A stretch of 64,000 nt of DNA from Advenella sp. FME57 (lineage in GTDB: Bacteria > Pseudomonadota > Gammaproteobacteria > Burkholderiales > Burkholderiaceae_B): positions 62,001 through 126,000 of the forward strand of contig NZ_JABUXU010000007.1 in assembly GCF_014897675.1 (NCBI RefSeq), in the 5' to 3' direction. The notes under the pieces are model-generated. The model worked only from the letters and a program-made list of their open reading frames with translations, did no database searches and was not told the DNA's origin. Positions 1 through 64,000 of the stretch are shown here, piece after piece. The stretch's first letter is position 1. Each line of letters begins with the position of its first letter. The position numbers and the translations under genes are program-made.

Positions 1-864
1 CAGGGCGCGGTCGAATACTTCTGGCCTGAAGAGGTTACCAATACCTACGACGATAAAGGCGCCATTACGGGCGCCACCCTCAACCGCGACGGTTCGGCCA
101 TCCAATACGGCGGCGTGGGCACCATGTCCAAATCCAAGAACAACGGCGTAGACCCGCAAGCGCTGATCGATACGATGGGCGCCGACACGGCTCGGCTGTT
201 TGTCATGTTTGCCAGCCCACCGGAACAGACACTGGAATGGTCCGATTCAGGCGTGGACGGCTCGCATCGCTTCCTGCGACGCGTGTGGTCTATTGCAAAC
301 GGCCTCAAAGCGCGCATTCTGGCAGCACCGGCCCAGGCGAGCGATTTCTCCCAGGCCAGCAAGGCCGTCAAGCATCTTCGTCTGCAGGCTTATTCGCTGC
401 TGCGCCAGGCCAACTATGACTACGAACGTATTCAGTACAATACGGTAGTATCGGCCAACATGAAATTGCTCAACGCCATTGACGATGCAGCACTGCCCGA
501 GGGCGGGCTCGAAAATGCCGCCCTGCGCGAAGTGACCGGGATCCTCATTCGCATGCTGTATCCGATTGTGCCGCATATCACCTGGCACTTGTGGAACGAG
601 CTGGGTTACGTGCAGCAGTACGGAGATCTTCTTGACGCGCCCTGGCCCAGCGTGGACGAAGCCGCGCTGATTGCCGATGAAATTGAACTCATGCTGCAAA
701 TCAATGGCAAATTGCGCGGCTCTATCCAGATACCGAATGGCGCAGATCGCGAACATATCGAAGCGGTCGCCAGAAGCCATCCATCGCTGGAAAAATTCCT
801 GGAAGGACGCCCGCCGAAACGTGTTATTGTGGTTCCCGGAAAACTTGTCAATATTGTTGGTTAA
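1..864 (+). CDS. leuS: Leucyl-tRNA synthetase, C-terminal part (5' end outside window)
   Basis: Class I aminoacyl-tRNA synthetase that charges tRNA-Leu in the cytoplasm. The frame is open from base 1, so only the C-terminal ~287 residues are present. The KMSKS-type loop MSKSKNNGVDPQ is visible at 124-159, followed by the helical anticodon-binding domain and the small C-terminal domain ending in VIVVPGKLVNIV. An internal ATG at 124 is not the start, because coding similarity continues upstream of it. The gene is followed at once by lptE and holA, the usual betaproteobacterial order. Confidence 0.95.
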   Translation, partial: QGAVEYFWPEEVTNTYDDKGAITGATLNRDGSAIQYGGVGTMSKSKNNGVDPQALIDTMGADTARLFVMFASPPEQTLEWSDSGVDGSHRFLRRVWSIANGLKARILAAPAQASDFSQASKAVKHLRLQAYSLLRQANYDYERIQYNTVVSANMKLLNAIDDAALPEGGLENAALREVTGILIRMLYPIVPHITWHLWNELGYVQQYGDLLDAPWPSVDEAALIADEIELMLQINGKLRGSIQIPNGADREHIEAVARSHPSLEKFLEGRPPKRVIVVPGKLVNIVG

Positions 865-882
865 TTTCAGCAGGTGAAAACC

Positions 883-1452
883 ATGGTGTACTCTTTCTCT
901 TTCTTGCGCTGGCATCAGGCCCTGCTGGCAGCCCTCTTGCTCAGCCTGGTGCTGGCCGGTTGCGGCTTCAAGTTGCGTGGTGAAAAGCCGTTGCCGTTTA
1001 CCACGATATACACCAATATTGAAAGCAACTCGCGCTTTGGTTCCTATTTGCGTCGGTCCCTGAAGGCCAGTTCACCATCGCTGCAATTTGTCGACAATGC
1101 GTCGGCTGCACAGGTGGTGCTCTCGCAACTGGAGCGCGTCCAGTCACAGCGTGAAGTATCGCTCAACTCCCAGGGACAGGTCGAAGAGTACGAACTGACG
1201 CTGCGCCTGACCTTTCAACTGGTTTCCAATAGCGGTCAATTGCTGATTCCGCCGTCCACCCTCACCTCGACACGCACGCTGCCCTATGACGAAGCCAATT
1301 CCCAGGCCAAGGCCCAGGAAATGGTCACACTCTACCAGGACATGGAAGCGCAAATGGTGGGGCAACTGGTACGACGCATCAGCTCTGATGACGTGATCCA
1401 GGGCTATCAGCAGGGTGCGGGCACGCCAGGTGATGCGCAGTTCGCCCGGTAA
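883..1452 (+). CDS. lptE: LPS-assembly lipoprotein LptE
   Basis: Outer-membrane lipoprotein that plugs the LptD barrel and helps to place lipopolysaccharide in the outer leaflet. A hydrophobic signal segment ends in the lipobox LVLAGC, followed by GFKLRG, typical of LptE/RlpB. About 190 residues is the family size. I prefer the ATG at 883 because AGGTGA lies five to six bases upstream of it; an in-frame GTG at 874 would add three residues (MKT). The gene lies between leuS and holA, a conserved neighbourhood that supports the assignment. Confidence 0.88.
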   Translation: MVYSFSFLRWHQALLAALLLSLVLAGCGFKLRGEKPLPFTTIYTNIESNSRFGSYLRRSLKASSPSLQFVDNASAAQVVLSQLERVQSQREVSLNSQGQVEEYELTLRLTFQLVSNSGQLLIPPSTLTSTRTLPYDEANSQAKAQEMVTLYQDMEAQMVGQLVRRISSDDVIQGYQQGAGTPGDAQFAR

Positions 1453-1457
1453 GCGCG

Positions 1458-2519
1458 ATGGCAGGACAAACCCCCAACTACGAACGCTTCATTGCCGATC
1501 TGGGTAAGCCGGATGCGCAGTTGCACCCGCTTTATGTGATCAGCGGTGACGAATTGCTGTTGCGCAACGAAGCCCTGGACGCCTTGCGTGCAGCCTGCCG
1601 GCTTCAGGGCTACACCGAAAGGGTCACGCTCAGTCTGACGGCGACCGGCCCCTGGAATGCCATAGAAGAAAACACCCAGTCCATTTCCCTGTTCGGCGAT
1701 CGCAAACTGATGGAAATTGAAGTGCCCACCGGCAAGCCCGGCAAAACCGGCGGCGACGCGCTGGTCTCGCTGGCAAACCGCGCGGCGCGGCAGGAACTGA
1801 CCGATATTTCCGTTGCCCTGATTCTACCCCGTGCAGACAGGACCATATCCTCGGCAAAATGGTATACCGCCGTGACGCAGCAGGCCGTGCTGATCAATAC
1901 GCCGGTCATTAGCCGCGAACAGTTGCCCGCCTGGGTACAGAGCAGGCTCAAACGCCAGAAACAGCACGCCGATGCGGCAACCCTGGCCTGGATTACCGAT
2001 AAGGTCGAAGGTAACCTGCTGGCAGCGCATCAGGAAATCCTCAAGCTCGGCTTGCAATATCCCGAAGGCGAATTGACGCTGGAAGAAGTGGAAAATGCCG
2101 TTCTGGATGTGAGCCGCTATAATGTCTTTGACATGAGTCATGCCATTTTGCGCGGCGACGGTCAGCGCGCCCTTAAGGTGCTGCATGGGTTGCAGGCCGA
2201 AGGCGAGGCGTTGCCGATGGTGCTGGGCCTGCTCACTTATGACATTCGTAATCTTTACACACTTGCCCAGGCAAGGCAGAACGGACACAATCCCAGGAAT
2301 CTGACCCGCAAGCTCGGTCTGTTTCCGCCCAAGGATCAGTTGATCCTCAATACGCTGGACCGGCTGCCCTTTTCCCAGATCATGGGGCTGATCCAGCACG
2401 CCCACGACATTGATCGTCTGTTCAAGGGCTTTCCTGCAGACGGAAGACTGACCGACGCCTGGCAGGAAATGGCCCGACTCGTTCTGCGTATGGCAGATGT
2501 GACCGCATCCTCTCACTGA
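1458..2519 (+). CDS. holA: DNA polymerase III subunit delta
   Basis: Delta subunit of the clamp loader, which opens the beta sliding clamp during replication. The 353-residue protein has the N-terminal ATPase-like fold ([20 protein letters not shown] near residues 23-42), the central region ending in the conserved [13 protein letters not shown], and the C-terminal collar domain. The start is five bases after the lptE stop, so the genes are probably co-transcribed and translationally coupled. Length and context fit HolA; no anomalies are seen. Confidence 0.92.
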
Positions 2520-2526
2520 TTCAATC

Positions 2527-3807
2527 ATGACAACCGAAACCAGTAAAAACCTCGATATTGATACGCAAATGCTGGCCTATGGACAGCAGGCCAAAGCCGC
2601 CGCCCGCCTGCTGATGCGCGCCGACGATAAACAAAAGTCGGCAGCCTTGCTGCATATTGCCCATACGCTGGAAACCCAGGCAGCGCAGTTGCAGGCCGAA
2701 AACGCGCTGGATCTGCAAAAGGCCCGCGACAACGGCCTGGAGGCGGCCATGCTCGATCGCCTGACGCTGTCGGATAAAGCGCTGGGCCTGATGGCAACCG
2801 GCCTGCGCCAGATCGCAGCGCTGGAAGACCCGGTAGGCAGCCGCAGTGAAACCCGAATTCGGCCAAACGGCATGCGAGTCTCGAAAATGCGCATACCGCT
2901 GGGGGTCATCGGCATCATTTATGAATCCCGACCCAATGTCACGATCGATGCAGCCGCGCTGTGTCTGAAATCGGGCAATGCCGCTATTTTGCGCGGCGGC
3001 AGCGAAGCCTTTCGCTCCAATCAGGCTTTGGGAAAAATCATCCAGGAAGGGTTGGCTTATGCTGGCTTGCCTGCGCACGCGGTGCAGACCATCAACACCA
3101 CAGATCGCGCCGCTGTCGGCCAGCTCATTACCCTGACCGATTACGTTGATGTGATTATTCCCCGGGGTGGCAAAGGCCTGATCCGGCGCCTGCAAGCAGA
3201 GGCCACAGTGCCCATGATCCGCCATCTTGACGGCAACTGCCATGTCTATATAGACCGCGCTGCCGACCTTGACATGGCCCACGACATTGCCTTTCAGGCC
3301 AAAACCTATCGCTACGGCGTGTGCGGCTCAATGGAAACGCTGCTGGTGCATCAGGACATTGCAGAACGGGTTCTGCCACGGCTTGCCGCCGCCTATGTAG
3401 AAAAAGGCGTCGCGCTTCGCGGCTGTCCCCGTACACGGCAACTGGTACCGCAGGCCACTGCCGCCACAGATGAAGAATGGGCAACGGAATACCTGGCGCC
3501 CATTCTGGCCATTCGCATTGTCGACTCCATCGATGAGGCCATGACGCATATTGCCACATGGAGTTCGGGCCATACGGAAGCGATTGTCACAGACAGCGTG
3601 TCCGCCGCCAACCGGTTCCAGCGGGAAGTGGACTCCAGTTCCGTTTACGTGAACCTGCCCACCGTCTTTGCCGACGGCTTCGAGTACGGGCTGGGTGCAG
3701 AGATCGGGATTTCGACCAATCGTCTGCACGCGCGCGGCCCTGTCGGCCTGGAAGGCCTGACAACCTATAAATGGGTGCTCGAAGGCAACGGCCAATTGCG
3801 CGGGTAA
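2527..3807 (+). CDS. proA: Glutamate-5-semialdehyde dehydrogenase (gamma-glutamyl phosphate reductase)
   Basis: Second step of proline biosynthesis: NADPH-dependent reduction of gamma-glutamyl phosphate to glutamate semialdehyde. The protein has 426 residues, the usual ProA length. Visible family signatures are [17 protein letters not shown], the [15 protein letters not shown] stretch, IPRGGKGLI, the catalytic-Cys region [16 protein letters not shown], and the C-terminal [20 protein letters not shown]. The start lies seven bases after holA. proB is not in the window. Confidence 0.95.
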
Positions 3808-3813
3808 AATAAA

Positions 3814-4233
3814 ATGCTTTGGATCAAATCACTTCATATCGTATTTGTCACCGCCTGGTTCGCCGGGCTGTTCTATCTGCCACGCATTTTTGTGAACCTG
3901 GCCCAACAGCCCCAGGATGGCCCGGTCTATCCGGTCCTGCTGGGCATGGCCCGACGGCTGCTGCGCTTTACCACGATGCTGGCCGTGCCGGCCGTCGCTT
4001 TCGGCCTGGTACTCATGCTGTATTACCGAATCGGCCTTGCCAATGGCTGGCTGCACGCGAAATTGCTTTTTGTACTGCTGATTATCGGCTACCATCACGC
4101 CTGTTTTCGCATCTACAGAAAATTTGTACAGGGCCGCAACCAGCGCGACCATGTCTTTTATCGCTGGTTCAATGAAATACCGGTATTGCTACTGCTGGCG
4201 GTGGTCATTCTTGTGGTCACCAAACCTTTCTGA
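3814..4233 (+). CDS. hemJ: HemJ/CopD-like membrane protein, probable protoporphyrinogen IX oxidase
   Basis: Integral membrane protein of 139 residues with about four transmembrane helices. The first helix carries SLHIVFVTAWFAGLFYLPRI and a later one LHAKLLFVLLIIGYHH; the conserved His in helix one and the His/Lys of LHAKL match the HemJ (UPF0093) family, which oxidises protoporphyrinogen IX to protoporphyrin in haem synthesis. A CopD-family label would describe the same fold. The start lies six bases after proA, so it is probably in the same operon. Confidence 0.75.
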   Translation: MLWIKSLHIVFVTAWFAGLFYLPRIFVNLAQQPQDGPVYPVLLGMARRLLRFTTMLAVPAVAFGLVLMLYYRIGLANGWLHAKLLFVLLIIGYHHACFRIYRKFVQGRNQRDHVFYRWFNEIPVLLLLAVVILVVTKPF

Positions 4234-4244
4234 CAGGCTTAGCC

Positions 4245-5816
4245 ATGACCGATGACAATACACCCCCAAGCCGCAAGAAACTCAGCCTTAGCGGTGCGCC
4301 GCGCAAAGCCGACGAGAGTGACGAAAAACCAAGGGTGCGCTCTGGCGCGCGGGCTCGCGCCGTGGCGCAGAGCCAGTTGCGTTCCGGCCAGGGAAAAACA
4401 ACCCCTGCCAAACCCGCACGCCCGTTGCCGACGGATCGTTCCGGTGCGCGCAGCGACAGGACTGCTGAAACGCACGAACCGCGCCGCGCCGCTTCTGATC
4501 GCACCGATCGTCCGATGCGCACGGAACGCCCCAGGCCGGCAGCCGGCAAACGCGACTTCAACCCTGGCGCCCCCCTGACCGGGAAAAGATCCCAGACCAG
4601 AACAGCAGATCGCGCCACCCGCGCGCAGCACGAATCCGAACAAGCGCGGCCGCGCCCCTCATCTCGCCTGACCGAAACGTTCAGGGTATTTGCTCCGTGC
4701 CCACAGGGCCTGGAGGAAGTGCTTTGCGAGGAAATGCAGGCGCTGGGCTTTGAGCACGTCGAAAAAGGACGTGCCGGCTGCGCCTTCGAAACCGACTGGG
4801 CAGGCATTTTGCGGGCCAACCTGTACTCCCGCCTGGCAACCCGGATTCTGGTGCAAGTGGCGCACGGCCTGGTGCTCAAGGAAGACGACATCTACGAACT
4901 GGCTTACGACGCCCCGTGGGAGCGCTGGTTTGGCGCTGAACATTCCCTGCGGGTTGATACCTCGGCCATCCAGAGCCCCATGAAAAGCCTGATGTTCTGC
5001 AATCTGAAGGCAAAAGACGGCATCTGTGACCGCCTGCGCGATCGCGAAGGCGAGCGTCCAAGCATCGATACGGTCCGGCCCGACGCTCGGGTGCACCTTT
5101 TTCTGACCCGGGATTCGGGCACGCTGTACCTTGATACCTCCGGAGAATCCCTATTCAAGCGCGGCTGGCGTCTGGATAAGGGTGAAGCGCCACTGCGCGA
5201 GAACCTGGCTGCCGGCATTCTGGCGCTCTCTGGCTGGGATCCTTCCCTGCCCCTGCTGGATCCCTTTTGCGGCAGCGGAACCATTCTGATCGAAGCCGCC
5301 TGGATCGCGCAAGGCGTGCCGCCGGGCATCTCCCGCCCCTTTGGTTTCGAGCGGCTGCGCAATGCCGATGCCCGCCAATGGACAGCATTGAAAGAGGATG
5401 CCCTCAGCCGCATCGCGCCGGAGCTGGAGACCCCGCTATACGGCTGCGACCTGAACCCTCATGCACTGGAGGCCGCACGCGAAAACATGCAGCGCGCCAA
5501 TCTGGCGCCAGACTCCATTCAGTTTGCCCGGGCCAATGCGCTGGACCTGCAGCCGCCAACAAACGCCGGCTGGCTGGTCACCAATCCCCCTTATGGGGAA
5601 CGAATGGATCAACAGGACGACGGTTTCTGGCGCGACTGGTCCGCCTGCCTGAAACAGCAATTTGCCGGATGGCAGGTTCATGTGATTTCCAGCGACCTGG
5701 AACTGCCCGGAAAACTGCGCCTCAAAGCGCGTCGCCGTACGCCACTGTACAATGGGGCGCTTGACTGCCGCCTGTTTTCATTTGAAATGGTCGCCGAAAG
5801 CTACCGTAAACCCTGA
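4245..5816 (+). CDS. THUMP-domain class I SAM-dependent rRNA methyltransferase (RlmL N-domain type)
   Basis: Predicted 23S rRNA guanine-N2 methyltransferase related to the RlmL N-terminal half (G2445). Residues ~145-290 form the THUMP RNA-binding region (APCPQGLEEVLCEEMQALGF), then the methyltransferase core with the SAM loop LLDPFCGSGTILIEAA and the catalytic motif TNPPYGER. The first ~140 residues are an Arg/Ala/Pro-rich, low-complexity extension, probably disordered and RNA-binding. The second RlmK-like methyltransferase domain of enterobacterial RlmL is absent. Confidence 0.85.
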   Translation: MTDDNTPPSRKKLSLSGAPRKADESDEKPRVRSGARARAVAQSQLRSGQGKTTPAKPARPLPTDRSGARSDRTAETHEPRRAASDRTDRPMRTERPRPAAGKRDFNPGAPLTGKRSQTRTADRATRAQHESEQARPRPSSRLTETFRVFAPCPQGLEEVLCEEMQALGFEHVEKGRAGCAFETDWAGILRANLYSRLATRILVQVAHGLVLKEDDIYELAYDAPWERWFGAEHSLRVDTSAIQSPMKSLMFCNLKAKDGICDRLRDREGERPSIDTVRPDARVHLFLTRDSGTLYLDTSGESLFKRGWRLDKGEAPLRENLAAGILALSGWDPSLPLLDPFCGSGTILIEAAWIAQGVPPGISRPFGFERLRNADARQWTALKEDALSRIAPELETPLYGCDLNPHALEAARENMQRANLAPDSIQFARANALDLQPPTNAGWLVTNPPYGERMDQQDDGFWRDWSACLKQQFAGWQVHVISSDLELPGKLRLKARRRTPLYNGALDCRLFSFEMVAESYRKP

Positions 5817-5827
5817 TAGCCAACTGC

Positions 5828-6361
5828 ATGAAACCTTCTGCCTCTCCTGACGAGGCGCTATTATCGCGCCGTTCTCCTTCCCGTTTGCGCCTGTTTGCCT
5901 GCATGATGTACGAGGCCGTGCTCCTGTTCGGCGTCGTCTTCTTTGCCGATTACATTTTCGACACGCTCACGCAAAGCCGCAGCGGCCTGACCCTTCTGGG
6001 CACACGCCAGGCCGTGCTGTTTGTCGCCATAGGCCTGTATTTTGTGCTGTGCTGGCGAAAACACGGACAGACACTGCCCATGAAAACCTGGAATATCCGG
6101 CTCGTCAGCGGGCAAGGCACCCGTCCTTCCCTGGGCAAACTCGTGCTCCGCTATGTCCTGTGCTGGCCCATCCCGCTGCTGGGAGCCTATCTGGTGTACC
6201 TCTCGTCCAACTCACTGGGCTGGCCATCCATCACTCTGTTCATTGTGTTTACGCCTTTTCTCAACTTTGTCTATAGCTGGTTTGACCGGGACGGCCTGAT
6301 GTTGCATGACAGGCTGACCGGCACTCGTCTGGTCGACCTATCGCCGGCGGCGATTCAATGA
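5828..6361 (+). CDS. RDD family membrane protein
   Basis: Protein of 177 residues with three to four hydrophobic helices. It begins with the family-like SPSRLRLFACMMYEAVLLFGVVF, where the Arg starts the first helix. Later features are GQTLPMKTWNIRLVSGQG and the C-terminal WFDRDGLMLHDRLTGTRLV, all typical of the RDD family in beta/gammaproteobacteria. Biochemical role is unknown; some relatives have been linked to ion transport. Eleven bases separate it from the methyltransferase gene, and its TGA overlaps an in-frame ATG (6358) of the next reading frame. Confidence 0.85.
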   Translation: MKPSASPDEALLSRRSPSRLRLFACMMYEAVLLFGVVFFADYIFDTLTQSRSGLTLLGTRQAVLFVAIGLYFVLCWRKHGQTLPMKTWNIRLVSGQGTRPSLGKLVLRYVLCWPIPLLGAYLVYLSSNSLGWPSITLFIVFTPFLNFVYSWFDRDGLMLHDRLTGTRLVDLSPAAIQ

Positions 6362-6450
6362 TAGAATCAGAAGTCCCCGGGCAGCAGGCAGGATCATTTT
6401 TGCACACACTGCCCTATTTCTTTAGCGCCCCCGATTCTTTACGCCACCTT

Positions 6451-7815
6451 ATGACCGATCATTATTCGTCACTCTATAAATCATTTGAATGGCTGGTTCC
6501 CTCGGTATTCAATATAGCGGATGCCTGCTGTCACCGGTGGGCCTCCAGCCCTCACGAAGCACGCCAGGTCGCCATTTATTTCGAAGATCAGGTAGGGCAG
6601 CTCACACTACTGACTTACGGGCAACTGTCCGAAAAGGTCAATAAACTGGCCAACGGCTTTATTCGCATGGGTGTACAACCGCAGGACCGCGTAGCGGTCG
6701 CGCTGCAGCACTCGGCAGAAAGCGCAATCACCCAGCTGGCAGTACTTACCGTGGGTGCGATTGTGGTGCCCCTGACCTCCTCCCTGAGCAACGCCGAATA
6801 CGCCGAAAGGCTACATGATTCGCAGGCACGGGTAGCAGTGGTCGACAAGCACTCCATTACTGCACTTATTTCTGCGGTTGACAATCATTCGCCAGTCAAA
6901 CAGATTATCGGCATCCATACCGATGATGACCGGATCATTTCCTGGCGTACCCTGCTGGCGCGCCAACCTTCCACCTTCACCCCCCATGTGGTCAGCGCCT
7001 CCACGCCAGCCATTCTGGTGTATCCTGCCACGGTCGAAAACGAACCGTTGCGCGGCGTGCTGCTGGACCACAGCTCACTGATCGGCACCCTGCCGGGCTT
7101 TGTCGCGTCACAGAACTGGTTTCCGAAAACAAACGATATTTTCTGGACCTCCTACGACTGGAACAGCCCCAACGGCCTGCTCAATGCGCTGCTGCCCACG
7201 CTGTATTTCGGCAAGTCCATCGTCGGCTGCCCGGCCGGACGCACCATACCACGACTGTTTACGCTGCTCGAGCACTACCAGATTACCAACATTCATGCTT
7301 CCGGCGAGGATCTGCGCCGCATCCGCGAATACCCCGATACGCTGGAAGAATTCGAGCTGGCCATCCGCAGCATCAGCTGCCTGGACACCGATTACGACCC
7401 GTCGCTGGGCCAATGGGCCAAGCAGCGCTTTGACGTTGATATTAATGTGGTCGCCGCGCCGCTGGGCTTTGGCTATATTATTGGCGAAAGCCAGGAAAAA
7501 TGGGCGCCTCGCCAGGGCAGTATGGGCCGCGTTTATCCGGGCCATCGGATCACAGTTATTGACCAGGCCGGTAAGCCACTGAAAACCGGCCAGAAGGGTT
7601 TCATCGCGGTAAACAGGACCGACCAGAACGACTACCCCGATCCGGCGGTCGCCTTGCACTATTGGTCCGGCGCCCAGATCCATCCGCTGCAGGCCGAACC
7701 ACAGGAGTGGATTCCAACCTCCATTCGCGGCCACATTGACAAGGATGGCTACGTCTGGCGCGACGCCGATGCCGACACCGACATCAACGCCGACACCGAT
7801 AGCGTAACCAGCTAG
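6451..7815 (+). CDS. AMP-binding (acyl-CoA synthetase-like) protein, degenerate and truncated
   Basis: It resembles the N-terminal domain of acyl/acetyl-CoA ligases: FNIADACCHRWA, LTYGQLSEKVNKLANGFIRMGVQPQDRVAVALQ, then an A5-like GFGYIIGES. Key catalytic parts look lost. The A3 phosphate loop, usually TSGTTGxPKGV, reads YPATVENEPLRGV, and the protein stops just after KDGYVW, so the C-terminal subdomain with the A8 Arg and A10 Lys is missing. It ends in a Asp/Ala/Thr repeat tail. I chose ATG 6451 because MTDHYSSLYKSFEWLVPSVFNIA matches the usual family N-terminus; an ATG at 6358 overlapping the RDD stop would add 31 residues. Probably a pseudoenzyme. Confidence 0.7.
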   Translation: MTDHYSSLYKSFEWLVPSVFNIADACCHRWASSPHEARQVAIYFEDQVGQLTLLTYGQLSEKVNKLANGFIRMGVQPQDRVAVALQHSAESAITQLAVLTVGAIVVPLTSSLSNAEYAERLHDSQARVAVVDKHSITALISAVDNHSPVKQIIGIHTDDDRIISWRTLLARQPSTFTPHVVSASTPAILVYPATVENEPLRGVLLDHSSLIGTLPGFVASQNWFPKTNDIFWTSYDWNSPNGLLNALLPTLYFGKSIVGCPAGRTIPRLFTLLEHYQITNIHASGEDLRRIREYPDTLEEFELAIRSISCLDTDYDPSLGQWAKQRFDVDINVVAAPLGFGYIIGESQEKWAPRQGSMGRVYPGHRITVIDQAGKPLKTGQKGFIAVNRTDQNDYPDPAVALHYWSGAQIHPLQAEPQEWIPTSIRGHIDKDGYVWRDADADTDINADTDSVTS

Positions 7816-7835
7816 GAAAAGGAGAAACATTCATC

Positions 7836-8357
7836 ATGGCCGTGTATCAGATTGATGAACTGGCGCCAAATATCGACCCTACCGCTTTTGTCTTCGACAG
7901 CGCGACGGTCATTGGCAACGTCACCCTGGAAAAAAATGTCAGTGTCTGGGCCAATGTGGCCATTCGCGGCGACAACGCGCCTATCCTGATCAAGGAAGGC
8001 AGCAACGTCCAGGAAGGCAGCGTGCTGCATGTGGACGAAGGCGTTCCCCTGACCATTGAAAGGAACGTCACCGTGGGCCATCAGGCCATGCTGCACGGCT
8101 GCACCATTGGCGAAGGCTCTCTTATCGGCATGCAGGCCATTGTCTTGAACAACGCACGCATTGGCAAAAACTGTATCATCGGCGCCGGCGCGATCGTTAC
8201 CGAAGGCAAAGTCATCCCTGACGGCTCGCTGGTTATCGGGATCGGCAAAATTGCACGCACGCTGAGCGAAGACGAAATCGCCAATATTCACAAAAACACT
8301 GCTCATTACGTATGGCAGGGCCAGCGCTATCGCAGCAGCCTTAAACGCCTGACGTAA
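7836..8357 (+). CDS. Gamma-class carbonic anhydrase family protein (YrdA/PaaY type)
   Basis: Left-handed beta-helix protein of 173 residues built from hexapeptide repeats (VTLEKNVSVWANVAIRGDNAPILI and following). Histidines in LHVDEG and in VTVGHQAMLHGCTIGEG occupy positions of the zinc ligands in gamma-carbonic anhydrases, so metal binding is likely. Actual substrate in this subfamily is often unproven; CO2 hydration or thioesterase activity are possible. AAGGAG lies upstream of the ATG. Confidence 0.88.
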   Translation: MAVYQIDELAPNIDPTAFVFDSATVIGNVTLEKNVSVWANVAIRGDNAPILIKEGSNVQEGSVLHVDEGVPLTIERNVTVGHQAMLHGCTIGEGSLIGMQAIVLNNARIGKNCIIGAGAIVTEGKVIPDGSLVIGIGKIARTLSEDEIANIHKNTAHYVWQGQRYRSSLKRLT

Positions 8358-8380
8358 TTTCGGCCCTGTGCCACCCTGCC

Positions 8381-9304
8381 ATGACGACTGACCAATTACA
8401 GAAATACCTGCTTGACGACCGCAGCACCCGTATCCAGACCGTCGACCTGACCGAGACCTGGCATACCGGCTTGGCGCATCAGAGCTACCCGCCGGTCGTT
8501 CGCGACCTGCTGGGGCAGCTGTGTGCAGCCTCGGTGCTGCTGGCCTCGAACATTAAGTTCGATGGTTCGCTCGTATTGCAACTGCAGGGAGACGGGCCAC
8601 TGGCCCTGATCGTAGTCGAATGTCAATCCGACCTGAGCCTGCGCGCCACCGTACAGTTGCGTCAGGAATTTGTGGTTCCCGACAATGCCACATTCCAGTC
8701 GCTGCTCAACGTCAACGGCAATGGTCGGTTTATAGTCATTCTGGATCCGACAGACCGGCAGGAAGGCCAACAACCCTATCAGGGTGTAGTGCCCATGGAA
8801 GGCGATTCGGTCGCCCAGGTCCTGGAGCATTATATGAAACAATCAGAACAGCTCGATACGCGCATCTGGCTGGCCGCCAACGCGCAACGCGCTGCCGGTC
8901 TGTTGCTGCAGCGACTGCCCGACCATGGTGGTACGGCCGATGATGCCGAAGCCCACCAGGAATCGTGGCAGCGCACGCGCATTCTGGCCCAGACCCTGAC
9001 TCAGGAGGAAATGCTCAGCGAGTCTCCTGAGACACTGATCCATCGCCTGTTCTGGGAAGAGCCGTTGCTCACCTTCGAGCCGCAACCGGTACGCTGGTTT
9101 TGCCCATGTACACGTGAACGCGTCGGCAATATGCTCAAGATGCTCGGCCAAGCCGAAATCGAGAGCATTCTGAGTGAACAGGAAAAAATCGACATCGCCT
9201 GCAATTTCTGCGGCAAGCCATATACGTTCGACGCGATCGATTGTGCCCGTCTGTTTATAGATGGCCAATCGCCCGAGGATCCGCCCGAACCCATAGCGCA
9301 TTAA
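8381..9304 (+). CDS. hslO: Redox-regulated molecular chaperone Hsp33
   Basis: Cytoplasmic holdase activated by oxidation. The 307-residue protein ends in the zinc-binding switch domain with Cys241, Cys243 (FCPCTRER) and Cys274, Cys277 (CNFCGKPY), the CxC-CxxC pattern that defines Hsp33. The N-terminal substrate-binding domain contains the LLGQLCAASVLLASNIKFDG stretch. No anomalies; the start is 23 bases after the carbonic anhydrase gene. Confidence 0.95.
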   Translation: MTTDQLQKYLLDDRSTRIQTVDLTETWHTGLAHQSYPPVVRDLLGQLCAASVLLASNIKFDGSLVLQLQGDGPLALIVVECQSDLSLRATVQLRQEFVVPDNATFQSLLNVNGNGRFIVILDPTDRQEGQQPYQGVVPMEGDSVAQVLEHYMKQSEQLDTRIWLAANAQRAAGLLLQRLPDHGGTADDAEAHQESWQRTRILAQTLTQEEMLSESPETLIHRLFWEEPLLTFEPQPVRWFCPCTRERVGNMLKMLGQAEIESILSEQEKIDIACNFCGKPYTFDAIDCARLFIDGQSPEDPPEPIAH

Positions 9305-9600
9305 GCGCGGGCGCAACGGGCCGTCACGCCTGGAGTTTGGCGGCAATGGACGGTACGCTGTCGCTCGGGCGGCTGCCTTCCCTTACTGGCAAATACGATT
9401 GTGGTAACCCTGGTTCTTGCCATCGTCACCCGCGGCACGCCCCGGCGACCGCAACGCATACTTGTCCAGCGTAGGAATCCACACTATACATTTGCCCTCG
9501 TTTTACGCACACTGCGGGGATGCAATATACCTTCCCGCTCATACTTTTTTCGTTCTGCCCGCGCTACCCTGCGCTTGCCCAGCCATGCCGGCCTGGCGGC
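9305..9600 (+). other. Intergenic stretch before the TadE-like gene
   Basis: About 296 bases without a convincing gene. Short ORFs overlap here in several frames but show no family features or ribosome binding sites. A promoter for the next gene is expected in it; I see no clear consensus. Confidence 0.4.
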
Positions 9601-10566
9601 GTGCCATCAAAAACAACAGCGCCCTCGTTGGCACGCCAGCATGGCTTTGCAATGGTAGAATTTCTCGTTGTCGCCCTTCCCTTGTTGTTTGCGGCCATGG
9701 CCAGCTACGAAGCCTCGCGCTGGTATATGGCGCGTGAAGCCGTCAGTCTTGCACTGCTTGAGGCCAGCCGCGCCGGCAGCGTGAACCACGCCAGGCCGCA
9801 GGCGATCGAAGATGCATTCCTGGATGCGCTGGCTCCGCTGTATGCGCCGGCGGGCACTTTTCGCAGCCCGCGTGAGCGGATGCTCCACCTGCAGAAACGA
9901 TTCGAGCAAGACAGTGACCGGCTTGCATGGGACATTGCCATTACTCATCCCAACGTTGCCGAATTTGCCGATTTCATGCAAAAGGATCTTCCCATTGCCG
10001 TGAAAACCGGCAATCCAGCCATTAATAACAATTATCAGCACAGGCAACATCAACAATATCCACGCGGCCCGGTATCGGGCAGCACGATCTACGATGCCAA
10101 CACCCTGCAACTGCAGGCACGCTATTTGTATGTGCCGGTGGTGCCGGGCATGCGCACGTTGTTGCGCACCCTGTTCGGTGCAATCAGCACATCCGGATCG
10201 CCACTGGCCACCCACGGTGCGCTGCCAATAAGCGCGGCAATCACAATTGAAATGCAATCGCATCCGGTTCTCTGGTTGTCCGAAGAAACGACCCACGTTC
10301 GCTACAAGCAGCTTAGTGCGTTTGCCAACTCACCAGGACCACTACGCAAACCAACCACCGAGGCCAGTGGTGGCAACGGCGACGCAATGGGTAGCATTGC
10401 CTCCGACCCGGCAACGCCCAACGCAACGCTCCCCGGCGGCAGGCCAGCCTCGCAGGCCAGGACTGATGCCGTTGCGACGGGTAGCCAGCACCAGCCTGGC
10501 GCAACGCCTACAAACTATGAGGCTCCCGAAAATGCCCTGCCCGCCGAGTCGGCCTGCCTGCCATAA
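9601..10566 (+). CDS. TadE-like pseudopilin/secreted protein
   Basis: A class III (prepilin-like) signal is visible: a short polar leader ending in RQHG, then FAMVEFLVVALPLLFAAMA, with Glu at +5 after the Gly, as in TadE/TadF minor pilins. The rest is a ~300-residue exported domain rich in Ala, Pro and Thr toward the C terminus. The start is uncertain: GTG 9601 gives a 15-residue leader, and ATG 9520 gives a 42-residue one. No other tad genes lie nearby, so it is an orphan. Its function is unknown. Confidence 0.6.
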   Translation: MPSKTTAPSLARQHGFAMVEFLVVALPLLFAAMASYEASRWYMAREAVSLALLEASRAGSVNHARPQAIEDAFLDALAPLYAPAGTFRSPRERMLHLQKRFEQDSDRLAWDIAITHPNVAEFADFMQKDLPIAVKTGNPAINNNYQHRQHQQYPRGPVSGSTIYDANTLQLQARYLYVPVVPGMRTLLRTLFGAISTSGSPLATHGALPISAAITIEMQSHPVLWLSEETTHVRYKQLSAFANSPGPLRKPTTEASGGNGDAMGSIASDPATPNATLPGGRPASQARTDAVATGSQHQPGATPTNYEAPENALPAESACLP

Positions 10567-10632
10567 GTGCTGCAAACAAGCGCGCAGTACGGCAGGCACA
10601 CAACGTGGCATTCGGGATTGTATTAACTTGGC

Positions 10633-10726
10633 CTGATTCGGCTTGGTACTGATTCGATCTAACGCTAATTTGGTCTGGTTCTGATTCGATCAGATCCGGA
10701 TTTGGCTCAGTCCTGAATCAGTTTAG
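10633..10726 (+). repeat. Degenerate short repeat around CTGATTCG
   Basis: Copies of (C)TGATTCG(G/A) followed by TTGG-like words recur irregularly between the TadE-like gene and ftsB, for example CTGATTCGGCTTGGT, CTGATTCGATC (twice) and CCTGAATCAG. It looks like a decaying simple repeat, and no function is apparent. Confidence 0.45.
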
Positions 10727-10768
10727 ACGGCACGAGCGACACCAACAGGAAATGCTTATTCCTGACTG

Positions 10769-11212
10769 CTATTGCTGCGTCGGTTTTGAAGACCTGGCCG
10801 GCTTGCGGCTCTCGGACTTTGTCCGCTTATTGCCGGCAGCCGTTGCTTTTGCCTGGGATTTGGCTGCCGCAGTAGAAGCTGTCTTGGCCTTGGATGTCCC
10901 CGGTACCTCGTAGCTGACCGGCACATCGGGTTGCGGCTCATTCGGCGTCAGGATCTGCACATACGTTTCGTCTTTTTTGATCATGCGCATTTCAATACGG
11001 GCGCGATCTTCAAGCGCATCGGTACCCGTTTTCAGATCATGTACTTCCGCATCCATTGCATTGTTGCGAGTCAGCAATGCCTTGTTCTTCTCTTCCTGGG
11101 CTTCCAGTTGCTGCTTAAGCACTGTCACGCGCGCCCACCCTTCTTCCCCCCACCACAGCGGATATTGTATGGCTACGCAGGCAACCATCAGGGCAAGGTA
11201 TAGTAAGCGCAT
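10769..11212 (-). CDS. ftsB: Cell division protein FtsB
   Basis: Bitopic septum protein of the FtsQLB complex. The N-terminal transmembrane helix (LLYLALMVACVAIQYPLWW) is followed by a coiled coil (VTVLKQQLEAQEEKNKALLTRNNAMDAEVHDLKTG) and the family motif AIEDRARIEMRMIKKDET-like segment. At 147 residues it is longer than the usual ~100, because of a basic Lys/Ser/Ala-rich tail after residue ~105. It follows eno by 30 bases, the standard eno-ftsB order. Confidence 0.9.
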   Translation of the reverse strand: MRLLYLALMVACVAIQYPLWWGEEGWARVTVLKQQLEAQEEKNKALLTRNNAMDAEVHDLKTGTDALEDRARIEMRMIKKDETYVQILTPNEPQPDVPVSYEVPGTSKAKTASTAAAKSQAKATAAGNKRTKSESRKPARSSKPTQQ

Positions 11213-11242
11213 GACAAATGCTCAATACTCGCGCCGCAGCGC

Positions 11243-12812
<1,570 letters not shown>

Positions 12813-14459
12813 CTAGCCGTTGTCCTTGCCCCGCAGCCGCCGCCGGCGACGGCCAGCAGGTGGCTCGGCCACGGTGTTGCCCAGACTGGTAAAGCGGATC
12901 AGCGGCAGCCTGTAGAGCCACAACAGGGCAATCACATTTACCGCAAACACCACAATCAGGCCTGATTCGATCGCGTCCACCATATGTTCGCGCGCCAGCT
13001 GCAGCCACGGAAGCGCATCCTGCCCCAGGCTGGCCATTTCAGTAATCAGCCCCGCCTGGCTGTCTGTCCTGACCAGTAACTGCGGATCAGACAGGGCCAG
13101 AAGCAGCTGCTGGGACCCCATTTTGTTTGCATCGGCCTGAATGCCGGCGACATAATAGTAATTGACCATCGTGCCGATAATAGCCGTTCCCAGCATGCCG
13201 CCAATCATGCGGATGGACTGCACGAGCGCCGTCACAATGCCCAGGTTATTGCGGCCGGACAGCTCCTGGCTGAAAATTGTCAGGTTGGGCATAATAAAAC
13301 CCAGACCGACACCGCCGAGCGTCATATATAGCAAAAAGACCAACTGCGACATATCACGATCATAAAAGACCACGCCCGCCACGGCAATCGCCGTCAATAC
13401 AAAGCCGATATACAGAATCCAGTTGGGCCGGGCCAGGCGAATAACGATCCGGCCACTCAGGATACTGCCCACGGTAATGCATACTACCAACGGCGTGACC
13501 AGCATGCCGGCGTCGTTGGGAGAATAGCCGAAGCCGCCCTGAAGCAGCAGCGGGATATAGAACAGCATGCCAAACATCACAAACCCGGTCAATAGCGACA
13601 AGGTGAACATGGTGCCAAGACTGCGATCGCGAAACACTTCCAGCGGCAGTAGCGGAAAAGCACAGCGGCGCTCCCAGCGTATCAGGACAATAAACGCCAG
13701 AACGGACACAACGGAAAACAAGCCGACCTGCCAGGAAACGCCATGCGTGGCAAACAGTTCCACCGCCAGTTGTAGACAGCCCAGGAACAGCGCGATCAGC
13801 ACCGCCCCCTGCCAGTCCAGACGGATTGTCTGTTCACGCTTGTAACGAATCAGCGGCAGATATTGCCAGATAAAGAACAGGCTGACCAGGCCCACCGGCA
13901 GATTGACATAGAAAACCGAACGCCATCCGTAATATTCGGTCAGAAACCCGCCCAGGGACGGGCCGATGGCCGAGGCAATGCCAAAAGAAGAACTGAGCAG
14001 AATCTGCCAGCGCAGGCGCACCTTGGCATCCGGAAACAGGTCCGGCACACAGGCAAAGGCGGTGCCGACCAGCATTCCGCCACCAATACCCTGCAAGGCC
14101 CGGGCCAGCACCAGTTGCGTCATACTGCCGGCCATGCCGCAAAGCATCGAAGCAATGGTAAAAATAATAACGGACGCAACCACAAATGGCTTGCGTCCGT
14201 AATAATCACTCAGGCGACCACAGATAGGAACCGTAATGACAGAGGCCAGAAGATAGGAAGTGCCGACCCAGGCGTATAGTTCAAAACCATTGAGCTCTGC
14301 CACGATGGTGGGCAAGGCGGTACCGACGATGGTTTGATCCAGCCCCACCAGCATACCGACAAAACAGATGCCCAGCACAGCCATCAAAGATTGCCGAAAC
14401 GGCAGCAATCGCCCCGATGCCGATTTTTCCTCATTCACTTCGATTGTTCTGGTAACCAT
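12813..14459 (-). CDS. MFS transporter, DHA2 (14-TM, EmrB/QacA) family
   Basis: Drug:proton antiporter family membrane protein of 548 residues with about 14 hydrophobic helices. The motif-A-like segment GRLSDYYGRKPFVV follows helix two, and VGLDQTIVGTALPTI (the D1-like motif of DHA2) lies in helix one. The C terminus is basic (RRRRRLRGKD). Substrate cannot be told from sequence. It sits between kdsA and eno, genes that are usually adjacent in this group, suggesting local insertion. Confidence 0.88.
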   Translation of the reverse strand: MVTRTIEVNEEKSASGRLLPFRQSLMAVLGICFVGMLVGLDQTIVGTALPTIVAELNGFELYAWVGTSYLLASVITVPICGRLSDYYGRKPFVVASVIIFTIASMLCGMAGSMTQLVLARALQGIGGGMLVGTAFACVPDLFPDAKVRLRWQILLSSSFGIASAIGPSLGGFLTEYYGWRSVFYVNLPVGLVSLFFIWQYLPLIRYKREQTIRLDWQGAVLIALFLGCLQLAVELFATHGVSWQVGLFSVVSVLAFIVLIRWERRCAFPLLPLEVFRDRSLGTMFTLSLLTGFVMFGMLFYIPLLLQGGFGYSPNDAGMLVTPLVVCITVGSILSGRIVIRLARPNWILYIGFVLTAIAVAGVVFYDRDMSQLVFLLYMTLGGVGLGFIMPNLTIFSQELSGRNNLGIVTALVQSIRMIGGMLGTAIIGTMVNYYYVAGIQADANKMGSQQLLLALSDPQLLVRTDSQAGLITEMASLGQDALPWLQLAREHMVDAIESGLIVVFAVNVIALLWLYRLPLIRFTSLGNTVAEPPAGRRRRRLRGKDNG

Positions 14460-14570
14460 ACTTCCCGTTCAAAGTAAACGCCGGCATCAACGCTCACCGG
14501 GCTATGTTTGCCACCTGACTGACAACGCCTGCCGGCCTGTCAATATCCATGTCACGAGCGAACAACGCAA

Positions 14571-15428
14571 TCAGGCGCCGAACTGGTCTTCGATAAAACC
14601 CTGGCCTTTGACAATACGATCAATGTCAGTGAGCGAGCGCAACAGGGCTTCCATATGCGCCAGAGGCACAGCATTGGGGCCGTCAGACAGCGCCACGGCA
14701 GGATCCGGATGCGTTTCCATAAACAGACCGGATACCCCTACCGCAACGGCAGCCCGCGCCAGCACGGGCACAAACTCACGCTGACCGCCAGACGACGTAC
14801 CCTGACCACCTGGCAACTGCACGGAATGCGTCGCATCAAAAACAACCGGACATTCGGTTGCGCGCATGATCGCAAGCGAACGCATATCCGAGACCAGATT
14901 GTTATAGCCGAAAGAAGCCCCGCGTTCGCAGACCATGATATTGGCGCCATCGCCACCGGCTGCGATGGCGGCGGCTTTGGCCTTGGCCACGACCTGCAGC
15001 ATATCGGCCGGCGCCAGAAACTGTCCTTTCTTGATATTTACCGGTTTGCCGGTGGCTGCACAAGCCGAAATGAAATCAGTCTGGCGGCACAGAAAAGCCG
15101 GGGTCTGCAACACATCAACGACAGCGGCGACGCGCTCTACCTGCGTAATGTCATGAACATCAGTCAGGACAGGGACATTGAGCTGTTCCCGGATATCGGC
15201 CAGAATCTGCAGGCCTTCGTCCATTCCCGGACCGCGATAAGAGGCGCCCGAGCTGCGATTCGCCTTGTCAAAAGAACTTTTGTAGATGAATGGAATGCCA
15301 AGGCGCTCGGTGATATCCTGCAAGGAACGCGCGGTATCGAACGCCATCTGGCGCGATTCGATCACGCATGGGCCGGCAATCAGAAAAAACGGTTTGGTCA
15401 GACCCACGTCGAAGCCGCAAAGATTCAT
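14571..15428 (-). CDS. kdsA: 3-deoxy-8-phosphooctulonate (KDO-8P) synthase
   Basis: Condenses phosphoenolpyruvate with arabinose 5-phosphate for the lipopolysaccharide inner core. 285 residues with [40 protein letters not shown] and the [19 protein letters not shown] signature. The gene starts 10 bases after pyrG, and the pyrG-kdsA-eno series is a common betaproteobacterial operon. Confidence 0.96.
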
Positions 15429-15438
15429 GGTGATATCC

Positions 15439-17226
<1,788 letters not shown>

Positions 17227-17228
17227 TC

Positions 17229-17333
17229 ATGGACCGAAAACGAAAAACCCTGCTTATGCTGCTTTGCTACGTCATTGCCTTTTTTGCGACCATTGGCCTG
17301 CTATCCCTATGGGCAACCACCCTTTACATGTAG
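17229..17333 (+). CDS. Small single-pass membrane protein, 34 residues
   Basis: A short ORF starting M-D-R-K-R-K followed by one long hydrophobic stretch (LLMLLCYVIAFFATIGLLSL), so a positive-inside single transmembrane peptide. A purine-rich AAGAAAAG precedes the ATG. It lies divergent to pyrG and ahead of the convergent sirtuin gene. No function is known to me; small size makes this a moderate call. Confidence 0.5.
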   Translation: MDRKRKTLLMLLCYVIAFFATIGLLSLWATTLYM

Positions 17334-17408
17334 CGTCTAAGCGGAATCCCTTTACACGGAATCCCTCTAATACGGACTGCACCTTTCGGCTTCCCCATAC
17401 GGGTTATC

Positions 17409-18281
17409 CTATACCGCCGCCAACCGATCCCAACAAACGTCGCCGACCTGTGCGCCCTGTGCCAGAACGGCATCAAGCGCAGTCAGGAGCGGAGCACAAC
17501 CAGCATTCAGTTTCAGCGCAAGCACTGCATCGGCCCGCGTTCTACCCAGCGTGATGGCCGCCACCGGCTTGCCCTGTCTGGCGGCGTCGCGCACAAAACG
17601 ATAGCCCGAATAAACCATCAGCGAGGAGCCGACCACCAGGACGGCGCTGGCCTGCTCCAGGGCCTGATAGACCGCATCGACGCGGGCGCGCGGAACCGCT
17701 TCGCCAAAGAACACCACGTCCGGCTTCAGGATGCCGCCACACTGGCCACAGGCCGGAATGCGAAAAGAAGAAAAATCAGTCTCGAGATCCACGTCGCCAT
17801 CCGGTGCCATGGCAGCGGTCATATCCGCCCAGGAGGGGTTCTCAGTGAGCAGTTGCTGCTGATAACTTACGCGATCAAGCTTGCTATTGCAATGCATACA
17901 GACCACGTCTGCCAGCGATCCATGCAGCTCGAGCAACCGGGACTGACCAGCCTGCCGATGCAGGCCGTCAACATTCTGCGTCACTAGCAGACCTGTGTAG
18001 CCCTTGGATTCAAGCGATTGCAAGGCGTAATGCGCCGCATTCGGCTTGCCGCCGGAAAACATCGACCAGCCCACCATACTGCGCGCCCAATAGCGCCGGC
18101 GCGCCGCCTCTGAGCCCATGAACTGCTGAAACGTCATCGGCGGCGGCCGCATCCATGCGCCCTCGGTATCACGATAGGCCGGAATGCCTGAATCGGTGCT
18201 GCAGCCGGCGCCGGTAATCACCAACAGGCCCGCGTGCTGCTGCACGAAAGCCTGCAGATCGGCGATGGCCGGCGCTGTCAT
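17409..18281 (-). CDS. NAD-dependent protein deacylase, sirtuin (Sir2) family
   Basis: NAD-consuming lysine deacylase. It shows the Rossmann motif GAGCSTDSGIPAYRD, the QNVDGLHRQAG active-site segment with the catalytic His in LLELHGSLADVVC, and two zinc-binding Cys pairs (CMHC and CGQC). Length is 290 residues. It is convergent with the small membrane gene and followed by nothing in the same frame; its upstream neighbour is the cupin gene, ten bases away. Confidence 0.93.
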   Translation of the reverse strand: MTAPAIADLQAFVQQHAGLLVITGAGCSTDSGIPAYRDTEGAWMRPPPMTFQQFMGSEAARRRYWARSMVGWSMFSGGKPNAAHYALQSLESKGYTGLLVTQNVDGLHRQAGQSRLLELHGSLADVVCMHCNSKLDRVSYQQQLLTENPSWADMTAAMAPDGDVDLETDFSSFRIPACGQCGGILKPDVVFFGEAVPRARVDAVYQALEQASAVLVVGSSLMVYSGYRFVRDAARQGKPVAAITLGRTRADAVLALKLNAGCAPLLTALDAVLAQGAQVGDVCWDRLAAV

Positions 18282-18290
18282 AGACCCGAC

Positions 18291-18680
18291 CTACTCCGTG
18301 GTCTTGCCATCAAAATGCTCTTCCTGCTCATCCTGCTTGGTGGCATGCACCACGCCATCACGATGCTCGGGCGGCCCGTAAATCGTGTACAAACGCAGGG
18401 GCTGATCGCCGCTATTGATCACATTGTGACGGGCACCGGCAGGAACGATCACCGCGTCATCGTCCTCGATGGCATGCGTCTGTCCGTCAATCACGACCTT
18501 GCCCTTGCCTTCTTCGATGCGAAAGAACTGATCATGGCCTTCATGAACCTCTTCCCCGATTTCTTCACCAGGTTGCAGCGTCATAAGGACCAGCTGCAGG
18601 TTTTTCCCCGTATAAAGCACCTTGCGGTAAAGATCATTGTTCACGGTCAATTCTTCGATATCATCGACAAAACCTTTCAT
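18291..18680 (-). CDS. Cupin domain-containing protein
   Basis: Small single-domain cupin of 129 residues: LQPGEEIGEEVHEGHDQFFRIEEGKGKVVIDG (first cupin motif with two His and one Glu) and AGARHNVINSGDQPLRLYTIYGPPEH (second motif). A bound divalent metal is likely; substrate is unknown. The start at 18680 follows GGAGTAAG, which is a better signal than the ATG 33 bases upstream. Confidence 0.85.
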   Translation of the reverse strand: MKGFVDDIEELTVNNDLYRKVLYTGKNLQLVLMTLQPGEEIGEEVHEGHDQFFRIEEGKGKVVIDGQTHAIEDDDAVIVPAGARHNVINSGDQPLRLYTIYGPPEHRDGVVHATKQDEQEEHFDGKTTE

Positions 18681-18737
18681 ACGACTTACTCCATAAAGTG
18701 AACGGGTCCGCAATACGGACTCCTATCGGCCCGGGAT

Positions 18738-19136
18738 TTACATTTCCCAGGATTGAAACACATCATTGACAAATTTAATTTCCAATACCTGCTTGCCCAC
18801 ATCGGCTTTGCCGGGGCTGAGCAGCCGGCCAGCCGAATCAACCATGGGGCCAACGACCGGCACGGCACCAACCATATTACCGGCCATGCTGCCAGATGAC
18901 TTGCGCGCATACATCAGCGAGGTTTCGTTATTGGAATTGCGGGTTGTGCGATCGGGCTCGCCAAAAATCTGGATGGCCTGGGCCACCGTGGTCTTGTCCT
19001 TGATCAGGCTTTTATTGAGAAAGACCGGATCAAAATAATCGGCATTTCCCATCAGGTCGGTTTTACTGGGGACGCTGCACGCCAGCAGCCCTGCACTGAT
19101 CAGGCATCCCAGCAACAGCCATCGCATTCTCTTCAT
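18738..19136 (-). CDS. Putative lipoprotein
   Basis: 132 residues. N-terminal signal with lipobox LLACSVPS, so probably lipid-anchored. The middle (TTVAQAIQIFGEPDRT) recalls the SmpA/OmlA (BamE-like) fold, in which a Gly-Glu-Pro turn follows a helix; then a small-residue-rich segment GSMAGNMVGAVPVVGPM. I cannot assign a specific role. The upstream sequence is a gene-poor strip. Confidence 0.65.
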   Translation of the reverse strand: MKRMRWLLLGCLISAGLLACSVPSKTDLMGNADYFDPVFLNKSLIKDKTTVAQAIQIFGEPDRTTRNSNNETSLMYARKSSGSMAGNMVGAVPVVGPMVDSAGRLLSPGKADVGKQVLEIKFVNDVFQSWEM

Positions 19137-19429
19137 TATTCACTCCTGAACAGGGGTCGGAACGATCGCAACTACCATACACCGCCAGACAATTGCGCCA
19201 TATCGTGCTGCATTTTTCACCCGCTCATACCCAGTTTAATAAACAGATTATCCCACAATTTTTTGCATTGGCTGACAGACCGTGACCACTGCTTTTCGGT
19301 ATCCTGCAAAATGCCTCTGACTTTCATGGCTGACAAGCTGGCGGCGCTCTATCCGTATTCGTCCTGTCTGCATGCCGATATGTTACATTTTCAGTGTTAT
19401 TTCGTTAACAACTCGAATAAGGAACACGT
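19137..19429 (+). other. Gene-poor intergenic stretch
   Basis: About 290 bases between the lipoprotein gene and the small ORF at 19430. It holds a 40-codon ORF (19311-19433) without a ribosome binding site, which I do not support as a gene. No repeats or hairpins stand out. Confidence 0.35.
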
Positions 19430-19620
19430 ATGAGCATGTCATTTCGCAGACGTAAACGCAGTGTAGACCTGTTAAAAAAGAAAGATCGGCGCTTGATCGC
19501 TGGTTAAAGTCGAATGTAACGGATAAAGGATACAGGGACTGGTATCGAGCGGACAGGTTCGCTTATGACAATGCACATGGATCATGCCCAACTGATGCGA
19601 TCTATCGTTCCAAACCCTGA
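19430..19620 (+). CDS. Possible small gene with -1 frameshift (or frameshifted remnant)
   Basis: The zero-frame ORF starts at ATG 19430 behind AAGGA and encodes only 25 residues (rich in Arg/Lys) to a TAA at 19505. At 19474-19480 the heptamer A AAA AAG lies in the correct phase for -1 slippage. A slip would give 17 shared residues followed by a 46-codon open tail to 19617: ERSALDRW, KGYRDWYRADRFAYDNAHG, PTDAIYRSKP. The tail composition looks protein-like. No family is recognised, and a simple indel mutation in a poly-A run is an equally good explanation. Confidence 0.35.
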
Positions 19621-19974
19621 CTTATCTGCAGCTTCCCAAAATGCCTTTCGGGAATGCTCAAAGATCGACTGACAACGACGGGCAGGTTATTGCTTCGTTG
19701 CGTCCGCCACAGTGATTACATGAGCGCGCCAATATCAAAGCATCTCTAACGCTGTTAAATCCGCACTGTTGCTTGTGCCGTCTCGTCTCGACACTGCCGG
19801 CAAAAAATTAGAATCACCCCATTGCCCATGGCTTATAGTTGTTCTGCTGCGCACCTATTTTCTTGTCTGAAAATGTCAAAAACCAAAGGCTCAATATCAT
19901 TACTAAGTGAAAATACTTATGTCATAACGTAACATTCATGGCTATGCTGAGCGCTCATGCATAAGGAGATAGGA
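19621..19974 (+). other. Gene-poor stretch
   Basis: About 350 bases, lower in G+C than the flanks, with no ORF or repeat that I can support. It probably contains the promoter of the small secreted protein gene at 19975. Confidence 0.35.
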
Positions 19975-20100
19975 ATGAAGAAAATCGTATTAATGATGCT
20001 TTTGCTGATGTTTACCGCAACATCTTTTGCCCATGGTGGTCGTACTGATCGAAATGGATGCCACAACGATAATAAAAACAATAGTCGGCACTGTCACTAA
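19975..20100 (+). CDS. Small secreted Cys/His-rich protein, 41 residues
   Basis: A clear signal peptide MKKIVLMMLLLMFTATSFA, then HGGRTDRNGCHNDNKNNSRHCH. AAGGAG stands eight bases before the ATG. The pattern GGRTDxxGCHxD...HCH recurs in small exported proteins and as an appended module in larger bacterial proteins, where it may bind metal through Cys and His. Function is unknown. It lies in the low-G+C strip next to tRNA-Asn. Confidence 0.65.
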   Translation: MKKIVLMMLLLMFTATSFAHGGRTDRNGCHNDNKNNSRHCH

Positions 20101-20375
20101 TTGGTTATGACAAACCATAGTCCTTTACGCTAAAGGACTACGGACAACAAAACCACGTACCTGTTTTTGAACCGACGGCCTACCTCAGGCCCCAAAGACC
20201 ATTTTGAATAGCGGTTATTGATCGCCCCGCTGACCATCCAATAATTTTCCCCTAACCATACCAAATCCGTTATTTTCATTGAGTAACTGGGATTTGTGTG
20301 AAATATGAAGCCTTTATGCAGCATCTATATTGGGTTTGTCTGCGCTCAGAATAAGCCACATTTATTTCAGGCAAC
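20101..20375 (-). other. Gene-poor stretch beside tRNA-Asn with a weak minus-strand ORF
   Basis: About 275 bases. A minus-strand ORF (20130-20324, 64 residues, or 49 from the internal Met at 20279) has mixed amino-acid composition such as ENYWMVSGAINNRYSKW but no signal, domain or ribosome binding site that I can name. A hairpin (TAGTCCTTT / AAAGGACTA) at about 20118-20140 overlaps its end. Possibly a remnant of inserted DNA. Confidence 0.3.
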
Positions 20376-20400
20376 AAAAAAGCCACCTATTAAGGTGGCT
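20376..20400 (-). terminator. Rho-independent terminator after tRNA-Asn
   Basis: On the minus strand AGCCACCT and AGGTGGCT pair around a four-base loop and are followed by a T run. It lies about 28 bases beyond the tRNA 3' end. Confidence 0.8.
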
Positions 20401-20428
20401 AATTCGTTGATATTACTACAAAATTGTT

Positions 20429-20504
20429 TGGCTCCCCGAACTGGGTTCGAACCAGTGACCTGCGGATTAACAGTCCGTCGCTCTACCGACTGAGCTATCG
20501 GGGA
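20429..20504 (-). tRNA. tRNA-Asn (anticodon GTT)
   Basis: 76 bases with encoded CCA. The minus strand reads TCCCCGATAGCTCAGTCGGT at the 5' end, with a seven-pair acceptor stem TCCCCGA/TCGGGGA, D arm, anticodon loop CTGTTAA with GTT, and T arm GGTTCGAACCC. tRNA genes are frequent integration targets, and the sequence downstream (toward 19137) is gene-poor and low in G+C. Confidence 0.97.
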
Positions 20505-20606
20505 TCAATTAAGAAAATAATTATAGCCAGAAACCGGATGGCAATGCAAGCGCTTGGCTGTATCCTCTATTCTTTTTTACGAAAATGTTGCATTTGGCCG
20601 ACGCCC

Positions 20607-20638
20607 ATAAAAAAGCACGCGACCGAAGTCGCGTGCTT
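20607..20638 (-). terminator. Rho-independent terminator of the yjcH-actP operon
   Basis: A perfect 11-bp stem AAGCACGCGAC/GTCGCGTGCTT with a CGAA loop, followed on the minus strand by TTTTTTAT. It lies 20 bases downstream of the actP stop codon. Confidence 0.9.
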
Positions 20639-20657
20639 ACCGGCAATAACGCGCTGT

Positions 20658-22376
20658 TTAGTGCGCCGAAGCCTTGCTGCTGCCGATACCGGTTTCTGCA
20701 CGTACGCGCTGGGCGTCGTATGCAGCAATATCGACTGCGGCTCGCTTGCTCTTGTCGGTTATAGAAAAGAACCAGATACCAGCGAAGGCAATGATCATGG
20801 AGAACAGCGCTGGTGACTTATAAGGGAACAGCGCACTGCCTGCAGGATTGCCCAATGTTACTTCCCATACGTCGGGCGACACGATGGTCAGCACAACCGA
20901 GGAGATTAGCCCCAGGAAGCCGCCAATAACGGCGCCACGCGTGGTCATTTTCTTCCACATAATAGAAAGGAAGAGTACCGGGAAGTTGGCCGATGCCGCA
21001 ATGGCAAACGCCAGCGACACCATGAAGGCCACATTCTGCTTCTCGAACAGGATGCCCAACAAAATGGCCAGCACACCCAGCACGAACGTCGTGATACGGG
21101 ATACCCGCAGCTCGGTCGCCGAATCGACATTACCCTTGCGGAACACCGAAGCATACAGATCATGTGATACCGCAGAGGCGCCCGACAAGGTCAGCCCGGC
21201 CACCACAGCCAGAATCGTGGCAAAAGCTACGGCCGAGATAAAGCCCAGGAAAATATGTCCGCCAACGGCATCGGCCAGATGCACCGCAGCCATATTGGCC
21301 CCGCCGATGAGGCCGCCCTTCGCATCAAGAAAATCAGGATTGGTGGAAACGAAAATGATCGCACCGAAACCGATAATGAAGGTCAGCACATAGAAGTACC
21401 CGATCCAGGTTGTGGCCCAGAAAACTGATTTACGCGCTTCCTTGGCATTGGGCACGGTGAAGAAACGCATCAGAATATGCGGCAGACCGGCAGTACCGAA
21501 CATCAGGGCCATACCGAAGGAAATGGCAGAAATCGGATCTTTGATGAACGTCCCCGGCCCCATGATGGACTTGCCTGCCGCGGCCGCCTCTTCTGCCGTT
21601 TTACCTGCAGCCAATGCGCCAGCGGTCTTGACCTCAATGGCCTTGGAAAACAGCGCTTCAAAAGAGAAGTTGTTCAGTTTCATTACCATAAAGGCCATAA
21701 ACGAAGCGCCCGCAAGCAGCATGACAGCTTTGATGATCTGCACCCACGTTGTGGCAGTCATCCCGCCAAACAGCACGTAGACCATCATCAGCACACCCAC
21801 GATTACAACCGCAATCCAGTAATCCAGACCGAACAGCAGCTTGATCAGCTGGCCGGCGCCTACCATTTGGGCAATCAGATAGAACAGCACCACCACGATG
21901 GTGCCGCAGGCGGCAAAAGTACGTACCGGCATCTGGGCAAAGCGGTAGCTGGCGACATCGGCAAAGGTGAACCTGCCCAGGTTACGCAAGCGCTCGGCCA
22001 TCAGGAACATAATGATAGGCCAGCCCACCAGAAAGCCGATGGAGTAGATCAGGCCGTCATAACCACTGGCCATGACCTGCGCGGCAATTCCCAGAAAGGA
22101 TGCAGCGGACATGTAGTCGCCCGCAATCGCCAGGCCATTCTGAAAGCCGGTAATCCCGCCGCCTGCCGTATAAAAGTCCGAGGCAGATTTGGTTCGGGCA
22201 GCGGCCCATTTGGTGATAAAAAGCGTCAGGCCAACAAAAACGACGAACATAATGATCGCCGTTATATTGACCTGTTGCTTGGTGGTTTCACCGATGGCGT
22301 CTGCACCATAAGCGAGGGATAAAAACAGGCCGGTAAATGCTATACCGATCAGAAACCGCGACACACCTTTATTCAT
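20658..22376 (-). CDS. actP: Cation/acetate symporter ActP (sodium:solute symporter family)
   Basis: Inner-membrane sodium:solute symporter, 572 residues with a signal-like first segment and about 13 helices. Typical stretches are [32 protein letters not shown] and the [20 protein letters not shown] segment. It starts eight bases inside the DUF485 gene, the usual yjcH-actP pairing. The family moves acetate and other short carboxylates; glycolate is also possible. A hairpin terminator follows. Confidence 0.93.
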
Positions 22377-22689
22377 GAGTTGCCCCTACGTCGTTCAGCA
22401 AGCTGCGTTCCATCTCGTCAAATTTTGAGTTCGCAATCAGAATATAGATGCCGGTAAGCGCAATGATCAGGATCATCAGGCCAAAACCCACCGGAATACC
22501 CCATGTCATGGCGCCGCCACTAATGGATTGGGCGAACAGCTGCTTGTCAAAGGCGATAATGCCGATAAAGCCGACATAATAGGCAATCAGAATAATGATC
22601 GAAAAGACCCAGCCGTACGTGCTGCGCATTCGCGTCATTTCCTTGTACTTCGGGCTCGCTATCACCCGTTGAACGATATCCTCACTCAT
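22369..22689 (-). CDS. yjcH: DUF485 membrane protein YjcH
   Basis: 106 residues with two transmembrane helices and the family start ...[24 protein letters not shown]. Such proteins are almost always encoded just ahead of ActP, and are presumed to be accessory to the permease. GGGAGGAAAG precedes the start. Confidence 0.92.
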
Positions 22690-23058
22690 ATCTTTCCTCC
22701 CAGAAAGTATCGTTAAATTTTGATCGTAGCTCTCAAATGCTTATCATTTATGCAGCAAACATGACCGTTTTACCTGTAGCCCTTTATTTCTGCAATTAGT
22801 GATATACCCTAGCAATACTTGTCCATAATCCGTTTAAAACATCGTCCAAATATATGTTTGGCGCTGCCGTTATTGGCGCGATCGGCTCAGGACGGGCCCG
22901 TCAATGGATCTTGCACAACCTTGCTCCACCATCCCGGACGAACCCTGTCCGGTCAAGAGGCATGAGCGCCAGGGCAAGCTGAATGGCCAAGAGTGCAGAC
23001 TTCTGACAACGTTTTCAGCGTTCCCCAATGCATAACGTTCCAATAGCGTTTACGGATT
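22690..23058 (-). other. Intergenic region between the acetate and mxa operons
   Basis: About 370 bases without a supported gene. The right part follows the last mxa-operon gene and the left part contains the promoter of yjcH-actP. No clear terminator for the mxa operon is visible; the sequence at 22905-22945 has a short inverted element (CCGGACGAACCCTGTCCGG). Confidence 0.4.
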
Positions 23059-23688
23059 TCATGTCAGATTCATATTTCGAGGGAACCCGGTAGACATGTC
23101 GCCAGCATCGCCATTGAGCAGCATGTCATGAAAACGCCCCAGTTCACTTTTATGCAATATATTGATTGGGCAGGCTATTTGCCGGGCATATTGCTCAAAT
23201 TGAGGATTCAATACACCGTCCCGAATATGCTGTGGCATCCCGGCATTAGGGAAAAATGGCTGAGTTTTGATCAAAACCAGCCGTTCAGCCTTCAGGTGAT
23301 TCGCCAACCAGGCTGCGATGCAATCAGACGACATATAAACTGAAGTCATTTCGTCAGCCTGTTCGCGCATCAGGTATAACGGCATCCAGACTGCGACGCC
23401 GCCACGCTGCAGAACATTGCGAATTGCACTGGCATTAACAACTGGAGTCAGCTGTGGTGACAATCCCGTGAGCATCAGGCCGTATTGTGCCCTTGCCAGC
23501 ACCAGCATATTGTGTGTTACCAGACTGTCAAATCCCCACTGCTTTTTCATGTCGCGAATGAATTCAACACCGCGCCATCGGCCGGGAACGATAATGACTC
23601 TGCCTCCTCCCAAAGCTCCAAGCTGCGCAAGCCACAGGTTCAAGGTTCTATCGTGCGCCAGATTACCATCAAGCTTTACAACCCACAT
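23059..23688 (-). CDS. Amino-acid-kinase-fold protein at the end of the mxa operon
   Basis: 209 residues, start WVVKLDGNLAHDRTLNLWLAQLGALGGGRVIIVPG as in aspartate/glutamate/uridylate kinases (AAK fold; COG2054-like), then TPVVNASAIRNVLQRGGVAVWMPLYLM, VYMSSDCIAAWLANHLKAERLVLIKTQ. Related bacterial kinases occur with methanopterin-type C1 genes (MfnE-like kinases phosphorylate a furan intermediate). Here it lies 20 bases after the beta-propeller gene and ends the mxa operon. Substrate unknown; a role in cofactor synthesis is an inference only. GGGGGGAG precedes the start. Confidence 0.7.
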   Translation of the reverse strand: MWVVKLDGNLAHDRTLNLWLAQLGALGGGRVIIVPGRWRGVEFIRDMKKQWGFDSLVTHNMLVLARAQYGLMLTGLSPQLTPVVNASAIRNVLQRGGVAVWMPLYLMREQADEMTSVYMSSDCIAAWLANHLKAERLVLIKTQPFFPNAGMPQHIRDGVLNPQFEQYARQIACPINILHKSELGRFHDMLLNGDAGDMSTGFPRNMNLT

Positions 23689-23707
23689 ACTCCCCCCTAG
23701 CGTCAGA

Positions 23708-24691
23708 TTATTCTTTTTTGCAAGACGAACGCGTTACCACAATCCGTGGCCCTGCATCCACTGCGATTTTCTTGATGACTCGTGTTTGATTCAAGTCCAC
23801 AACCACAACCGAATCATCAAACCAACTGGCTACATAAGCACGGCCGCCAACAATGGCTACGCCCTCAGGGTAGCGTCCGACTTTGACCGAATTCTTATCG
23901 ACGCTGCCGTCCGCACTGATCCGCTGAAGCACGCCCTTTTGCTGTGCTGTTGCCCATACTTGCTTGCCATCGTCGGTAACGGCCATGCCATATGGCATGG
24001 CCTCCATCTTGACCCGCCATGTCTCTTTCAGTGAGTCTGCCTCCAAACGGCTTATGGTGTTATCCTTGACGTTGGCCACATATATCTGCCCCTCATGCGC
24101 TACCAATGCAAATGGAGAGGCGCCCACAGCAACACTGGTGATGGGTTTCCACGCTTTCGCATTAACCACTGAAACTGTTGCGCTGCCCCGATCTGCAACA
24201 AAAATCCGCTCGCATGCCGCATCCAGCGTCAAACCTGCCGGTGCTTGTCCGACAGCGATCCGCCCCGTTTCCGTGCCGTCATAAGTACTGATCCGCACAA
24301 GCGCATTTCCTTTCCAGTCGGATACAAAAAGAGATTGTTCATCGGCAGACAGCGCTACCGCGAAAGGCTCTCCCGGAAAGTCATAGACTGCCTCTACTCG
24401 CTTGTCTGCCAGATTCAGCACAGAGATCTTTGCGCTATCGGGATGCGTCACATAACCGCGCCGACCATCCCTGGACACGGCAATGAATACCGGCTTTTCC
24501 GGCACCTCGACACGCGCCTGAACTTCGTTGGTGTCGACATCCACGATACTGACAGTATTTCCATCCTGGCTGGCCAAATAAACATACTCTTTGACCCTGT
24601 CCGCCGACGATGCGTTGGCAAGACAGAAGATCGACAGTCCAGCAATCGTGCCAAAGGACCTCACCAGTACGTTTATATAGCCAGCAACCAT
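23708..24691 (-). CDS. Exported YVTN-type beta-propeller protein
   Basis: 327 residues with an N-terminal signal (SFGTIAGLSIFCLANASSA) and about six to seven repeats of the YVTN/NHL kind: VYLASQDGNTVSIVDVDTNEVQARVEV, SKISVLNLADKRVEAVYDF, IYVANVKDNTISRLE. Probably periplasmic. It is one base from the end of mxaD and so belongs to the mxa operon; it may occupy the place of mxaE, but I cannot assign that. It may help cytochrome or PQQ handling, which is inference. Confidence 0.75.
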   Translation of the reverse strand: MVAGYINVLVRSFGTIAGLSIFCLANASSADRVKEYVYLASQDGNTVSIVDVDTNEVQARVEVPEKPVFIAVSRDGRRGYVTHPDSAKISVLNLADKRVEAVYDFPGEPFAVALSADEQSLFVSDWKGNALVRISTYDGTETGRIAVGQAPAGLTLDAACERIFVADRGSATVSVVNAKAWKPITSVAVGASPFALVAHEGQIYVANVKDNTISRLEADSLKETWRVKMEAMPYGMAVTDDGKQVWATAQQKGVLQRISADGSVDKNSVKVGRYPEGVAIVGGRAYVASWFDDSVVVVDLNQTRVIKKIAVDAGPRIVVTRSSCKKE

Positions 24692-24692
24692 A

Positions 24693-25220
24693 CTATTTAC
24701 CCTCTACAGTCTTCTTCAAACCGGCAAGGCCGTCCTTGTAGATTGCCGTCATGGCGGCGATCGCCGATTCATCATTCAGATTCTCCGGTGGTTCATTGCT
24801 CGTGTCTCCTCGGTAAAATCGGCCAATCCAGGACACTTTGCTGCCATCGCCGTCAGCCTCCACCGTCATGGTCGCTGAGTAGGAGCTGACAGGAAGCGCC
24901 TCAAGATTTTCGCCATCCATCCTATAGCTGTACGAATGCGCTGCTGCATCATATTCATCCAGGCTTTCCTTGATAACACCTTTCTCAAGCGTCAGCTCAC
25001 GCACGGATCCGGGCTCATTGCCCTTGTCTGCGGAACTTTTACTCACGTCCGGATGCCACTTTGAAATTTCTCCGAACGCACCCGCCGTCTCCCAGACTTT
25101 TTCCACAGGAGCGGAAATACTGATACTTTCTTCGACTTTTTTGGGTGTCGGACCATGAGCATAAGCAGGTGCCAGGGCCGTTGCCAAAAACAGCACAGTA
25201 ACGATTGTTGATCTAATCAA
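24693..25220 (-). CDS. mxaD: Methanol oxidation protein MxaD (periplasmic SRPBCC-fold)
   Basis: 175 residues with signal peptide (VTVLFLATALAPAYA) and an SRPBCC/polyketide-cyclase-like domain: SISISAPVEKVWETAGAFGEISKWHPDV and KVSWIGRFYRGD. MxaD of methylotrophs is reported to affect methanol dehydrogenase-cytochrome cL interaction. The apparent start is TTG 25220, which overlaps the mxaL TGA and follows AAGGAG by six to seven bases. It sits in the canonical place after mxaL. Confidence 0.82.
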   Translation of the reverse strand: MIRSTIVTVLFLATALAPAYAHGPTPKKVEESISISAPVEKVWETAGAFGEISKWHPDVSKSSADKGNEPGSVRELTLEKGVIKESLDEYDAAAHSYSYRMDGENLEALPVSSYSATMTVEADGDGSKVSWIGRFYRGDTSNEPPENLNDESAIAAMTAIYKDGLAGLKKTVEGK

Positions 25221-26323
25221 TGAAATCTCCTTAGGGAAGTGAACGAAACGGGTTTGCCCCGGCGCCGTGAAAAATTCGCTGCCGGGTGCAGCCGACGTCT
25301 GGCGCCTGCTGTACGGTTAATAAGATAAGCGGATAAATAAAAGACGATAAGCAGCACCCAGGCCAACCCCGCCAGGTAGGGAGCCAACTGAATCGGGCTC
25401 AACACTTTATGTTTTTTGGCATTTGATATGATTGACTCGGTCAGCGCACCGGAACCCCCTAATGTTGCATAGGTCATGCCATGAGCCGTTGCCAGTGTTC
25501 TTAAATGCGATTCTTTAAGTGAGGACAAGTGCTCGTTCCCCGTTGCGGCGCTTGCGCCAAAAGGTGCATTTCGCGCATGCCAGCCCTCACGGCTAGACGC
25601 ATCTGCCGGTGGCGGGCCACTGCGATTTTCCTGCTCAACCTCATCGGCGCCGAAAAATCCAGTCTGATGCCCTGTCTCGTCAAATTTCGGTATGGGCGAG
25701 GGGTTCCTGCCTCCCACGCCAACAATCAGACCGGCCATTTTTTCGGAAGCACCTTCTCGTGCCGCCGCCGTCTGTGTATTCAGCGTCTGGGCCCTGACCT
25801 GGGCTTCGCCCTGCAGCATCATGTGTCCGATTTCGGACTGGGCCGCAGGTAATGGCGGCGCCTCGTGCCCATCACTTAGGAAAACCAGACTTACTCCCAG
25901 GCTATCTGCAATTTCCAGCCCTGACTCAAGCCCCTTGGTGATGTAACTGTCGCCTTCCCATGCCATTCGCCAGTCCAGCTCATCCAGCGTGGCAGAAAGG
26001 GGGGCAAAGTTTTCACAAACCTCGACCGGTTCGAGCAGCAGAAACGAGCGTCTCTCGGAAAATACAGCCAGGCCGGCGCGGCTGCCGCAAGGCAGGCGAG
26101 CCAGCGTTTGCTTCAATTTGAGTCGAACTTCATCAAGCCTGCTGTGCAAATTGCCCTCGACGCCGTAATCACGTACGTTCATGCTGCCGGTAATATCGAT
26201 CACGAAGAGCAGCTCCGGCCTGTCCTGCTCGGCATTCATTTGAGGCCTGAAGCAGCCTGCAATTGCCAGACAAAACACGGCAGCCAACAGCCAGAACCGA
26301 TAGTCGAAGACAGATGCCGGCAT
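25217..26323 (-). CDS. mxaL: Methanol oxidation protein MxaL (von Willebrand factor A domain)
   Basis: 368 residues. One N-terminal membrane segment, then a vWA domain whose metal site starts DITGSMNVRD (DxTGS form of the MIDAS), and a C-terminal helix anchoring it (LAPYLAGLAWVLLIVFYLSAYL). In methylotrophs MxaA, C, K and L are needed to insert calcium into methanol dehydrogenase. It overlaps the mxaK stop by one base and the mxaD start by four bases. Confidence 0.85.
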   Translation of the reverse strand: MPASVFDYRFWLLAAVFCLAIAGCFRPQMNAEQDRPELLFVIDITGSMNVRDYGVEGNLHSRLDEVRLKLKQTLARLPCGSRAGLAVFSERRSFLLLEPVEVCENFAPLSATLDELDWRMAWEGDSYITKGLESGLEIADSLGVSLVFLSDGHEAPPLPAAQSEIGHMMLQGEAQVRAQTLNTQTAAAREGASEKMAGLIVGVGGRNPSPIPKFDETGHQTGFFGADEVEQENRSGPPPADASSREGWHARNAPFGASAATGNEHLSSLKESHLRTLATAHGMTYATLGGSGALTESIISNAKKHKVLSPIQLAPYLAGLAWVLLIVFYLSAYLINRTAGARRRLHPAANFSRRRGKPVSFTSLRRFH

Positions 26324-26970
26324 TATGGCAGCCCCTTTGGCAAGCCGGGTAAGTCGGTCCAGAGACGCTTGGGCGTTTCCGGCGACTCCTCTTCATCCGA
26401 AATTTGTCCCTCGGGCAGGTCGCGCACGAGCCGCGAAGCAATGTCCAGATTATATCGGGCGTTCCAGAAAGACGGATCCAGTCTTAATGCCCTTATATAG
26501 TACTCTTTGGCCAGTCGAACCGACGATGGCGCCTCTTCTGTTTTGCTGCTGCCAAGCAGTGCAATGGCAAAACGCAGCCGTGCATTCCCCATGTTGTACA
26601 GCGCCTGCGCGGCGATGAGACGATCCTTGGGAGATGCCGCAGATCCGTCTGCATGCACAGCGCGCCCTGCAAGCAGCTCAACCCACGGCAATGCGTCATC
26701 CAGGCGACCGATTGCAGTCAAAAACCGCAAGCGGGCAAAGGACACCTCGGGCGCAGCCTGCTCCGAAACGGCAATATCATTGCGATTTTCCAACTGGCCA
26801 ATGACGGCATTCTCTGCCTGTGTTCTATGTAAAAAAACCAGTGCAGTAATCATACCGGCAATCGCTGCCGTCAGCCCGAGCCATAAAACCCAGGTATACA
26901 GCTCGCCGAAATATTTCGGATGTGATGAAGCGCGCTTGCGCTCCTTGCCAGAGCGTGAAGTATCAACCAT
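26323..26970 (-). CDS. mxaK: Methanol oxidation protein MxaK
   Basis: 215 residues: one transmembrane helix (TWVLWLGLTAAIAGMITALVF) and a periplasmic helical segment with TPR-like character (AQALYNMGNARLRFAIALL, LAKEYYIRALRLDPSFWNARYNLDIA). Start chosen at 26970, preceded by AAGGAGCGCAA; it overlaps the end of mxaC. Part of the calcium-insertion set by position; molecular role unproven here. Confidence 0.8.
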   Translation of the reverse strand: MVDTSRSGKERKRASSHPKYFGELYTWVLWLGLTAAIAGMITALVFLHRTQAENAVIGQLENRNDIAVSEQAAPEVSFARLRFLTAIGRLDDALPWVELLAGRAVHADGSAASPKDRLIAAQALYNMGNARLRFAIALLGSSKTEEAPSSVRLAKEYYIRALRLDPSFWNARYNLDIASRLVRDLPEGQISDEEESPETPKRLWTDLPGLPKGLP

Positions 26971-27991
26971 TTGCGCTCCTTGTCGCGCCAGCGCCAACGA
27001 CTCGTTGCGCGCAATGCACCATCAACAGGACCATCAGAATCAGGGCAACAAGACCTGACAGATAGCCGGACAGATCCGTGCGCGGAATGTGTTCGGTATA
27101 TCGCAGTGGCGCTTTCTCTAGCTTGTCGATTTCACCCAGCGCGGCCGCCACATCATTGGCATTTTCCGCTTCAAAGGCCCGATAGTTAATACCGAGAGAC
27201 TTGAAAAAGATATCAAGATGGCGTTCCGGCATCGCCTGTGGGGTGTCTTTGTCAGGGTCGGAGGGGGCATCCCAAATACCTGCTGCACCCGCTGTCCGCA
27301 GAAACAGCCAATATAAGCTTACCGGACGGGTTGCCAGCGCTTTTTTCAAAGCGTTCTGAACCCGCATATCAATCACCGCCGCTCCGTCAGACACCAGAAA
27401 AATCACTCTGGAAGCAAGCGGATCATTATCATTGTCAAACTCGGACAGCGCCAAGGCAAGACCGCGACCAATGTCGGTATAGGACAAGCCTGGGCGGTCG
27501 ATGGCATTAATGGCAGCATCCACCGCCTCAGGTTTGTCGGTAAGCGGCAATACATAGAGCGGCATGGTGGAAAACGCCACCATGCCAATGCGATCCTGTT
27601 CGCGCTCGCCGGCAAAGCCTTTGAGCAATCTTTTTGCCGCCGCCGCCTTGGATTCTTCTTGTCCCGTTGGCATCCGCCCCGCGAAACTGCTGTTCATGCT
27701 GGAACTGCGATCAATCAGCAATACCATATGTGCGCCAGACCCAAGTTTCTGGATAGTTCCTCCTTTCAAATGGACGCCTGCCATGCAAAGAACCAGTGCA
27801 AGTAAAGCCAGACAGCCCAAAACCCGTAGCACGATATCAACGGTGTCGGAAAATCGGTCAGCTTGGGCGGTCCCAAGCCAGGGCCAATCTGACACTTGCC
27901 GGGGACGAAGAAAAAATGGCAGCAGCGCCAGTGGGGCCAGCAGGAGAAGATACGGCAAATCGACCGCCAGGGTACTCCACAGAAATGTCAT
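26963..27991 (-). CDS. mxaC: Methanol oxidation protein MxaC (von Willebrand factor A domain)
   Basis: 342 residues. Two N-terminal hydrophobic segments, a vWA domain with the metal-site motif DRSSSMNSS near residue 94, later GDxxAVID-like loops, and a C-terminal helix (LSGYLSGLVALILMVLLMV). It resembles BatA-type proteins that pair with MoxR ATPases. It overlaps mxaA by four bases. Confidence 0.85.
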   Translation of the reverse strand: MTFLWSTLAVDLPYLLLLAPLALLPFFLRPRQVSDWPWLGTAQADRFSDTVDIVLRVLGCLALLALVLCMAGVHLKGGTIQKLGSGAHMVLLIDRSSSMNSSFAGRMPTGQEESKAAAAKRLLKGFAGEREQDRIGMVAFSTMPLYVLPLTDKPEAVDAAINAIDRPGLSYTDIGRGLALALSEFDNDNDPLASRVIFLVSDGAAVIDMRVQNALKKALATRPVSLYWLFLRTAGAAGIWDAPSDPDKDTPQAMPERHLDIFFKSLGINYRAFEAENANDVAAALGEIDKLEKAPLRYTEHIPRTDLSGYLSGLVALILMVLLMVHCAQRVVGAGATRSANG

Positions 27992-28911
27992 AAGCCCCCC
28001 CTTTCTGCCGTGGCCAATTGTTTGGCAATTCGGAGCAGCCCGGACCGTGTCAGCTCAGTCAAGGCCACTGGCTGGTCATTGCCGAAGAAGGTGCGAGCCG
28101 ACGCGGCAAAGAAAAGTTCAATCTCGTTCTGCAGCGGCTTCAGTCCGGGGTGTTGCCGGACGAAGTCGGGGACGTCGCTCGATAGCAGGCGTCCTTCATT
28201 ACACGTGTCTAATGCACGATGCAGTTGAATCAGACTATGTCGGTATGATTCAGAGTCCGATGCACGCGCCTGCTTTTTGATTGCACGATACGCTTTTGCA
28301 AATGGTCTGGCCCGACGACGGTGAAAAGGCCATATGGCATAATGAACCGCAAGTGCAAGCAGCAATCCCAGGGCGAGCAGACCCAGGCCCGTGGCAACGG
28401 CCCTTAGCCGCTTCTCGCCAATCTGCCATGCCGGCGCATCAGGCTGAATTTGCTCTGAAACAGATGTGCCCGATTGGGCGACTCCGCGCAAGGGCGACAT
28501 GTAAAATACCAGGGGGGCAATTCGTACCGACTCCGACTGCGAACTCTCGCTAAACAGTACATCCAATGCTGGAATTTCCCGCTGATTCACATCCAGCGGA
28601 ACATAAAACGTCTGATAATTCAGTGTCAGCGTGTAACGCGTGCCTTCTCCCGACTTGCTTTGGGCAACGTCTATTGAACGCAGATCAAGCCAGTAATTCA
28701 ACGGACCTGGCTCGGGTAGCGAAGACTGCTGTAGCGTCCCGCCAATACTGTCAATATAGATCGTAACAGGTACCACATCCCCCAGTATCCATCCGGCGGG
28801 TTTGGGTGGAACCACCTGCACCTGGGTCACTTTGGCGTGCAAGGAACCGAATGAAGCAGCAAAATACAAAGCGGCAATAAAAAGCAGAAAAGGCCATATC
28901 CGTCCTCTCAT
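27988..28911 (-). CDS. mxaA: Methanol oxidation protein MxaA
   Basis: 307 residues: signal segment ending SLHAK, a periplasmic domain, a transmembrane helix (AVATGLGLLALGLLLALAVHY) and a basic cytoplasmic C-terminal portion (PFHRRRARPFAKAYRAIKKQ). Related to the BatD-like set of the MoxR system, and required for calcium loading of methanol dehydrogenase in model methylotrophs. Eight bases after mxaS. Confidence 0.83.
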   Translation of the reverse strand: MRGRIWPFLLFIAALYFAASFGSLHAKVTQVQVVPPKPAGWILGDVVPVTIYIDSIGGTLQQSSLPEPGPLNYWLDLRSIDVAQSKSGEGTRYTLTLNYQTFYVPLDVNQREIPALDVLFSESSQSESVRIAPLVFYMSPLRGVAQSGTSVSEQIQPDAPAWQIGEKRLRAVATGLGLLALGLLLALAVHYAIWPFHRRRARPFAKAYRAIKKQARASDSESYRHSLIQLHRALDTCNEGRLLSSDVPDFVRQHPGLKPLQNEIELFFAASARTFFGNDQPVALTELTRSGLLRIAKQLATAERGGL

Positions 28912-28919
28912 TATGCCTC

Positions 28920-29789
28920 CTATCGCTCAAGCAGATATGTGTTCAACGCCTCAATATCCAGCCCGTGGGTTATCTCGAACGGGCGGTTTACATATTGTCT
29001 GAAGATGCCATTGAGGCGCGCGCGCCGTTTTTCTGCCTGATCAAGCCAGCGTCGCTTCAGCGAAGGTCGAAGAATAACAAAGCGTCGCTGGCCCGATTCC
29101 AGATCAGCCAAATCAGTGAACCCCCACTCGGGCAGCATGGAAACCGAGTTATCTTCCAGGACAACCGGGATGACATCATGAAACGCCAGTGTTGCCAGTG
29201 CCTCTTCGATTTGATTGTAAGGAAACAAAAAATCCGAAATAAGAAACACCAGCTTGCGTGCCCCCGTTAAATACTCTGCAGCCCTCGTCAGGCCCGCCGC
29301 ACTATCGTCCGTCGGCGGTACTCTGGATAAGCGATCGATGATAGCGCTGGCGCCGGCACGATTGCGCGTAGATAGCAGGCTGCTTTCTTCATGAACATCG
29401 TTGCCACAGGCATAGAGGCCAAAACTATCGCCATTTCGATGCGCCGAACGTGCGAGAATATCGCAAAATTCTGCCGCCATAGCCAACTTGCTCGATGCCC
29501 CATCACGCCAGGCCATCGATGAAGAAACATCCACCAGCGCGTACACTGTGACCGAAACACGCGGCTGGTACTCTCTGACGTACCACTGTTCAAACGGGTC
29601 CCGCATACTTCGCCGCAAATCCAGCCGTCGGATATCCGGTGCGCGTTCAAATGGTATCAAGCCGCGAAACATCCCCGAAGCCGCACCGCCCGACCCTCGA
29701 TGACTGCCCGGATAAACGCTTTGAACGCGCCATCGCAACGAATAGTCGATCGCCGCCGTGTCCGATGGCAGGCTGACTGACGCAGTCAT
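28920..29789 (-). CDS. mxaS: Methanol oxidation protein MxaS (DUF58)
   Basis: 289 residues of the DUF58 family: the signature DPFEQWYVREYQPRVSVTVYALVDVSSSMAW carries a metal-binding DVSSS motif. I chose the start at 29789, where ATG overlaps the mxaR TGA by four bases; an ATG at 29822 would extend into mxaR. Part of the MoxR (mxaR)-DUF58 (mxaS)-vWA chaperone system. Confidence 0.85.
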   Translation of the reverse strand: MTASVSLPSDTAAIDYSLRWRVQSVYPGSHRGSGGAASGMFRGLIPFERAPDIRRLDLRRSMRDPFEQWYVREYQPRVSVTVYALVDVSSSMAWRDGASSKLAMAAEFCDILARSAHRNGDSFGLYACGNDVHEESSLLSTRNRAGASAIIDRLSRVPPTDDSAAGLTRAAEYLTGARKLVFLISDFLFPYNQIEEALATLAFHDVIPVVLEDNSVSMLPEWGFTDLADLESGQRRFVILRPSLKRRWLDQAEKRRARLNGIFRQYVNRPFEITHGLDIEALNTYLLER

Positions 29790-30820
29790 GGAACCGCCAC
29801 TGTCGAAAAAATCTGCCGACAAAGCTCCGGCACTATAATATCGCGTCTTGCCTCATAGATCGGGTTCAGAAAAATACGGTGTCCGACAGTTTCGTAAAAG
29901 ACTTCGCGTATGTCCTCAGGCAAAACAATATCGCGTCCCTCAAGCCAGGCCCTCACTTTTGCAGCTCGAACCAGCACCGCCATCCCCCTGGGGCTGGCCC
30001 CACCCTTGATGAGTCTGGCACTGTCTATGCCCGCGATTTCAATATCTGATCGTTCCGGATAGCGGATCGCCTCCCACAACGTCACCACATATTCCTGCAG
30101 TGCATCACTGGCGTGTACGTGTTGCTGGATCCGCACCGCAACCGTATTGAGCATGGCATGATCCAGCACGCCTTCGGAAACTTCCTCGATAAGCGCATCG
30201 ACGTCGTGATATCGGGGATTGAAAATCAGCTCGCGCCGCAATTGTCTATCTTGAGGCGCCTCGACGGGCACTTCCATAAAAAACCGGTCACGCGCCGCCG
30301 CCGGCAGCTCAAAGGTCTCTTCCTTCTCAATCTGATTGCGATCTGCGAAAACCTGTACATTGGGAAGCTGAATATCTTTATTGAAGGCGTTCACGGCTTT
30401 TTCTGCCATCAGGCGAAGTAAAAGCGAGTGGACCTGTGGTCTGGCCCGATTAATCTCGTTGAAGAAAAAGACGGATATGTTCTCGCCATGGGACAGCAAA
30501 GGACCGGGTTCAACCCTGGGCCGCCCTTCTTCATTTAAGTAGGTATGATAGATGAGATCTGAGGGCATCAGGTCAATGGTGCCTTCAACCCGGCTGTAAG
30601 CGCCCCCTATAGCACGCGCAACGGCCCGCAGCATCAGGGTTTTTCCAACGCCAACATCCCCTTCCAGCAACACATGGCCTCTGGCAAAAATAGCAATCGT
30701 GATTAAACGGATGGTCCGGACCTGACCAATCGCGGCCTTGGCTACCTCCTGCTCGAACAACAGCGCGCGCTGGCGCCATTGAACCAGATCAATGCTGTCA
30801 TCGGCAGTGCCCTGAACCAT
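29786..30820 (-). CDS. mxaR: Methanol oxidation MoxR-type AAA+ ATPase MxaR
   Basis: AAA+ ATPase of the MoxR group, about 344 residues. Walker A is EGDVGVGKTLML near residue 55 and Walker B is FFFNEINRARPQVHSLLL, with Asn in place of the usual first acidic residue; a sensor/Arg-finger region follows (LPAAARDRFFM). It probably drives maturation of methanol dehydrogenase together with MxaS, C and L. The start at 30820 has GGGAGAAG upstream, which is better than the in-frame ATG at 30844. Confidence 0.88.
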   Translation of the reverse strand: MVQGTADDSIDLVQWRQRALLFEQEVAKAAIGQVRTIRLITIAIFARGHVLLEGDVGVGKTLMLRAVARAIGGAYSRVEGTIDLMPSDLIYHTYLNEEGRPRVEPGPLLSHGENISVFFFNEINRARPQVHSLLLRLMAEKAVNAFNKDIQLPNVQVFADRNQIEKEETFELPAAARDRFFMEVPVEAPQDRQLRRELIFNPRYHDVDALIEEVSEGVLDHAMLNTVAVRIQQHVHASDALQEYVVTLWEAIRYPERSDIEIAGIDSARLIKGGASPRGMAVLVRAAKVRAWLEGRDIVLPEDIREVFYETVGHRIFLNPIYEARRDIIVPELCRQIFSTVAVP

Positions 30821-30951
30821 GAAACTCTTCTCCCGAAAGGCCATATCACGTCAATACTAAGAGACGGTGAAACTCAATTTCTTGTTGTTCATCGCGAACG
30901 ATCCTGAACCGTGAAGACGGCCCAGGATACGCACGTCTGTTCCATGTACTG

Positions 30952-31257
30952 TTATGACGCGGGAATCTTTTTAACGTCGTATTCGAACTTCCCGGTTTTC
31001 TTGAAGTTTTCCACCCGAAGTTTGTTTCGCTGCTCCATACCCTGGATGCTTTCCTGCTGCTTGGCCACTTCCTTGGGATCATGCTTAGGGTCATATTTTG
31101 ATCCCTTCACCTGATCCGGATATCCTGGTTTCGGCTCCCAGCAATTGCCAGGCGCCTTGCATTTTGTACCATCGTATGCAAAAACACTTGCCGAGCCTAG
31201 AGCCATCATTGCAGCTCCGGTCAATACAAGCGCGGAACGTATTATAGACTGTCTCAT
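30952..31257 (-). CDS. mxaI: Methanol dehydrogenase small (beta) subunit MxaI
   Basis: Small subunit of the alpha2beta2 calcium methanol dehydrogenase. A signal peptide (IRSALVLTGAAMMALGSASVFA) is followed by the highly conserved mature chain YDGTKCKAPGNCWEPKPGYP and the Lys-rich KYDPKHDPKEV...RVENFKKTGKFEYDVKKI. The start at 31257 follows GAGGAGAAACTG. Presence of MxaI means the neighbouring large subunit is of the MxaFI class, because XoxF enzymes lack this subunit. Confidence 0.95.
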   Translation of the reverse strand: MRQSIIRSALVLTGAAMMALGSASVFAYDGTKCKAPGNCWEPKPGYPDQVKGSKYDPKHDPKEVAKQQESIQGMEQRNKLRVENFKKTGKFEYDVKKIPAS

Positions 31258-31367
31258 CAGTTTCTCCTCTTTTGTGTTCACCTGTCTGTCGGCACCAGCT
31301 ACCGATTATTACAGGTTCCAATTTCCCGCGTCTTCAACGCAAGATCTGCCATCCGCCGATTGGCGGA

Positions 31368-31889
31368 CTATTCTTTGTACGGCTTGAAGTTCTTTCTTTG
31401 CTCTTCAGTCAGCCAAGTGGCATCTTCGCCTTTACCCGTATACAAATGCCTTACCCAAGCCATCGTGTGAAGTATTTCGTCCTGTGTCAAAAACTCGTTC
31501 TGTGGACCCATTTGACGGGTGGCACCGCCGAAAATCACTTCAAACATGGCTTTATCTTCGTCTAGCTCGTAATGCCAGTTACCATGATTTAACGCCGGGC
31601 CAATTTTCCCCTCTGCAAGGTGTCCATGGCAACCAGAACAGGATGTATTGTAAATATCCTTGCCTTTGGCCAGGGCCTGCTTATCTTCGTTATAAGGATT
31701 CTGTCCAGTCTGCATAAATTGCTTGACTGCAGGAGTATCACGTCCCTCTTCCTTTCCCGATTTCAAGTCCAGCGGCTCACCGGTAACAATATTAATAAAT
31801 GGCATCTGCTGGGCAACAACCGGCGCAACGCAAACCGTGGCAATTGCTGCACAACATAAAAGACGCTTGATCAATGCTTGCTTCATCAT
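31368..31889 (-). CDS. mxaG: Cytochrome cL, electron acceptor of methanol dehydrogenase (MxaG)
   Basis: Periplasmic c-type cytochrome of 173 residues. Signal sequence with cleavage near VAQQ, one haem motif CSGCH near residue 84, and a Met in GGATRQMGP as likely sixth ligand. The sequence INIVTGEPLDL precedes it, as in MxaG. It accepts electrons from PQQ in MxaFI. About 110 bases separate it from mxaI and 58 from mxaJ. Confidence 0.93.
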   Translation of the reverse strand: MMKQALIKRLLCCAAIATVCVAPVVAQQMPFINIVTGEPLDLKSGKEEGRDTPAVKQFMQTGQNPYNEDKQALAKGKDIYNTSCSGCHGHLAEGKIGPALNHGNWHYELDEDKAMFEVIFGGATRQMGPQNEFLTQDEILHTMAWVRHLYTGKGEDATWLTEEQRKNFKPYKE

Positions 31890-31947
31890 ACTGAGGTCAT
31901 CTCCTAGGATTTTAATGATGTGTATCTGAACGCGGTCGGCCGAAAAA

Positions 31948-32832
31948 CTATGATTCTATTGGGAGCAAGGGGATACCCTCATCTTCCAGCACCTTAGTAA
32001 TTTGCGATTGCTCCTTTGCAATCGCGGCATCGATCTGCTTCAATATCTCGCCGTCACTTTTTCGCACAGCCATAGACTGTGAATAATTGAATTCGATTGT
32101 CTTGCCTTGTCCGTCAGCCACACGATCTTCTGGTACAAATTCCATCGTCAGCGGAACGCTGGAGGCTTTGACGTAACGCCCTACTTCGGCGCCATATGCA
32201 ATGGCCGCGTCAGCCTTGCCCTGAATCACTTCATTGACCATCCGTGATGGATCAAGCCGAACATATTGATTCCGCGGCGACTTGAAGTTTATCAACGAAT
32301 ACATGTAGTTCATATTGGTCTCGTACTTGCCAATAGCCTTGAGAATTAACTCTGCAGGCGAACCTACGGATATGGCAATACTGACAAGTTTTTCCAGCTG
32401 CCCGTCTTCCCAATCCTTGATATGAATATTTCTATCCGTACGTGTGACAAAAACATATCCAGTACGGTAGTATGGTTTGGACGTGAGTACACGTTCGTCG
32501 CCGGTGTCCAGGCCCATCACAACGTCGCATTGGTTCTTATCCAGAAAATCCCGCACAAGATATATGGCCGGTTTTTCTGTATAGACGAATACCGCCTTGC
32601 GATCCATTGCCTTGGCAATGATCTGGGCTACCTTGTTTTCAAAACCAGATCCATCCTTGCTGGTATACGGATTTTCATTTGCTGACGCACATATGCGCAA
32701 CGTATCCGGAGACGCGGGAATTTCTCCGGCCACCTGCTGCGCACTACTGGTTCCTGCGAACAGTACCGCTACAAGCATAGCCGGAGCCGATATACACAAA
32801 CCGGTCCACTTCTTACGCGTCACTTTCAGCAT
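31948..32832 (-). CDS. mxaJ: MxaJ, periplasmic solute-binding-like protein of the methanol oxidation system
   Basis: 294 residues, signal peptide ending at TSSAQQ; the mature part has the type-2 periplasmic binding protein fold (LRICASANENPYTSKDGSGFENKVAQIIAKAM, CDVVMGLDTGDERVLTSKPYYRTGYVF). The family is conserved beside mxaF and is thought to aid assembly or ligand delivery. The start at 32832 has GGAGA six bases upstream. Confidence 0.9.
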   Translation of the reverse strand: MLKVTRKKWTGLCISAPAMLVAVLFAGTSSAQQVAGEIPASPDTLRICASANENPYTSKDGSGFENKVAQIIAKAMDRKAVFVYTEKPAIYLVRDFLDKNQCDVVMGLDTGDERVLTSKPYYRTGYVFVTRTDRNIHIKDWEDGQLEKLVSIAISVGSPAELILKAIGKYETNMNYMYSLINFKSPRNQYVRLDPSRMVNEVIQGKADAAIAYGAEVGRYVKASSVPLTMEFVPEDRVADGQGKTIEFNYSQSMAVRKSDGEILKQIDAAIAKEQSQITKVLEDEGIPLLPIES

Positions 32833-32931
32833 ATTTGTCTCCAATATCTCGACCTTATAGTCGATTAATCTACGTTTTTTTGTTTCCCCCGCCATTTCCA
32901 AAGAAATGGCGGGTTCTGCCTACTTTACTAC

Positions 32932-34845
32932 TTACTGTGCCTTGGCCTTGCCGGCATCTTTACTATCCGATGCCGCAGGTTTGGCTGAAGTATTCGCAGC
33001 ATATTCGCCATGGTTCGGATCGTCATATGCACCCTTGCCGTCAAGCGAGAACACCATTACGCCACCGCCCATCGCGGTATAGTGCTGGATGTTTTTGAAC
33101 GCGCCCACGGAACCCAGACCTGCTGTCGGATCATCAAGATCAAACACCAGACCCACACCAGGCCAGCCGCCTACGCCGTAGAAAATAGCAACATACTGAA
33201 CACCGTCATGCATATATGTCATTGGATGACCAATCACGCCAGAAGGCAGTCGATATTTCCAGACCAGTTTGCCATCACGACTGTCACGCGCTTTCATATA
33301 GCCGTCAAGCGTACCATAGAACACCAGATCGCCTGCCGTTGCCATCGTACCGCCCCACACTGCAAAGCGTTCCATGACTTCCCAGTCAAACTTGCCGGTG
33401 ATGGCATCGTAAGACTTGACTTGACCCAGACCTGTATAATTTTGGCGATCGCCTTTAGGACCAGGATACATACTCAGGGTTGCACCCACGAAGAACTGGC
33501 CAGCGCGATAAGGCAGCATGAACGGTTCCCAATCCATACAAATATGGTTGATGCCCATGTAGAAGCGTTCCTTCTTCGGATCATAGGAATCATGCCCCTG
33601 GTTGTGGTAACCCATGGCGGATGGGCAGATATCGCGACCCTTATGGTCCATCCTGGTGCCGAACTCGGGATCACGCAATGGAATCCCTGTCTCCAGATCC
33701 ACCTTCTTGACCCAGTTCACCGTATCGTCCATCTTATCGGCCGATACCAGTTCACCTGTCTCGCGATCCAGCGTGTAAATAATGCCGTTTCGATCTGGGT
33801 GGGTCAGCAGCTTGCGCATTTTGCCATTTTTGTCTTTCTGCTCGCTGAGCATCATGACGTTCACACCAGCGTAATCCCATTCATCATGGGGTGTTTTCTG
33901 GTAGGCAAATTTAGCCTGACCTGTGTCAACATCCCTTCCCCAGATTGCCATTGTCCATTTGTTGTCACCAGGACGCATGGTTTCATTCCATGGCGCCGGG
34001 TTACCGGTACCGAAATACACCATGTTGGTATCTGGATCATAGGCATACCAACCCCAGTTCGTACCTCCGCCTATCTTCCAGGCATCACCTTCCCAAGTTT
34101 CTGTACCCAGACCTTTCTGTCCATACTGCGGCGTTTTTTCGTTGAAGTTGTCGGCAAGGATAATATCCTCATCCGGGCCCGTCGCATAAGCGCGCCATTT
34201 TTGCTCACCGGTCTTCACGTCGTAGGCTGTTACGTAACCACGCACACCCAGCTCTGCGCCAGACGAACCGATCAGAACAATGTCCTTGACCACATAAGGC
34301 GCAATGGTCAGCGTGGAACCCACTTTATAATCAGAGTTCTCGACTTTCCAATACTCTTCTCCAGTTTCTGCATTTAGCGCAACAACGTGCCCGTCAAGCA
34401 GTGTCTTTAAAATCAGCGCCGGCGTTTTACCGTCGCCAGGCCAGTAACCCAAACCGCGGTTAACCACGTCACAACATGCGACAGAGCGCGCTGCGGCACT
34501 TTGCTTTGGCACGTGTTTCCACAAAATTTTGCCGGGCTCTTTGAGATCGACCGCATAAGTCGTATTGGGAAATGGCGTGTGAATGTACATCACATTATTC
34601 ACTACCAACGGCGTGCCTTCATGGCCGTTCAGTACTCCAGTCGAAAAACTCCAGGCAGGCTTCAACGTCTTAACGTTGTCAACGTTAATCTGCTTCATCG
34701 GACTATAGTTTGTCGCACTATAGGTTTTTCCGGGCAATACCCAGTTTTCATCGCTTTTTGAAAGCTCTATAAGTTTGTCGTTGGCATGCGCAAAGGGGAG
34801 TGCGACCCCCATTGCGAGCGTAATAGAAAGCAGTATTCGCTTCAT
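32932..34845 (-). CDS. mxaF: PQQ-dependent methanol dehydrogenase large subunit MxaF (calcium type)
   Basis: Periplasmic quinoprotein of 637 residues that oxidises methanol to formaldehyde. An eight-bladed propeller is suggested by [31 protein letters not shown] and similar W-motif repeats; the adjacent Cys124-Cys125 (SVACCDVV) would form the vicinal disulfide over PQQ. Metal ligands Glu198, Asn282 and catalytic Asp324 are present, and residue 326 is Ala (DEWDYAGVN), where lanthanide XoxF enzymes have Asp. With mxaI and mxaG this is the calcium type. Its C terminus has an odd Ala/Lys-rich tail ([18 protein letters not shown]). GGAGA lies before the ATG. Confidence 0.96.
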
Positions 34846-34883
34846 ATATTGTCTCCGTCCTTTTTGCTTCGAAGTATAGTTTC

Positions 34884-34913
34884 GTTATCACTAAAGTGTC
34901 TCCAGGTGATAAC
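34884..34913 (-). promoter_or_regulatory. Inverted repeat in the mxaF leader
   Basis: GTTATCAC at 34884-34891 and GTGATAAC at 34906-34913 form a perfect 8-bp inverted repeat with a 14-base gap, 39 bases upstream of the mxaF start. It could be an operator or an RNA hairpin in the leader. No binding protein is known; the pattern is directly visible, the role is inference. Confidence 0.5.
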
Positions 34914-34952
34914 ACCCCTGACAGTGCGTTTAGACTCCTCGCCCGGCTTCTT

Positions 34953-34969
34953 AAGCAATATCCATACCA
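34953..34969 (-). promoter_or_regulatory. Candidate sigma-54 promoter of mxaF
   Basis: On the minus strand TGGTATGGATATTGCTT keeps the essential GG at -24 and GC at -12 with exactly 10 bases between, and matches the consensus TGGCACGNNNNTTGCT except for two C-to-T changes. The start point would be near 34942, leaving an approximately 97-base leader that contains the inverted repeat. A sigma-54 activator gene follows the pqq operon at 52530. Confidence 0.5.
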
Positions 34970-35164
34970 GTCCGTTTTTTTTACAGGTAAACCCTTAGAA
35001 CAACAACGAATATCCGCAAAGTTTTCGTTAGCGAACACATATAATGCAGATAAAGCCAGGGTGTGAAGATATTTAGCGGTTACAGAGCCTGCCGAAATTG
35101 AAACAGCTTGCCCACAACCGCCAACTGATGTGACGCATGCGTGACAATGTGTTCCGTTACGCGC

Positions 35165-36076
35165 TCACGCCCAGACGTTGATCAGGGCGGCGCCATCGCT
35201 GATCAAAAATGCCTTCAGGCCCAGGGCAGCGGGCGCCAGCTTTTTGGTACGCAGATGCGCAACGCGCCACTGCCGCAAAATAGGCGTACCCTGGATATCC
35301 AGCAAAGCCAGGTGCCCTGCGGCAAGCTCATGCCGTACCGTACGCAATGACAGAAAGGTCAGCCCCATGCCCGCCATCACCGCCTGCTTGATGGATTCAT
35401 TGCTGGGCATCTCCATCACAATACGCGGGCTGATGTTGTTCTGGGCAAAAATGCTCTCCATGGTCGCCCGTGTTCCCGAGCCGGCTTCTCTCACCACGAA
35501 ATCGATATCATTGAAAATAGACAGCGGCGCCTGGCGACGGCGTGACAGCGGATGCTCCGGCGCGCTTACAAAACCGAGGGGATTGGTGGCAAAGGCCTCG
35601 GACAGACAATCGAGCCTTTCGGGCACCCTGCCGGTTATGGCCAGATCCAGTTCATTGCGCTCAAGCATATTGAAAATCTGATCACGATTCTGAATCTGCA
35701 GCGCGATTTCGATGCCGGGGAAACGCTTGCGAAAATGCACCAACAGCATGGGGACAAAATATTTTGCAGTGCCCACGATGCCCAGATTGATGCGCCCGCG
35801 CTGCAACCCTTTCAATCCTTCAACCACATCGTCAAGCTGACTGAGCTGCGACGTTGCCGCAATCGCGTATTGCTCAACCTCGCGCCCGGCGGCGGTCAGG
35901 CGGATCTGCCTGCCATTGGCTTCCACCAGCGCGATGCCCAAGGCGTCTTCCAGTTGTCGCAGCTGCGTCGAGACTGCCGGTTGCGTCACATGCAGCTTCT
36001 CTGCAGCCTTGGATACAGACTCGGCACGGGCCACTTCCAGAAAGGTATCCAGCTGTCTCAGTGTGTAACGTCGCAT
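35165..36076 (-). CDS. cbbR: LysR-type regulator CbbR of the Calvin cycle operon
   Basis: 303 residues: N-terminal winged HTH (RQLDTFLEVARAESVSKAAEKLHVTQPAVSTQLRQLEDALGI) and C-terminal effector domain (GLKGLQRGRINLGIVGTAKYFVPMLLVHF). Divergent from cbbL across a 139-base region with a good LysR dyad, the standard position of CbbR, which senses metabolites such as ribulose bisphosphate or NADPH in relatives. Confidence 0.93.
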   Translation of the reverse strand: MRRYTLRQLDTFLEVARAESVSKAAEKLHVTQPAVSTQLRQLEDALGIALVEANGRQIRLTAAGREVEQYAIAATSQLSQLDDVVEGLKGLQRGRINLGIVGTAKYFVPMLLVHFRKRFPGIEIALQIQNRDQIFNMLERNELDLAITGRVPERLDCLSEAFATNPLGFVSAPEHPLSRRRQAPLSIFNDIDFVVREAGSGTRATMESIFAQNNISPRIVMEMPSNESIKQAVMAGMGLTFLSLRTVRHELAAGHLALLDIQGTPILRQWRVAHLRTKKLAPAALGLKAFLISDGAALINVWA

Positions 36077-36084
36077 AGTGATGT

Positions 36085-36100
36085 ATAAGCCTGTGCTTAT
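36085..36100 (+). promoter_or_regulatory. Candidate CbbR operator
   Basis: Perfect dyad ATAAGC-CTGT-GCTTAT directly upstream of the cbbR start and about 65 bases upstream of the inferred cbbL start point, the usual place of a LysR recognition site. It fits the TNA-type LysR dyad spacing. Confidence 0.65.
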
Positions 36101-36120
36101 GTTTTCTTCGATATTTATTA

Positions 36121-36150
36121 TTAGACCTCAAGCATGACCATTTGTATAGT
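36121..36150 (+). promoter_or_regulatory. Candidate sigma-70 promoter of cbbL
   Basis: TTAGAC at 36121-36126 and TATAGT at 36145-36150 with an 18-base gap are a plausible weak -35/-10 pair. Transcription would start near 36157, placing the CbbR dyad centre near -64. A weak promoter fits an activator-dependent operon. Confidence 0.4.
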
Positions 36151-36212
36151 TTGTTCAACCGGTCAGACGCAGCATCCTGCCGGCTTGATCATGCAAGGCA
36201 CTCAGGAGATAG

Positions 36213-37679
<1,467 letters not shown>

Positions 37680-37745
37680 AATAACAGATGCAATAGGCAA
37701 ACACGCAGGCCAAGACTACAGCACTTCACGACAAGAGAGAACATC

Positions 37746-38165
37746 ATGCGAATTACACAAGGCACCTTCTCGTTTCTTCCGGATCTGACCAACGAACAGA
37801 TCACCAAACAGTTGCAATATTGCCTGGATAACGGCTGGGCGGTCGGCATCGAATATACCGATGATCCGCATCCACGCAACACCTTCTGGGAGATGTTTGG
37901 CAATCCCATGTTCGACCTGCGCGATGCCGCCGGCATATTGCAGGAGATCGAGCAGGCTCGCAATACCTTCCCGAATCACTATATCCGGGCCACGGCGTTC
38001 GATTCCACTCATACCGTGGAGTCCGTGGTCATGTCATTCATCGTCAACCGTCCCGCCCATGAACCGGGCTTTCGCCTGGTTCGCCAGGAGATCGATGGAC
38101 GGCGCATGCGCTACACAATTGAGAGCTACGCAGTGGCTGCCGCCGCAGAAGGCAGCCGCTACTGA
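37746..38165 (+). CDS. cbbS: RuBisCO small subunit, form IC
   Basis: 139 residues: MRITQGTFSFLPDLTDEQI-like start, then QLQYCLDNGWAVGIEYTDDPHPRNTFWEMFGNPMFDL and the C-terminal extension typical of red-type small subunits (ESYAVAAAAEGSRY). It forms the L8S8 hexadecamer with CbbL and lies 66 bases downstream of it. AAGAGAGAA precedes the start. Confidence 0.97.
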   Translation: MRITQGTFSFLPDLTNEQITKQLQYCLDNGWAVGIEYTDDPHPRNTFWEMFGNPMFDLRDAAGILQEIEQARNTFPNHYIRATAFDSTHTVESVVMSFIVNRPAHEPGFRLVRQEIDGRRMRYTIESYAVAAAAEGSRY

Positions 38166-38231
38166 TGCCTTGATCCGGCCTGCCGGGGCCCGTATTTCCC
38201 CGGCATTACACCCACGCTAAAGGAGAAGAGC

Positions 38232-39200
38232 ATGGCGCAAACCACAATGAACGCTGCGACACCGGAAAAAGTGCAGGCAGCGCGCAACAGCACGGCGTCA
38301 GAAGATCGTCAGGCGATTGCCGCCACCTTGCAGCAGCTCGATCGCGAACTGGTGGGTTTGGCGCCGGTCAAGCAACGCATCCAGGATATTGCTGCGTTGC
38401 TTCTGGTTGACAAGCTGCGCGCCGAGCGCGGACTGCGTACCGGCGCACCCAGCTTGCATATGAGTTTCACCGGCAATCCCGGTACGGGTAAAACCACGGT
38501 AGCAATGCGTATGGCGCAAATTCTGCATCAACTGGGCTACCTGCGTCGCGGCCATCTTGTGGCGGTTACACGGGACGATCTGGTCGGACAATACATCGGG
38601 CATACGGCGCCGAAAACCAAGGAAGTACTGAAAAAGGCCATGGGCGGCGTACTGTTCATTGATGAGGCCTATTACCTTTACCGCCCCGAAAACGAACGTG
38701 ATTATGGCCAGGAATCCATTGAAATCCTGCTTCAGGTCATGGAAAACAATCGTGACGATCTCGTGGTCATTTTTGCCGGCTACAAGGACAGGATGGATCG
38801 TTTTTTCTCTTCCAACCCGGGCATGTCCTCGCGCGTTGCCCATCATATCGATTTTCCCGACTACGCACCCGAAGAACTGGAAAAAATCGCAAACATCATG
38901 CTTGAGGGCATGCAATATCGTTTTGATGAACCGGCGCAGCTGGCGTTTTCCCAATACATCGTCAAGCGCATGCAGCAGCCATATTTTGCCAATGCCCGCA
39001 GCGTGCGTAATGCGCTGGAACGCGCCCGCCTGCGTCACGCGTCCAGACTGATGCGCGATCCCGACAACGTCAGCGACGTCGCCCTGCAAACGATTGGCGC
39101 TCAGGACATTCGTGCCAGCCGCGTCTTTTCTGATGCGCCGCCTGCCGGCCCGGGCGCCAGCATCCGGCATGACCAGCCCGAAGACAGCAGGGAGACATAA
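38232..39200 (+). CDS. cbbX: RuBisCO activase CbbX (AAA+)
   Basis: Red-type RuBisCO activase that removes tight-binding inhibitors by threading the large-subunit C terminus. Walker A GNPGTGKT at 81-88, Walker [13 protein letters not shown], sensor region and a substrate-pore loop ([22 protein letters not shown]) are seen. 322 residues. Its presence confirms that cbbLS is of the red type. Confidence 0.96.
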
Positions 39201-39201
39201 C

Positions 39202-39966
39202 ATGCTCAAGGCACTGATCTTTGATGTGGATGGCACACTGGCCGATACTGAAACCGTACATCTGCGCGCATTCAATACCGCTTTTATCCTGGCCGGACTC
39301 GATTGGTACTGGGACGAAGACCTGTACACACAATTGCTGACTATCAGCGGCGGCAAGGAGCGCATGGCGCACTACTGGCTTTCCGTTGATCCTGAAGGCG
39401 CAAGCACGCTGCAAGCCGCCAGAAAGATACGGGAAGTCCATGCAATCAAGACCGAGGAATATGCGCGTCTGGTTGACAATGGCCAGGTCACCTTGCGTCC
39501 AGGCATTCACCGGCTGATTATCGACGCCTATTGCGCGGGCATACCGCTAGCCATTGCCACCACCACCACCTCAGCCAACGTACAGGCCCTGCTGCATCAC
39601 TGCCTGGGTTCGGACTGGAGGAAGTTTTTCGCTACGATTTGCGATGCGAGCACGCCTGGCAAGAAAAAACCTGAACCCGACGTATATCTGCAGGCACTGG
39701 CCGAACTGGACGTGGAAGCATCAAACTGTATCGCTTTGGAAGATTCGGAAAACGGATTGCTTGCGGCAGCCCGAGCCGGTATTTCAACCATCATCACGCC
39801 CACCCATTACACCGCTGGCCAGGATTTCACCGGCGCCATGCTGGTGCTGCCGCATCTGGGCGATCCTGATCTGCCGGTTCCGCCTGGCAACGGTATCCAC
39901 CAGACCATGGTGGATCTGTTCACGCTCAAATGCCTACATGCAGATCCCCTGCTCAAGGCCGGCTAA
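39202..39966 (+). CDS. cbbY: CbbY phosphatase (HAD family, xylulose-1,5-bisphosphate phosphatase)
   Basis: HAD-type phosphatase of 254 residues. Start LIFDVDGTLADTE with the nucleophile and acid Asp pair, HLRAFN, TTTTSANVQALL (motif II) and KKKPEPDVYLQAL (motif III Lys), LEDSENGLLAA (motif IV acids). The sequence fits CbbY, which dephosphorylates the RuBisCO inhibitor xylulose-1,5-bisphosphate, better than the phosphoglycolate phosphatase CbbZ. The ATG follows the cbbX stop by one base; an upstream in-frame ATG at 39094 lies inside cbbX. Confidence 0.85.
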   Translation: MLKALIFDVDGTLADTETVHLRAFNTAFILAGLDWYWDEDLYTQLLTISGGKERMAHYWLSVDPEGASTLQAARKIREVHAIKTEEYARLVDNGQVTLRPGIHRLIIDAYCAGIPLAIATTTTSANVQALLHHCLGSDWRKFFATICDASTPGKKKPEPDVYLQALAELDVEASNCIALEDSENGLLAAARAGISTIITPTHYTAGQDFTGAMLVLPHLGDPDLPVPPGNGIHQTMVDLFTLKCLHADPLLKAG

Positions 39967-40021
39967 AGAGAGGATCAAGGCCAAAGCGTGCCTGGAAATG
40001 ATTCAAATTGAGGAGACATTC

Positions 40022-41104
40022 ATGCAAACACCGCAACGACCTACCCTGACCCAGTTTCTGATCGACGAGCGGCGACGCTTTCCCGAGGCCGGCGGAGACT
40101 TCAATAGCGTGATACTCAATATCGCGCTGGTCTGTCGCAGAATTTCACATGCCATCGCCTGCGGCGCCCTGGCGGGCGTCAACGGCAGCGCCGACTCTAC
40201 CAATGTCCAGGGCGAAGACCAGAAAAAGCTGGATATTCTGAGCAATGATCTGTTCATCGAAGGAAATCAGTGGGGAGGACAACTGGCCGGCATGGTGTCC
40301 GAAGAACTGGATGAACCGTACAGTATTCCCAAGCCGTATAGCCGCGGACGGTATCTGCTGCTGTTCGATCCGCTTGACGGTTCATCCAATATTGACGTGA
40401 ATGTCGCTGTCGGCAGCATCTTCTCGGTGCTGCGTGCCCCGGACTCACGGCGTACGACCACGGTCAAGGACTATCTGCAACCCGGCGTCAAACAGGTAGC
40501 TGCCGGTTATGCCATCTACGGCCCGTCGACGATGCTTGTGCTGTCGGTAGGCAACGGTGTACATGCTTTCACGCTTTGTCCGCTGGTTGGCGAATTCATG
40601 CTGACTCACCCCAACCTGAAGATCCCCGAGGACACCAATGAGTTTGCCATCAACACCTCCAACAGTCGCTTCTGGGATGAACCGGTGCGCCGCTATGTTG
40701 ATGAGTGCATTGCCGGTAAAACAGGCGAACGTGGCAAGGATTTCAACATGCGCTGGATCGCGTCGCTGGTTGCCGAAGCGCACCGGATCCTGATGCGCGG
40801 CGGCGTCTTTCTGTATCCACGGGACAATAAATTGCCGGCCCGCAACGGCAGACTGCGCCTGTTATATGAAGCCAACCCGATCGGCTTTATTATGGAGCAG
40901 GCGGGCGGGCGCGCCAGTACCGGACATGAACCGGTCATGCAGGTTGTTCCCACCGACATTCACCAGAGAATTGGTTTTATCTTCGGCTCAAAAAACGAAG
41001 TCGAGCGGATCGAACAGTATCACAAGCATCCGCGAAGGGTCGACTCGCCCAATCCACTTTTCCACGAACGCAGCCTGTTCACCGAATCGTCGAACATGCT
41101 ATGA
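40022..41104 (+). CDS. cbbF: Fructose-1,6-bisphosphatase class I
   Basis: Calvin-cycle FBPase/SBPase of 360 residues. Metal and substrate motifs: GEDQKKLDILSND, the signature LLLFDPLDGSSNIDVNVAVGSIFS, and MRWIASLVAEAHRILMRGGVFLYP with a catalytic Lys region. GAGGAGAC precedes the ATG. An ATG further upstream in the same frame would lie inside cbbY and is not the start. Confidence 0.95.
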   Translation: MQTPQRPTLTQFLIDERRRFPEAGGDFNSVILNIALVCRRISHAIACGALAGVNGSADSTNVQGEDQKKLDILSNDLFIEGNQWGGQLAGMVSEELDEPYSIPKPYSRGRYLLLFDPLDGSSNIDVNVAVGSIFSVLRAPDSRRTTTVKDYLQPGVKQVAAGYAIYGPSTMLVLSVGNGVHAFTLCPLVGEFMLTHPNLKIPEDTNEFAINTSNSRFWDEPVRRYVDECIAGKTGERGKDFNMRWIASLVAEAHRILMRGGVFLYPRDNKLPARNGRLRLLYEANPIGFIMEQAGGRASTGHEPVMQVVPTDIHQRIGFIFGSKNEVERIEQYHKHPRRVDSPNPLFHERSLFTESSNML

Positions 41105-41207
41105 ACCGCCATGCGCACAGGCGCCAGCGGCCGGCATTGCCGCAGCCGAACGCCTTTGCGCCATGCCGGCTATAACGCTATCTTTCATTTATCAAAGGGC
41201 CAGAATC

Positions 41208-42089
41208 ATGTCAGAACGCCACCCGATTATTTCAATTACCGGTTCTTCAGGGGCAGGAACCACATCGGTGACCCGAACCTTCGAAAATATTTTCCGTCGC
41301 GAAGGGGTGACTGCCGCTTCCATTGAAGGCGACAGCTTTCATCGCTACAACCGTGCGCAAATGAAAGAACGGCAGGCTGCCGCCGAAAAAAACGGCAATG
41401 CAAATTTCAGCCATTTCGGACCGGATACCAATTTGTTTGCCGAACTCGAAACACTGTTTCGCACATACAGCGAAAGCGGCTCAGGCAAACGGCGCAAGTA
41501 CCTGCATGACGCGCGCGAAGCCGCACCCTACAAACAGGAGCCCGGCACGTTCACCGAATGGGAAGATATTCCGCCCGATACCGACCTGCTGTTTTATGAG
41601 GGTCTGCACGGCGCGGTCGTGCACGACAAGATCAATATTGCGCAGTATCCCGATTTGCTGGTGGGCGTGGTGCCGGTGATCAATCTCGAATGGATCCAGA
41701 AATTGTGGCGCGACAAATCTACCAGAGGCTATTCGGCCGAAGCGGTCACTGACACAATCTTGCGCCGCATGCCCGACTATGTGAATCATATTTGCCCGCA
41801 GTTCTCGTTGACCCATGTCAACTTCCAGCGCGTGCCTTGCGTCGATACGTCCAATCCATTTATTGCAAGAGACATACCGGCGCCAGACGAGAGCTTCGTG
41901 GTCATTCGCTTTGCCAATCCCAAGGGTATCGATTTCCAGTATCTGCTCAATATGGTCCACGACTCGTTCATGTCGCGGGCCAACACCATTGTCGTACCTG
42001 GCGGCAAGATGGAGCTGGCCATGCAACTGATCTTTACCCCTTTTATCTGGCGCATGATGGAGCGCAAGAAACGCGCCGCGCAGGCCTGA
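41208..42089 (+). CDS. cbbP: Phosphoribulokinase
   Basis: Makes ribulose-1,5-bisphosphate, the RuBisCO substrate. The 293-residue protein begins [18 protein letters not shown], with the PRK-type nucleotide loop [18 protein letters not shown] and [41 protein letters not shown] are the usual bacterial class I PRK sequences. 103 bases separate it from cbbF; an upstream ATG within cbbF is not the start. Confidence 0.96.
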
Positions 42090-42096
42090 GGAGACC

Positions 42097-44124
42097 ATGA
42101 TGAATCTTGCCGAAAAAATAACCATTGAAGAAACCCGCCATGCGGATGCACTGCGTTTTCTGGCCGCCGATGCCGTCGAGCAGGCGCAATCAGGGCATCC
42201 GGGCGCGCCCATGGGCATGGCCGACATCGCCCAGGTGCTGTGGCGACGCCATTTGTCCCATAATCCTGCTGATCCTGGTTGGTTTAATCGCGACCGGTTC
42301 GTGCTATCCAACGGTCATGGGTCCATGCTGCTGTACGCCTTGCTGCACCTGACTGGATACGATTTGCCGCTCAACGAAATTCGACAGTTCCGTCAGTTGC
42401 ATTCGCGCACCCCTGGCCACCCTGAAGTAGGTCTGACGCCCGGTGTAGAGACGACCACCGGCCCGCTGGGCCAGGGCCTGGCTAACGCCGTGGGCATGGC
42501 GCTTGCCGAAAAACTGCTGGCCCGTCGCTACAATCACCCCGGCCATATGATTGTGGACCATTACACCTACGTCTTTGTCGGCGACGGCTGCCTGATGGAA
42601 GGCATCAGCCACGAAGCATGCTCCCTGGCCGGCACGCTTGGGCTGGGCAAGCTGATCTGCTTCTACGATGACAACGGAATTTCCATTGATGGCGATGTGG
42701 CGGGCTGGTTCGGCGACGATACTGCCGCCCGTTTTGCGGCATACAACTGGAATGTCATTGCCAATGTCGACGGACATGACGCAGCAGCGATTGACGCAGC
42801 CATCTTTCAGGCCAAATCGCAACCTGCCGCGCAAGCGCGCCCAACCCTGATCTGCTGCCGCACGCATATCGGCCATGGTGCGCCAACCAAGGCAGGCAGC
42901 CATGCGGTACATGGCGCTCCGCTGGGCACCGATGAAATCGCGGCGATGCGGGCGGCACGAAACTGGCCTTATGCAGAATTCGAACTGCCACAGGATGTTT
43001 TGGATGACTGGAACGCCATCGAGCAAGGCGCAGCCCGGCAGTCGCTCTGGCAACAGCAGTTTGACCGGTGGCAGGCGCGGTATCCGGAGGACGCCAGGGA
43101 ACTGGCCCGGCGACTGGCTGGCGACATTCCCGATGAAGCACTGCTGGCGCTGGAAGACCTGCTGGACGCCAGCGAGGCGCTGCATGGCAAAATTGCCACC
43201 CGCAAGGCGTCACAGATCGTGCTCGAAGCCATCACGCCTGAGCTGCCGGGCCTGTTCGGTGGTTCGGCGGACCTCAGCGGCTCGAATCTGACCAATGTTA
43301 AATCGTCGGTATGGGTCAATCATCACGGTCAGGGTAATTATTTAAGCTATGGCGTACGCGAATTCGGCATGGCCGCGGTCATGAACGGACTTGCCCTGCA
43401 TGGTGGATTCATTCCCTATGGTGGCACCTTCCTGACATTCTCGGATTATTCGCGCAATGCGATTCGCATGGCCGCACTCATGAAGCAGCGCGTGATTCAT
43501 GTATTTACCCACGACTCCATCGGGCTGGGCGAAGACGGTCCCACCCATCAACCGGTGGAACACCTGAGCGCGCTGCGCATCATTCCCAACAACCGCGTAT
43601 GGCGCCCCTGCGACGGGGAGGAAACGGCAATCGCGTGGCAGCAAGCACTGGAGCGGCAAGATGGTCCGACTTGCCTGATGCTGTCACGCCAGAACCTGAC
43701 GCCGTTTACCCGCGAGAAGACGCAACGCGAGCAGATCGCGCGCGGCGGCTATATTCTGCAGAACGCCGACCATGCGCAAGCGGTCCTCATTGCCACCGGG
43801 TCAGAGGTGGACATCGCGATCAAAGCAGCAGCGCTCTTGCGTGACGACGGTATTGAAGTGCGCGTCGTTTCCATGCCATGCGTGGAGCTGTTCATTGCCC
43901 AGTCGCAAGCCTGGCGCGATCAGATCCTTCCTCCGGATATGCCACGCGTCAGTATTGAAGCCGGTTCCAGCTGGTTTTGGCGCAGTGTGGTCAATAACGG
44001 CACCGCCATTGGCATCGACACCTTTGGGGAATCCGCACCGGCGGGCCAGCTATATGACTATTTTGGTCTGACCCCCCAGGCAGTTTGCAAAGCGATTTAC
44101 ACATTACTTGATCAGGTTTCATAA
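42097..44124 (+). CDS. cbbT: Transketolase
   Basis: Thiamine-diphosphate enzyme, 675 residues, interconverting sugar phosphates in the regenerative part of the Calvin cycle. Motifs: [20 protein letters not shown]-like turn, [39 protein letters not shown] with the ThDP-binding motif, and [23 protein letters not shown] in the pyrimidine domain. Starts seven bases after cbbP. Confidence 0.96.
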
Positions 44125-44186
44125 CACGATTCGTTCGCAGGGGTTCCTGTTACTTAACGCCCCCTGCTCTACCCAAGGAGATCAAC

Positions 44187-45242
44187 ATGGCCCTCGTTTC
44201 TTTACGTCAACTACTGGATCATGCTGCCGAGCATGGTTACGGCATTCCCGCCTTCAATGTCAACAATCTGGAACAGATCCAGGCGATCATGCAGGCCGCA
44301 TCAGGCACCGACAGCCCGGTCATTCTGCAGGCCTCTGCCGGCGCACGAAAATATGCCGGCGAAGCCTTCCTGCGCCGACTGGTCGAGGCGGCTATTGAGT
44401 CCTATCCCGATATTCCAGTGTGTATGCACCAGGACCATGGTGCCAGCCCGGCCGTGTGCCAGGCGTCAATCCGTTCCGGTTTTTCAAGCGTGATGATGGA
44501 CGGTTCCCTTATGGCCGACATGAAAACGCCATCTACCTATGAATACAATGTGGCTGTTACGCGACAAGTTGCGGATATGGCCCATTGCGTCGGTGTCTCG
44601 GTCGAAGGTGAACTCGGCTGCCTGGGCTCGCTTGAATCGGGCCAGGCGGGCGAAGAAGATGGCTCCGGCGCCCAAGGGGTGTTATCGCACGAACAACTGC
44701 TTACCGATCCGGAACAGGCCGCCGATTTTGTTGCTCGTACCGGCGTGGATGCGCTGGCCATTGCCATTGGCACCAGCCACGGCGCCTATAAATTTACCCG
44801 CAAGCCCACCGGCGACATTCTGGCCATTGACCGTATCCGCGCCATTCACGCACGCATTCCCAATACGCACCTGGTCATGCACGGCTCCTCTTCCGTTCCC
44901 CAGGAATGGCTGGACATCATCCGCAAGCATGGTGGCGACATCCGTGAAACTTACGGCGTGCCGGTAGAGGAAATCTGTGAAGGCATCAAAAATGGCGTGC
45001 GCAAAGTCAATATCGATACCGATATCCGGCTGGCGATGACAGGTGCAATGCGTCGCAGCATGATGCAGGACACGGCGGAATTTGATCCACGCAAATTCTT
45101 CAAGGAAGCCACCGCGGCCGCACGACAGATTTGCCAAGAGCGCTTCGAAGCGTTTGGCTGCGCAGGTCGGGCTTCTGTCATCAAACCGGTAGCGCTGGAA
45201 AAGATGGCCGGCATCTATGCGCAGCAGGCCGCTGCCGCCTGA
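44187..45242 (+). CDS. cbbA: Fructose-1,6-bisphosphate aldolase class II (Calvin cycle type)
   Basis: Zinc aldolase, 351 residues. Zinc-binding and catalytic segments: [80 protein letters not shown] and the NIDTDIR terminal motif. This subfamily is found in cbb operons. It ends the operon; a terminator follows at 45492. Confidence 0.95.
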
Positions 45243-45491
45243 CGCCTGCCTGTGTGCGGCGGCGCCGGATAATGCCCTGGTTCGAACAGGATTGCTGTTC
45301 CGGTGTCGGCCCGTATGACCCCAGACTGCCCTGGATCCAGGACAGCCCCGTTTTCCTGTTGATAGCTGTATTTATCGTTGATAGCTGTATTTCTATTTCT
45401 AAGCAGCGTAGATAAATGCCGCATTGTCATGTTTTTGATTGCTAACAGATACAAGGCTTGCTTGCCACGGTTTACCGTTGACGGCAATGAC
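45243..45491 (+). other. Downstream region of the cbb operon
   Basis: About 250 bases without a gene. It contains a direct repeat (see 45358) and leads to the terminator. An imperfect GC-rich hairpin near 45573-45600 may end the convergent adhC operon, but its tail is not T-rich. Confidence 0.4.
45358..45392 (+). repeat. Two-copy direct repeat, GTTGATAGCTGTATTT
   Basis: The 16-base sequence occurs twice at 45358-45373 and 45377-45392 with three bases between. It may be a simple slippage duplication; no role is apparent. Confidence 0.6.
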
Positions 45492-45523
45492 GAAGGGGCT
45501 CAATATTAAGAGCCCCTTCTTTT
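45492..45523 (+). terminator. Rho-independent terminator of the cbb operon
   Basis: Perfect 10-bp stem GAAGGGGCTC / GAGCCCCTTC around an 8-base A/T loop, followed by TTTT on the plus strand. It lies about 250 bases after the cbbA stop. Confidence 0.82.
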
Positions 45524-45608
45524 GGCTGTTGTGCCATACCGACACAGCAGGTATACCGCTTTTATGAGCACAAGGCACGCCGCTATGTGTAGCGTGCCTG
45601 GTGCAGCA

Positions 45609-46721
45609 TCAGTCGAAAGTAACCACGGAACGGATCGACGTACCCTCATGCATCAGATCGAATGCCTCGTTGATCTTCTCGATCGGCATGACATGTGTGA
45701 TCAGGTCATCGATATTGATCTTGCCTTCCATGTACCAGTCAACAATTTTTGGTACATCGGTACGACCGCGTGCGCCGCCGAAGGCCGAGCCCTGCCAGAC
45801 GCGACCGGTGACCAGTTGAAACGGCCTTGTCGAGATTTCCTGGCCCGCGCCGGCCACACCAATAATCGTGCTCTTGCCCCAGCCCTTATGGCAGGACTCC
45901 AGCGCCTGACGCATCAGATTCACATTGCCGATACATTCAAAGGTATGATCGGCGCCGCCCTTGGTCAGACTCACCAGGTATGGAACGATATCGCCTTCGA
46001 CTTCTTTCGGATTGACAAAATGCGTCATGCCAAATTTTCGGGCCAGTTCTTCACGTGCCGGATTGATGTCCACGCCAATAATCATATCGGCACCGGCCAT
46101 GCGTGCACCCTGCACGACATTCAGGCCAATGCCGCCCAGACCAAACACAATCACCTTGTCTCCGGGCTGGACCTTTGCCGTATAGATGACCGCACCGACA
46201 CCGGTTGTTACGCCGCAGCCGATATAGCAGACCTTTTCAAAGGGCGCATCTTCCCGGATTTTTGCAAGTGCAATTTCCGGCACCACCGTGTAATTTGAAA
46301 AGGTGGACGTACCCATGTAGTGAAACACATCTTTGCCGTTCAATTTGAAACGGCTGGTACCATCGGGCATCAGGCCCTTGCCCTGGGTTTCACGAATAGC
46401 GCCGCACAAATTGGTCTTGCGCGACAGGCAGAATACGCAATTGCGGCACTCAGGCGTATAAAGCGGAATAACGTGATCGCCGGGCTTGAGCGTAGTCACG
46501 CCGGAACCCACTTCAACCACCACACCGGCGCCTTCGTGGCCCAGAATAGCCGGAAAAATGCCTTCCGGGTCGTCACCGGACAGCGTGAACATGTCTGTAT
46601 GACACACGCCCGATGCCTTGATTTCCACCAGCACTTCGAATGCACGCGGGCCGTCCAGCTGGACAGTCTCGATCGTCAGCGGCGCCCCGGCTTTGGTGGC
46701 AACAGCGGCTTTTGTTTCCAT
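45609..46721 (-). CDS. adhC: S-(hydroxymethyl)glutathione dehydrogenase (class III alcohol dehydrogenase)
   Basis: NAD-dependent zinc dehydrogenase of 370 residues that oxidises the formaldehyde-glutathione adduct to S-formylglutathione. Catalytic zinc Cys/His in [10 protein letters not shown] (Cys40), GHEGAGVV, and structural zinc [17 protein letters not shown] are present; the Rossmann fold is [19 protein letters not shown] and the fingerprint [13 protein letters not shown]. It is encoded with gfa 15 bases upstream, an explicit formaldehyde detoxification pair next to the mxa and cbb genes. Confidence 0.96.
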
Positions 46722-46736
46722 TACTTCAACTCCTGC

Positions 46737-47306
46737 TTAAGATGCATGTTTTGATTTTGCAACGTGTGTTGCGATAACGTCCATCAACGCCGGCGACAGC
46801 GCATCATAGGGCGGCAATCCCAGTTCGTTCAATCTTGCACGAATGCCATTCATTTCTGCAGGATCGGTGCCTGTTTCAATAATGGACGAGACAAAAGCGG
46901 CAAAGGTGGGTGCAGACCAGCCGGTCTGCGGAGAGCGCTCTGTATGAATGAAATCGAGCCCATAGAATGGATGCTGCGCATTTTCAATGCGGCCATACAT
47001 GTGAACGCCACAACCGCTGCATGCATGACGCTGAATGGCTGCCGACTCGTCGACCACCTTGAGCTTGTCGGCATGGGCTGTCACTTGCACCGACTCTTTG
47101 GGCACCACGGCAACCTGCGAAAACAGGGCGCCTGCAGGCCGCCAGCATTTAGAGCAACCACAAAGGTGATTATGTGCTGATTGCGAGTTCACGGTTACTT
47201 CTACCCTGTCTGTCTCGCAGTTGCACACCAGTTTGCCACCGGTAAAGTTATTGTCTGTACTCGCCTGAACGCCATTGTTAACGGCTGGATGGATATTGTA
47301 ACTCAT
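46737..47306 (-). CDS. gfa: S-(hydroxymethyl)glutathione synthase (glutathione-dependent formaldehyde-activating enzyme)
   Basis: 189 residues. The zinc-binding Cys set is visible in [38 protein letters not shown] and [15 protein letters not shown], the Gfa family signature. The enzyme speeds formation of S-hydroxymethylglutathione, the substrate of AdhC. Start 47306 has GGAGA just upstream; an in-frame ATG at 47480 lies in poorly conserved sequence. Confidence 0.95.
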
Positions 47307-47731
47307 ATGTGTCTCCGGATTGGTTATGAATGGTTCTGACTTGATCGGGCACCTTCCCCGCCAAACATGGCACCTTGCACATGGGCAGGCAATAACCACT
47401 CCTAAAGCAACTTCCATGCCAATCATCGGAAACGATGGCGCCTGCAGGCGAGAAAACAGAGTGAACAGAAGCAGAACCATTCCGCTTTCACAACGGCGCT
47501 GCGCCGGTCACTTCAAAGCGCGAATCAGCAGTTGTTCAGAATACGATACAGGCTGTTCCATGGTCTGCCGAAGATGCACGCGGGTCGATACAGATGCGGC
47601 GGCGTGCAGGCGATGCAACGCCCGGTCTGTCACGAACGACACGCATGCGTGCAAGACAGCCGCAAATCAAAGGCGAATCAGAGGGGCGAATCAGCGGGTA
47701 AATCTGTCCAGATGCTCAGGCCCCTGTTGTG
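47307..47731 (-). other. Intergenic region upstream of gfa
   Basis: About 425 bases between gfa and the peptidase gene without any supported gene; small plus-strand ORFs are shadows with no family features. The gfa promoter should be here. Confidence 0.4.
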
Positions 47732-48769
47732 TCAGGACGCTGCCGATAGCCGGGTCATGGTATCGGTCAGCGCCGCAAGAATGAGCGGATCCGAAGGCGT
47801 ATGCGTGCCGCCCGGGACCCAGCACAGATCGGCGCCGGGCAGGAAGCGCTGCAGCATATGAACGTTGGCCGCAGGACATATCCAGTCGTGCGTGCCATGC
47901 AGCAAAGTGGTCTTCACCGGCACCTGGCGCAACTGCGCGAGCAGCGCAGGCAGATCGATAAACCCCGTGTGGCGCAAATAGTGTGCCTGGATGCGATATT
48001 TATGAATATTGCGCGCCGCAGCCCTGGCCTGGCCTTGGTCGCGTTCGCCATCTTCACCCTGAGGCTGCGCACTGGCAGCCGCCTGCGCTGCCGAGCCCTG
48101 GGCCTGGGTATGTTTTTTTTGGGCTGGCTGCCCGCTGGACGCTTGCTGCGCTGGCTTGCCCTGCATCATGCTGCCCATGATATTGTTCTCGTAGTTGCTC
48201 CAGCGTTCGGCTGCATCCGACATTTTCTCGCGATCGCTGCCAAGTAGCCTGTCGGCCAGCGTCAGCAGAACCGATTCTTTTTCACTGTCACTCATGGTCT
48301 CGGTCAGGCTGTCCCAAGCTTGCGGAACCAATGCCTGCAGTTGCTGGAAGAACCAGTCCAGTTGCAGCCGGGACGGCAGAAACGTGCCGCGCAGCACGAG
48401 ATGGTGAATACTTGCGGCGTACCTGGCGACGTAAGCCAGGGCCAGGTATGCCCCCCACGATCCGCCCACGACGGTCCACGCTGAAATGGCCAGATGTTGT
48501 CTCAGGCGTTCAATATCGTCCACCAGGTGCGCCGTTGTATTATGTTCCAGACTTCCGGTGGGCAGGCTTTTACCGCTGCCGCGCTGGTCAAACAGGACCA
48601 CTCGCCAGCGCCTGAGGTCGAACCAGTCCAGCATGGCAAGATTGCTGCTACTGCCCGGCCCGCCATGCAGAACGACCGCGGCAGGCGCCCGGACATTGCC
48701 GAATTCGGCGTAGTACAGCTGGTGACCATCGGGGGTCTGCAGATAACCTTGGGACAATGGCATGCTCAT
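47732..48769 (-). CDS. Proline iminopeptidase-like alpha/beta hydrolase with a Gln/Ala-rich insertion
   Basis: 345 residues. Oxyanion motif HGGPGSSSN and the nucleophile elbow VGGSWGAYLALAY (Ser104) fit the prolyl aminopeptidase family; DQRGSGKS follows the first motif and HGTHDWICP and GGTHTP hold the acid and His regions. Residues ~203-253, in the cap region, are replaced or expanded by Gln/Ala/Gly-rich low-complexity sequence (QQASSGQPAQKK and on), absent in usual relatives. Start at 48769; the 63-base upstream extension is not favoured. Confidence 0.8.
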   Translation of the reverse strand: MSMPLSQGYLQTPDGHQLYYAEFGNVRAPAAVVLHGGPGSSSNLAMLDWFDLRRWRVVLFDQRGSGKSLPTGSLEHNTTAHLVDDIERLRQHLAISAWTVVGGSWGAYLALAYVARYAASIHHLVLRGTFLPSRLQLDWFFQQLQALVPQAWDSLTETMSDSEKESVLLTLADRLLGSDREKMSDAAERWSNYENNIMGSMMQGKPAQQASSGQPAQKKHTQAQGSAAQAAASAQPQGEDGERDQGQARAAARNIHKYRIQAHYLRHTGFIDLPALLAQLRQVPVKTTLLHGTHDWICPAANVHMLQRFLPGADLCWVPGGTHTPSDPLILAALTDTMTRLSAAS

Positions 48770-48868
48770 AAAACAAGTTCCGGGCAGAAGATGAAAACAG
48801 GATCGCACTATTACAACTGATACAATAACCAAGGCATAAACCGGAGATTTTTTGCAGGTTAAAGCGCC

Positions 48869-48896
48869 TTGACAAATATGCGAGTCATGCTACCAT
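48869..48896 (+). promoter_or_regulatory. Candidate promoter of pqqA
   Basis: TTGACA at 48869-48874 and TACCAT at 48891-48896 are 16 bases apart. This is a strong -35 and a moderate -10, about 135 bases before pqqA. It lies just upstream of the divergent peptidase gene start (48769). Confidence 0.45.
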
Positions 48897-49030
48897 TAAT
48901 TTGACTGCGCATCGTTTTACAGTCATGCGGGGCAGTAGCCATATTGAATTATCAGTATCACGCTGGTAGTTGGCTCATACACCTTCTGCCTGCCACTTCG
49001 ACATTTTCCATCTGAACAGGAGATATAATT

Positions 49031-49105
49031 ATGAAATGGACAACACCTGAGTTTTGCGATCTGCGTTTTGGCTTTGAAATCACGATGTACATTGCCAACC
49101 GTTAA
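49031..49105 (+). CDS. pqqA: PQQ precursor peptide PqqA
   Basis: 24-residue substrate peptide MKWTTPEFCDLRFGFEITMY then IANR, with the Glu16 and Tyr20 that are cross-linked by PqqE to form PQQ. A start-codon region with AGGAG (approximately 49018) precedes it. pqqBCDE follow. Confidence 0.95.
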   Translation: MKWTTPEFCDLRFGFEITMYIANR

Positions 49106-49168
49106 TCTGCATCTTACGCTCATACCATGCGGCGCTGGCGAGAGCCAGTGCCGTTTTACTTGCTACCT

Positions 49169-50098
49169 ATGAAAATTCTTGTGCTTGGCTCTGCCGCCGG
49201 TGGCGGATTCCCGCAGTGGAACTGCAACTGTCCCAATTGTGACGGTGTACGCCGACAGAGTATCCGTGCCATACCCCGTACCCAGTCATCCATCGCGATC
49301 TCGGCAGACGGTATTCAATGGCTGCTGGTCAATGCCTCTCCCGATATTCTCAAACAGATCCAGGCTAATCCGGCGCTGCAACCGGCACGCAGCGTGCGTG
49401 ATACTGGTATCACATCTGTAATATTAATGGATGCGCAGATCGATCACGTGACCGGCCTGTTAATGCTGCGAGAAAGCAGCAGCCCCATCCCCTTGTACTG
49501 TACCGAGCCGGTCTGGAACGATCTGAGCACCGGCCTGCCGCTTACCCAGGTTCTATCGCATTATTGCGGCCTGACGCATCGGCACATTACCGTTGAAGAG
49601 AATCGCTTTAGCCCGCCCTTGCAGCTTGTTGAGCTTCCCGGCATTAACATCACACCGTTTCCGCTCACCAGCAAGGCTCCGCCCTATTCGCCCAACCGCA
49701 ACAACCCGCAGGTCGGCGACAATATCGGCCTGCTCATTACCAGTGAGCGCTCTGGCAAAAGTCTTTTTTATGCGCCCGGTCTGGGCCAAATCGAGCCGCT
49801 AGTGCTCGAGGCCATGTCCCGTGCCGATTGCGTCATGGTAGACGGAACGGTGTGGACCGAAGACGAGATGATCCGTCTTGGCCTGTCGCGCAAAACCGCT
49901 GCCCAGATGGGCCATCTGCCGCAATCCGGACCCAAAGGCATGATCAGCGTTCTGGACTCGCTGGGCAAAAATAAACGCAAGATTCTAATTCATATCAACA
50001 ACAGCAATCCGATCCTGGATCAGGACTCGGAACAGGCTGCAGTACTGCAACGGCATAATATCGAAATCGCCGTTGATGGCATGGAGATTACATTGTGA
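49169..50098 (+). CDS. pqqB: PQQ biosynthesis protein PqqB
   Basis: 309-residue metallo-beta-lactamase-fold protein: [48 protein letters not shown] with the metal-binding His region, and the [37 protein letters not shown] end. It is proposed to hydroxylate the PQQ precursor. The 49169 start matches the family start. Confidence 0.96.
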
Positions 50099-50853
50099 GC
50101 ATCGTTCTTTCGAATCTCGCTGGGTATAACCAGAAGCAAACCGACCCCGAGGCCTGGGACCGGGCTGAATTTGAACGCCAGTTGCGCGCCAAAGGTGCCA
50201 GCTACCACATTCATCATCCATTCAATGTCCGGATGAACAGCGGCCAGTTGAGCCAGGACGATATCCGATGCTGGGTTGCCAACCGCTTCTATTACCAGAT
50301 TAACATTCCGCTCAAAGATGCTGCAGTCATGTCAAACTGCCCGGACAGGGAAACCCGCCGTCGCTGGATCCTGCGCATGCTGGACCATGATGGCTTCGGC
50401 GATAACGAAGGCGGCATTGAAGCCTGGACTCGTCTGGGTCAAGCGGTGGGTATCAGCCGCGAGGACTTGTGGTCTCTGAAGCTGGTCGCGCCCGGCGTGC
50501 GTTTTGCCGTGGATGCCTATGTCAATTTTGCGCGTCAGGCGCCCTGGCAGGAAGCGGTGTGTTCATCGCTGACCGAAATGTTTGCACCAAAAATACACAA
50601 AGACAGGCTGGCAAACTGGCCCGGTCATTATCAGTGGATCGAGGCAGGCGGACTGGAATATTTCCGCAGCCGGATCTCTCTGGCAGAAAGGGATGTCGAG
50701 CACGGATTGCAGGTCACGCTCGATTACTTTACCACTCGCCAGCAACAGGCGCGGGCACTGGAAATACTGCAGTTCAAACTGGACATTCTATGGTCCATGC
50801 TGGATGCCATTGAAAAAGCCTGCCAGCACCACAGCGAGACCACTCATGCCTGA
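50095..50853 (+). CDS. pqqC: Pyrroloquinoline-quinone synthase PqqC
   Basis: Catalyses the final eight-electron oxidation to PQQ. 252 residues, GTG start overlapping the pqqB TGA. Typical segments: [41 protein letters not shown] and the [13 protein letters not shown] helix, C-terminal helices ending [24 protein letters not shown]. Confidence 0.95.
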
Positions 50854-51109
50854 CTTGCCCGAAAAGCCCCTGTTGTCGCGCCTGTTCCGGCTGCAGTACG
50901 AAAAAGCGCAAAATGCCTATGTCCTGCTGTACCCAGAAGGCATGGTCAAGCTGAACGACAGCGCCGCCGAAATTCTACGTCGCTGTGATGGCGATCGCAA
51001 TATTGCCCAGATCGTTGCCGATCTGGAACAAAGCTTTGCCACGACAGGATTGCAGAACGATGTTGAATCATTTTTGCAGGCTGCACAGGAGCGTGGCTGG
51101 ATCAAATAG
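50846..51109 (+). CDS. pqqD: PqqD peptide chaperone
   Basis: 87 residues of the RiPP recognition element: [50 protein letters not shown]. It binds PqqA and presents it to PqqE. The gene starts inside the end of pqqC (8-base overlap). Confidence 0.94.
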
Positions 51110-51117
51110 AGGTCATC

Positions 51118-52308
51118 ATGGATATGCCCCAAGCCGTTGAACAAAAGCAGAAAGCGACCATTGCGCCACCGCTGTGGCTGCTGGCCGAACTGACCTATCG
51201 CTGCCCGCTGCATTGCGTGTTCTGCTATAACCCGGTCGACTATGCCAGCAACCTGAACGAGCTCAGTACCGACCAGTGGATCAGCGTCATGCGCCAGGCC
51301 CGGGAAATGGGCGCGGCACAGTTGGGGTTTTCCGGCGGAGAGCCTTTGCTGCGCGATGACCTGGAAGTACTTGTGGCCGAAGGTCGCCAATTGGGTTTCT
51401 ATACCAATCTTATTACCTCCGGCGTTGGCTTAAAGCGCGAACGGCTTGCCGCCCTGCGGGATGCCGGGCTCGATCATATTCAATTGTCATTCCAGGATTC
51501 GACCCGGGAAATGAACGATTTCCTGACGCACACCAAAACCTTTGATTTGAAATCGCGCGTTGCCGCCATGATTCGGGAATTCGAATATCCCATGGTGCTG
51601 AACGTGGTTCTGCATCGCTATAATCTGGACCATATCGAGCGCATTATCGAGATGGCCGACAAGATGGGGGTGGAATATCTTGAACTGGCCAATACACAGT
51701 ATTACGGCTGGGGCCTGATCAATCGCGAACAGTTGTTACCCGACAGATCACAATTGCAGCGCGCCGAAGCGGCCGTAGCGCGCTATCGCGAAAAAATCGG
51801 CAACCGGATGCGCATTCTGTTTGTCGTACCGGATTATTTTGAAAAACGCCCCAAAGCCTGTATGAACGGCTGGGGATCCGTTTTCCTGGCCATATCCGCC
51901 GATGGTAGCGCCCTACCCTGTCACGCAGCAAAGACGATTCCGGGCCTGCAGTTTCCGCAAGTAACCGAGAGCACTGTGCATGATATCTGGTACCACAGCG
52001 ATGCATTCAACAAGTTCCGTGGTGATGACTGGATGCAGGAACCTTGTCGCACCTGCCCAGAAAAGGAGCATGATTTTGGTGGCTGCCGTTGTCAGGCGCT
52101 GGCCCTGACCGGCAATGCAGCCAACGCCGACCCGGTTTGCGATAAATCGCCCTATCACCATGTCATTACAGATATGATCGGACGCACGCCGGCAGCAGCC
52201 GTCCAGGAAAAGCCACTGGTGTTCCGCAACGATGCCAACTCGCGCAGGCTATCGGCCAGCACGGCCACCAACGCCCTGGCAAGCGAGGACAAAATGTCGC
52301 CTTCATAG
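51118..52308 (+). CDS. pqqE: Radical SAM protein PqqE
   Basis: 396 residues. Radical SAM cluster Cys29, Cys33, Cys36 in LTYRCPLHCVFCYNPV; SPASM-domain cysteines occur at the C terminus (ALPCHAAK, EPCRTCPEKEHDFGGCRC). The enzyme links Glu16 and Tyr20 of PqqA. It follows pqqD by eight bases. The last ~50 residues are variable. Confidence 0.96.
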   Translation: MDMPQAVEQKQKATIAPPLWLLAELTYRCPLHCVFCYNPVDYASNLNELSTDQWISVMRQAREMGAAQLGFSGGEPLLRDDLEVLVAEGRQLGFYTNLITSGVGLKRERLAALRDAGLDHIQLSFQDSTREMNDFLTHTKTFDLKSRVAAMIREFEYPMVLNVVLHRYNLDHIERIIEMADKMGVEYLELANTQYYGWGLINREQLLPDRSQLQRAEAAVARYREKIGNRMRILFVVPDYFEKRPKACMNGWGSVFLAISADGSALPCHAAKTIPGLQFPQVTESTVHDIWYHSDAFNKFRGDDWMQEPCRTCPEKEHDFGGCRCQALALTGNAANADPVCDKSPYHHVITDMIGRTPAAAVQEKPLVFRNDANSRRLSASTATNALASEDKMSPS

Positions 52309-52529
52309 GGAAAACGAGACACGCATGACATATCATGTGATATACAATTGGGTGAACATAGACAGGTTACCCAGCCACTAGCGGGTTATCGTATTTTTTG
52401 CAGTTTAATGTTGCGCAGACGACATCAACAAGCAGCGGGCATACAACCCGTAACAAGCACCGAGACAGATTACAAAATCGGCATCAGCCACCGAAAGGAC
52501 AAGCGCTGATGTACATAGCAGGAGGAGAC

Positions 52530-54563
52530 ATGTACTCGTTGGAGGTCAGCAACCACATTGAGCGGATTAACCAGATCGTGCATCGCGGCGTCATGGTTCC
52601 TGACGTTGACCCGGCGGTCGCCAGTTCCTGGGGGCGTTGTGTCAATGATTATGGCCTGGATCCGGAAAGCCGGCGACTGCCTCCCGTTCTAACTCACGCC
52701 GAGCGGATCGCGCGCTCGGAACAGAAGCGGGTCCTGATTACCGAAGCCAAACACGAAATGAATATTCTGTATCAGCAACTGGCTGATCCGGAACTGGCCG
52801 TGGTTCTCGTGGACACCGATGGTTGTATTTTGCACATGGTGGCAGCCGATCATCTGGAAAGTGATCTTTCCGGACTGGGCTTGCGCCTGGGGGCGATCTG
52901 GAGTGAGGAGGAAGTGGGCACGAACGGAATGGGCACCTGCCTGGCCGTTGGCGAACCCATTGCAATCCGCCAGACCGACCACTTTTTATACAAGCATATT
53001 TTGCTTACCTGTTCCGCAGTACCGGTCATGGACCATACCGGAAAAATGATTGCGGTACTGGACGTGACCAGCCGCTCGTCGCTGCTCCAGCAGCATTCAC
53101 TGGTGCTGATTGGCATGACAGCCCGCATGATCGAAAACCGCCTGCTTACCGTCAATTGCAAGCATGCACATCCGGTTCATTTTCACAGCCGGCCCGAAAG
53201 CATCAATACCGTACATGACGGCAAGCTGATGGTCGAGGAAGATGGCACCATCGTTGCCGCCAACCAAAGTGCGCTGTTCCAGTTGGGCTTTCCCGATATG
53301 CAGGCGCTGCGCCGCTACCGCTTCGACGAAATTTTCCAGCTAACGCTTGAATCTCTTTTGCAACGCAGTATGCAAAGCTCGTTTCACCCGGTACCGATCT
53401 ATCGGGCCGGGGCCTCCAGCCGTTTTTTTGCCGTGGCCCAACTGCCTCCTGCCGGCTCCACTCAATTGTCCTTTCACCGCGCGTCATCCAAACCTTCGTC
53501 CCTGCCAGCACAGGACAAAGTGGCCGAGCCCGCCAATCTGTCTGCCAGAACCGGCAAGCAGGGCAGCATCGCCTGCGTTGAACTTGGCGACCCCGTCTTG
53601 CGCGAACAATTCGAACTGGCACAGCGCGTCGTCAGCAAGGCAGTTCCAGTTCTGCTGTATGGCGAGACAGGATCTGGCAAGGAAGTGCTCGCCCGCGCCG
53701 TTCACCATCGCAGTCCCCGCCGCGATGGCCCCTTCGTCGCCGTCAACTGTGCATCCCTGCCCGAAAGCCTGATCGAAAGCGAATTGTTCGGCTACCGCGC
53801 AGGCGCTTTTACCGGCGCCCAGCGCCAGGGCCGCAGCGGCAAAATACTGCAGGCTCACGGCGGCACGCTTTTGCTTGACGAAATTGGCGATATGCCTTTG
53901 GCATTGCAGGCACGCCTGCTGCGCGTACTCGATGAACGCAAGGTCACGCCACTCGGTGCAGAGGCATCGGTCGATGTAGATATTCAATTGATCAGCGCCA
54001 GCCACCGGAATCTGACAGATCTGGTAGCCAAGGGCCAATTCAGGGAAGACCTGTACTACCGACTCAATGGGGTAGAGATACGCTTGCCGCCACTGCGCGA
54101 GCGCCAGGATAAACACCAGCTTATCGAGGCCATCCTCCAGGAAGAAGCCGGCAAACCGGTAGTACTCAGTGACCAGGCGCTGAAGATTCTCATGCAATAC
54201 GTCTGGCCTGGCAATTTGCGCCAAATGCGTCACGTGTTGCGCACCATGGCTGTCCTGGCCGAGGGCACAACCATTGGCCTGGAGCATTTGCCAGGGCCGC
54301 TGGCTGAGCTGCATGCGCAACCGGCAGGCAATGGCGCCGCGCCAGTCGGACTGACAGACTGCCTGGCAATGGGCGATGAGCACGAACCTGTCAACCCCTT
54401 GCAGGAAAGTGAAAGAATCACCCTGATCCAGTTGCTGGAAACCCATCGCTGGAACATCAGCGATGTGGCGCGAACGCTGGGTGTCAGCCGCAATACCCTG
54501 TATCGCAAACTGCACCGGCACAACATTACCCTGTCAACCCAGGGTAACCCCACCACCATCTGA
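52530..54563 (+). CDS. Sigma-54-dependent transcriptional activator, AcoR type
   Basis: 677 residues from the ATG preceded by GGAGGAGAC; upstream ATGs lack such a signal. Order: a GAF-like sensor (LADPELAVVLVDTDGCILHMV, EEVGTNGMGTCLAVGEPIAIRQTDHFL), a PAS-like part, AAA+ central domain with Walker A YGETGSGKEVLARAVHH, the sigma-54 contact loop GAFTGA, and Walker B GGTLLLDEIGDM, then a Fis-type HTH (WNISDVARTLGVSRNTLYRKL). It follows pqqE by about 220 bases. It may activate the mxaF sigma-54-like promoter, alone as inference. Confidence 0.87.
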   Translation: MYSLEVSNHIERINQIVHRGVMVPDVDPAVASSWGRCVNDYGLDPESRRLPPVLTHAERIARSEQKRVLITEAKHEMNILYQQLADPELAVVLVDTDGCILHMVAADHLESDLSGLGLRLGAIWSEEEVGTNGMGTCLAVGEPIAIRQTDHFLYKHILLTCSAVPVMDHTGKMIAVLDVTSRSSLLQQHSLVLIGMTARMIENRLLTVNCKHAHPVHFHSRPESINTVHDGKLMVEEDGTIVAANQSALFQLGFPDMQALRRYRFDEIFQLTLESLLQRSMQSSFHPVPIYRAGASSRFFAVAQLPPAGSTQLSFHRASSKPSSLPAQDKVAEPANLSARTGKQGSIACVELGDPVLREQFELAQRVVSKAVPVLLYGETGSGKEVLARAVHHRSPRRDGPFVAVNCASLPESLIESELFGYRAGAFTGAQRQGRSGKILQAHGGTLLLDEIGDMPLALQARLLRVLDERKVTPLGAEASVDVDIQLISASHRNLTDLVAKGQFREDLYYRLNGVEIRLPPLRERQDKHQLIEAILQEEAGKPVVLSDQALKILMQYVWPGNLRQMRHVLRTMAVLAEGTTIGLEHLPGPLAELHAQPAGNGAAPVGLTDCLAMGDEHEPVNPLQESERITLIQLLETHRWNISDVARTLGVSRNTLYRKLHRHNITLSTQGNPTTI

Positions 54564-54593
54564 AAAGCGGTACAATCAATTTACTGCACCGCA

Positions 54594-54625
54594 ACACCGG
54601 CCCCTAAGGCCGGTGTCTTTGTTTT
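54594..54625 (+). terminator. Rho-independent terminator after the activator gene
   Basis: Stem ACACCGGCC / GGCCGGTGT around CCTAA, followed by CTTTGTTTT on the plus strand. It lies 30 bases after the stop of the activator. Confidence 0.85.
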
Positions 54626-54802
54626 CCGCATGATCTGCATTACAAACCGGTCCCGGGTTTACCAGCCTGTCGGGCCTCCAGTCGGTTGCACACCCCTACA
54701 TTATTCATACACTACTTTGCCGTGACTGGCTGTTGACGCGCGCCTTCAGCGAATGTGGCGCGGCGACCGATGCCGCACGATCATTTATCTCAAGGACTAT
54801 TC

Positions 54803-55804
54803 ATGATGCAGGCCATCGCCCGCCTGAGCCAATTCATTGGCAAGACATTTGTCATATGGGTATTGCTATTTGCAATACTGGCTTTTTTCAACCCTGCCAG
54901 CTACGCCTGGTTGGGCAAGTATATTGTTCCCCTGCTCGGCATCATCATGTTCGGCATGGGCCTGACCATTTCCAAAAACGACTTTGCCGAAGTGTTCAAG
55001 CGCCCTGGTACGGTCGCCATTGGCGTACTTGGACAATTCATTATCATGCCGGGGCTGGCCTGGCTACTGGCCACCGGCTTGAACCTGAGTCCTGAAGTGG
55101 CCGTTGGTGTGATTCTGGTCGGTTGCTGCCCGGGTGGCACCGCTTCGAACGTCATGACGTTTCTGGCACGCGGAGATATTGCCCTTTCCGTAGCGATTAC
55201 GTCTGTCAGCACCTTATTGGCGCCTATCGTCACCCCCGGGCTGATCTATATCATGGCCAGCCAGTGGCTGGACGTGAGCGCGGCGGCCATGTTCTGGTCA
55301 ATCGTACAGGTGGTGATTCTGCCCATCGGGCTGGGGCTGATTGCGCAAATGTTGCTCAAGGAAAAAGTGCAGGCCGGCGTGGCTCTACTGCCCCTGGTCT
55401 CGGTTGTGGCCATTGTCGCCATTGTTGCGGCGGTGGTCGCTGGCAATCAGGAAAAAATTGCAAGCAGTGGCCTGGAAATTTTTGCCGTCGTTATTCTGCA
55501 TAATGGCCTGGGCCTGCTACTGGGCTACTGGTTAGCAAAATTGTCCGGGCTGAGCGTCGCACAGCGCAAGACCCTGTCTATTGAAATAGGCATGCAAAAT
55601 TCCGGCCTGGGCGCCGCACTGGCGACGGCCCACTTCTCACCGGCAGCCGCTGTGCCAAGCGCGATTTTCAGCGTCTGGCACAACATTACCGGGCCCTTGG
55701 TCGCAACCCTGTACCAGCGTTTCAAAAACGATGGCGCAACCTGCGAAACGTCGGAAGATAAGAGTCATTCGGCGCCAGGCGCCACAGCACCGGAGCGCGA
55801 TTAA
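54803..55804 (+). CDS. Bile acid:sodium symporter (BASS) family transporter
   Basis: 333-residue membrane protein with about nine to ten helices. Characteristic stretches: FGMGLTISKNDFAEVFKRPG, VGVILVGCCPGGTASNVMTFLARGDIALSVAITS with the sodium site segment, and LSIEIGMQNSGLGAALATAHFSP. The start at 54803 follows AAGGA. Substrate unknown; the family covers bile acids, pantoate, 2-keto acids and more. Confidence 0.88.
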   Translation: MMQAIARLSQFIGKTFVIWVLLFAILAFFNPASYAWLGKYIVPLLGIIMFGMGLTISKNDFAEVFKRPGTVAIGVLGQFIIMPGLAWLLATGLNLSPEVAVGVILVGCCPGGTASNVMTFLARGDIALSVAITSVSTLLAPIVTPGLIYIMASQWLDVSAAAMFWSIVQVVILPIGLGLIAQMLLKEKVQAGVALLPLVSVVAIVAIVAAVVAGNQEKIASSGLEIFAVVILHNGLGLLLGYWLAKLSGLSVAQRKTLSIEIGMQNSGLGAALATAHFSPAAAVPSAIFSVWHNITGPLVATLYQRFKNDGATCETSEDKSHSAPGATAPERD

Positions 55805-56095
55805 ACGGCCAAAACGACTAGGCCAATAGACAACAACCCGGCAGATAGCGACCATCAGTCAGGGCCGGCAATAGGTTGTTGCCATGTACCCGGCCCAGGC
55901 TGAGCGTGTTTTGCTCAGACTGGGCATTTGCAGGATTAACCACTGCCACCGGCTCTTTGTATTTCGCATGCTGGCAGTGGCTACGCACCCGCCAGCCGTG
56001 CTCATACGGCGCCGCAAGACATGCCTTCGGCTTTCATATTCAGAGTGTGCCCTGTACCGCAATCACGACTGTGATTACGCGTTCTCTTTGTACGC
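55805..56095 (+). other. Intergenic stretch before the tandem repeat
   Basis: About 290 bases between the BASS gene and the repeat. Short ORFs occur on both strands but with no family features. A shadow of a fragmentary protein cannot be excluded. Confidence 0.35.
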
Positions 56096-56167
56096 CCTCT
56101 ACTTTACATCTCTACTTTACATCTCTACTTTACATCTCTTCTTTAGATCTCTTCTTTACACATCTTC
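56096..56167 (+). repeat. 13-bp tandem repeat, about five copies
   Basis: The unit TCTCTACTTTACA (and variants such as TCTCTTCTTTAGA) is repeated about five times. The last copies extend into the 3' end of the minus-strand acetyltransferase gene. It is a minisatellite-like element, likely variable in copy number. Confidence 0.75.
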
Positions 56168-56581
56168 TATCAGCCGCTTTCCCAGCACCACAACCTCTGC
56201 CTGCTCGTAGCCCAGCGTTCGATAGAAATCCTGCACGCCATTATTGTCGTGCCTGATCATCAATTGAATTTTCGGGCAACCTTTGCTGCGCAGCCTTTGC
56301 TCTGCCTGCTGCACCAGGCTTTTGCCCACGCCCTGCGATTGATACTGCGGCAACACGGAAAGATAATAAATCCAGCCGCGGTGCCCGTCATAGCCCGCCA
56401 TCACCGAGCCCAAAAGCTGCCCGTTAAGTTCGGCCACAATAAACAGCTCTGGCTCCTGCTGCAGCTTGCGCTCGATATCTTTATGCGGGTCGTTCCAGGG
56501 GCGGGTCAGGCCACAAGCCTGCCATAGCGCCACCGTCTGTTCGGTATCATGGGGAAGAAATTGTCTGAATTGAATCTGCAT
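56156..56581 (-). CDS. GNAT family N-acetyltransferase (YpeA type)
   Basis: 141 residues: FRQFLPHDTEQTVALWQACGLTRPWNDPHKDIERKL, then GSVMAGYDGHRGWIYYLSVLPQYQSQGVGKSLVQQAEQRL with the acetyl-CoA-binding QGVGK loop. The start at 56581 matches the family; an upstream ATG at 56650 is in a different style of sequence. Substrate unknown. Its 3' end lies in the 13-bp repeat. Confidence 0.85.
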   Translation of the reverse strand: MQIQFRQFLPHDTEQTVALWQACGLTRPWNDPHKDIERKLQQEPELFIVAELNGQLLGSVMAGYDGHRGWIYYLSVLPQYQSQGVGKSLVQQAEQRLRSKGCPKIQLMIRHDNNGVQDFYRTLGYEQAEVVVLGKRLIEDV

Positions 56582-56874
56582 GTGCCTTGCACTCACGATT
56601 ATTGGTTTGCTTCTGAAACAAAAGAATATCATAAGCGCTGCCGTGATCACCGCAAGCTATTGGTCATCAACACAATACCATTGCCAGCGCGATTGCCGGC
56701 AAGCCGCGCTGCGGGATCGGACACATGCAGCTTACCCATCGTTGCCGACCGCTGGCCGAATCATCTTGTTTGTTGATTAGCCGGGTATCATATGGGACTG
56801 GTAACGTAAGGGTGAGCAAGACAAATGAGAAGATAAGCTCGCAAAAACAGGAACAGCAATAATGGGCCGGCTAC

Positions 56875-57045
56875 CTACCAGCGTACGCGCGGCGGGTCTT
56901 TCCATTCGCTGGCCAGGCCCAGTCTGGCCGACTGGGTCGCCGACAATTTCAGCTGCTTGAACAATGCCAGGGAAGCACGTTCAAAGTCAAAAGAGCGATT
57001 TACAATTCGGGTTCTGATACGTTGAGATTTATTTGAATCCGACAC
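56875..57045 (-). CDS. Small basic protein, 56 residues
   Basis: GTG start at 57045, preceded by AGGAGA seven bases upstream. The sequence SDSNKSQRIRTRIVNRSFDFERASLALFKQLKLSA then LASEWKDPPRVRW is basic and well balanced. No family recognised. The ORF is open further upstream but the ribosome binding site supports this start. Confidence 0.5.
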   Translation of the reverse strand: MSDSNKSQRIRTRIVNRSFDFERASLALFKQLKLSATQSARLGLASEWKDPPRVRW

Positions 57046-57601
57046 AGTCTTTCTCCTGTACAACGTTATACAGTTACGGGTGGTAACCGGCAGCTGACCA
57101 CAACATACAGCCAAAGCCTGCACTGGGTATAGCAGCATTCGGATGCCTGATTGAGTTTGGTCAATATAGCATTGTCAACGTCAGGGCATCAAGTGCCCAG
57201 CTGATAGAATTTAGCCATTATTCTTATATCGTTATTCGTAATTTTTATCATTTATTTTGAAGGCATTTGCCACTACCCGATGGCCGCAGTGTATTGACGG
57301 ATACTGCACCACGAGTACAGATACAGATTCAGGAGCCCCGCTCGTACATCGCTGCGATGCAGCAAGCTTTTTGAGACCGAGAAATTTGCGCTCCGGACTG
57401 ATATTGATCGCACAAAAAGCGAATGACGATCTCGATATCGCTGCGCAGCAAGACAATCACAGTTGTTATATTGACAGCCCCGGGTCCAAATGTCGGTCCG
57501 CTGATACGGTGCCGTCAGGGGACATATGGAACCGGCTGACACTCAATTGTAAACTGGCGCATATTGCAGGCTGCGAAAACGTCGAGAACGAATCCAAGCC
57601 G
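57046..57601 (+). other. Intergenic stretch with unsupported ORFs
   Basis: About 556 bases. A plus-strand ORF of 118 residues (57257-57613) and minus-strand ORFs overlap but show no ribosome binding site, domain or plausible composition; I do not call them genes. The sequence may be a degraded region. Confidence 0.35.
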
Positions 57602-58492
57602 CTATCCTTTTGATTCCAGTTCCAGTTGTGTTTTATACCCGCCAAGATTTTTCTGCTCTTCCTTTTCCAGCTTCGGATAGTTCAAATCCAGCGATTGCAA
57701 TGTCTGCAGCACGGCGTCGGCCACAGCCAGACGTGCGTAAGGTTTATCGTTGCCCGGAATCACATACCAGGGCCCGGCTTTGCTCGCCGTGTTTTTGATG
57801 GTTTCCTCGTAAGCGTGCATATATTCGCTCCAGAATTTTCGCTCTTCCAGATCAGCGCTTTCAAATTTCCAGTTTTTTTCCGGATTATCAAGCCGCTCCA
57901 GAAAACGCTTCTTCTGTTCCTCCAGTGAAATATGCAGGAAAAATTTCAATACCTTGGTGCCGTTGCGGTCCATATGCTTTTCGAAGTGACAAATATCTTC
58001 AAACCGTTCATCCCAGATATTTTCTGTCAGACAGGCCTTGGGCAAATGCTGGCCGTCGAGAATGGTGGGGTGAACGCGTACCACCAGTGTTTCCTCATAA
58101 TAGGAACGATTGAAAACGCCGATATTGCCACGCTGGGGCAAGCATTTGCTGGTACGCCACAGAAAATCATGTCCCAGTTCCTCTTCCGAGGGGCGCTTGA
58201 ACGAATATACTTCACAGCCCTGTGGATTGACGCCAGAGAGCAGGTTCTTGATTGTCGAATCCTTTCCTGCCGCGTCCATGGCCTGAAAAATCAATAGCAA
58301 TGACCAGCGATTATCGGCGTAAAGAACATTTTGTAAATCCGCAATGCCTTCCACATATTCCTGCAGCCGCTTTTGCGCACTTTTTTTATCAGGTTCCCTG
58401 TCGGGATCTGTGCTGCATTTTTTGAGACTGAATTTTTTTCCATTGGTAATGCGAAATTGATCCGAGAAACCGGTTTCGGGCAGTTCAGCCAT
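57602..58492 (-). CDS. Polyphosphate kinase 2 (PPK2 family)
   Basis: 296 residues. Walker A LLLIFQAMDAAGKDSTIKNLLSGVNPQGCEVYSFKRP and RGNIGVFNRSYYEETLVVRVHP are the PPK2 signatures; the lid region and C-terminal Arg-rich end follow. It transfers phosphate between polyphosphate and nucleotides (ADP or AMP, GDP). Start at 58492 with AGGAG upstream. Single-domain form, about the usual size. Confidence 0.92.
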   Translation of the reverse strand: MAELPETGFSDQFRITNGKKFSLKKCSTDPDREPDKKSAQKRLQEYVEGIADLQNVLYADNRWSLLLIFQAMDAAGKDSTIKNLLSGVNPQGCEVYSFKRPSEEELGHDFLWRTSKCLPQRGNIGVFNRSYYEETLVVRVHPTILDGQHLPKACLTENIWDERFEDICHFEKHMDRNGTKVLKFFLHISLEEQKKRFLERLDNPEKNWKFESADLEERKFWSEYMHAYEETIKNTASKAGPWYVIPGNDKPYARLAVADAVLQTLQSLDLNYPKLEKEEQKNLGGYKTQLELESKG

Positions 58493-58717
58493 CAAATGCT
58501 CCTTGAGGATTATGCAGGTATACAAGCTACGGGATAAAATCTGATTCTACTGTAACATCGCTTGCACCACTGCTGCGTTCACGGTCTTGACCAAGAATGG
58601 CTGGTGCCGGCACTGCGGCTGCCATGTGTATAAGTGCAATTGATCAAATAGTGATCAGAAATCGAAAACACTTTCAATATCATGTACTTGTCGATGTTTT
58701 ACAGAATTATTAAAATC

Positions 58718-58802
58718 CTATCCACATCATTCTCAACATATTCTGTTGATAAGCGAGACTTCTGTCCACACGAGGATAAAGTTGTGGGTAACATGTGGTC
58801 AA
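58718..58802. promoter_or_regulatory. Cluster of DnaA-box-like motifs
   Basis: Five degenerate nonamers related to TTATCCACA within 85 bases: CTATCCACA (58718), TGTTGATAA (58744, reverse of TTATCAACA), CTGTCCACA (58762), TGTGGGTAA (58783, reverse of TTACCCACA) and TGTGGTCAA (58794). A/T-rich sequence and two TGATCA sites lie to the left. It sits between divergently placed PPK2 and a small membrane gene. Regulatory or origin-like role is unproven. Confidence 0.45.
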
Positions 58803-58826
58803 CGTGTGATTAAGTATTGAATAACT

Positions 58827-59030
58827 ATGGCAACCGTAATCAAGCTGCTTTTGATCGTTATCATCCTCTGGTGGATTGGACGATTTTTCAGTCCAGCCCT
58901 GAACCGGCTATGGTCTCGCAGTATTGGGGCTGGTTTTGTGTGGATCAGGCAGAACGGGTCGTTGATGATGCGCTGGATTGTTATCGCAGGCGTGTTATTG
59001 GCGGTGTTCATTATTTATCAGTGGCAGTAA
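58827..59030 (+). CDS. Small membrane protein, 67 residues
   Basis: Two likely transmembrane helices (VIKLLLIVIILWWIGRFF and MMRWIVIAGVLLAVFIIY). The first start ATG at 58827 lacks a strong ribosome binding site. No family recognised, but the hydrophobic pattern is well formed. Confidence 0.5.
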   Translation: MATVIKLLLIVIILWWIGRFFSPALNRLWSRSIGAGFVWIRQNGSLMMRWIVIAGVLLAVFIIYQWQ

Positions 59031-59089
59031 TCAGTCCTGCCCTGCTGATATTTGTTCTACGACAATGCGGCCATGGCATCGACCCCAAA

Positions 59090-59442
59090 CTATAGTAATG
59101 GGCTGCACATAACGACAGGACCTGTTTTTGCTGCCGCAAGCGACAGCTTAGGCACGATCATCAGATCAGAAGGCTTGCTCATCGACATCCCCCGGATGAC
59201 GATCATGGCGCATACCAGAATGCCGGCGTACCCGTGCAATACGATGCGAAGACCGTAGCCGATACCCACACGGACTCAAACCCAAGCTCTCCTGCCGTCT
59301 GCTTGCCCAGGGCCAGAAGCCTTGTCACGGGCTGGCGCATGCACGGTGAGCCACGACTGGCGGGCGACAAGCCAATCGATGCACTGACCGCTACTGCGCC
59401 GTGCCAGGCAGAAAAAAACCGTGCACCGGTTACACCGGGCAC
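59090..59442 (-). pseudogene. Remnant of a universal stress protein (UspA) gene
   Basis: The minus strand has a segment VTRLLALGKQTAGELGFES in one frame, then in another frame LRIVLHGYAGILV and MIVIRGMSMSKPSDLMIVPKLSLAAAKTGPVVM, which follow the order of UspA (helix, then HGxAG, then IVxGxRG...SDLMIGS...KxxxPVVM). The frame changes around 59265 and the nucleotide-binding glycines are altered, so it looks frameshifted and decayed. It ends at 59090. Confidence 0.5.
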
Positions 59443-59444
59443 GG
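59412..59444 (-). terminator. Rho-independent terminator after typA
   Basis: GC-rich hairpin CCGTGC(A)CCGG ... CCGGGCACGG, followed on the minus strand by a run of seven T. It lies about 60 bases beyond the typA stop and ends the infB-rbfA-truB-typA group. Confidence 0.88.
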
Positions 59445-59504
59445 CTTTCTACTTATCAACAAGGTCAAATGTCTATAAAAGCTTTATGACCTTTGGTAAC
59501 GCTA

Positions 59505-61325
59505 TCAAACACCGCCACGTGAGGCACGTTTGCGTTCGTGCTCCAGCAGGTGGCGTTTGCGCAGACGGATATTTTTGGGTGTAACTTCCACCAGTTCGTC
59601 TTCGTCGATGAACTCGACCGCGTATTCCAGATTCAGCTTGATAGGCGGTACCAGGCGCACGGCCTCATCGGTGCCCGACGCACGTACGTTGGTCAGCTGT
59701 TTACCCTTGATTGGGTTAACCACCAGATCATTATCACGACTGTGAATACCAATGATCATGCCTTCGTACAGGGCTTCACCCGGCGACACAAACATCCGGC
59801 CACGATCCTGCAATTTCCACAAGGCATAGGCAACCGCGTCACCATTGTCCTGGCTGATTAGCACACCGTTGCGACGCTCGCCGATGCTGCCTTCGCGTAC
59901 TGGCGCATACTCGTCAAAAATATGGCTCATCAGGCCAGTGCCGCGGGTCATGGACAGGAATTCACTCTGGAAACCAATCAGGCCGCGCGCAGGAATACGA
60001 TATTCCATGCGGGTACGACCACGTCCGTCCGACTGCATATCCAGCAACTCGCCCTTGCGACGACCAAGCTCTTCCATCACGCCGCCCTGATGATCATCTT
60101 CCAGATCAACCGTCAACAGTTCCATCGGTTCGTGACGTACGCCATCGATTTCCTTGTACACCACGCGCGGACGTGAAACGGCAAGTTCATATCCTTCGCG
60201 GCGCATATTCTCAAGCAAAATCGTCAGATGCAATTCACCCCGACCCGATACTTCAAACACCGTATCATCACCAGTCTCGCGAACGCGCAACGCGACGTTC
60301 GATTTGAGCTCCAGGTTCAGGCGGTCACGGATCTGGCGGCTAGTGACAAATTTACCTTCACGACCGGCCAAAGGCGAGGTGTTGACCATGAAGTTCATGG
60401 TCAGGGTAGGTTCGTCAATTTTGAGCATAGGCAATGGCTCAGGATGATTAGGATCACACAGTGTGCAGCCAATGCCGATTTCTTCAATACCATTAATCAG
60501 TACGATGTCGCCGGCATCAGCGCTTTCGACCTGTTCACGCTCCAGGCCCTTGAATTTCAATACCTGGTTGACCCGGCCCTTGCTCTGTTCGCCCTCTTCA
60601 CCGAAGCGGACCATCACTTCCTGGCCCGGACGAATCCGCCCACGGTTGATACGGCCGACGCCGATCTTGCCGACGTAGCTGTTGTAGTCCAGCGAAATGA
60701 TCTGCAACTGCAGCGGCGCTTCCTTGTCATCGTTACGCTGAGGCACGTATTGCAAAATCGCATCGAAAAGTGGACGCATATCGCCTTCGCGGACATCATC
60801 GGTCAGACCGGCGTAACCGGTAAGCCCGGAGGCATATACGATCGGGAAATCAAGCTGCTCTTCGGTCGCGCCAAGTTTGTCAAACAGATCAAAGGTAGTG
60901 TCGATGACGAAATCGGGGCGTGCGCCAGGGCGGTCAATTTTGTTGACAACCACAATCGGCTTCAAGCCCAGGGCCAGTGCTTTCTTGGTCACAAAGCGGG
61001 TCTGAGGCATAGGGCCTTCGACCGCGTCCACCAGCAGCAACACGCCATCAACCATGGACAGTACCCGTTCTACTTCGCCACCGAAGTCGGCGTGTCCAGG
61101 GGTGTCAATAATATTGATGTGTGTCCCTTCATATTCAACGGCACAGTTTTTGGACAGGATCGTAATGCCCCGTTCCTTTTCGATATCGTTCGAATCCATG
61201 ACGCGCTCAACAACCGCTTGGTTGTCCCGGAACGTACCGGACTGACGTAAAAGCTGATCGACCAGCGTTGTTTTCCCATGGTCAACGTGCGCAATAATCG
61301 CAACGTTACGGAGCGCTCGGCTCAT
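59505..61325 (-). CDS. typA: Ribosome-associated GTPase TypA/BipA
   Basis: Translational GTPase of 606 residues, elongation-factor-like. G1 [17 protein letters not shown]3 [22 protein letters not shown]4 [11 protein letters not shown] are clear; domains II-V and the BipA-specific C-terminal part ([15 protein letters not shown]) follow. It overlaps truB by four bases and assists in 50S assembly and stress adaptation. Confidence 0.96.
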
Positions 61326-62080
61326 AATGTATCTTCCTTTTGTCGTATATTGGACGGCAGCAGGCCGTCCGGTATTTCATTTAGCGGTATCAGAGGTGTC
61401 AGCCTGTTTTCCATCTGTTCGAGTTCGTCTATCGTCGTGGCGCCGGTCAGATCGAAAGGGCCGACACGCGTCCTGCGCAAAGCGGTCAAGTGGGCGAAAC
61501 AGCCCAGTGCCCGACCGATATCCTGAGCCAGTGTCCTGATATACGTGCCCTTGCTGCAATCGACAGCCAGCACCATCGACGTTTCGTCCAGCGCCTGCAC
61601 CTGAAGGTCGTGGATGACCACTGCGCGCGGCTCTCTTTCCAGCACTATTCCCTGACGGGCATATTCATAAAGCGGACGCCCGTCACGCTTGAGAGCCGAA
61701 TGCATGGGCGGAATCTGTAGTATTGAACCGCGAAACTGTGGCAATACCAAGTCGATTTTCTCACGGGTCACTGATTCGGCTGTCAGCTGTGCCTCTTGTA
61801 CAACAGTGCCGGTCAAATCACCTGAATCGGTTTCCGCGCCAAACTGCAATGTCGCAATGTAGGACTTGTCGGCATCCAGCATGGTCCCGCAAATTTTTGT
61901 CGCCTTGCCAAAACAGCAAACCAGCAAGCCGGTCGCAAATGGATCCAGCGTGCCAGTATGGCCCCCTTTTTTCGCATCCAGCATGCGACGCACGCGTTGC
62001 AGCGACTGGTTGCTGGAATATCCGAACTGCTTGTCCAGCAAAAGGACGCCGTCGATATCCTGCCCGCGTTTTCTTCCCAT
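61322..62080 (-). CDS. truB: tRNA pseudouridine-55 synthase TruB
   Basis: Makes pseudouridine 55 in the T arm of tRNAs. 252 residues. N-terminal [55 protein letters not shown] carries the catalytic Asp of GTLDPFATG. It starts 14 bases after the rbfA stop and overlaps typA. Confidence 0.96.
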
Positions 62081-62094
62081 CGCCTGCCCTGATG

Positions 62095-62505
62095 TTACTT
62101 GCGATCGTCTTTGGTGTCCGGTAGCGGATCGACGCTGTCCGGATAGTCTTCCGGCCGGTTGGCGCGGTCGATCAGTTGTGTCATTTCAATACCGCGCGCC
62201 AGCTGATTGTCATGAAAAAAACGCAGTGTAGGAACGGTATGGATATGCAACATCTTGAACAACAGAGAATGCAGCCAGCCCGCTTTCTCGTTAAGCAGCG
62301 CAGCAGCCGTCTCCGGCTCAGCGCCAAGTACTGTAAACCATACCTTGGCGTGCGCATAATCGGCCGACAAATCCACGCCGGTCAGCGTAATCAGACCCGC
62401 GCGCGACATGTCAAGCTCGCGCTGAATCAGCACTGCCAGATCTTTCTGGATTTGCTCGGCCAGACGAACGTTTCGATTTGCGCCGGAGGATTTATGACGG
62501 TTCAT
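62095..62505 (-). CDS. rbfA: Ribosome-binding factor A
   Basis: 30S maturation factor of 136 residues: [19 protein letters not shown] near the start, the KH-like [17 protein letters not shown], then ...[20 protein letters not shown]. It lies between infB and truB, a conserved order. Confidence 0.95.
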
Positions 62506-62511
62506 AATATT

Positions 62512-64000
62512 TTACAGTGAGCGGGCAATTTCTTTGATTTCAAAAATTTCAAGCTGATCGCCAACTTCGATATCGGAATTGTTGCGCAGCGTGATGCCGC
62601 AATCGAAGCCGGATTTGACTTCCTTGACGTCATCCTTGAAGCGTTTGAGCGAATCAAGATTGCCTGTCCAGTGAACAACGTTATTACGCAACAGGCGTAC
62701 CTGTGAATCGCGGCGGACCAGGCCTTCGGTGACCATACAACCGGCCACCTTACCGATACGGGAAATACTGTAGACCTCACGGATCTCAACCATACCGATC
62801 ACTTCTTCGCGCTCTTCGGGCGCTAGCATGCCAGACATCGCGTTGCGAACGTCATCGACGGCATCGTAAATGATGTTGTAGTAGCGAACGTCAATATCGT
62901 TGGCCTCGGCCAGTTTTTTGGTACTCTGGTCTGCACGGACATTGAACCCAATCACCACCGCGTTGGACGCGATAGCCAGGTTGATGTCACTTTCGGAAAT
63001 GCCACCAACTGCCGCATGCACAACCTGGACACGCACTTCGTCGGTTGACAGCTTGGTCAGGGACTGCACCAGCGCTTCCTGGGAACCCTGAACGTCGGTC
63101 TTGACGATCAGAGACAGTGTCTGCATGCCTTCGCCAATGTTGTCGAACATGGACTCCAGTTTTGCTGCCTGCTGTCTTGCCAGTTTGACGTCGCGGAACT
63201 TGCCTTGACGGAACAGCGCGATCTCGCGCGCCTTGCGCTCATCGACCAGCACCAGCACCTCGTCACCTGCCCGAGGCACTTCGGTCAGACCCTGGATTTC
63301 AACAGGAATGGCCGGGCCGGCTTTGGTAATAGGTTTGCCGTTCTCGTCAAGCATGGCACGCACGCGACCAAAGCTTGCGCCGGCCAGCAATGCATCGCCA
63401 CGATTGAGCGTACCGCTTTGAACCAAAATGGTAGCAACCGGACCGCGACCCTTGTCAAGGCGCGCTTCGATCACGATACCCTTGGCTGGCGCATCTACCG
63501 GCGCTTTCAGTTCAAGAATTTCAGCCTGAAGCAATACGTTTTCCAGCAACTCGTCGATGCCCTTCCCTGTCTTGGCCGAAACCGACACAAAGGGAACGTC
63601 ACCACCATATTCTTCGGGAACCACTTCTTCAGTAACCAGTTCCTGCTTGACGCGTTCGGGGTTGGCTTCGGGTTTGTCGATCTTGTTGACGGCCACAACC
63701 ATGGGCACACCAGCCGCTTTCGCGTGATGGATCGCCTCTTTGGTTTGCGGCATCACGCCGTCATCGGCCGCCACAACGAGAATGACAATGTCGGTGGCCT
63801 TGGCGCCACGGGCACGCATAGCGGTGAACGCCTCGTGACCCGGGGTATCCAGGAAGGTCACCATGCCACCTTCGGTCTGGACGTGATAGGCACCTATATG
63901 CTGGGTAATGCCCCCGGCTTCGCCCGAGGCCACTTTGGCACGACGAATGTAATCGAGCAGCGAAGTTTTACCGTGGTCTACGTGACCCATAACCGTCACT
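62512..64000 (-). CDS. infB: Translation initiation factor IF-2, C-terminal part (5' end outside window)
   Basis: Frame open past the end of the window. The G domain is at the visible N-terminal part: [14 protein letters not shown] (G1), [11 protein letters not shown] (G3), [13 protein letters not shown] (G4), followed by domains II, III and IV that bind fMet-tRNA ([25 protein letters not shown]). The N-terminal extension of IF-2 lies outside. Confidence 0.97.

Follow-up and report, generated by a model that had tools for sequence, protein, structure and literature searches.

A conserved Calvin-cycle, formaldehyde and PQQ gene core in Advenella beside a methanol dehydrogenase cassette that has probably been exchanged

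Genes for methanol oxidation, PQQ synthesis, formaldehyde oxidation and RuBisCO-based carbon fixation lie side by side in Advenella sp. FME57, raising the question of whether they arrived together as one mobile island. The window, the 64,000-nucleotide stretch of DNA analysed here (contig NZ_JABUXU010000007.1, positions 62,001 to 126,000), carries at 23059-54563 mxaFJGIRSACKLD, cbbR-cbbLSXYFPTA, adhC-gfa, pqqABCDE and a sigma-54 activator, and the open reading frame listing together with Pfam and NCBIfam scans bears out the gene set given in a preliminary description. The expectation of housekeeping genes on both sides holds roughly: on the left are pyrG, a Sir2 gene, tRNA-Asn (20429-20504, minus strand, ARAGORN; it anchors the left side of this site in each of the ten congeneric genomes) and an actP-like SSF symporter gene with DUF485 (20658-22689, minus strand). 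On the right, SBF transporter, GNAT and PPK2 genes precede typA-truB-rbfA-infB (names partly from sequence).

The mxa genes all lie on the minus strand (23059-34845). Nearest to cbbR are mxaF, encoding the large subunit of PQQ methanol dehydrogenase with a calcium-type motif (32932-34845; TIGR03075), mxaJ (31948-32901; TIGR03870) and mxaG, encoding cytochrome cL (31368-31889; TIGR03872), all with matches above cut-off. The small-subunit gene mxaI (30952-31281; PF02315, 2.5e-45) is encoded near these three, as in MxaFI-type (calcium) operons. There follow mxaR (MoxR AAA, 29786-30844) and mxaS (DUF58, 28920-29822), identified by Pfam scan; mxaA (27988-28911) and mxaK (26323-26997), which lack a Pfam match and were named by gene order and homology; and mxaC (vWA, 26963-27991), mxaL (vWA, 25217-26323) and an mxaD-like mxaD (24693-25220), identified by scan and locus comparison. 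The operon ends with a YVTN beta-propeller gene (23708-24691; profile scan) and an amino-acid-kinase gene with a weak MfnE match (23059-23688).

On the other side of mxaF, cbbR of the LysR family (35165-36076, minus strand; Pfam scan) diverges from a plus-strand operon of cbbL for the large subunit of form I RuBisCO (36216-37679; profile and homology), cbbS (37746-38165), the RuBisCO activase gene cbbX (38232-39200), the phosphatase gene cbbY (39199-39966), cbbF for fructose-bisphosphatase (40019-41104), cbbP for phosphoribulokinase (41199-42089), cbbT for transketolase (42097-44124) and cbbA for aldolase (44187-45242). Genes cbbX, cbbY, cbbF and cbbP were identified by Pfam scan; cbbS, cbbT and cbbA were named without one, from the translation (for cbbA, its start), and are conserved in six genomes. 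On the minus strand lie adhC, for an S-(hydroxymethyl)glutathione dehydrogenase-like protein with zinc alcohol dehydrogenase domains (45609-46721), gfa (46737-47306; scan), which probably starts at 47306 rather than 47480, and, between gfa and pqq, a prolyl-aminopeptidase-like hydrolase gene, pip (47732-48832; TIGR01249 below cut-off). The plus strand then carries pqqA for a 24-residue precursor peptide (49031-49105), pqqB (49169-50098), pqqC (50095-50853), pqqD (50846-51109) and pqqE (51118-52308), of which pqqA and pqqD were named from sequence and the others by Pfam scan, and the gene for a GAF-AAA-Fis sigma-54-dependent activator with ESELFG and GAFTGA motifs (52398-54563).

The stretch from cbbR through cbb, adhC, gfa, pip and pqq to the sigma-54 activator is found at one site and in one gene order in 6 of the 10 genomes of the genus. 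Rooted on Pollutimonas, its DNA tree is (G048,(G051,(G050,(G047,(G000,G046))))) with support of 99-100, where G000 is the window's genome, and 14 left-flank genes give the same topology; a tree of four right-flank genes instead pairs G046 with G047 (95/95), and a tree of the core proteins joins the window's species to G046 with support of only 73/69. Codon usage of the core is host-like. From the shared order and place, and from a tree like that of the left flank, we infer that this core was already at the site in the ancestor of the six species and has been vertically inherited since. The preliminary description, which proposed mobile acquisition of the whole, had itself held that the same block at the same site with vertical phylogenies in close relatives would speak for an ancestral trait, and that is what the core displays.

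A recent, one-step gain of autotrophic methylotrophy through a mobile island spanning all 31.6 kb is thus quite improbable. Such an island would suit the patchy distribution of the genes, since 7 of the 268 genomes of the family have an mxaI match over cut-off and 13 of 268 have CbbL at an identity of at least 56%. It would also suit the position of the block between tRNA-Asn and ppk2, which adjoin each other in all four other congeners, those with small genomes, the grouping of MxaF with alpha- and gammaproteobacterial sequences, and its identity of only 62-65% to the MxaF proteins of the f25 genomes, which belong to the same order. Recent acquisition of the core is, however, refuted by its shared place and species-like phylogeny in six species, and one-step arrival also sits poorly with host-like core codons and with the absence of mxa from three of the six. 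No integrase was found among 40 window proteins scanned, and within the window the 3' end of tRNA-Asn occurs only in the tRNA itself. An ancient single transfer into the ancestor of the six species is possible. In 12 other Alcaligenaceae neither tRNA-Asn nor ppk2 lies within 15 kb downstream of typA, a comparison that does not distinguish gain from loss, and in two Pollutimonas genomes a related core sits in different surroundings.

The left 12 kb, in contrast to the core, are variable. The mxa operon is present in the window, G048 and G051, while the other three genomes (G046, G047 and G050) carry an unrelated cassette with XoxF at 97-100%, and none of the six holds both. In the window's genome the best match to XoxF is its own MxaF, at 51%. 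MxaF has the motif DEWDYA and XoxF the motif DEWDYD (HDEWDYDGVN in G046), the last position of which we take to be the extra lanthanide ligand, with Ala marking the calcium type and Asp the lanthanide type; the window's MxaF has Ala there. Homology between the two cassette types stops some 40 bases beyond the cbbR stop codon on one side and near position 23010 on the other, close to a 20-base element (22991-23010, without assigned strand) that 5 of the 6 genomes share near the left edge, whichever cassette they carry, and that is perhaps part of the actP upstream region. The terminal amino-acid-kinase gene of the mxa cassette has a 60-62% homologue in the xox cassette.

The window's species is the sister of the xoxF-bearing G046 and is nested inside the xoxF clade. 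Within that clade the xox cassette looks vertical, because its divergence at 4-fold sites tracks that of the core (71.1 vs 71.1% for G046-G047; 61.8 vs 59.8% for G046-G050). Identity between the window and G046 peaks on both sides of the cassette: among 187 half-overlapping 500-base windows (mean 91.9%), 7 of the top 8 flank it, at 97.6-99.0%, and G047 reaches only 88.6-92.2% in those cassette-flanking windows. In 100-base steps actP is 96-100% identical to that of G046. The high-identity tract is broken, with 86% at 22400-22600, 68% at 22900-23000 and 90-93% at 35750-36050, and when windows are ranked by contrast with G047 the cassette flanks take ranks 1-3, directly followed by windows elsewhere (10251, 4251). 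These peaks suggest that the cassette was exchanged by homologous recombination between the flanking sequences that both types share. The preliminary claim of mobility is accordingly best confined to the methanol dehydrogenase cassette: the gene-order, codon and phylogeny comparisons it proposed left the core host-like and vertical, and support acquisition or exchange for a segment that is replaced by xoxF in three of six genomes, is low in GC3 and has high-identity flanks, not for one mobile methanol-to-Calvin island.

Differential loss, in which an ancestor held both mxa and xoxF at the site and each species lost one, would explain why the window-G051 mxa divergence keeps the species order and why the deficit relative to the core is alike in the three mxa pairs, as for old vertical copies. 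We nevertheless consider it unlikely, since it requires several independent cassette losses and does not fit the lack of any genome with both cassettes, their placement between the same edges, or the peak identity to the sister species around them. In each of the three pairs, divergence at 4-fold sites is about 10 points higher for mxa than for the core, so the mxa copies are either older or faster-evolving. The mxa protein tree weakly favours the window with G048 (72/64), and the mxa DNA tree the window with G051 (99/99).

GC3 of both cassette types is below that of the core and left flank in all six genomes, and most mxa genes differ in codon usage from the rest. This last feature, in a draft assembly of 59 contigs, is also what an assembly chimera of a G046-like genome and another Advenella would produce. 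A chimera is hardly credible here, given a single contig of 248 kb in which sister-like DNA flanks the cassette on either side, an estimated contamination of 0.19%, mxa-type intergenic sequence that continues from the cbbR stop as in G051, and mxa at the same place in G048 and G051. The reading that we favour, and hold to be likely, is that of an autotrophic-methylotrophy locus whose core is old and whose front end can be exchanged: the DNA between cbbR and the region upstream of actP would alternate between mxa and xoxF through recombination in shared flanks, leaving the window lineage and its sister G046 with different cassettes after their split.

Genes in both parts of the locus may be under common control. 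All six genomes have a strict sigma-54 motif upstream of gfa (47406-47421, minus strand, in the window, the predicted promoter of gfa-adhC) and another upstream of the first gene on the cbbR side of the cassette, here mxaF (predicted promoter at 34954-34969, minus strand). Of 16 strict sites in the six regions, 15 are upstream of island genes, against an expectation of 0.22 per 64 kb in resampled sequence, for a pattern chosen after a looser scan had stayed at chance level (54 found, 50.6 expected). Predicted -24/-12 promoters and a GAFTGA activator thus occur within one cluster, as in a sigma-54 regulon, and the recurrence of the motifs at these two positions suggests that the island's activator drives the genes of methanol and formaldehyde oxidation. 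Among 80 named loci the strict motif occurs within 400 bases upstream of mxaF in two, both Alcaligenaceae; it is absent from the gfa-cbb stretch of Pollutimonas bauzanensis and from the mxa clusters of G055, G132 and G176. The system resembles MmoR and soluble methane monooxygenase, which likewise combine a sigma-54 promoter with a cluster-encoded GAF-type activator in the excerpted text of PMC5874634, although the predicted targets here are methanol dehydrogenase and formaldehyde oxidation genes.

In the proposed pathway, MxaFI with PQQ would oxidise methanol in the periplasm, and formaldehyde would be converted via glutathione to formate and CO2 by Gfa and AdhC together with FghA and formate dehydrogenase, whose genes are absent from the island. 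Among the ten congeners fghA is present in all, Fdh-alpha is over cut-off in nine and fae is found in none; because fae is missing, the formaldehyde route is glutathione-linked. The CO2 so produced would be fixed through the cbb operon, with the GAF-type activator acting on mxaF and gfa-adhC and CbbR on cbb. Alternatively, methanol and formaldehyde oxidation might serve only energy or detoxification, with the Calvin operon used for other donors such as reduced sulfur and its linkage incidental. Tetrathiobacter kashmirensis is presumably the same organism as Advenella kashmirensis. It has been termed a sulfur-chemolithoautotroph (excerpt of PMC3669393). Moreover, G055 has mxa-pqq-adhC without any RuBisCO match, and the cbb-bearing Alcaligenaceae G214, G040, G151 and G070 lack matches to gfa, adhC and pqq in the 15-20 kb around cbb. 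Incidental linkage nonetheless appears rather unlikely, as cbb is linked to gfa-adhC-pqq in all six block-bearing Advenella and both Pollutimonas examined, and the same pathway with XoxF was shown experimentally in Bradyrhizobium and Sinorhizobium (PMC12628762).

A xoxF-CBB-PQQ locus is already known from Sinorhizobium meliloti pSymB, whose 28.5 kb glutathione-linked cluster, as far as excerpted from PMC12628762, likewise unites methanol dehydrogenase, pqq, gfa and form I RuBisCO; in the window, too, CBB, glutathione genes and pqq are adjacent. The pSymB cluster differs in having xoxF instead of mxa, a megaplasmid location and another gene order; it also includes lanthanide uptake genes. The record of another S. 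meliloti strain includes a LysR regulator and a YVTN beta-propeller gene, as in the window, and its incomplete gene table names no sigma-54 activator over the 35 kb considered. Alphaproteobacterial mxaFJGIRSACKLD operons (Xanthobacter, Ancylobacter, Methylobacterium) share the gene order of the window, most with a downstream beta-propeller gene. Unlike in the window, cbbL is matched in none of 76 mxa loci (L056-L131, nearly all alphaproteobacterial by title, covering up to 10 kb each side of mxaF). Within the Alcaligenaceae, G055 (Alcaligenes endophyticus), G176, G132 and Pollutimonas G199 and G200 share mxa or xox, pqq, pip, the sigma-54 activator and adhC. The two Pollutimonas also carry cbb, whereas CbbL has no match in G055 and G132 and only a 33% match in G176. 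P. bauzanensis (G199) has mxa and cbb on separate contigs, and in G200 xoxF lies between gfa and pip, both unlike the window. The mxa-cbb version, the cassette swap and the sigma-54 control look new.

It is an open question why bacteria keep both calcium- and lanthanide-type methanol dehydrogenases, and work on it has usually relied on strains that possess the two types and switch between them by expression. A switch of this kind is described in the excerpted part of PMC5874634. Tentatively, Advenella may maintain a two-allele system of metal choice, in which mxa and xoxF cassettes circulate among its species at one site beside a constant Calvin-formaldehyde-PQQ core and both retain a sigma-54 promoter at their cbbR-side edge; we regard this as plausible, somewhat short of probable. 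If it is true, one homologous recombination would let a species change its metal cofactor with the rest of the pathway untouched, and the sigma-54 activator would be a new regulator of methanol dehydrogenase. The locus documents a calcium-type methanol-to-Calvin gene set in Alcaligenaceae and a candidate sigma-54 circuit for methanol oxidation. With both enzyme types alternating at one position in an otherwise constant pathway, the window's species and G046 form a closely related natural pair, useful for the study of metal dependence, fitness and regulation.

The gene set described preliminarily as a contiguous methanol-to-Calvin-cycle island at 23059-54626 was confirmed at that position in the 4.74 Mb draft genome of Advenella sp. 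FME57 (G000) by ORF listing and by Pfam and NCBIfam scans. The mxa operon lies on the minus strand and comprises mxaF, J, G, I, R, S, A, C, K, L and D, together with genes for a YVTN beta-propeller protein and an amino-acid kinase. On the same strand is cbbR, with cbbLSXYFPTA divergent from it, followed by adhC-gfa, a prolyl-aminopeptidase-like gene (pip), pqqA (24 aa), B, C, D and E, and an activator gene of the GAF-AAA-Fis type with a GAFTGA loop. The genes mxaA and mxaK are without Pfam match and are named from order and homology, and cbbS, cbbT, cbbA, pqqA and pqqD from their own sequence. The MxaF of the window carries a calcium-type motif, at a position that we take to be diagnostic of that type. 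Following the established roles of these families, MxaFI with PQQ would pass electrons to cytochrome cL (MxaG), formaldehyde would be handled by Gfa and AdhC, and the CO2 produced would enter the cbb-encoded cycle. Given that S-formylglutathione hydrolase exceeded its cut-off in all ten genomes of the genus and the formate dehydrogenase alpha subunit in nine (both on other contigs in the window's genome), while fae was found in none of the ten, formaldehyde oxidation is expected to proceed via glutathione rather than tetrahydromethanopterin. The prolyl-aminopeptidase-like hydrolase (47732-48832), which adjoins pqq in Advenella, Pollutimonas and Alcaligenes-type clusters, may be involved in PQQ precursor processing. 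A second RuBisCO-like protein (G000:C31:12967-13857) has about 31% identity to CbbL, and weak homologues of it are widespread in the family.

Flanking genes (Sir2-tRNA-Asn-actP-DUF485 on the left, SBF-GNAT-PPK2-typA-truB on the right) were sought across the genus and the stretches between them compared. The order cbbR-cbbLSXYFPTA-adhC-gfa-pip-pqqB-C-E-sigma54-SBF is the same in six of the ten genomes. For 13 core genes, a DNA tree with two Pollutimonas genomes as root (one of them, G200, partial) gave (G048,(G051,(G050,(G047,(G000,G046))))) with 99-100 on each branch, where G047 and G050 are presumably A. kashmirensis WT001 and A. mimigardefordensis. A tree of 14 left-flank genes had the same topology (support 95-100), as did the core protein tree, in which the grouping of the window's species with its sister G046 had a support of 73/69; contrary to the core tree, the four-gene right-flank tree grouped G046 with G047 (95/95). 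Codon usage was judged relative to 71 background genes from ten 20 kb stretches of the window's genome, two of them on its own contig. Core genes scored z -0.9 to +1.9 and most mxa genes -1.1 to -2.6, with mxaF at -0.1, mxaG at -0.7 and no score for mxaI, which is too short. The core is ancestral in the six-species clade: its shared site and order, species-like tree and host-like codons speak against the part of the earlier transfer idea that would make it a recent arrival.

In the four smaller-genome congeners, tRNA-Asn lies at most 0.4 kb from ppk2 with the block absent there, and neither CbbL nor MxaF/XoxF-like proteins had a match in any of these genomes. Among 12 other Alcaligenaceae, neither tRNA-Asn nor ppk2 occurs in the 15 kb downstream of typA, so the block may have been gained in the six or lost in the four. 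Attachment repeats of tRNA-Asn were not found within the window. This tRNA gene is tandemly duplicated in three small-genome congeners (G044, G045 and G049; loci L147-L149) and single in the scanned stretches of the remaining seven genomes of the genus. The gap between GNAT and ppk2 is 6-8 kb in G046, G047, G048 and G050 and about 1 kb in G051 and the window (56651-57600), where a small ORF of the longer region is still recognisable at 56875-57138; in G046 and G048 this space holds genes that, judged by eye, resemble those for TauD, an ABC transporter and a lactate permease. In G047 (L135-L137), cbbR, cbbL, cbbT, actP, typA and the sigma-54 activator match only piecewise, a pattern more suggestive of errors in sequencing than of decay.

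Between cbbR and DUF485, the window's genome, G048 and G051 carry the mxa cassette of about 11.8 kb. In G046, G047 and G050 its place is taken by an unrelated cassette (about 8.5 kb) with xoxF (HDEWDYDGVN; TIGR03075 match in G047) and genes, named from sequence alone, for a small secreted protein, a cytochrome, a XoxJ-like protein with 26-27% identity to MxaJ, one further protein, a beta-propeller protein and cytochrome b561. XoxF is present at 97-100% in three of the ten genus genomes and MxaF in another three, and none of the six holds both cassettes. In all six, GC3 of the cassette (0.551-0.614) is below that of the left flank and of the core (0.637-0.671). The xox cassette also has an amino-acid kinase 60-62% identical to that of the mxa cassette (23059-23688). 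This kinase, which matches the methanofuran enzyme MfnE weakly (29.5 bits against a cut-off of 300), is kept in both cassette types despite the lack of a fae match in the genus. Both the small secreted protein and the XoxJ-like protein of G046 finish with four consecutive Asp residues, for which a metal-binding role is a guess.

At four-fold degenerate sites, the xox cassette has diverged much as the core has (identity 71.1 vs 71.1% for G046-G047 and 61.8 vs 59.8% for G046-G050), which makes it probable that this cassette was already in the ancestor shared by G046, G047 and G050. Within this xox clade the window's species is the sister of G046, yet carries mxa. A recent transfer of mxa from a donor like G051 or G048 was rejected, as mxa is at least as diverged as the core: four-fold identity is 46.4% for G000-G051 and 41.1% for G000-G048, compared with 56.6 and 52.5% in the core, and the same deficit separates G051 from G048 (38.7 vs 48.9%). 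The mxa DNA tree placed G000 with G051 (99/99), and the protein tree weakly with G048 (72/64).

A probable trace of exchange lies in the DNA flanking the cassette. The window was scanned against G046 and G047 in 187 half-overlapping steps of 500 bases, with a mean identity to G046 of 91.9% (sd 4.8). Among the eight steps most similar to G046, seven flank the cassette, six at 20501-22250 and one at 35251-35750, with 97.6-99.0% identity, and the remaining one lies at 16751. Identity to G047 in those seven steps is 88.6-92.2%, near its own mean of 89.6%, and when steps are ranked by G046 minus G047, flanking steps take ranks 1-3, with 10251 and 4251 next. The tract of high identity is broken: identity drops to 86% in a stretch of DUF485, to 68% over the 100 bases adjoining the cassette on that side and to 90-93% at 35750-36050. 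On the right, homology between cassette types ends about 40 bases past the cbbR stop, and on the left near a 20-base element (22991-23010) conserved in five of the six genomes. This element was considered as a recombination site and rejected, being single-copy in each region; it may belong to the sequence upstream of actP. In the simplest account of these sequences, xoxF would have replaced mxa once, ahead of the four-species clade, with a single exchange back in the lineage of the window or of its sister, via recombination in the shared flanks.

Pollutimonas shows similar modularity in a second genus. In G200, a single block runs from cbbR-cbb-adhC-gfa to xoxF and its partners, then a sigma-54 activator, beta-propeller, cytochrome b561, pip and pqq. 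In P. bauzanensis (G199), the arrangement is pqq-pip-gfa-adhC-cbb-cbbR with no xoxF in that stretch, and mxa lies on a different contig together with an amino-acid kinase and a sigma-54 activator. Alcaligenes endophyticus (G055), G132 and G176 have mxa-pqq-pip-sigma54-adhC clusters, with no CbbL match in the first two and only a 33% match in G176. In four other cbb-bearing Alcaligenaceae (G214, G040, G151 and G070), the 15-20 kb surrounding cbb gave no match to gfa, adhC or pqq. The best 80 of 378 relatives, all named mxaF loci, were compared over up to 10 kb to either side, and cbbL accompanies mxa only in A. kashmirensis W13003, whose MxaF is 95% identical to that of the window. MxaI exceeded its cut-off in 7 of 268 family genomes (9 at E<=0.001) and in 7 of the 399 searched in the order, the window's genome among them; CbbL of at least 56% identity occurs in 13 of the 268, and any match in 98. 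The mxaF-cbbR stretch matched 123 plasmid records, none over 80% of its length, and the 20 listed match the mxaF part only, at 64.6-73.3%.

A quick MxaF tree (SH-aLRT only; 39 of 89 collected rows, leaving out the partial G176 and 49 named loci) was rooted by choice on family f25, which would be Methylophilaceae. The six Alcaligenaceae group together (96) amid alpha- and gammaproteobacterial sequences, apart from six f25 sequences of the same order, and identity is 75-82% to alpha- and gammaproteobacterial rows and 62-65% to f25. This placement fits an old transfer of mxaF into the Alcaligenaceae. The best CbbL matches outside the family, in 398 sampled genomes, were 88% (same order) and 86% (another class of the phylum), and the best on a plasmid was Cupriavidus necator H16 (86%).

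Shared regulation is predicted for gfa-adhC and the cassette. A loose sigma-54 scan with two mismatches was not above chance, and the strict pattern TGGYAYRN4TTGCW was set after it, so its weight rests on conservation. It has 16 sites in the six regions of 64-78 kb. One is upstream of gfa-adhC in all six genomes; in the window (47406-47421, minus strand), it lies 100 bases before the likely gfa start, or inside an over-long ORF if the first ATG is used. Another follows cbbR, upstream of mxaF in the three mxa genomes (34954-34969, minus strand, in the window) and of the amino-acid kinase in the three xox genomes, with nearly identical letters in both cassette types (TGGTAYGRATATTGCT). A third precedes the small secreted protein gene in all three xox genomes, and only one site, in G050, lies elsewhere. 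First-order Markov resampling of the window gave 0.22 sites per 64 kb, and two sites in none of 100 trials. P. bauzanensis has a strict site upstream of mxaF and none in its gfa-cbb stretch, and G200 has three, including one that precedes the gene for the small secreted protein. None was found in 78 of the 80 named loci (400 bases upstream of mxaF) or in the clusters of G055, G132 and G176. The consensus agrees with that quoted for methane monooxygenase sigma-54 promoters, whose activator, MmoR, is related to GAF-type activators, as is that of the island (PMC5874634). We infer that the island's activator would act on these predicted promoters.

The XoxF version of the pathway has been experimentally shown in Bradyrhizobium and Sinorhizobium, with its genes within 28.5 kb of pSymB in S. 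meliloti 2011 (PMC12628762). For Advenella, the matches listed in open-licence PMC full text held nothing beyond a trait list of T. kashmirensis WT001 that includes the Calvin cycle, PQQ synthesis and methanol dehydrogenase (PMC3669393). By title or start of abstract, no open-licence PMC paper among the matches listed concerned methanol dehydrogenase with RuBisCO in Advenella or Alcaligenaceae, regulation of mxaF by sigma-54, or an exchange of cassettes like this one. This kind of locus is already known in xoxF form from alphaproteobacteria, and new here are its mxa counterpart with cbb, the exchange of cassettes between sister species and the sigma-54 circuit predicted above. At its fixed site, the mxa part alternates with a second cassette; transfer, as first proposed, is right in kind for the mxa part and wrong as a recent event for the core.
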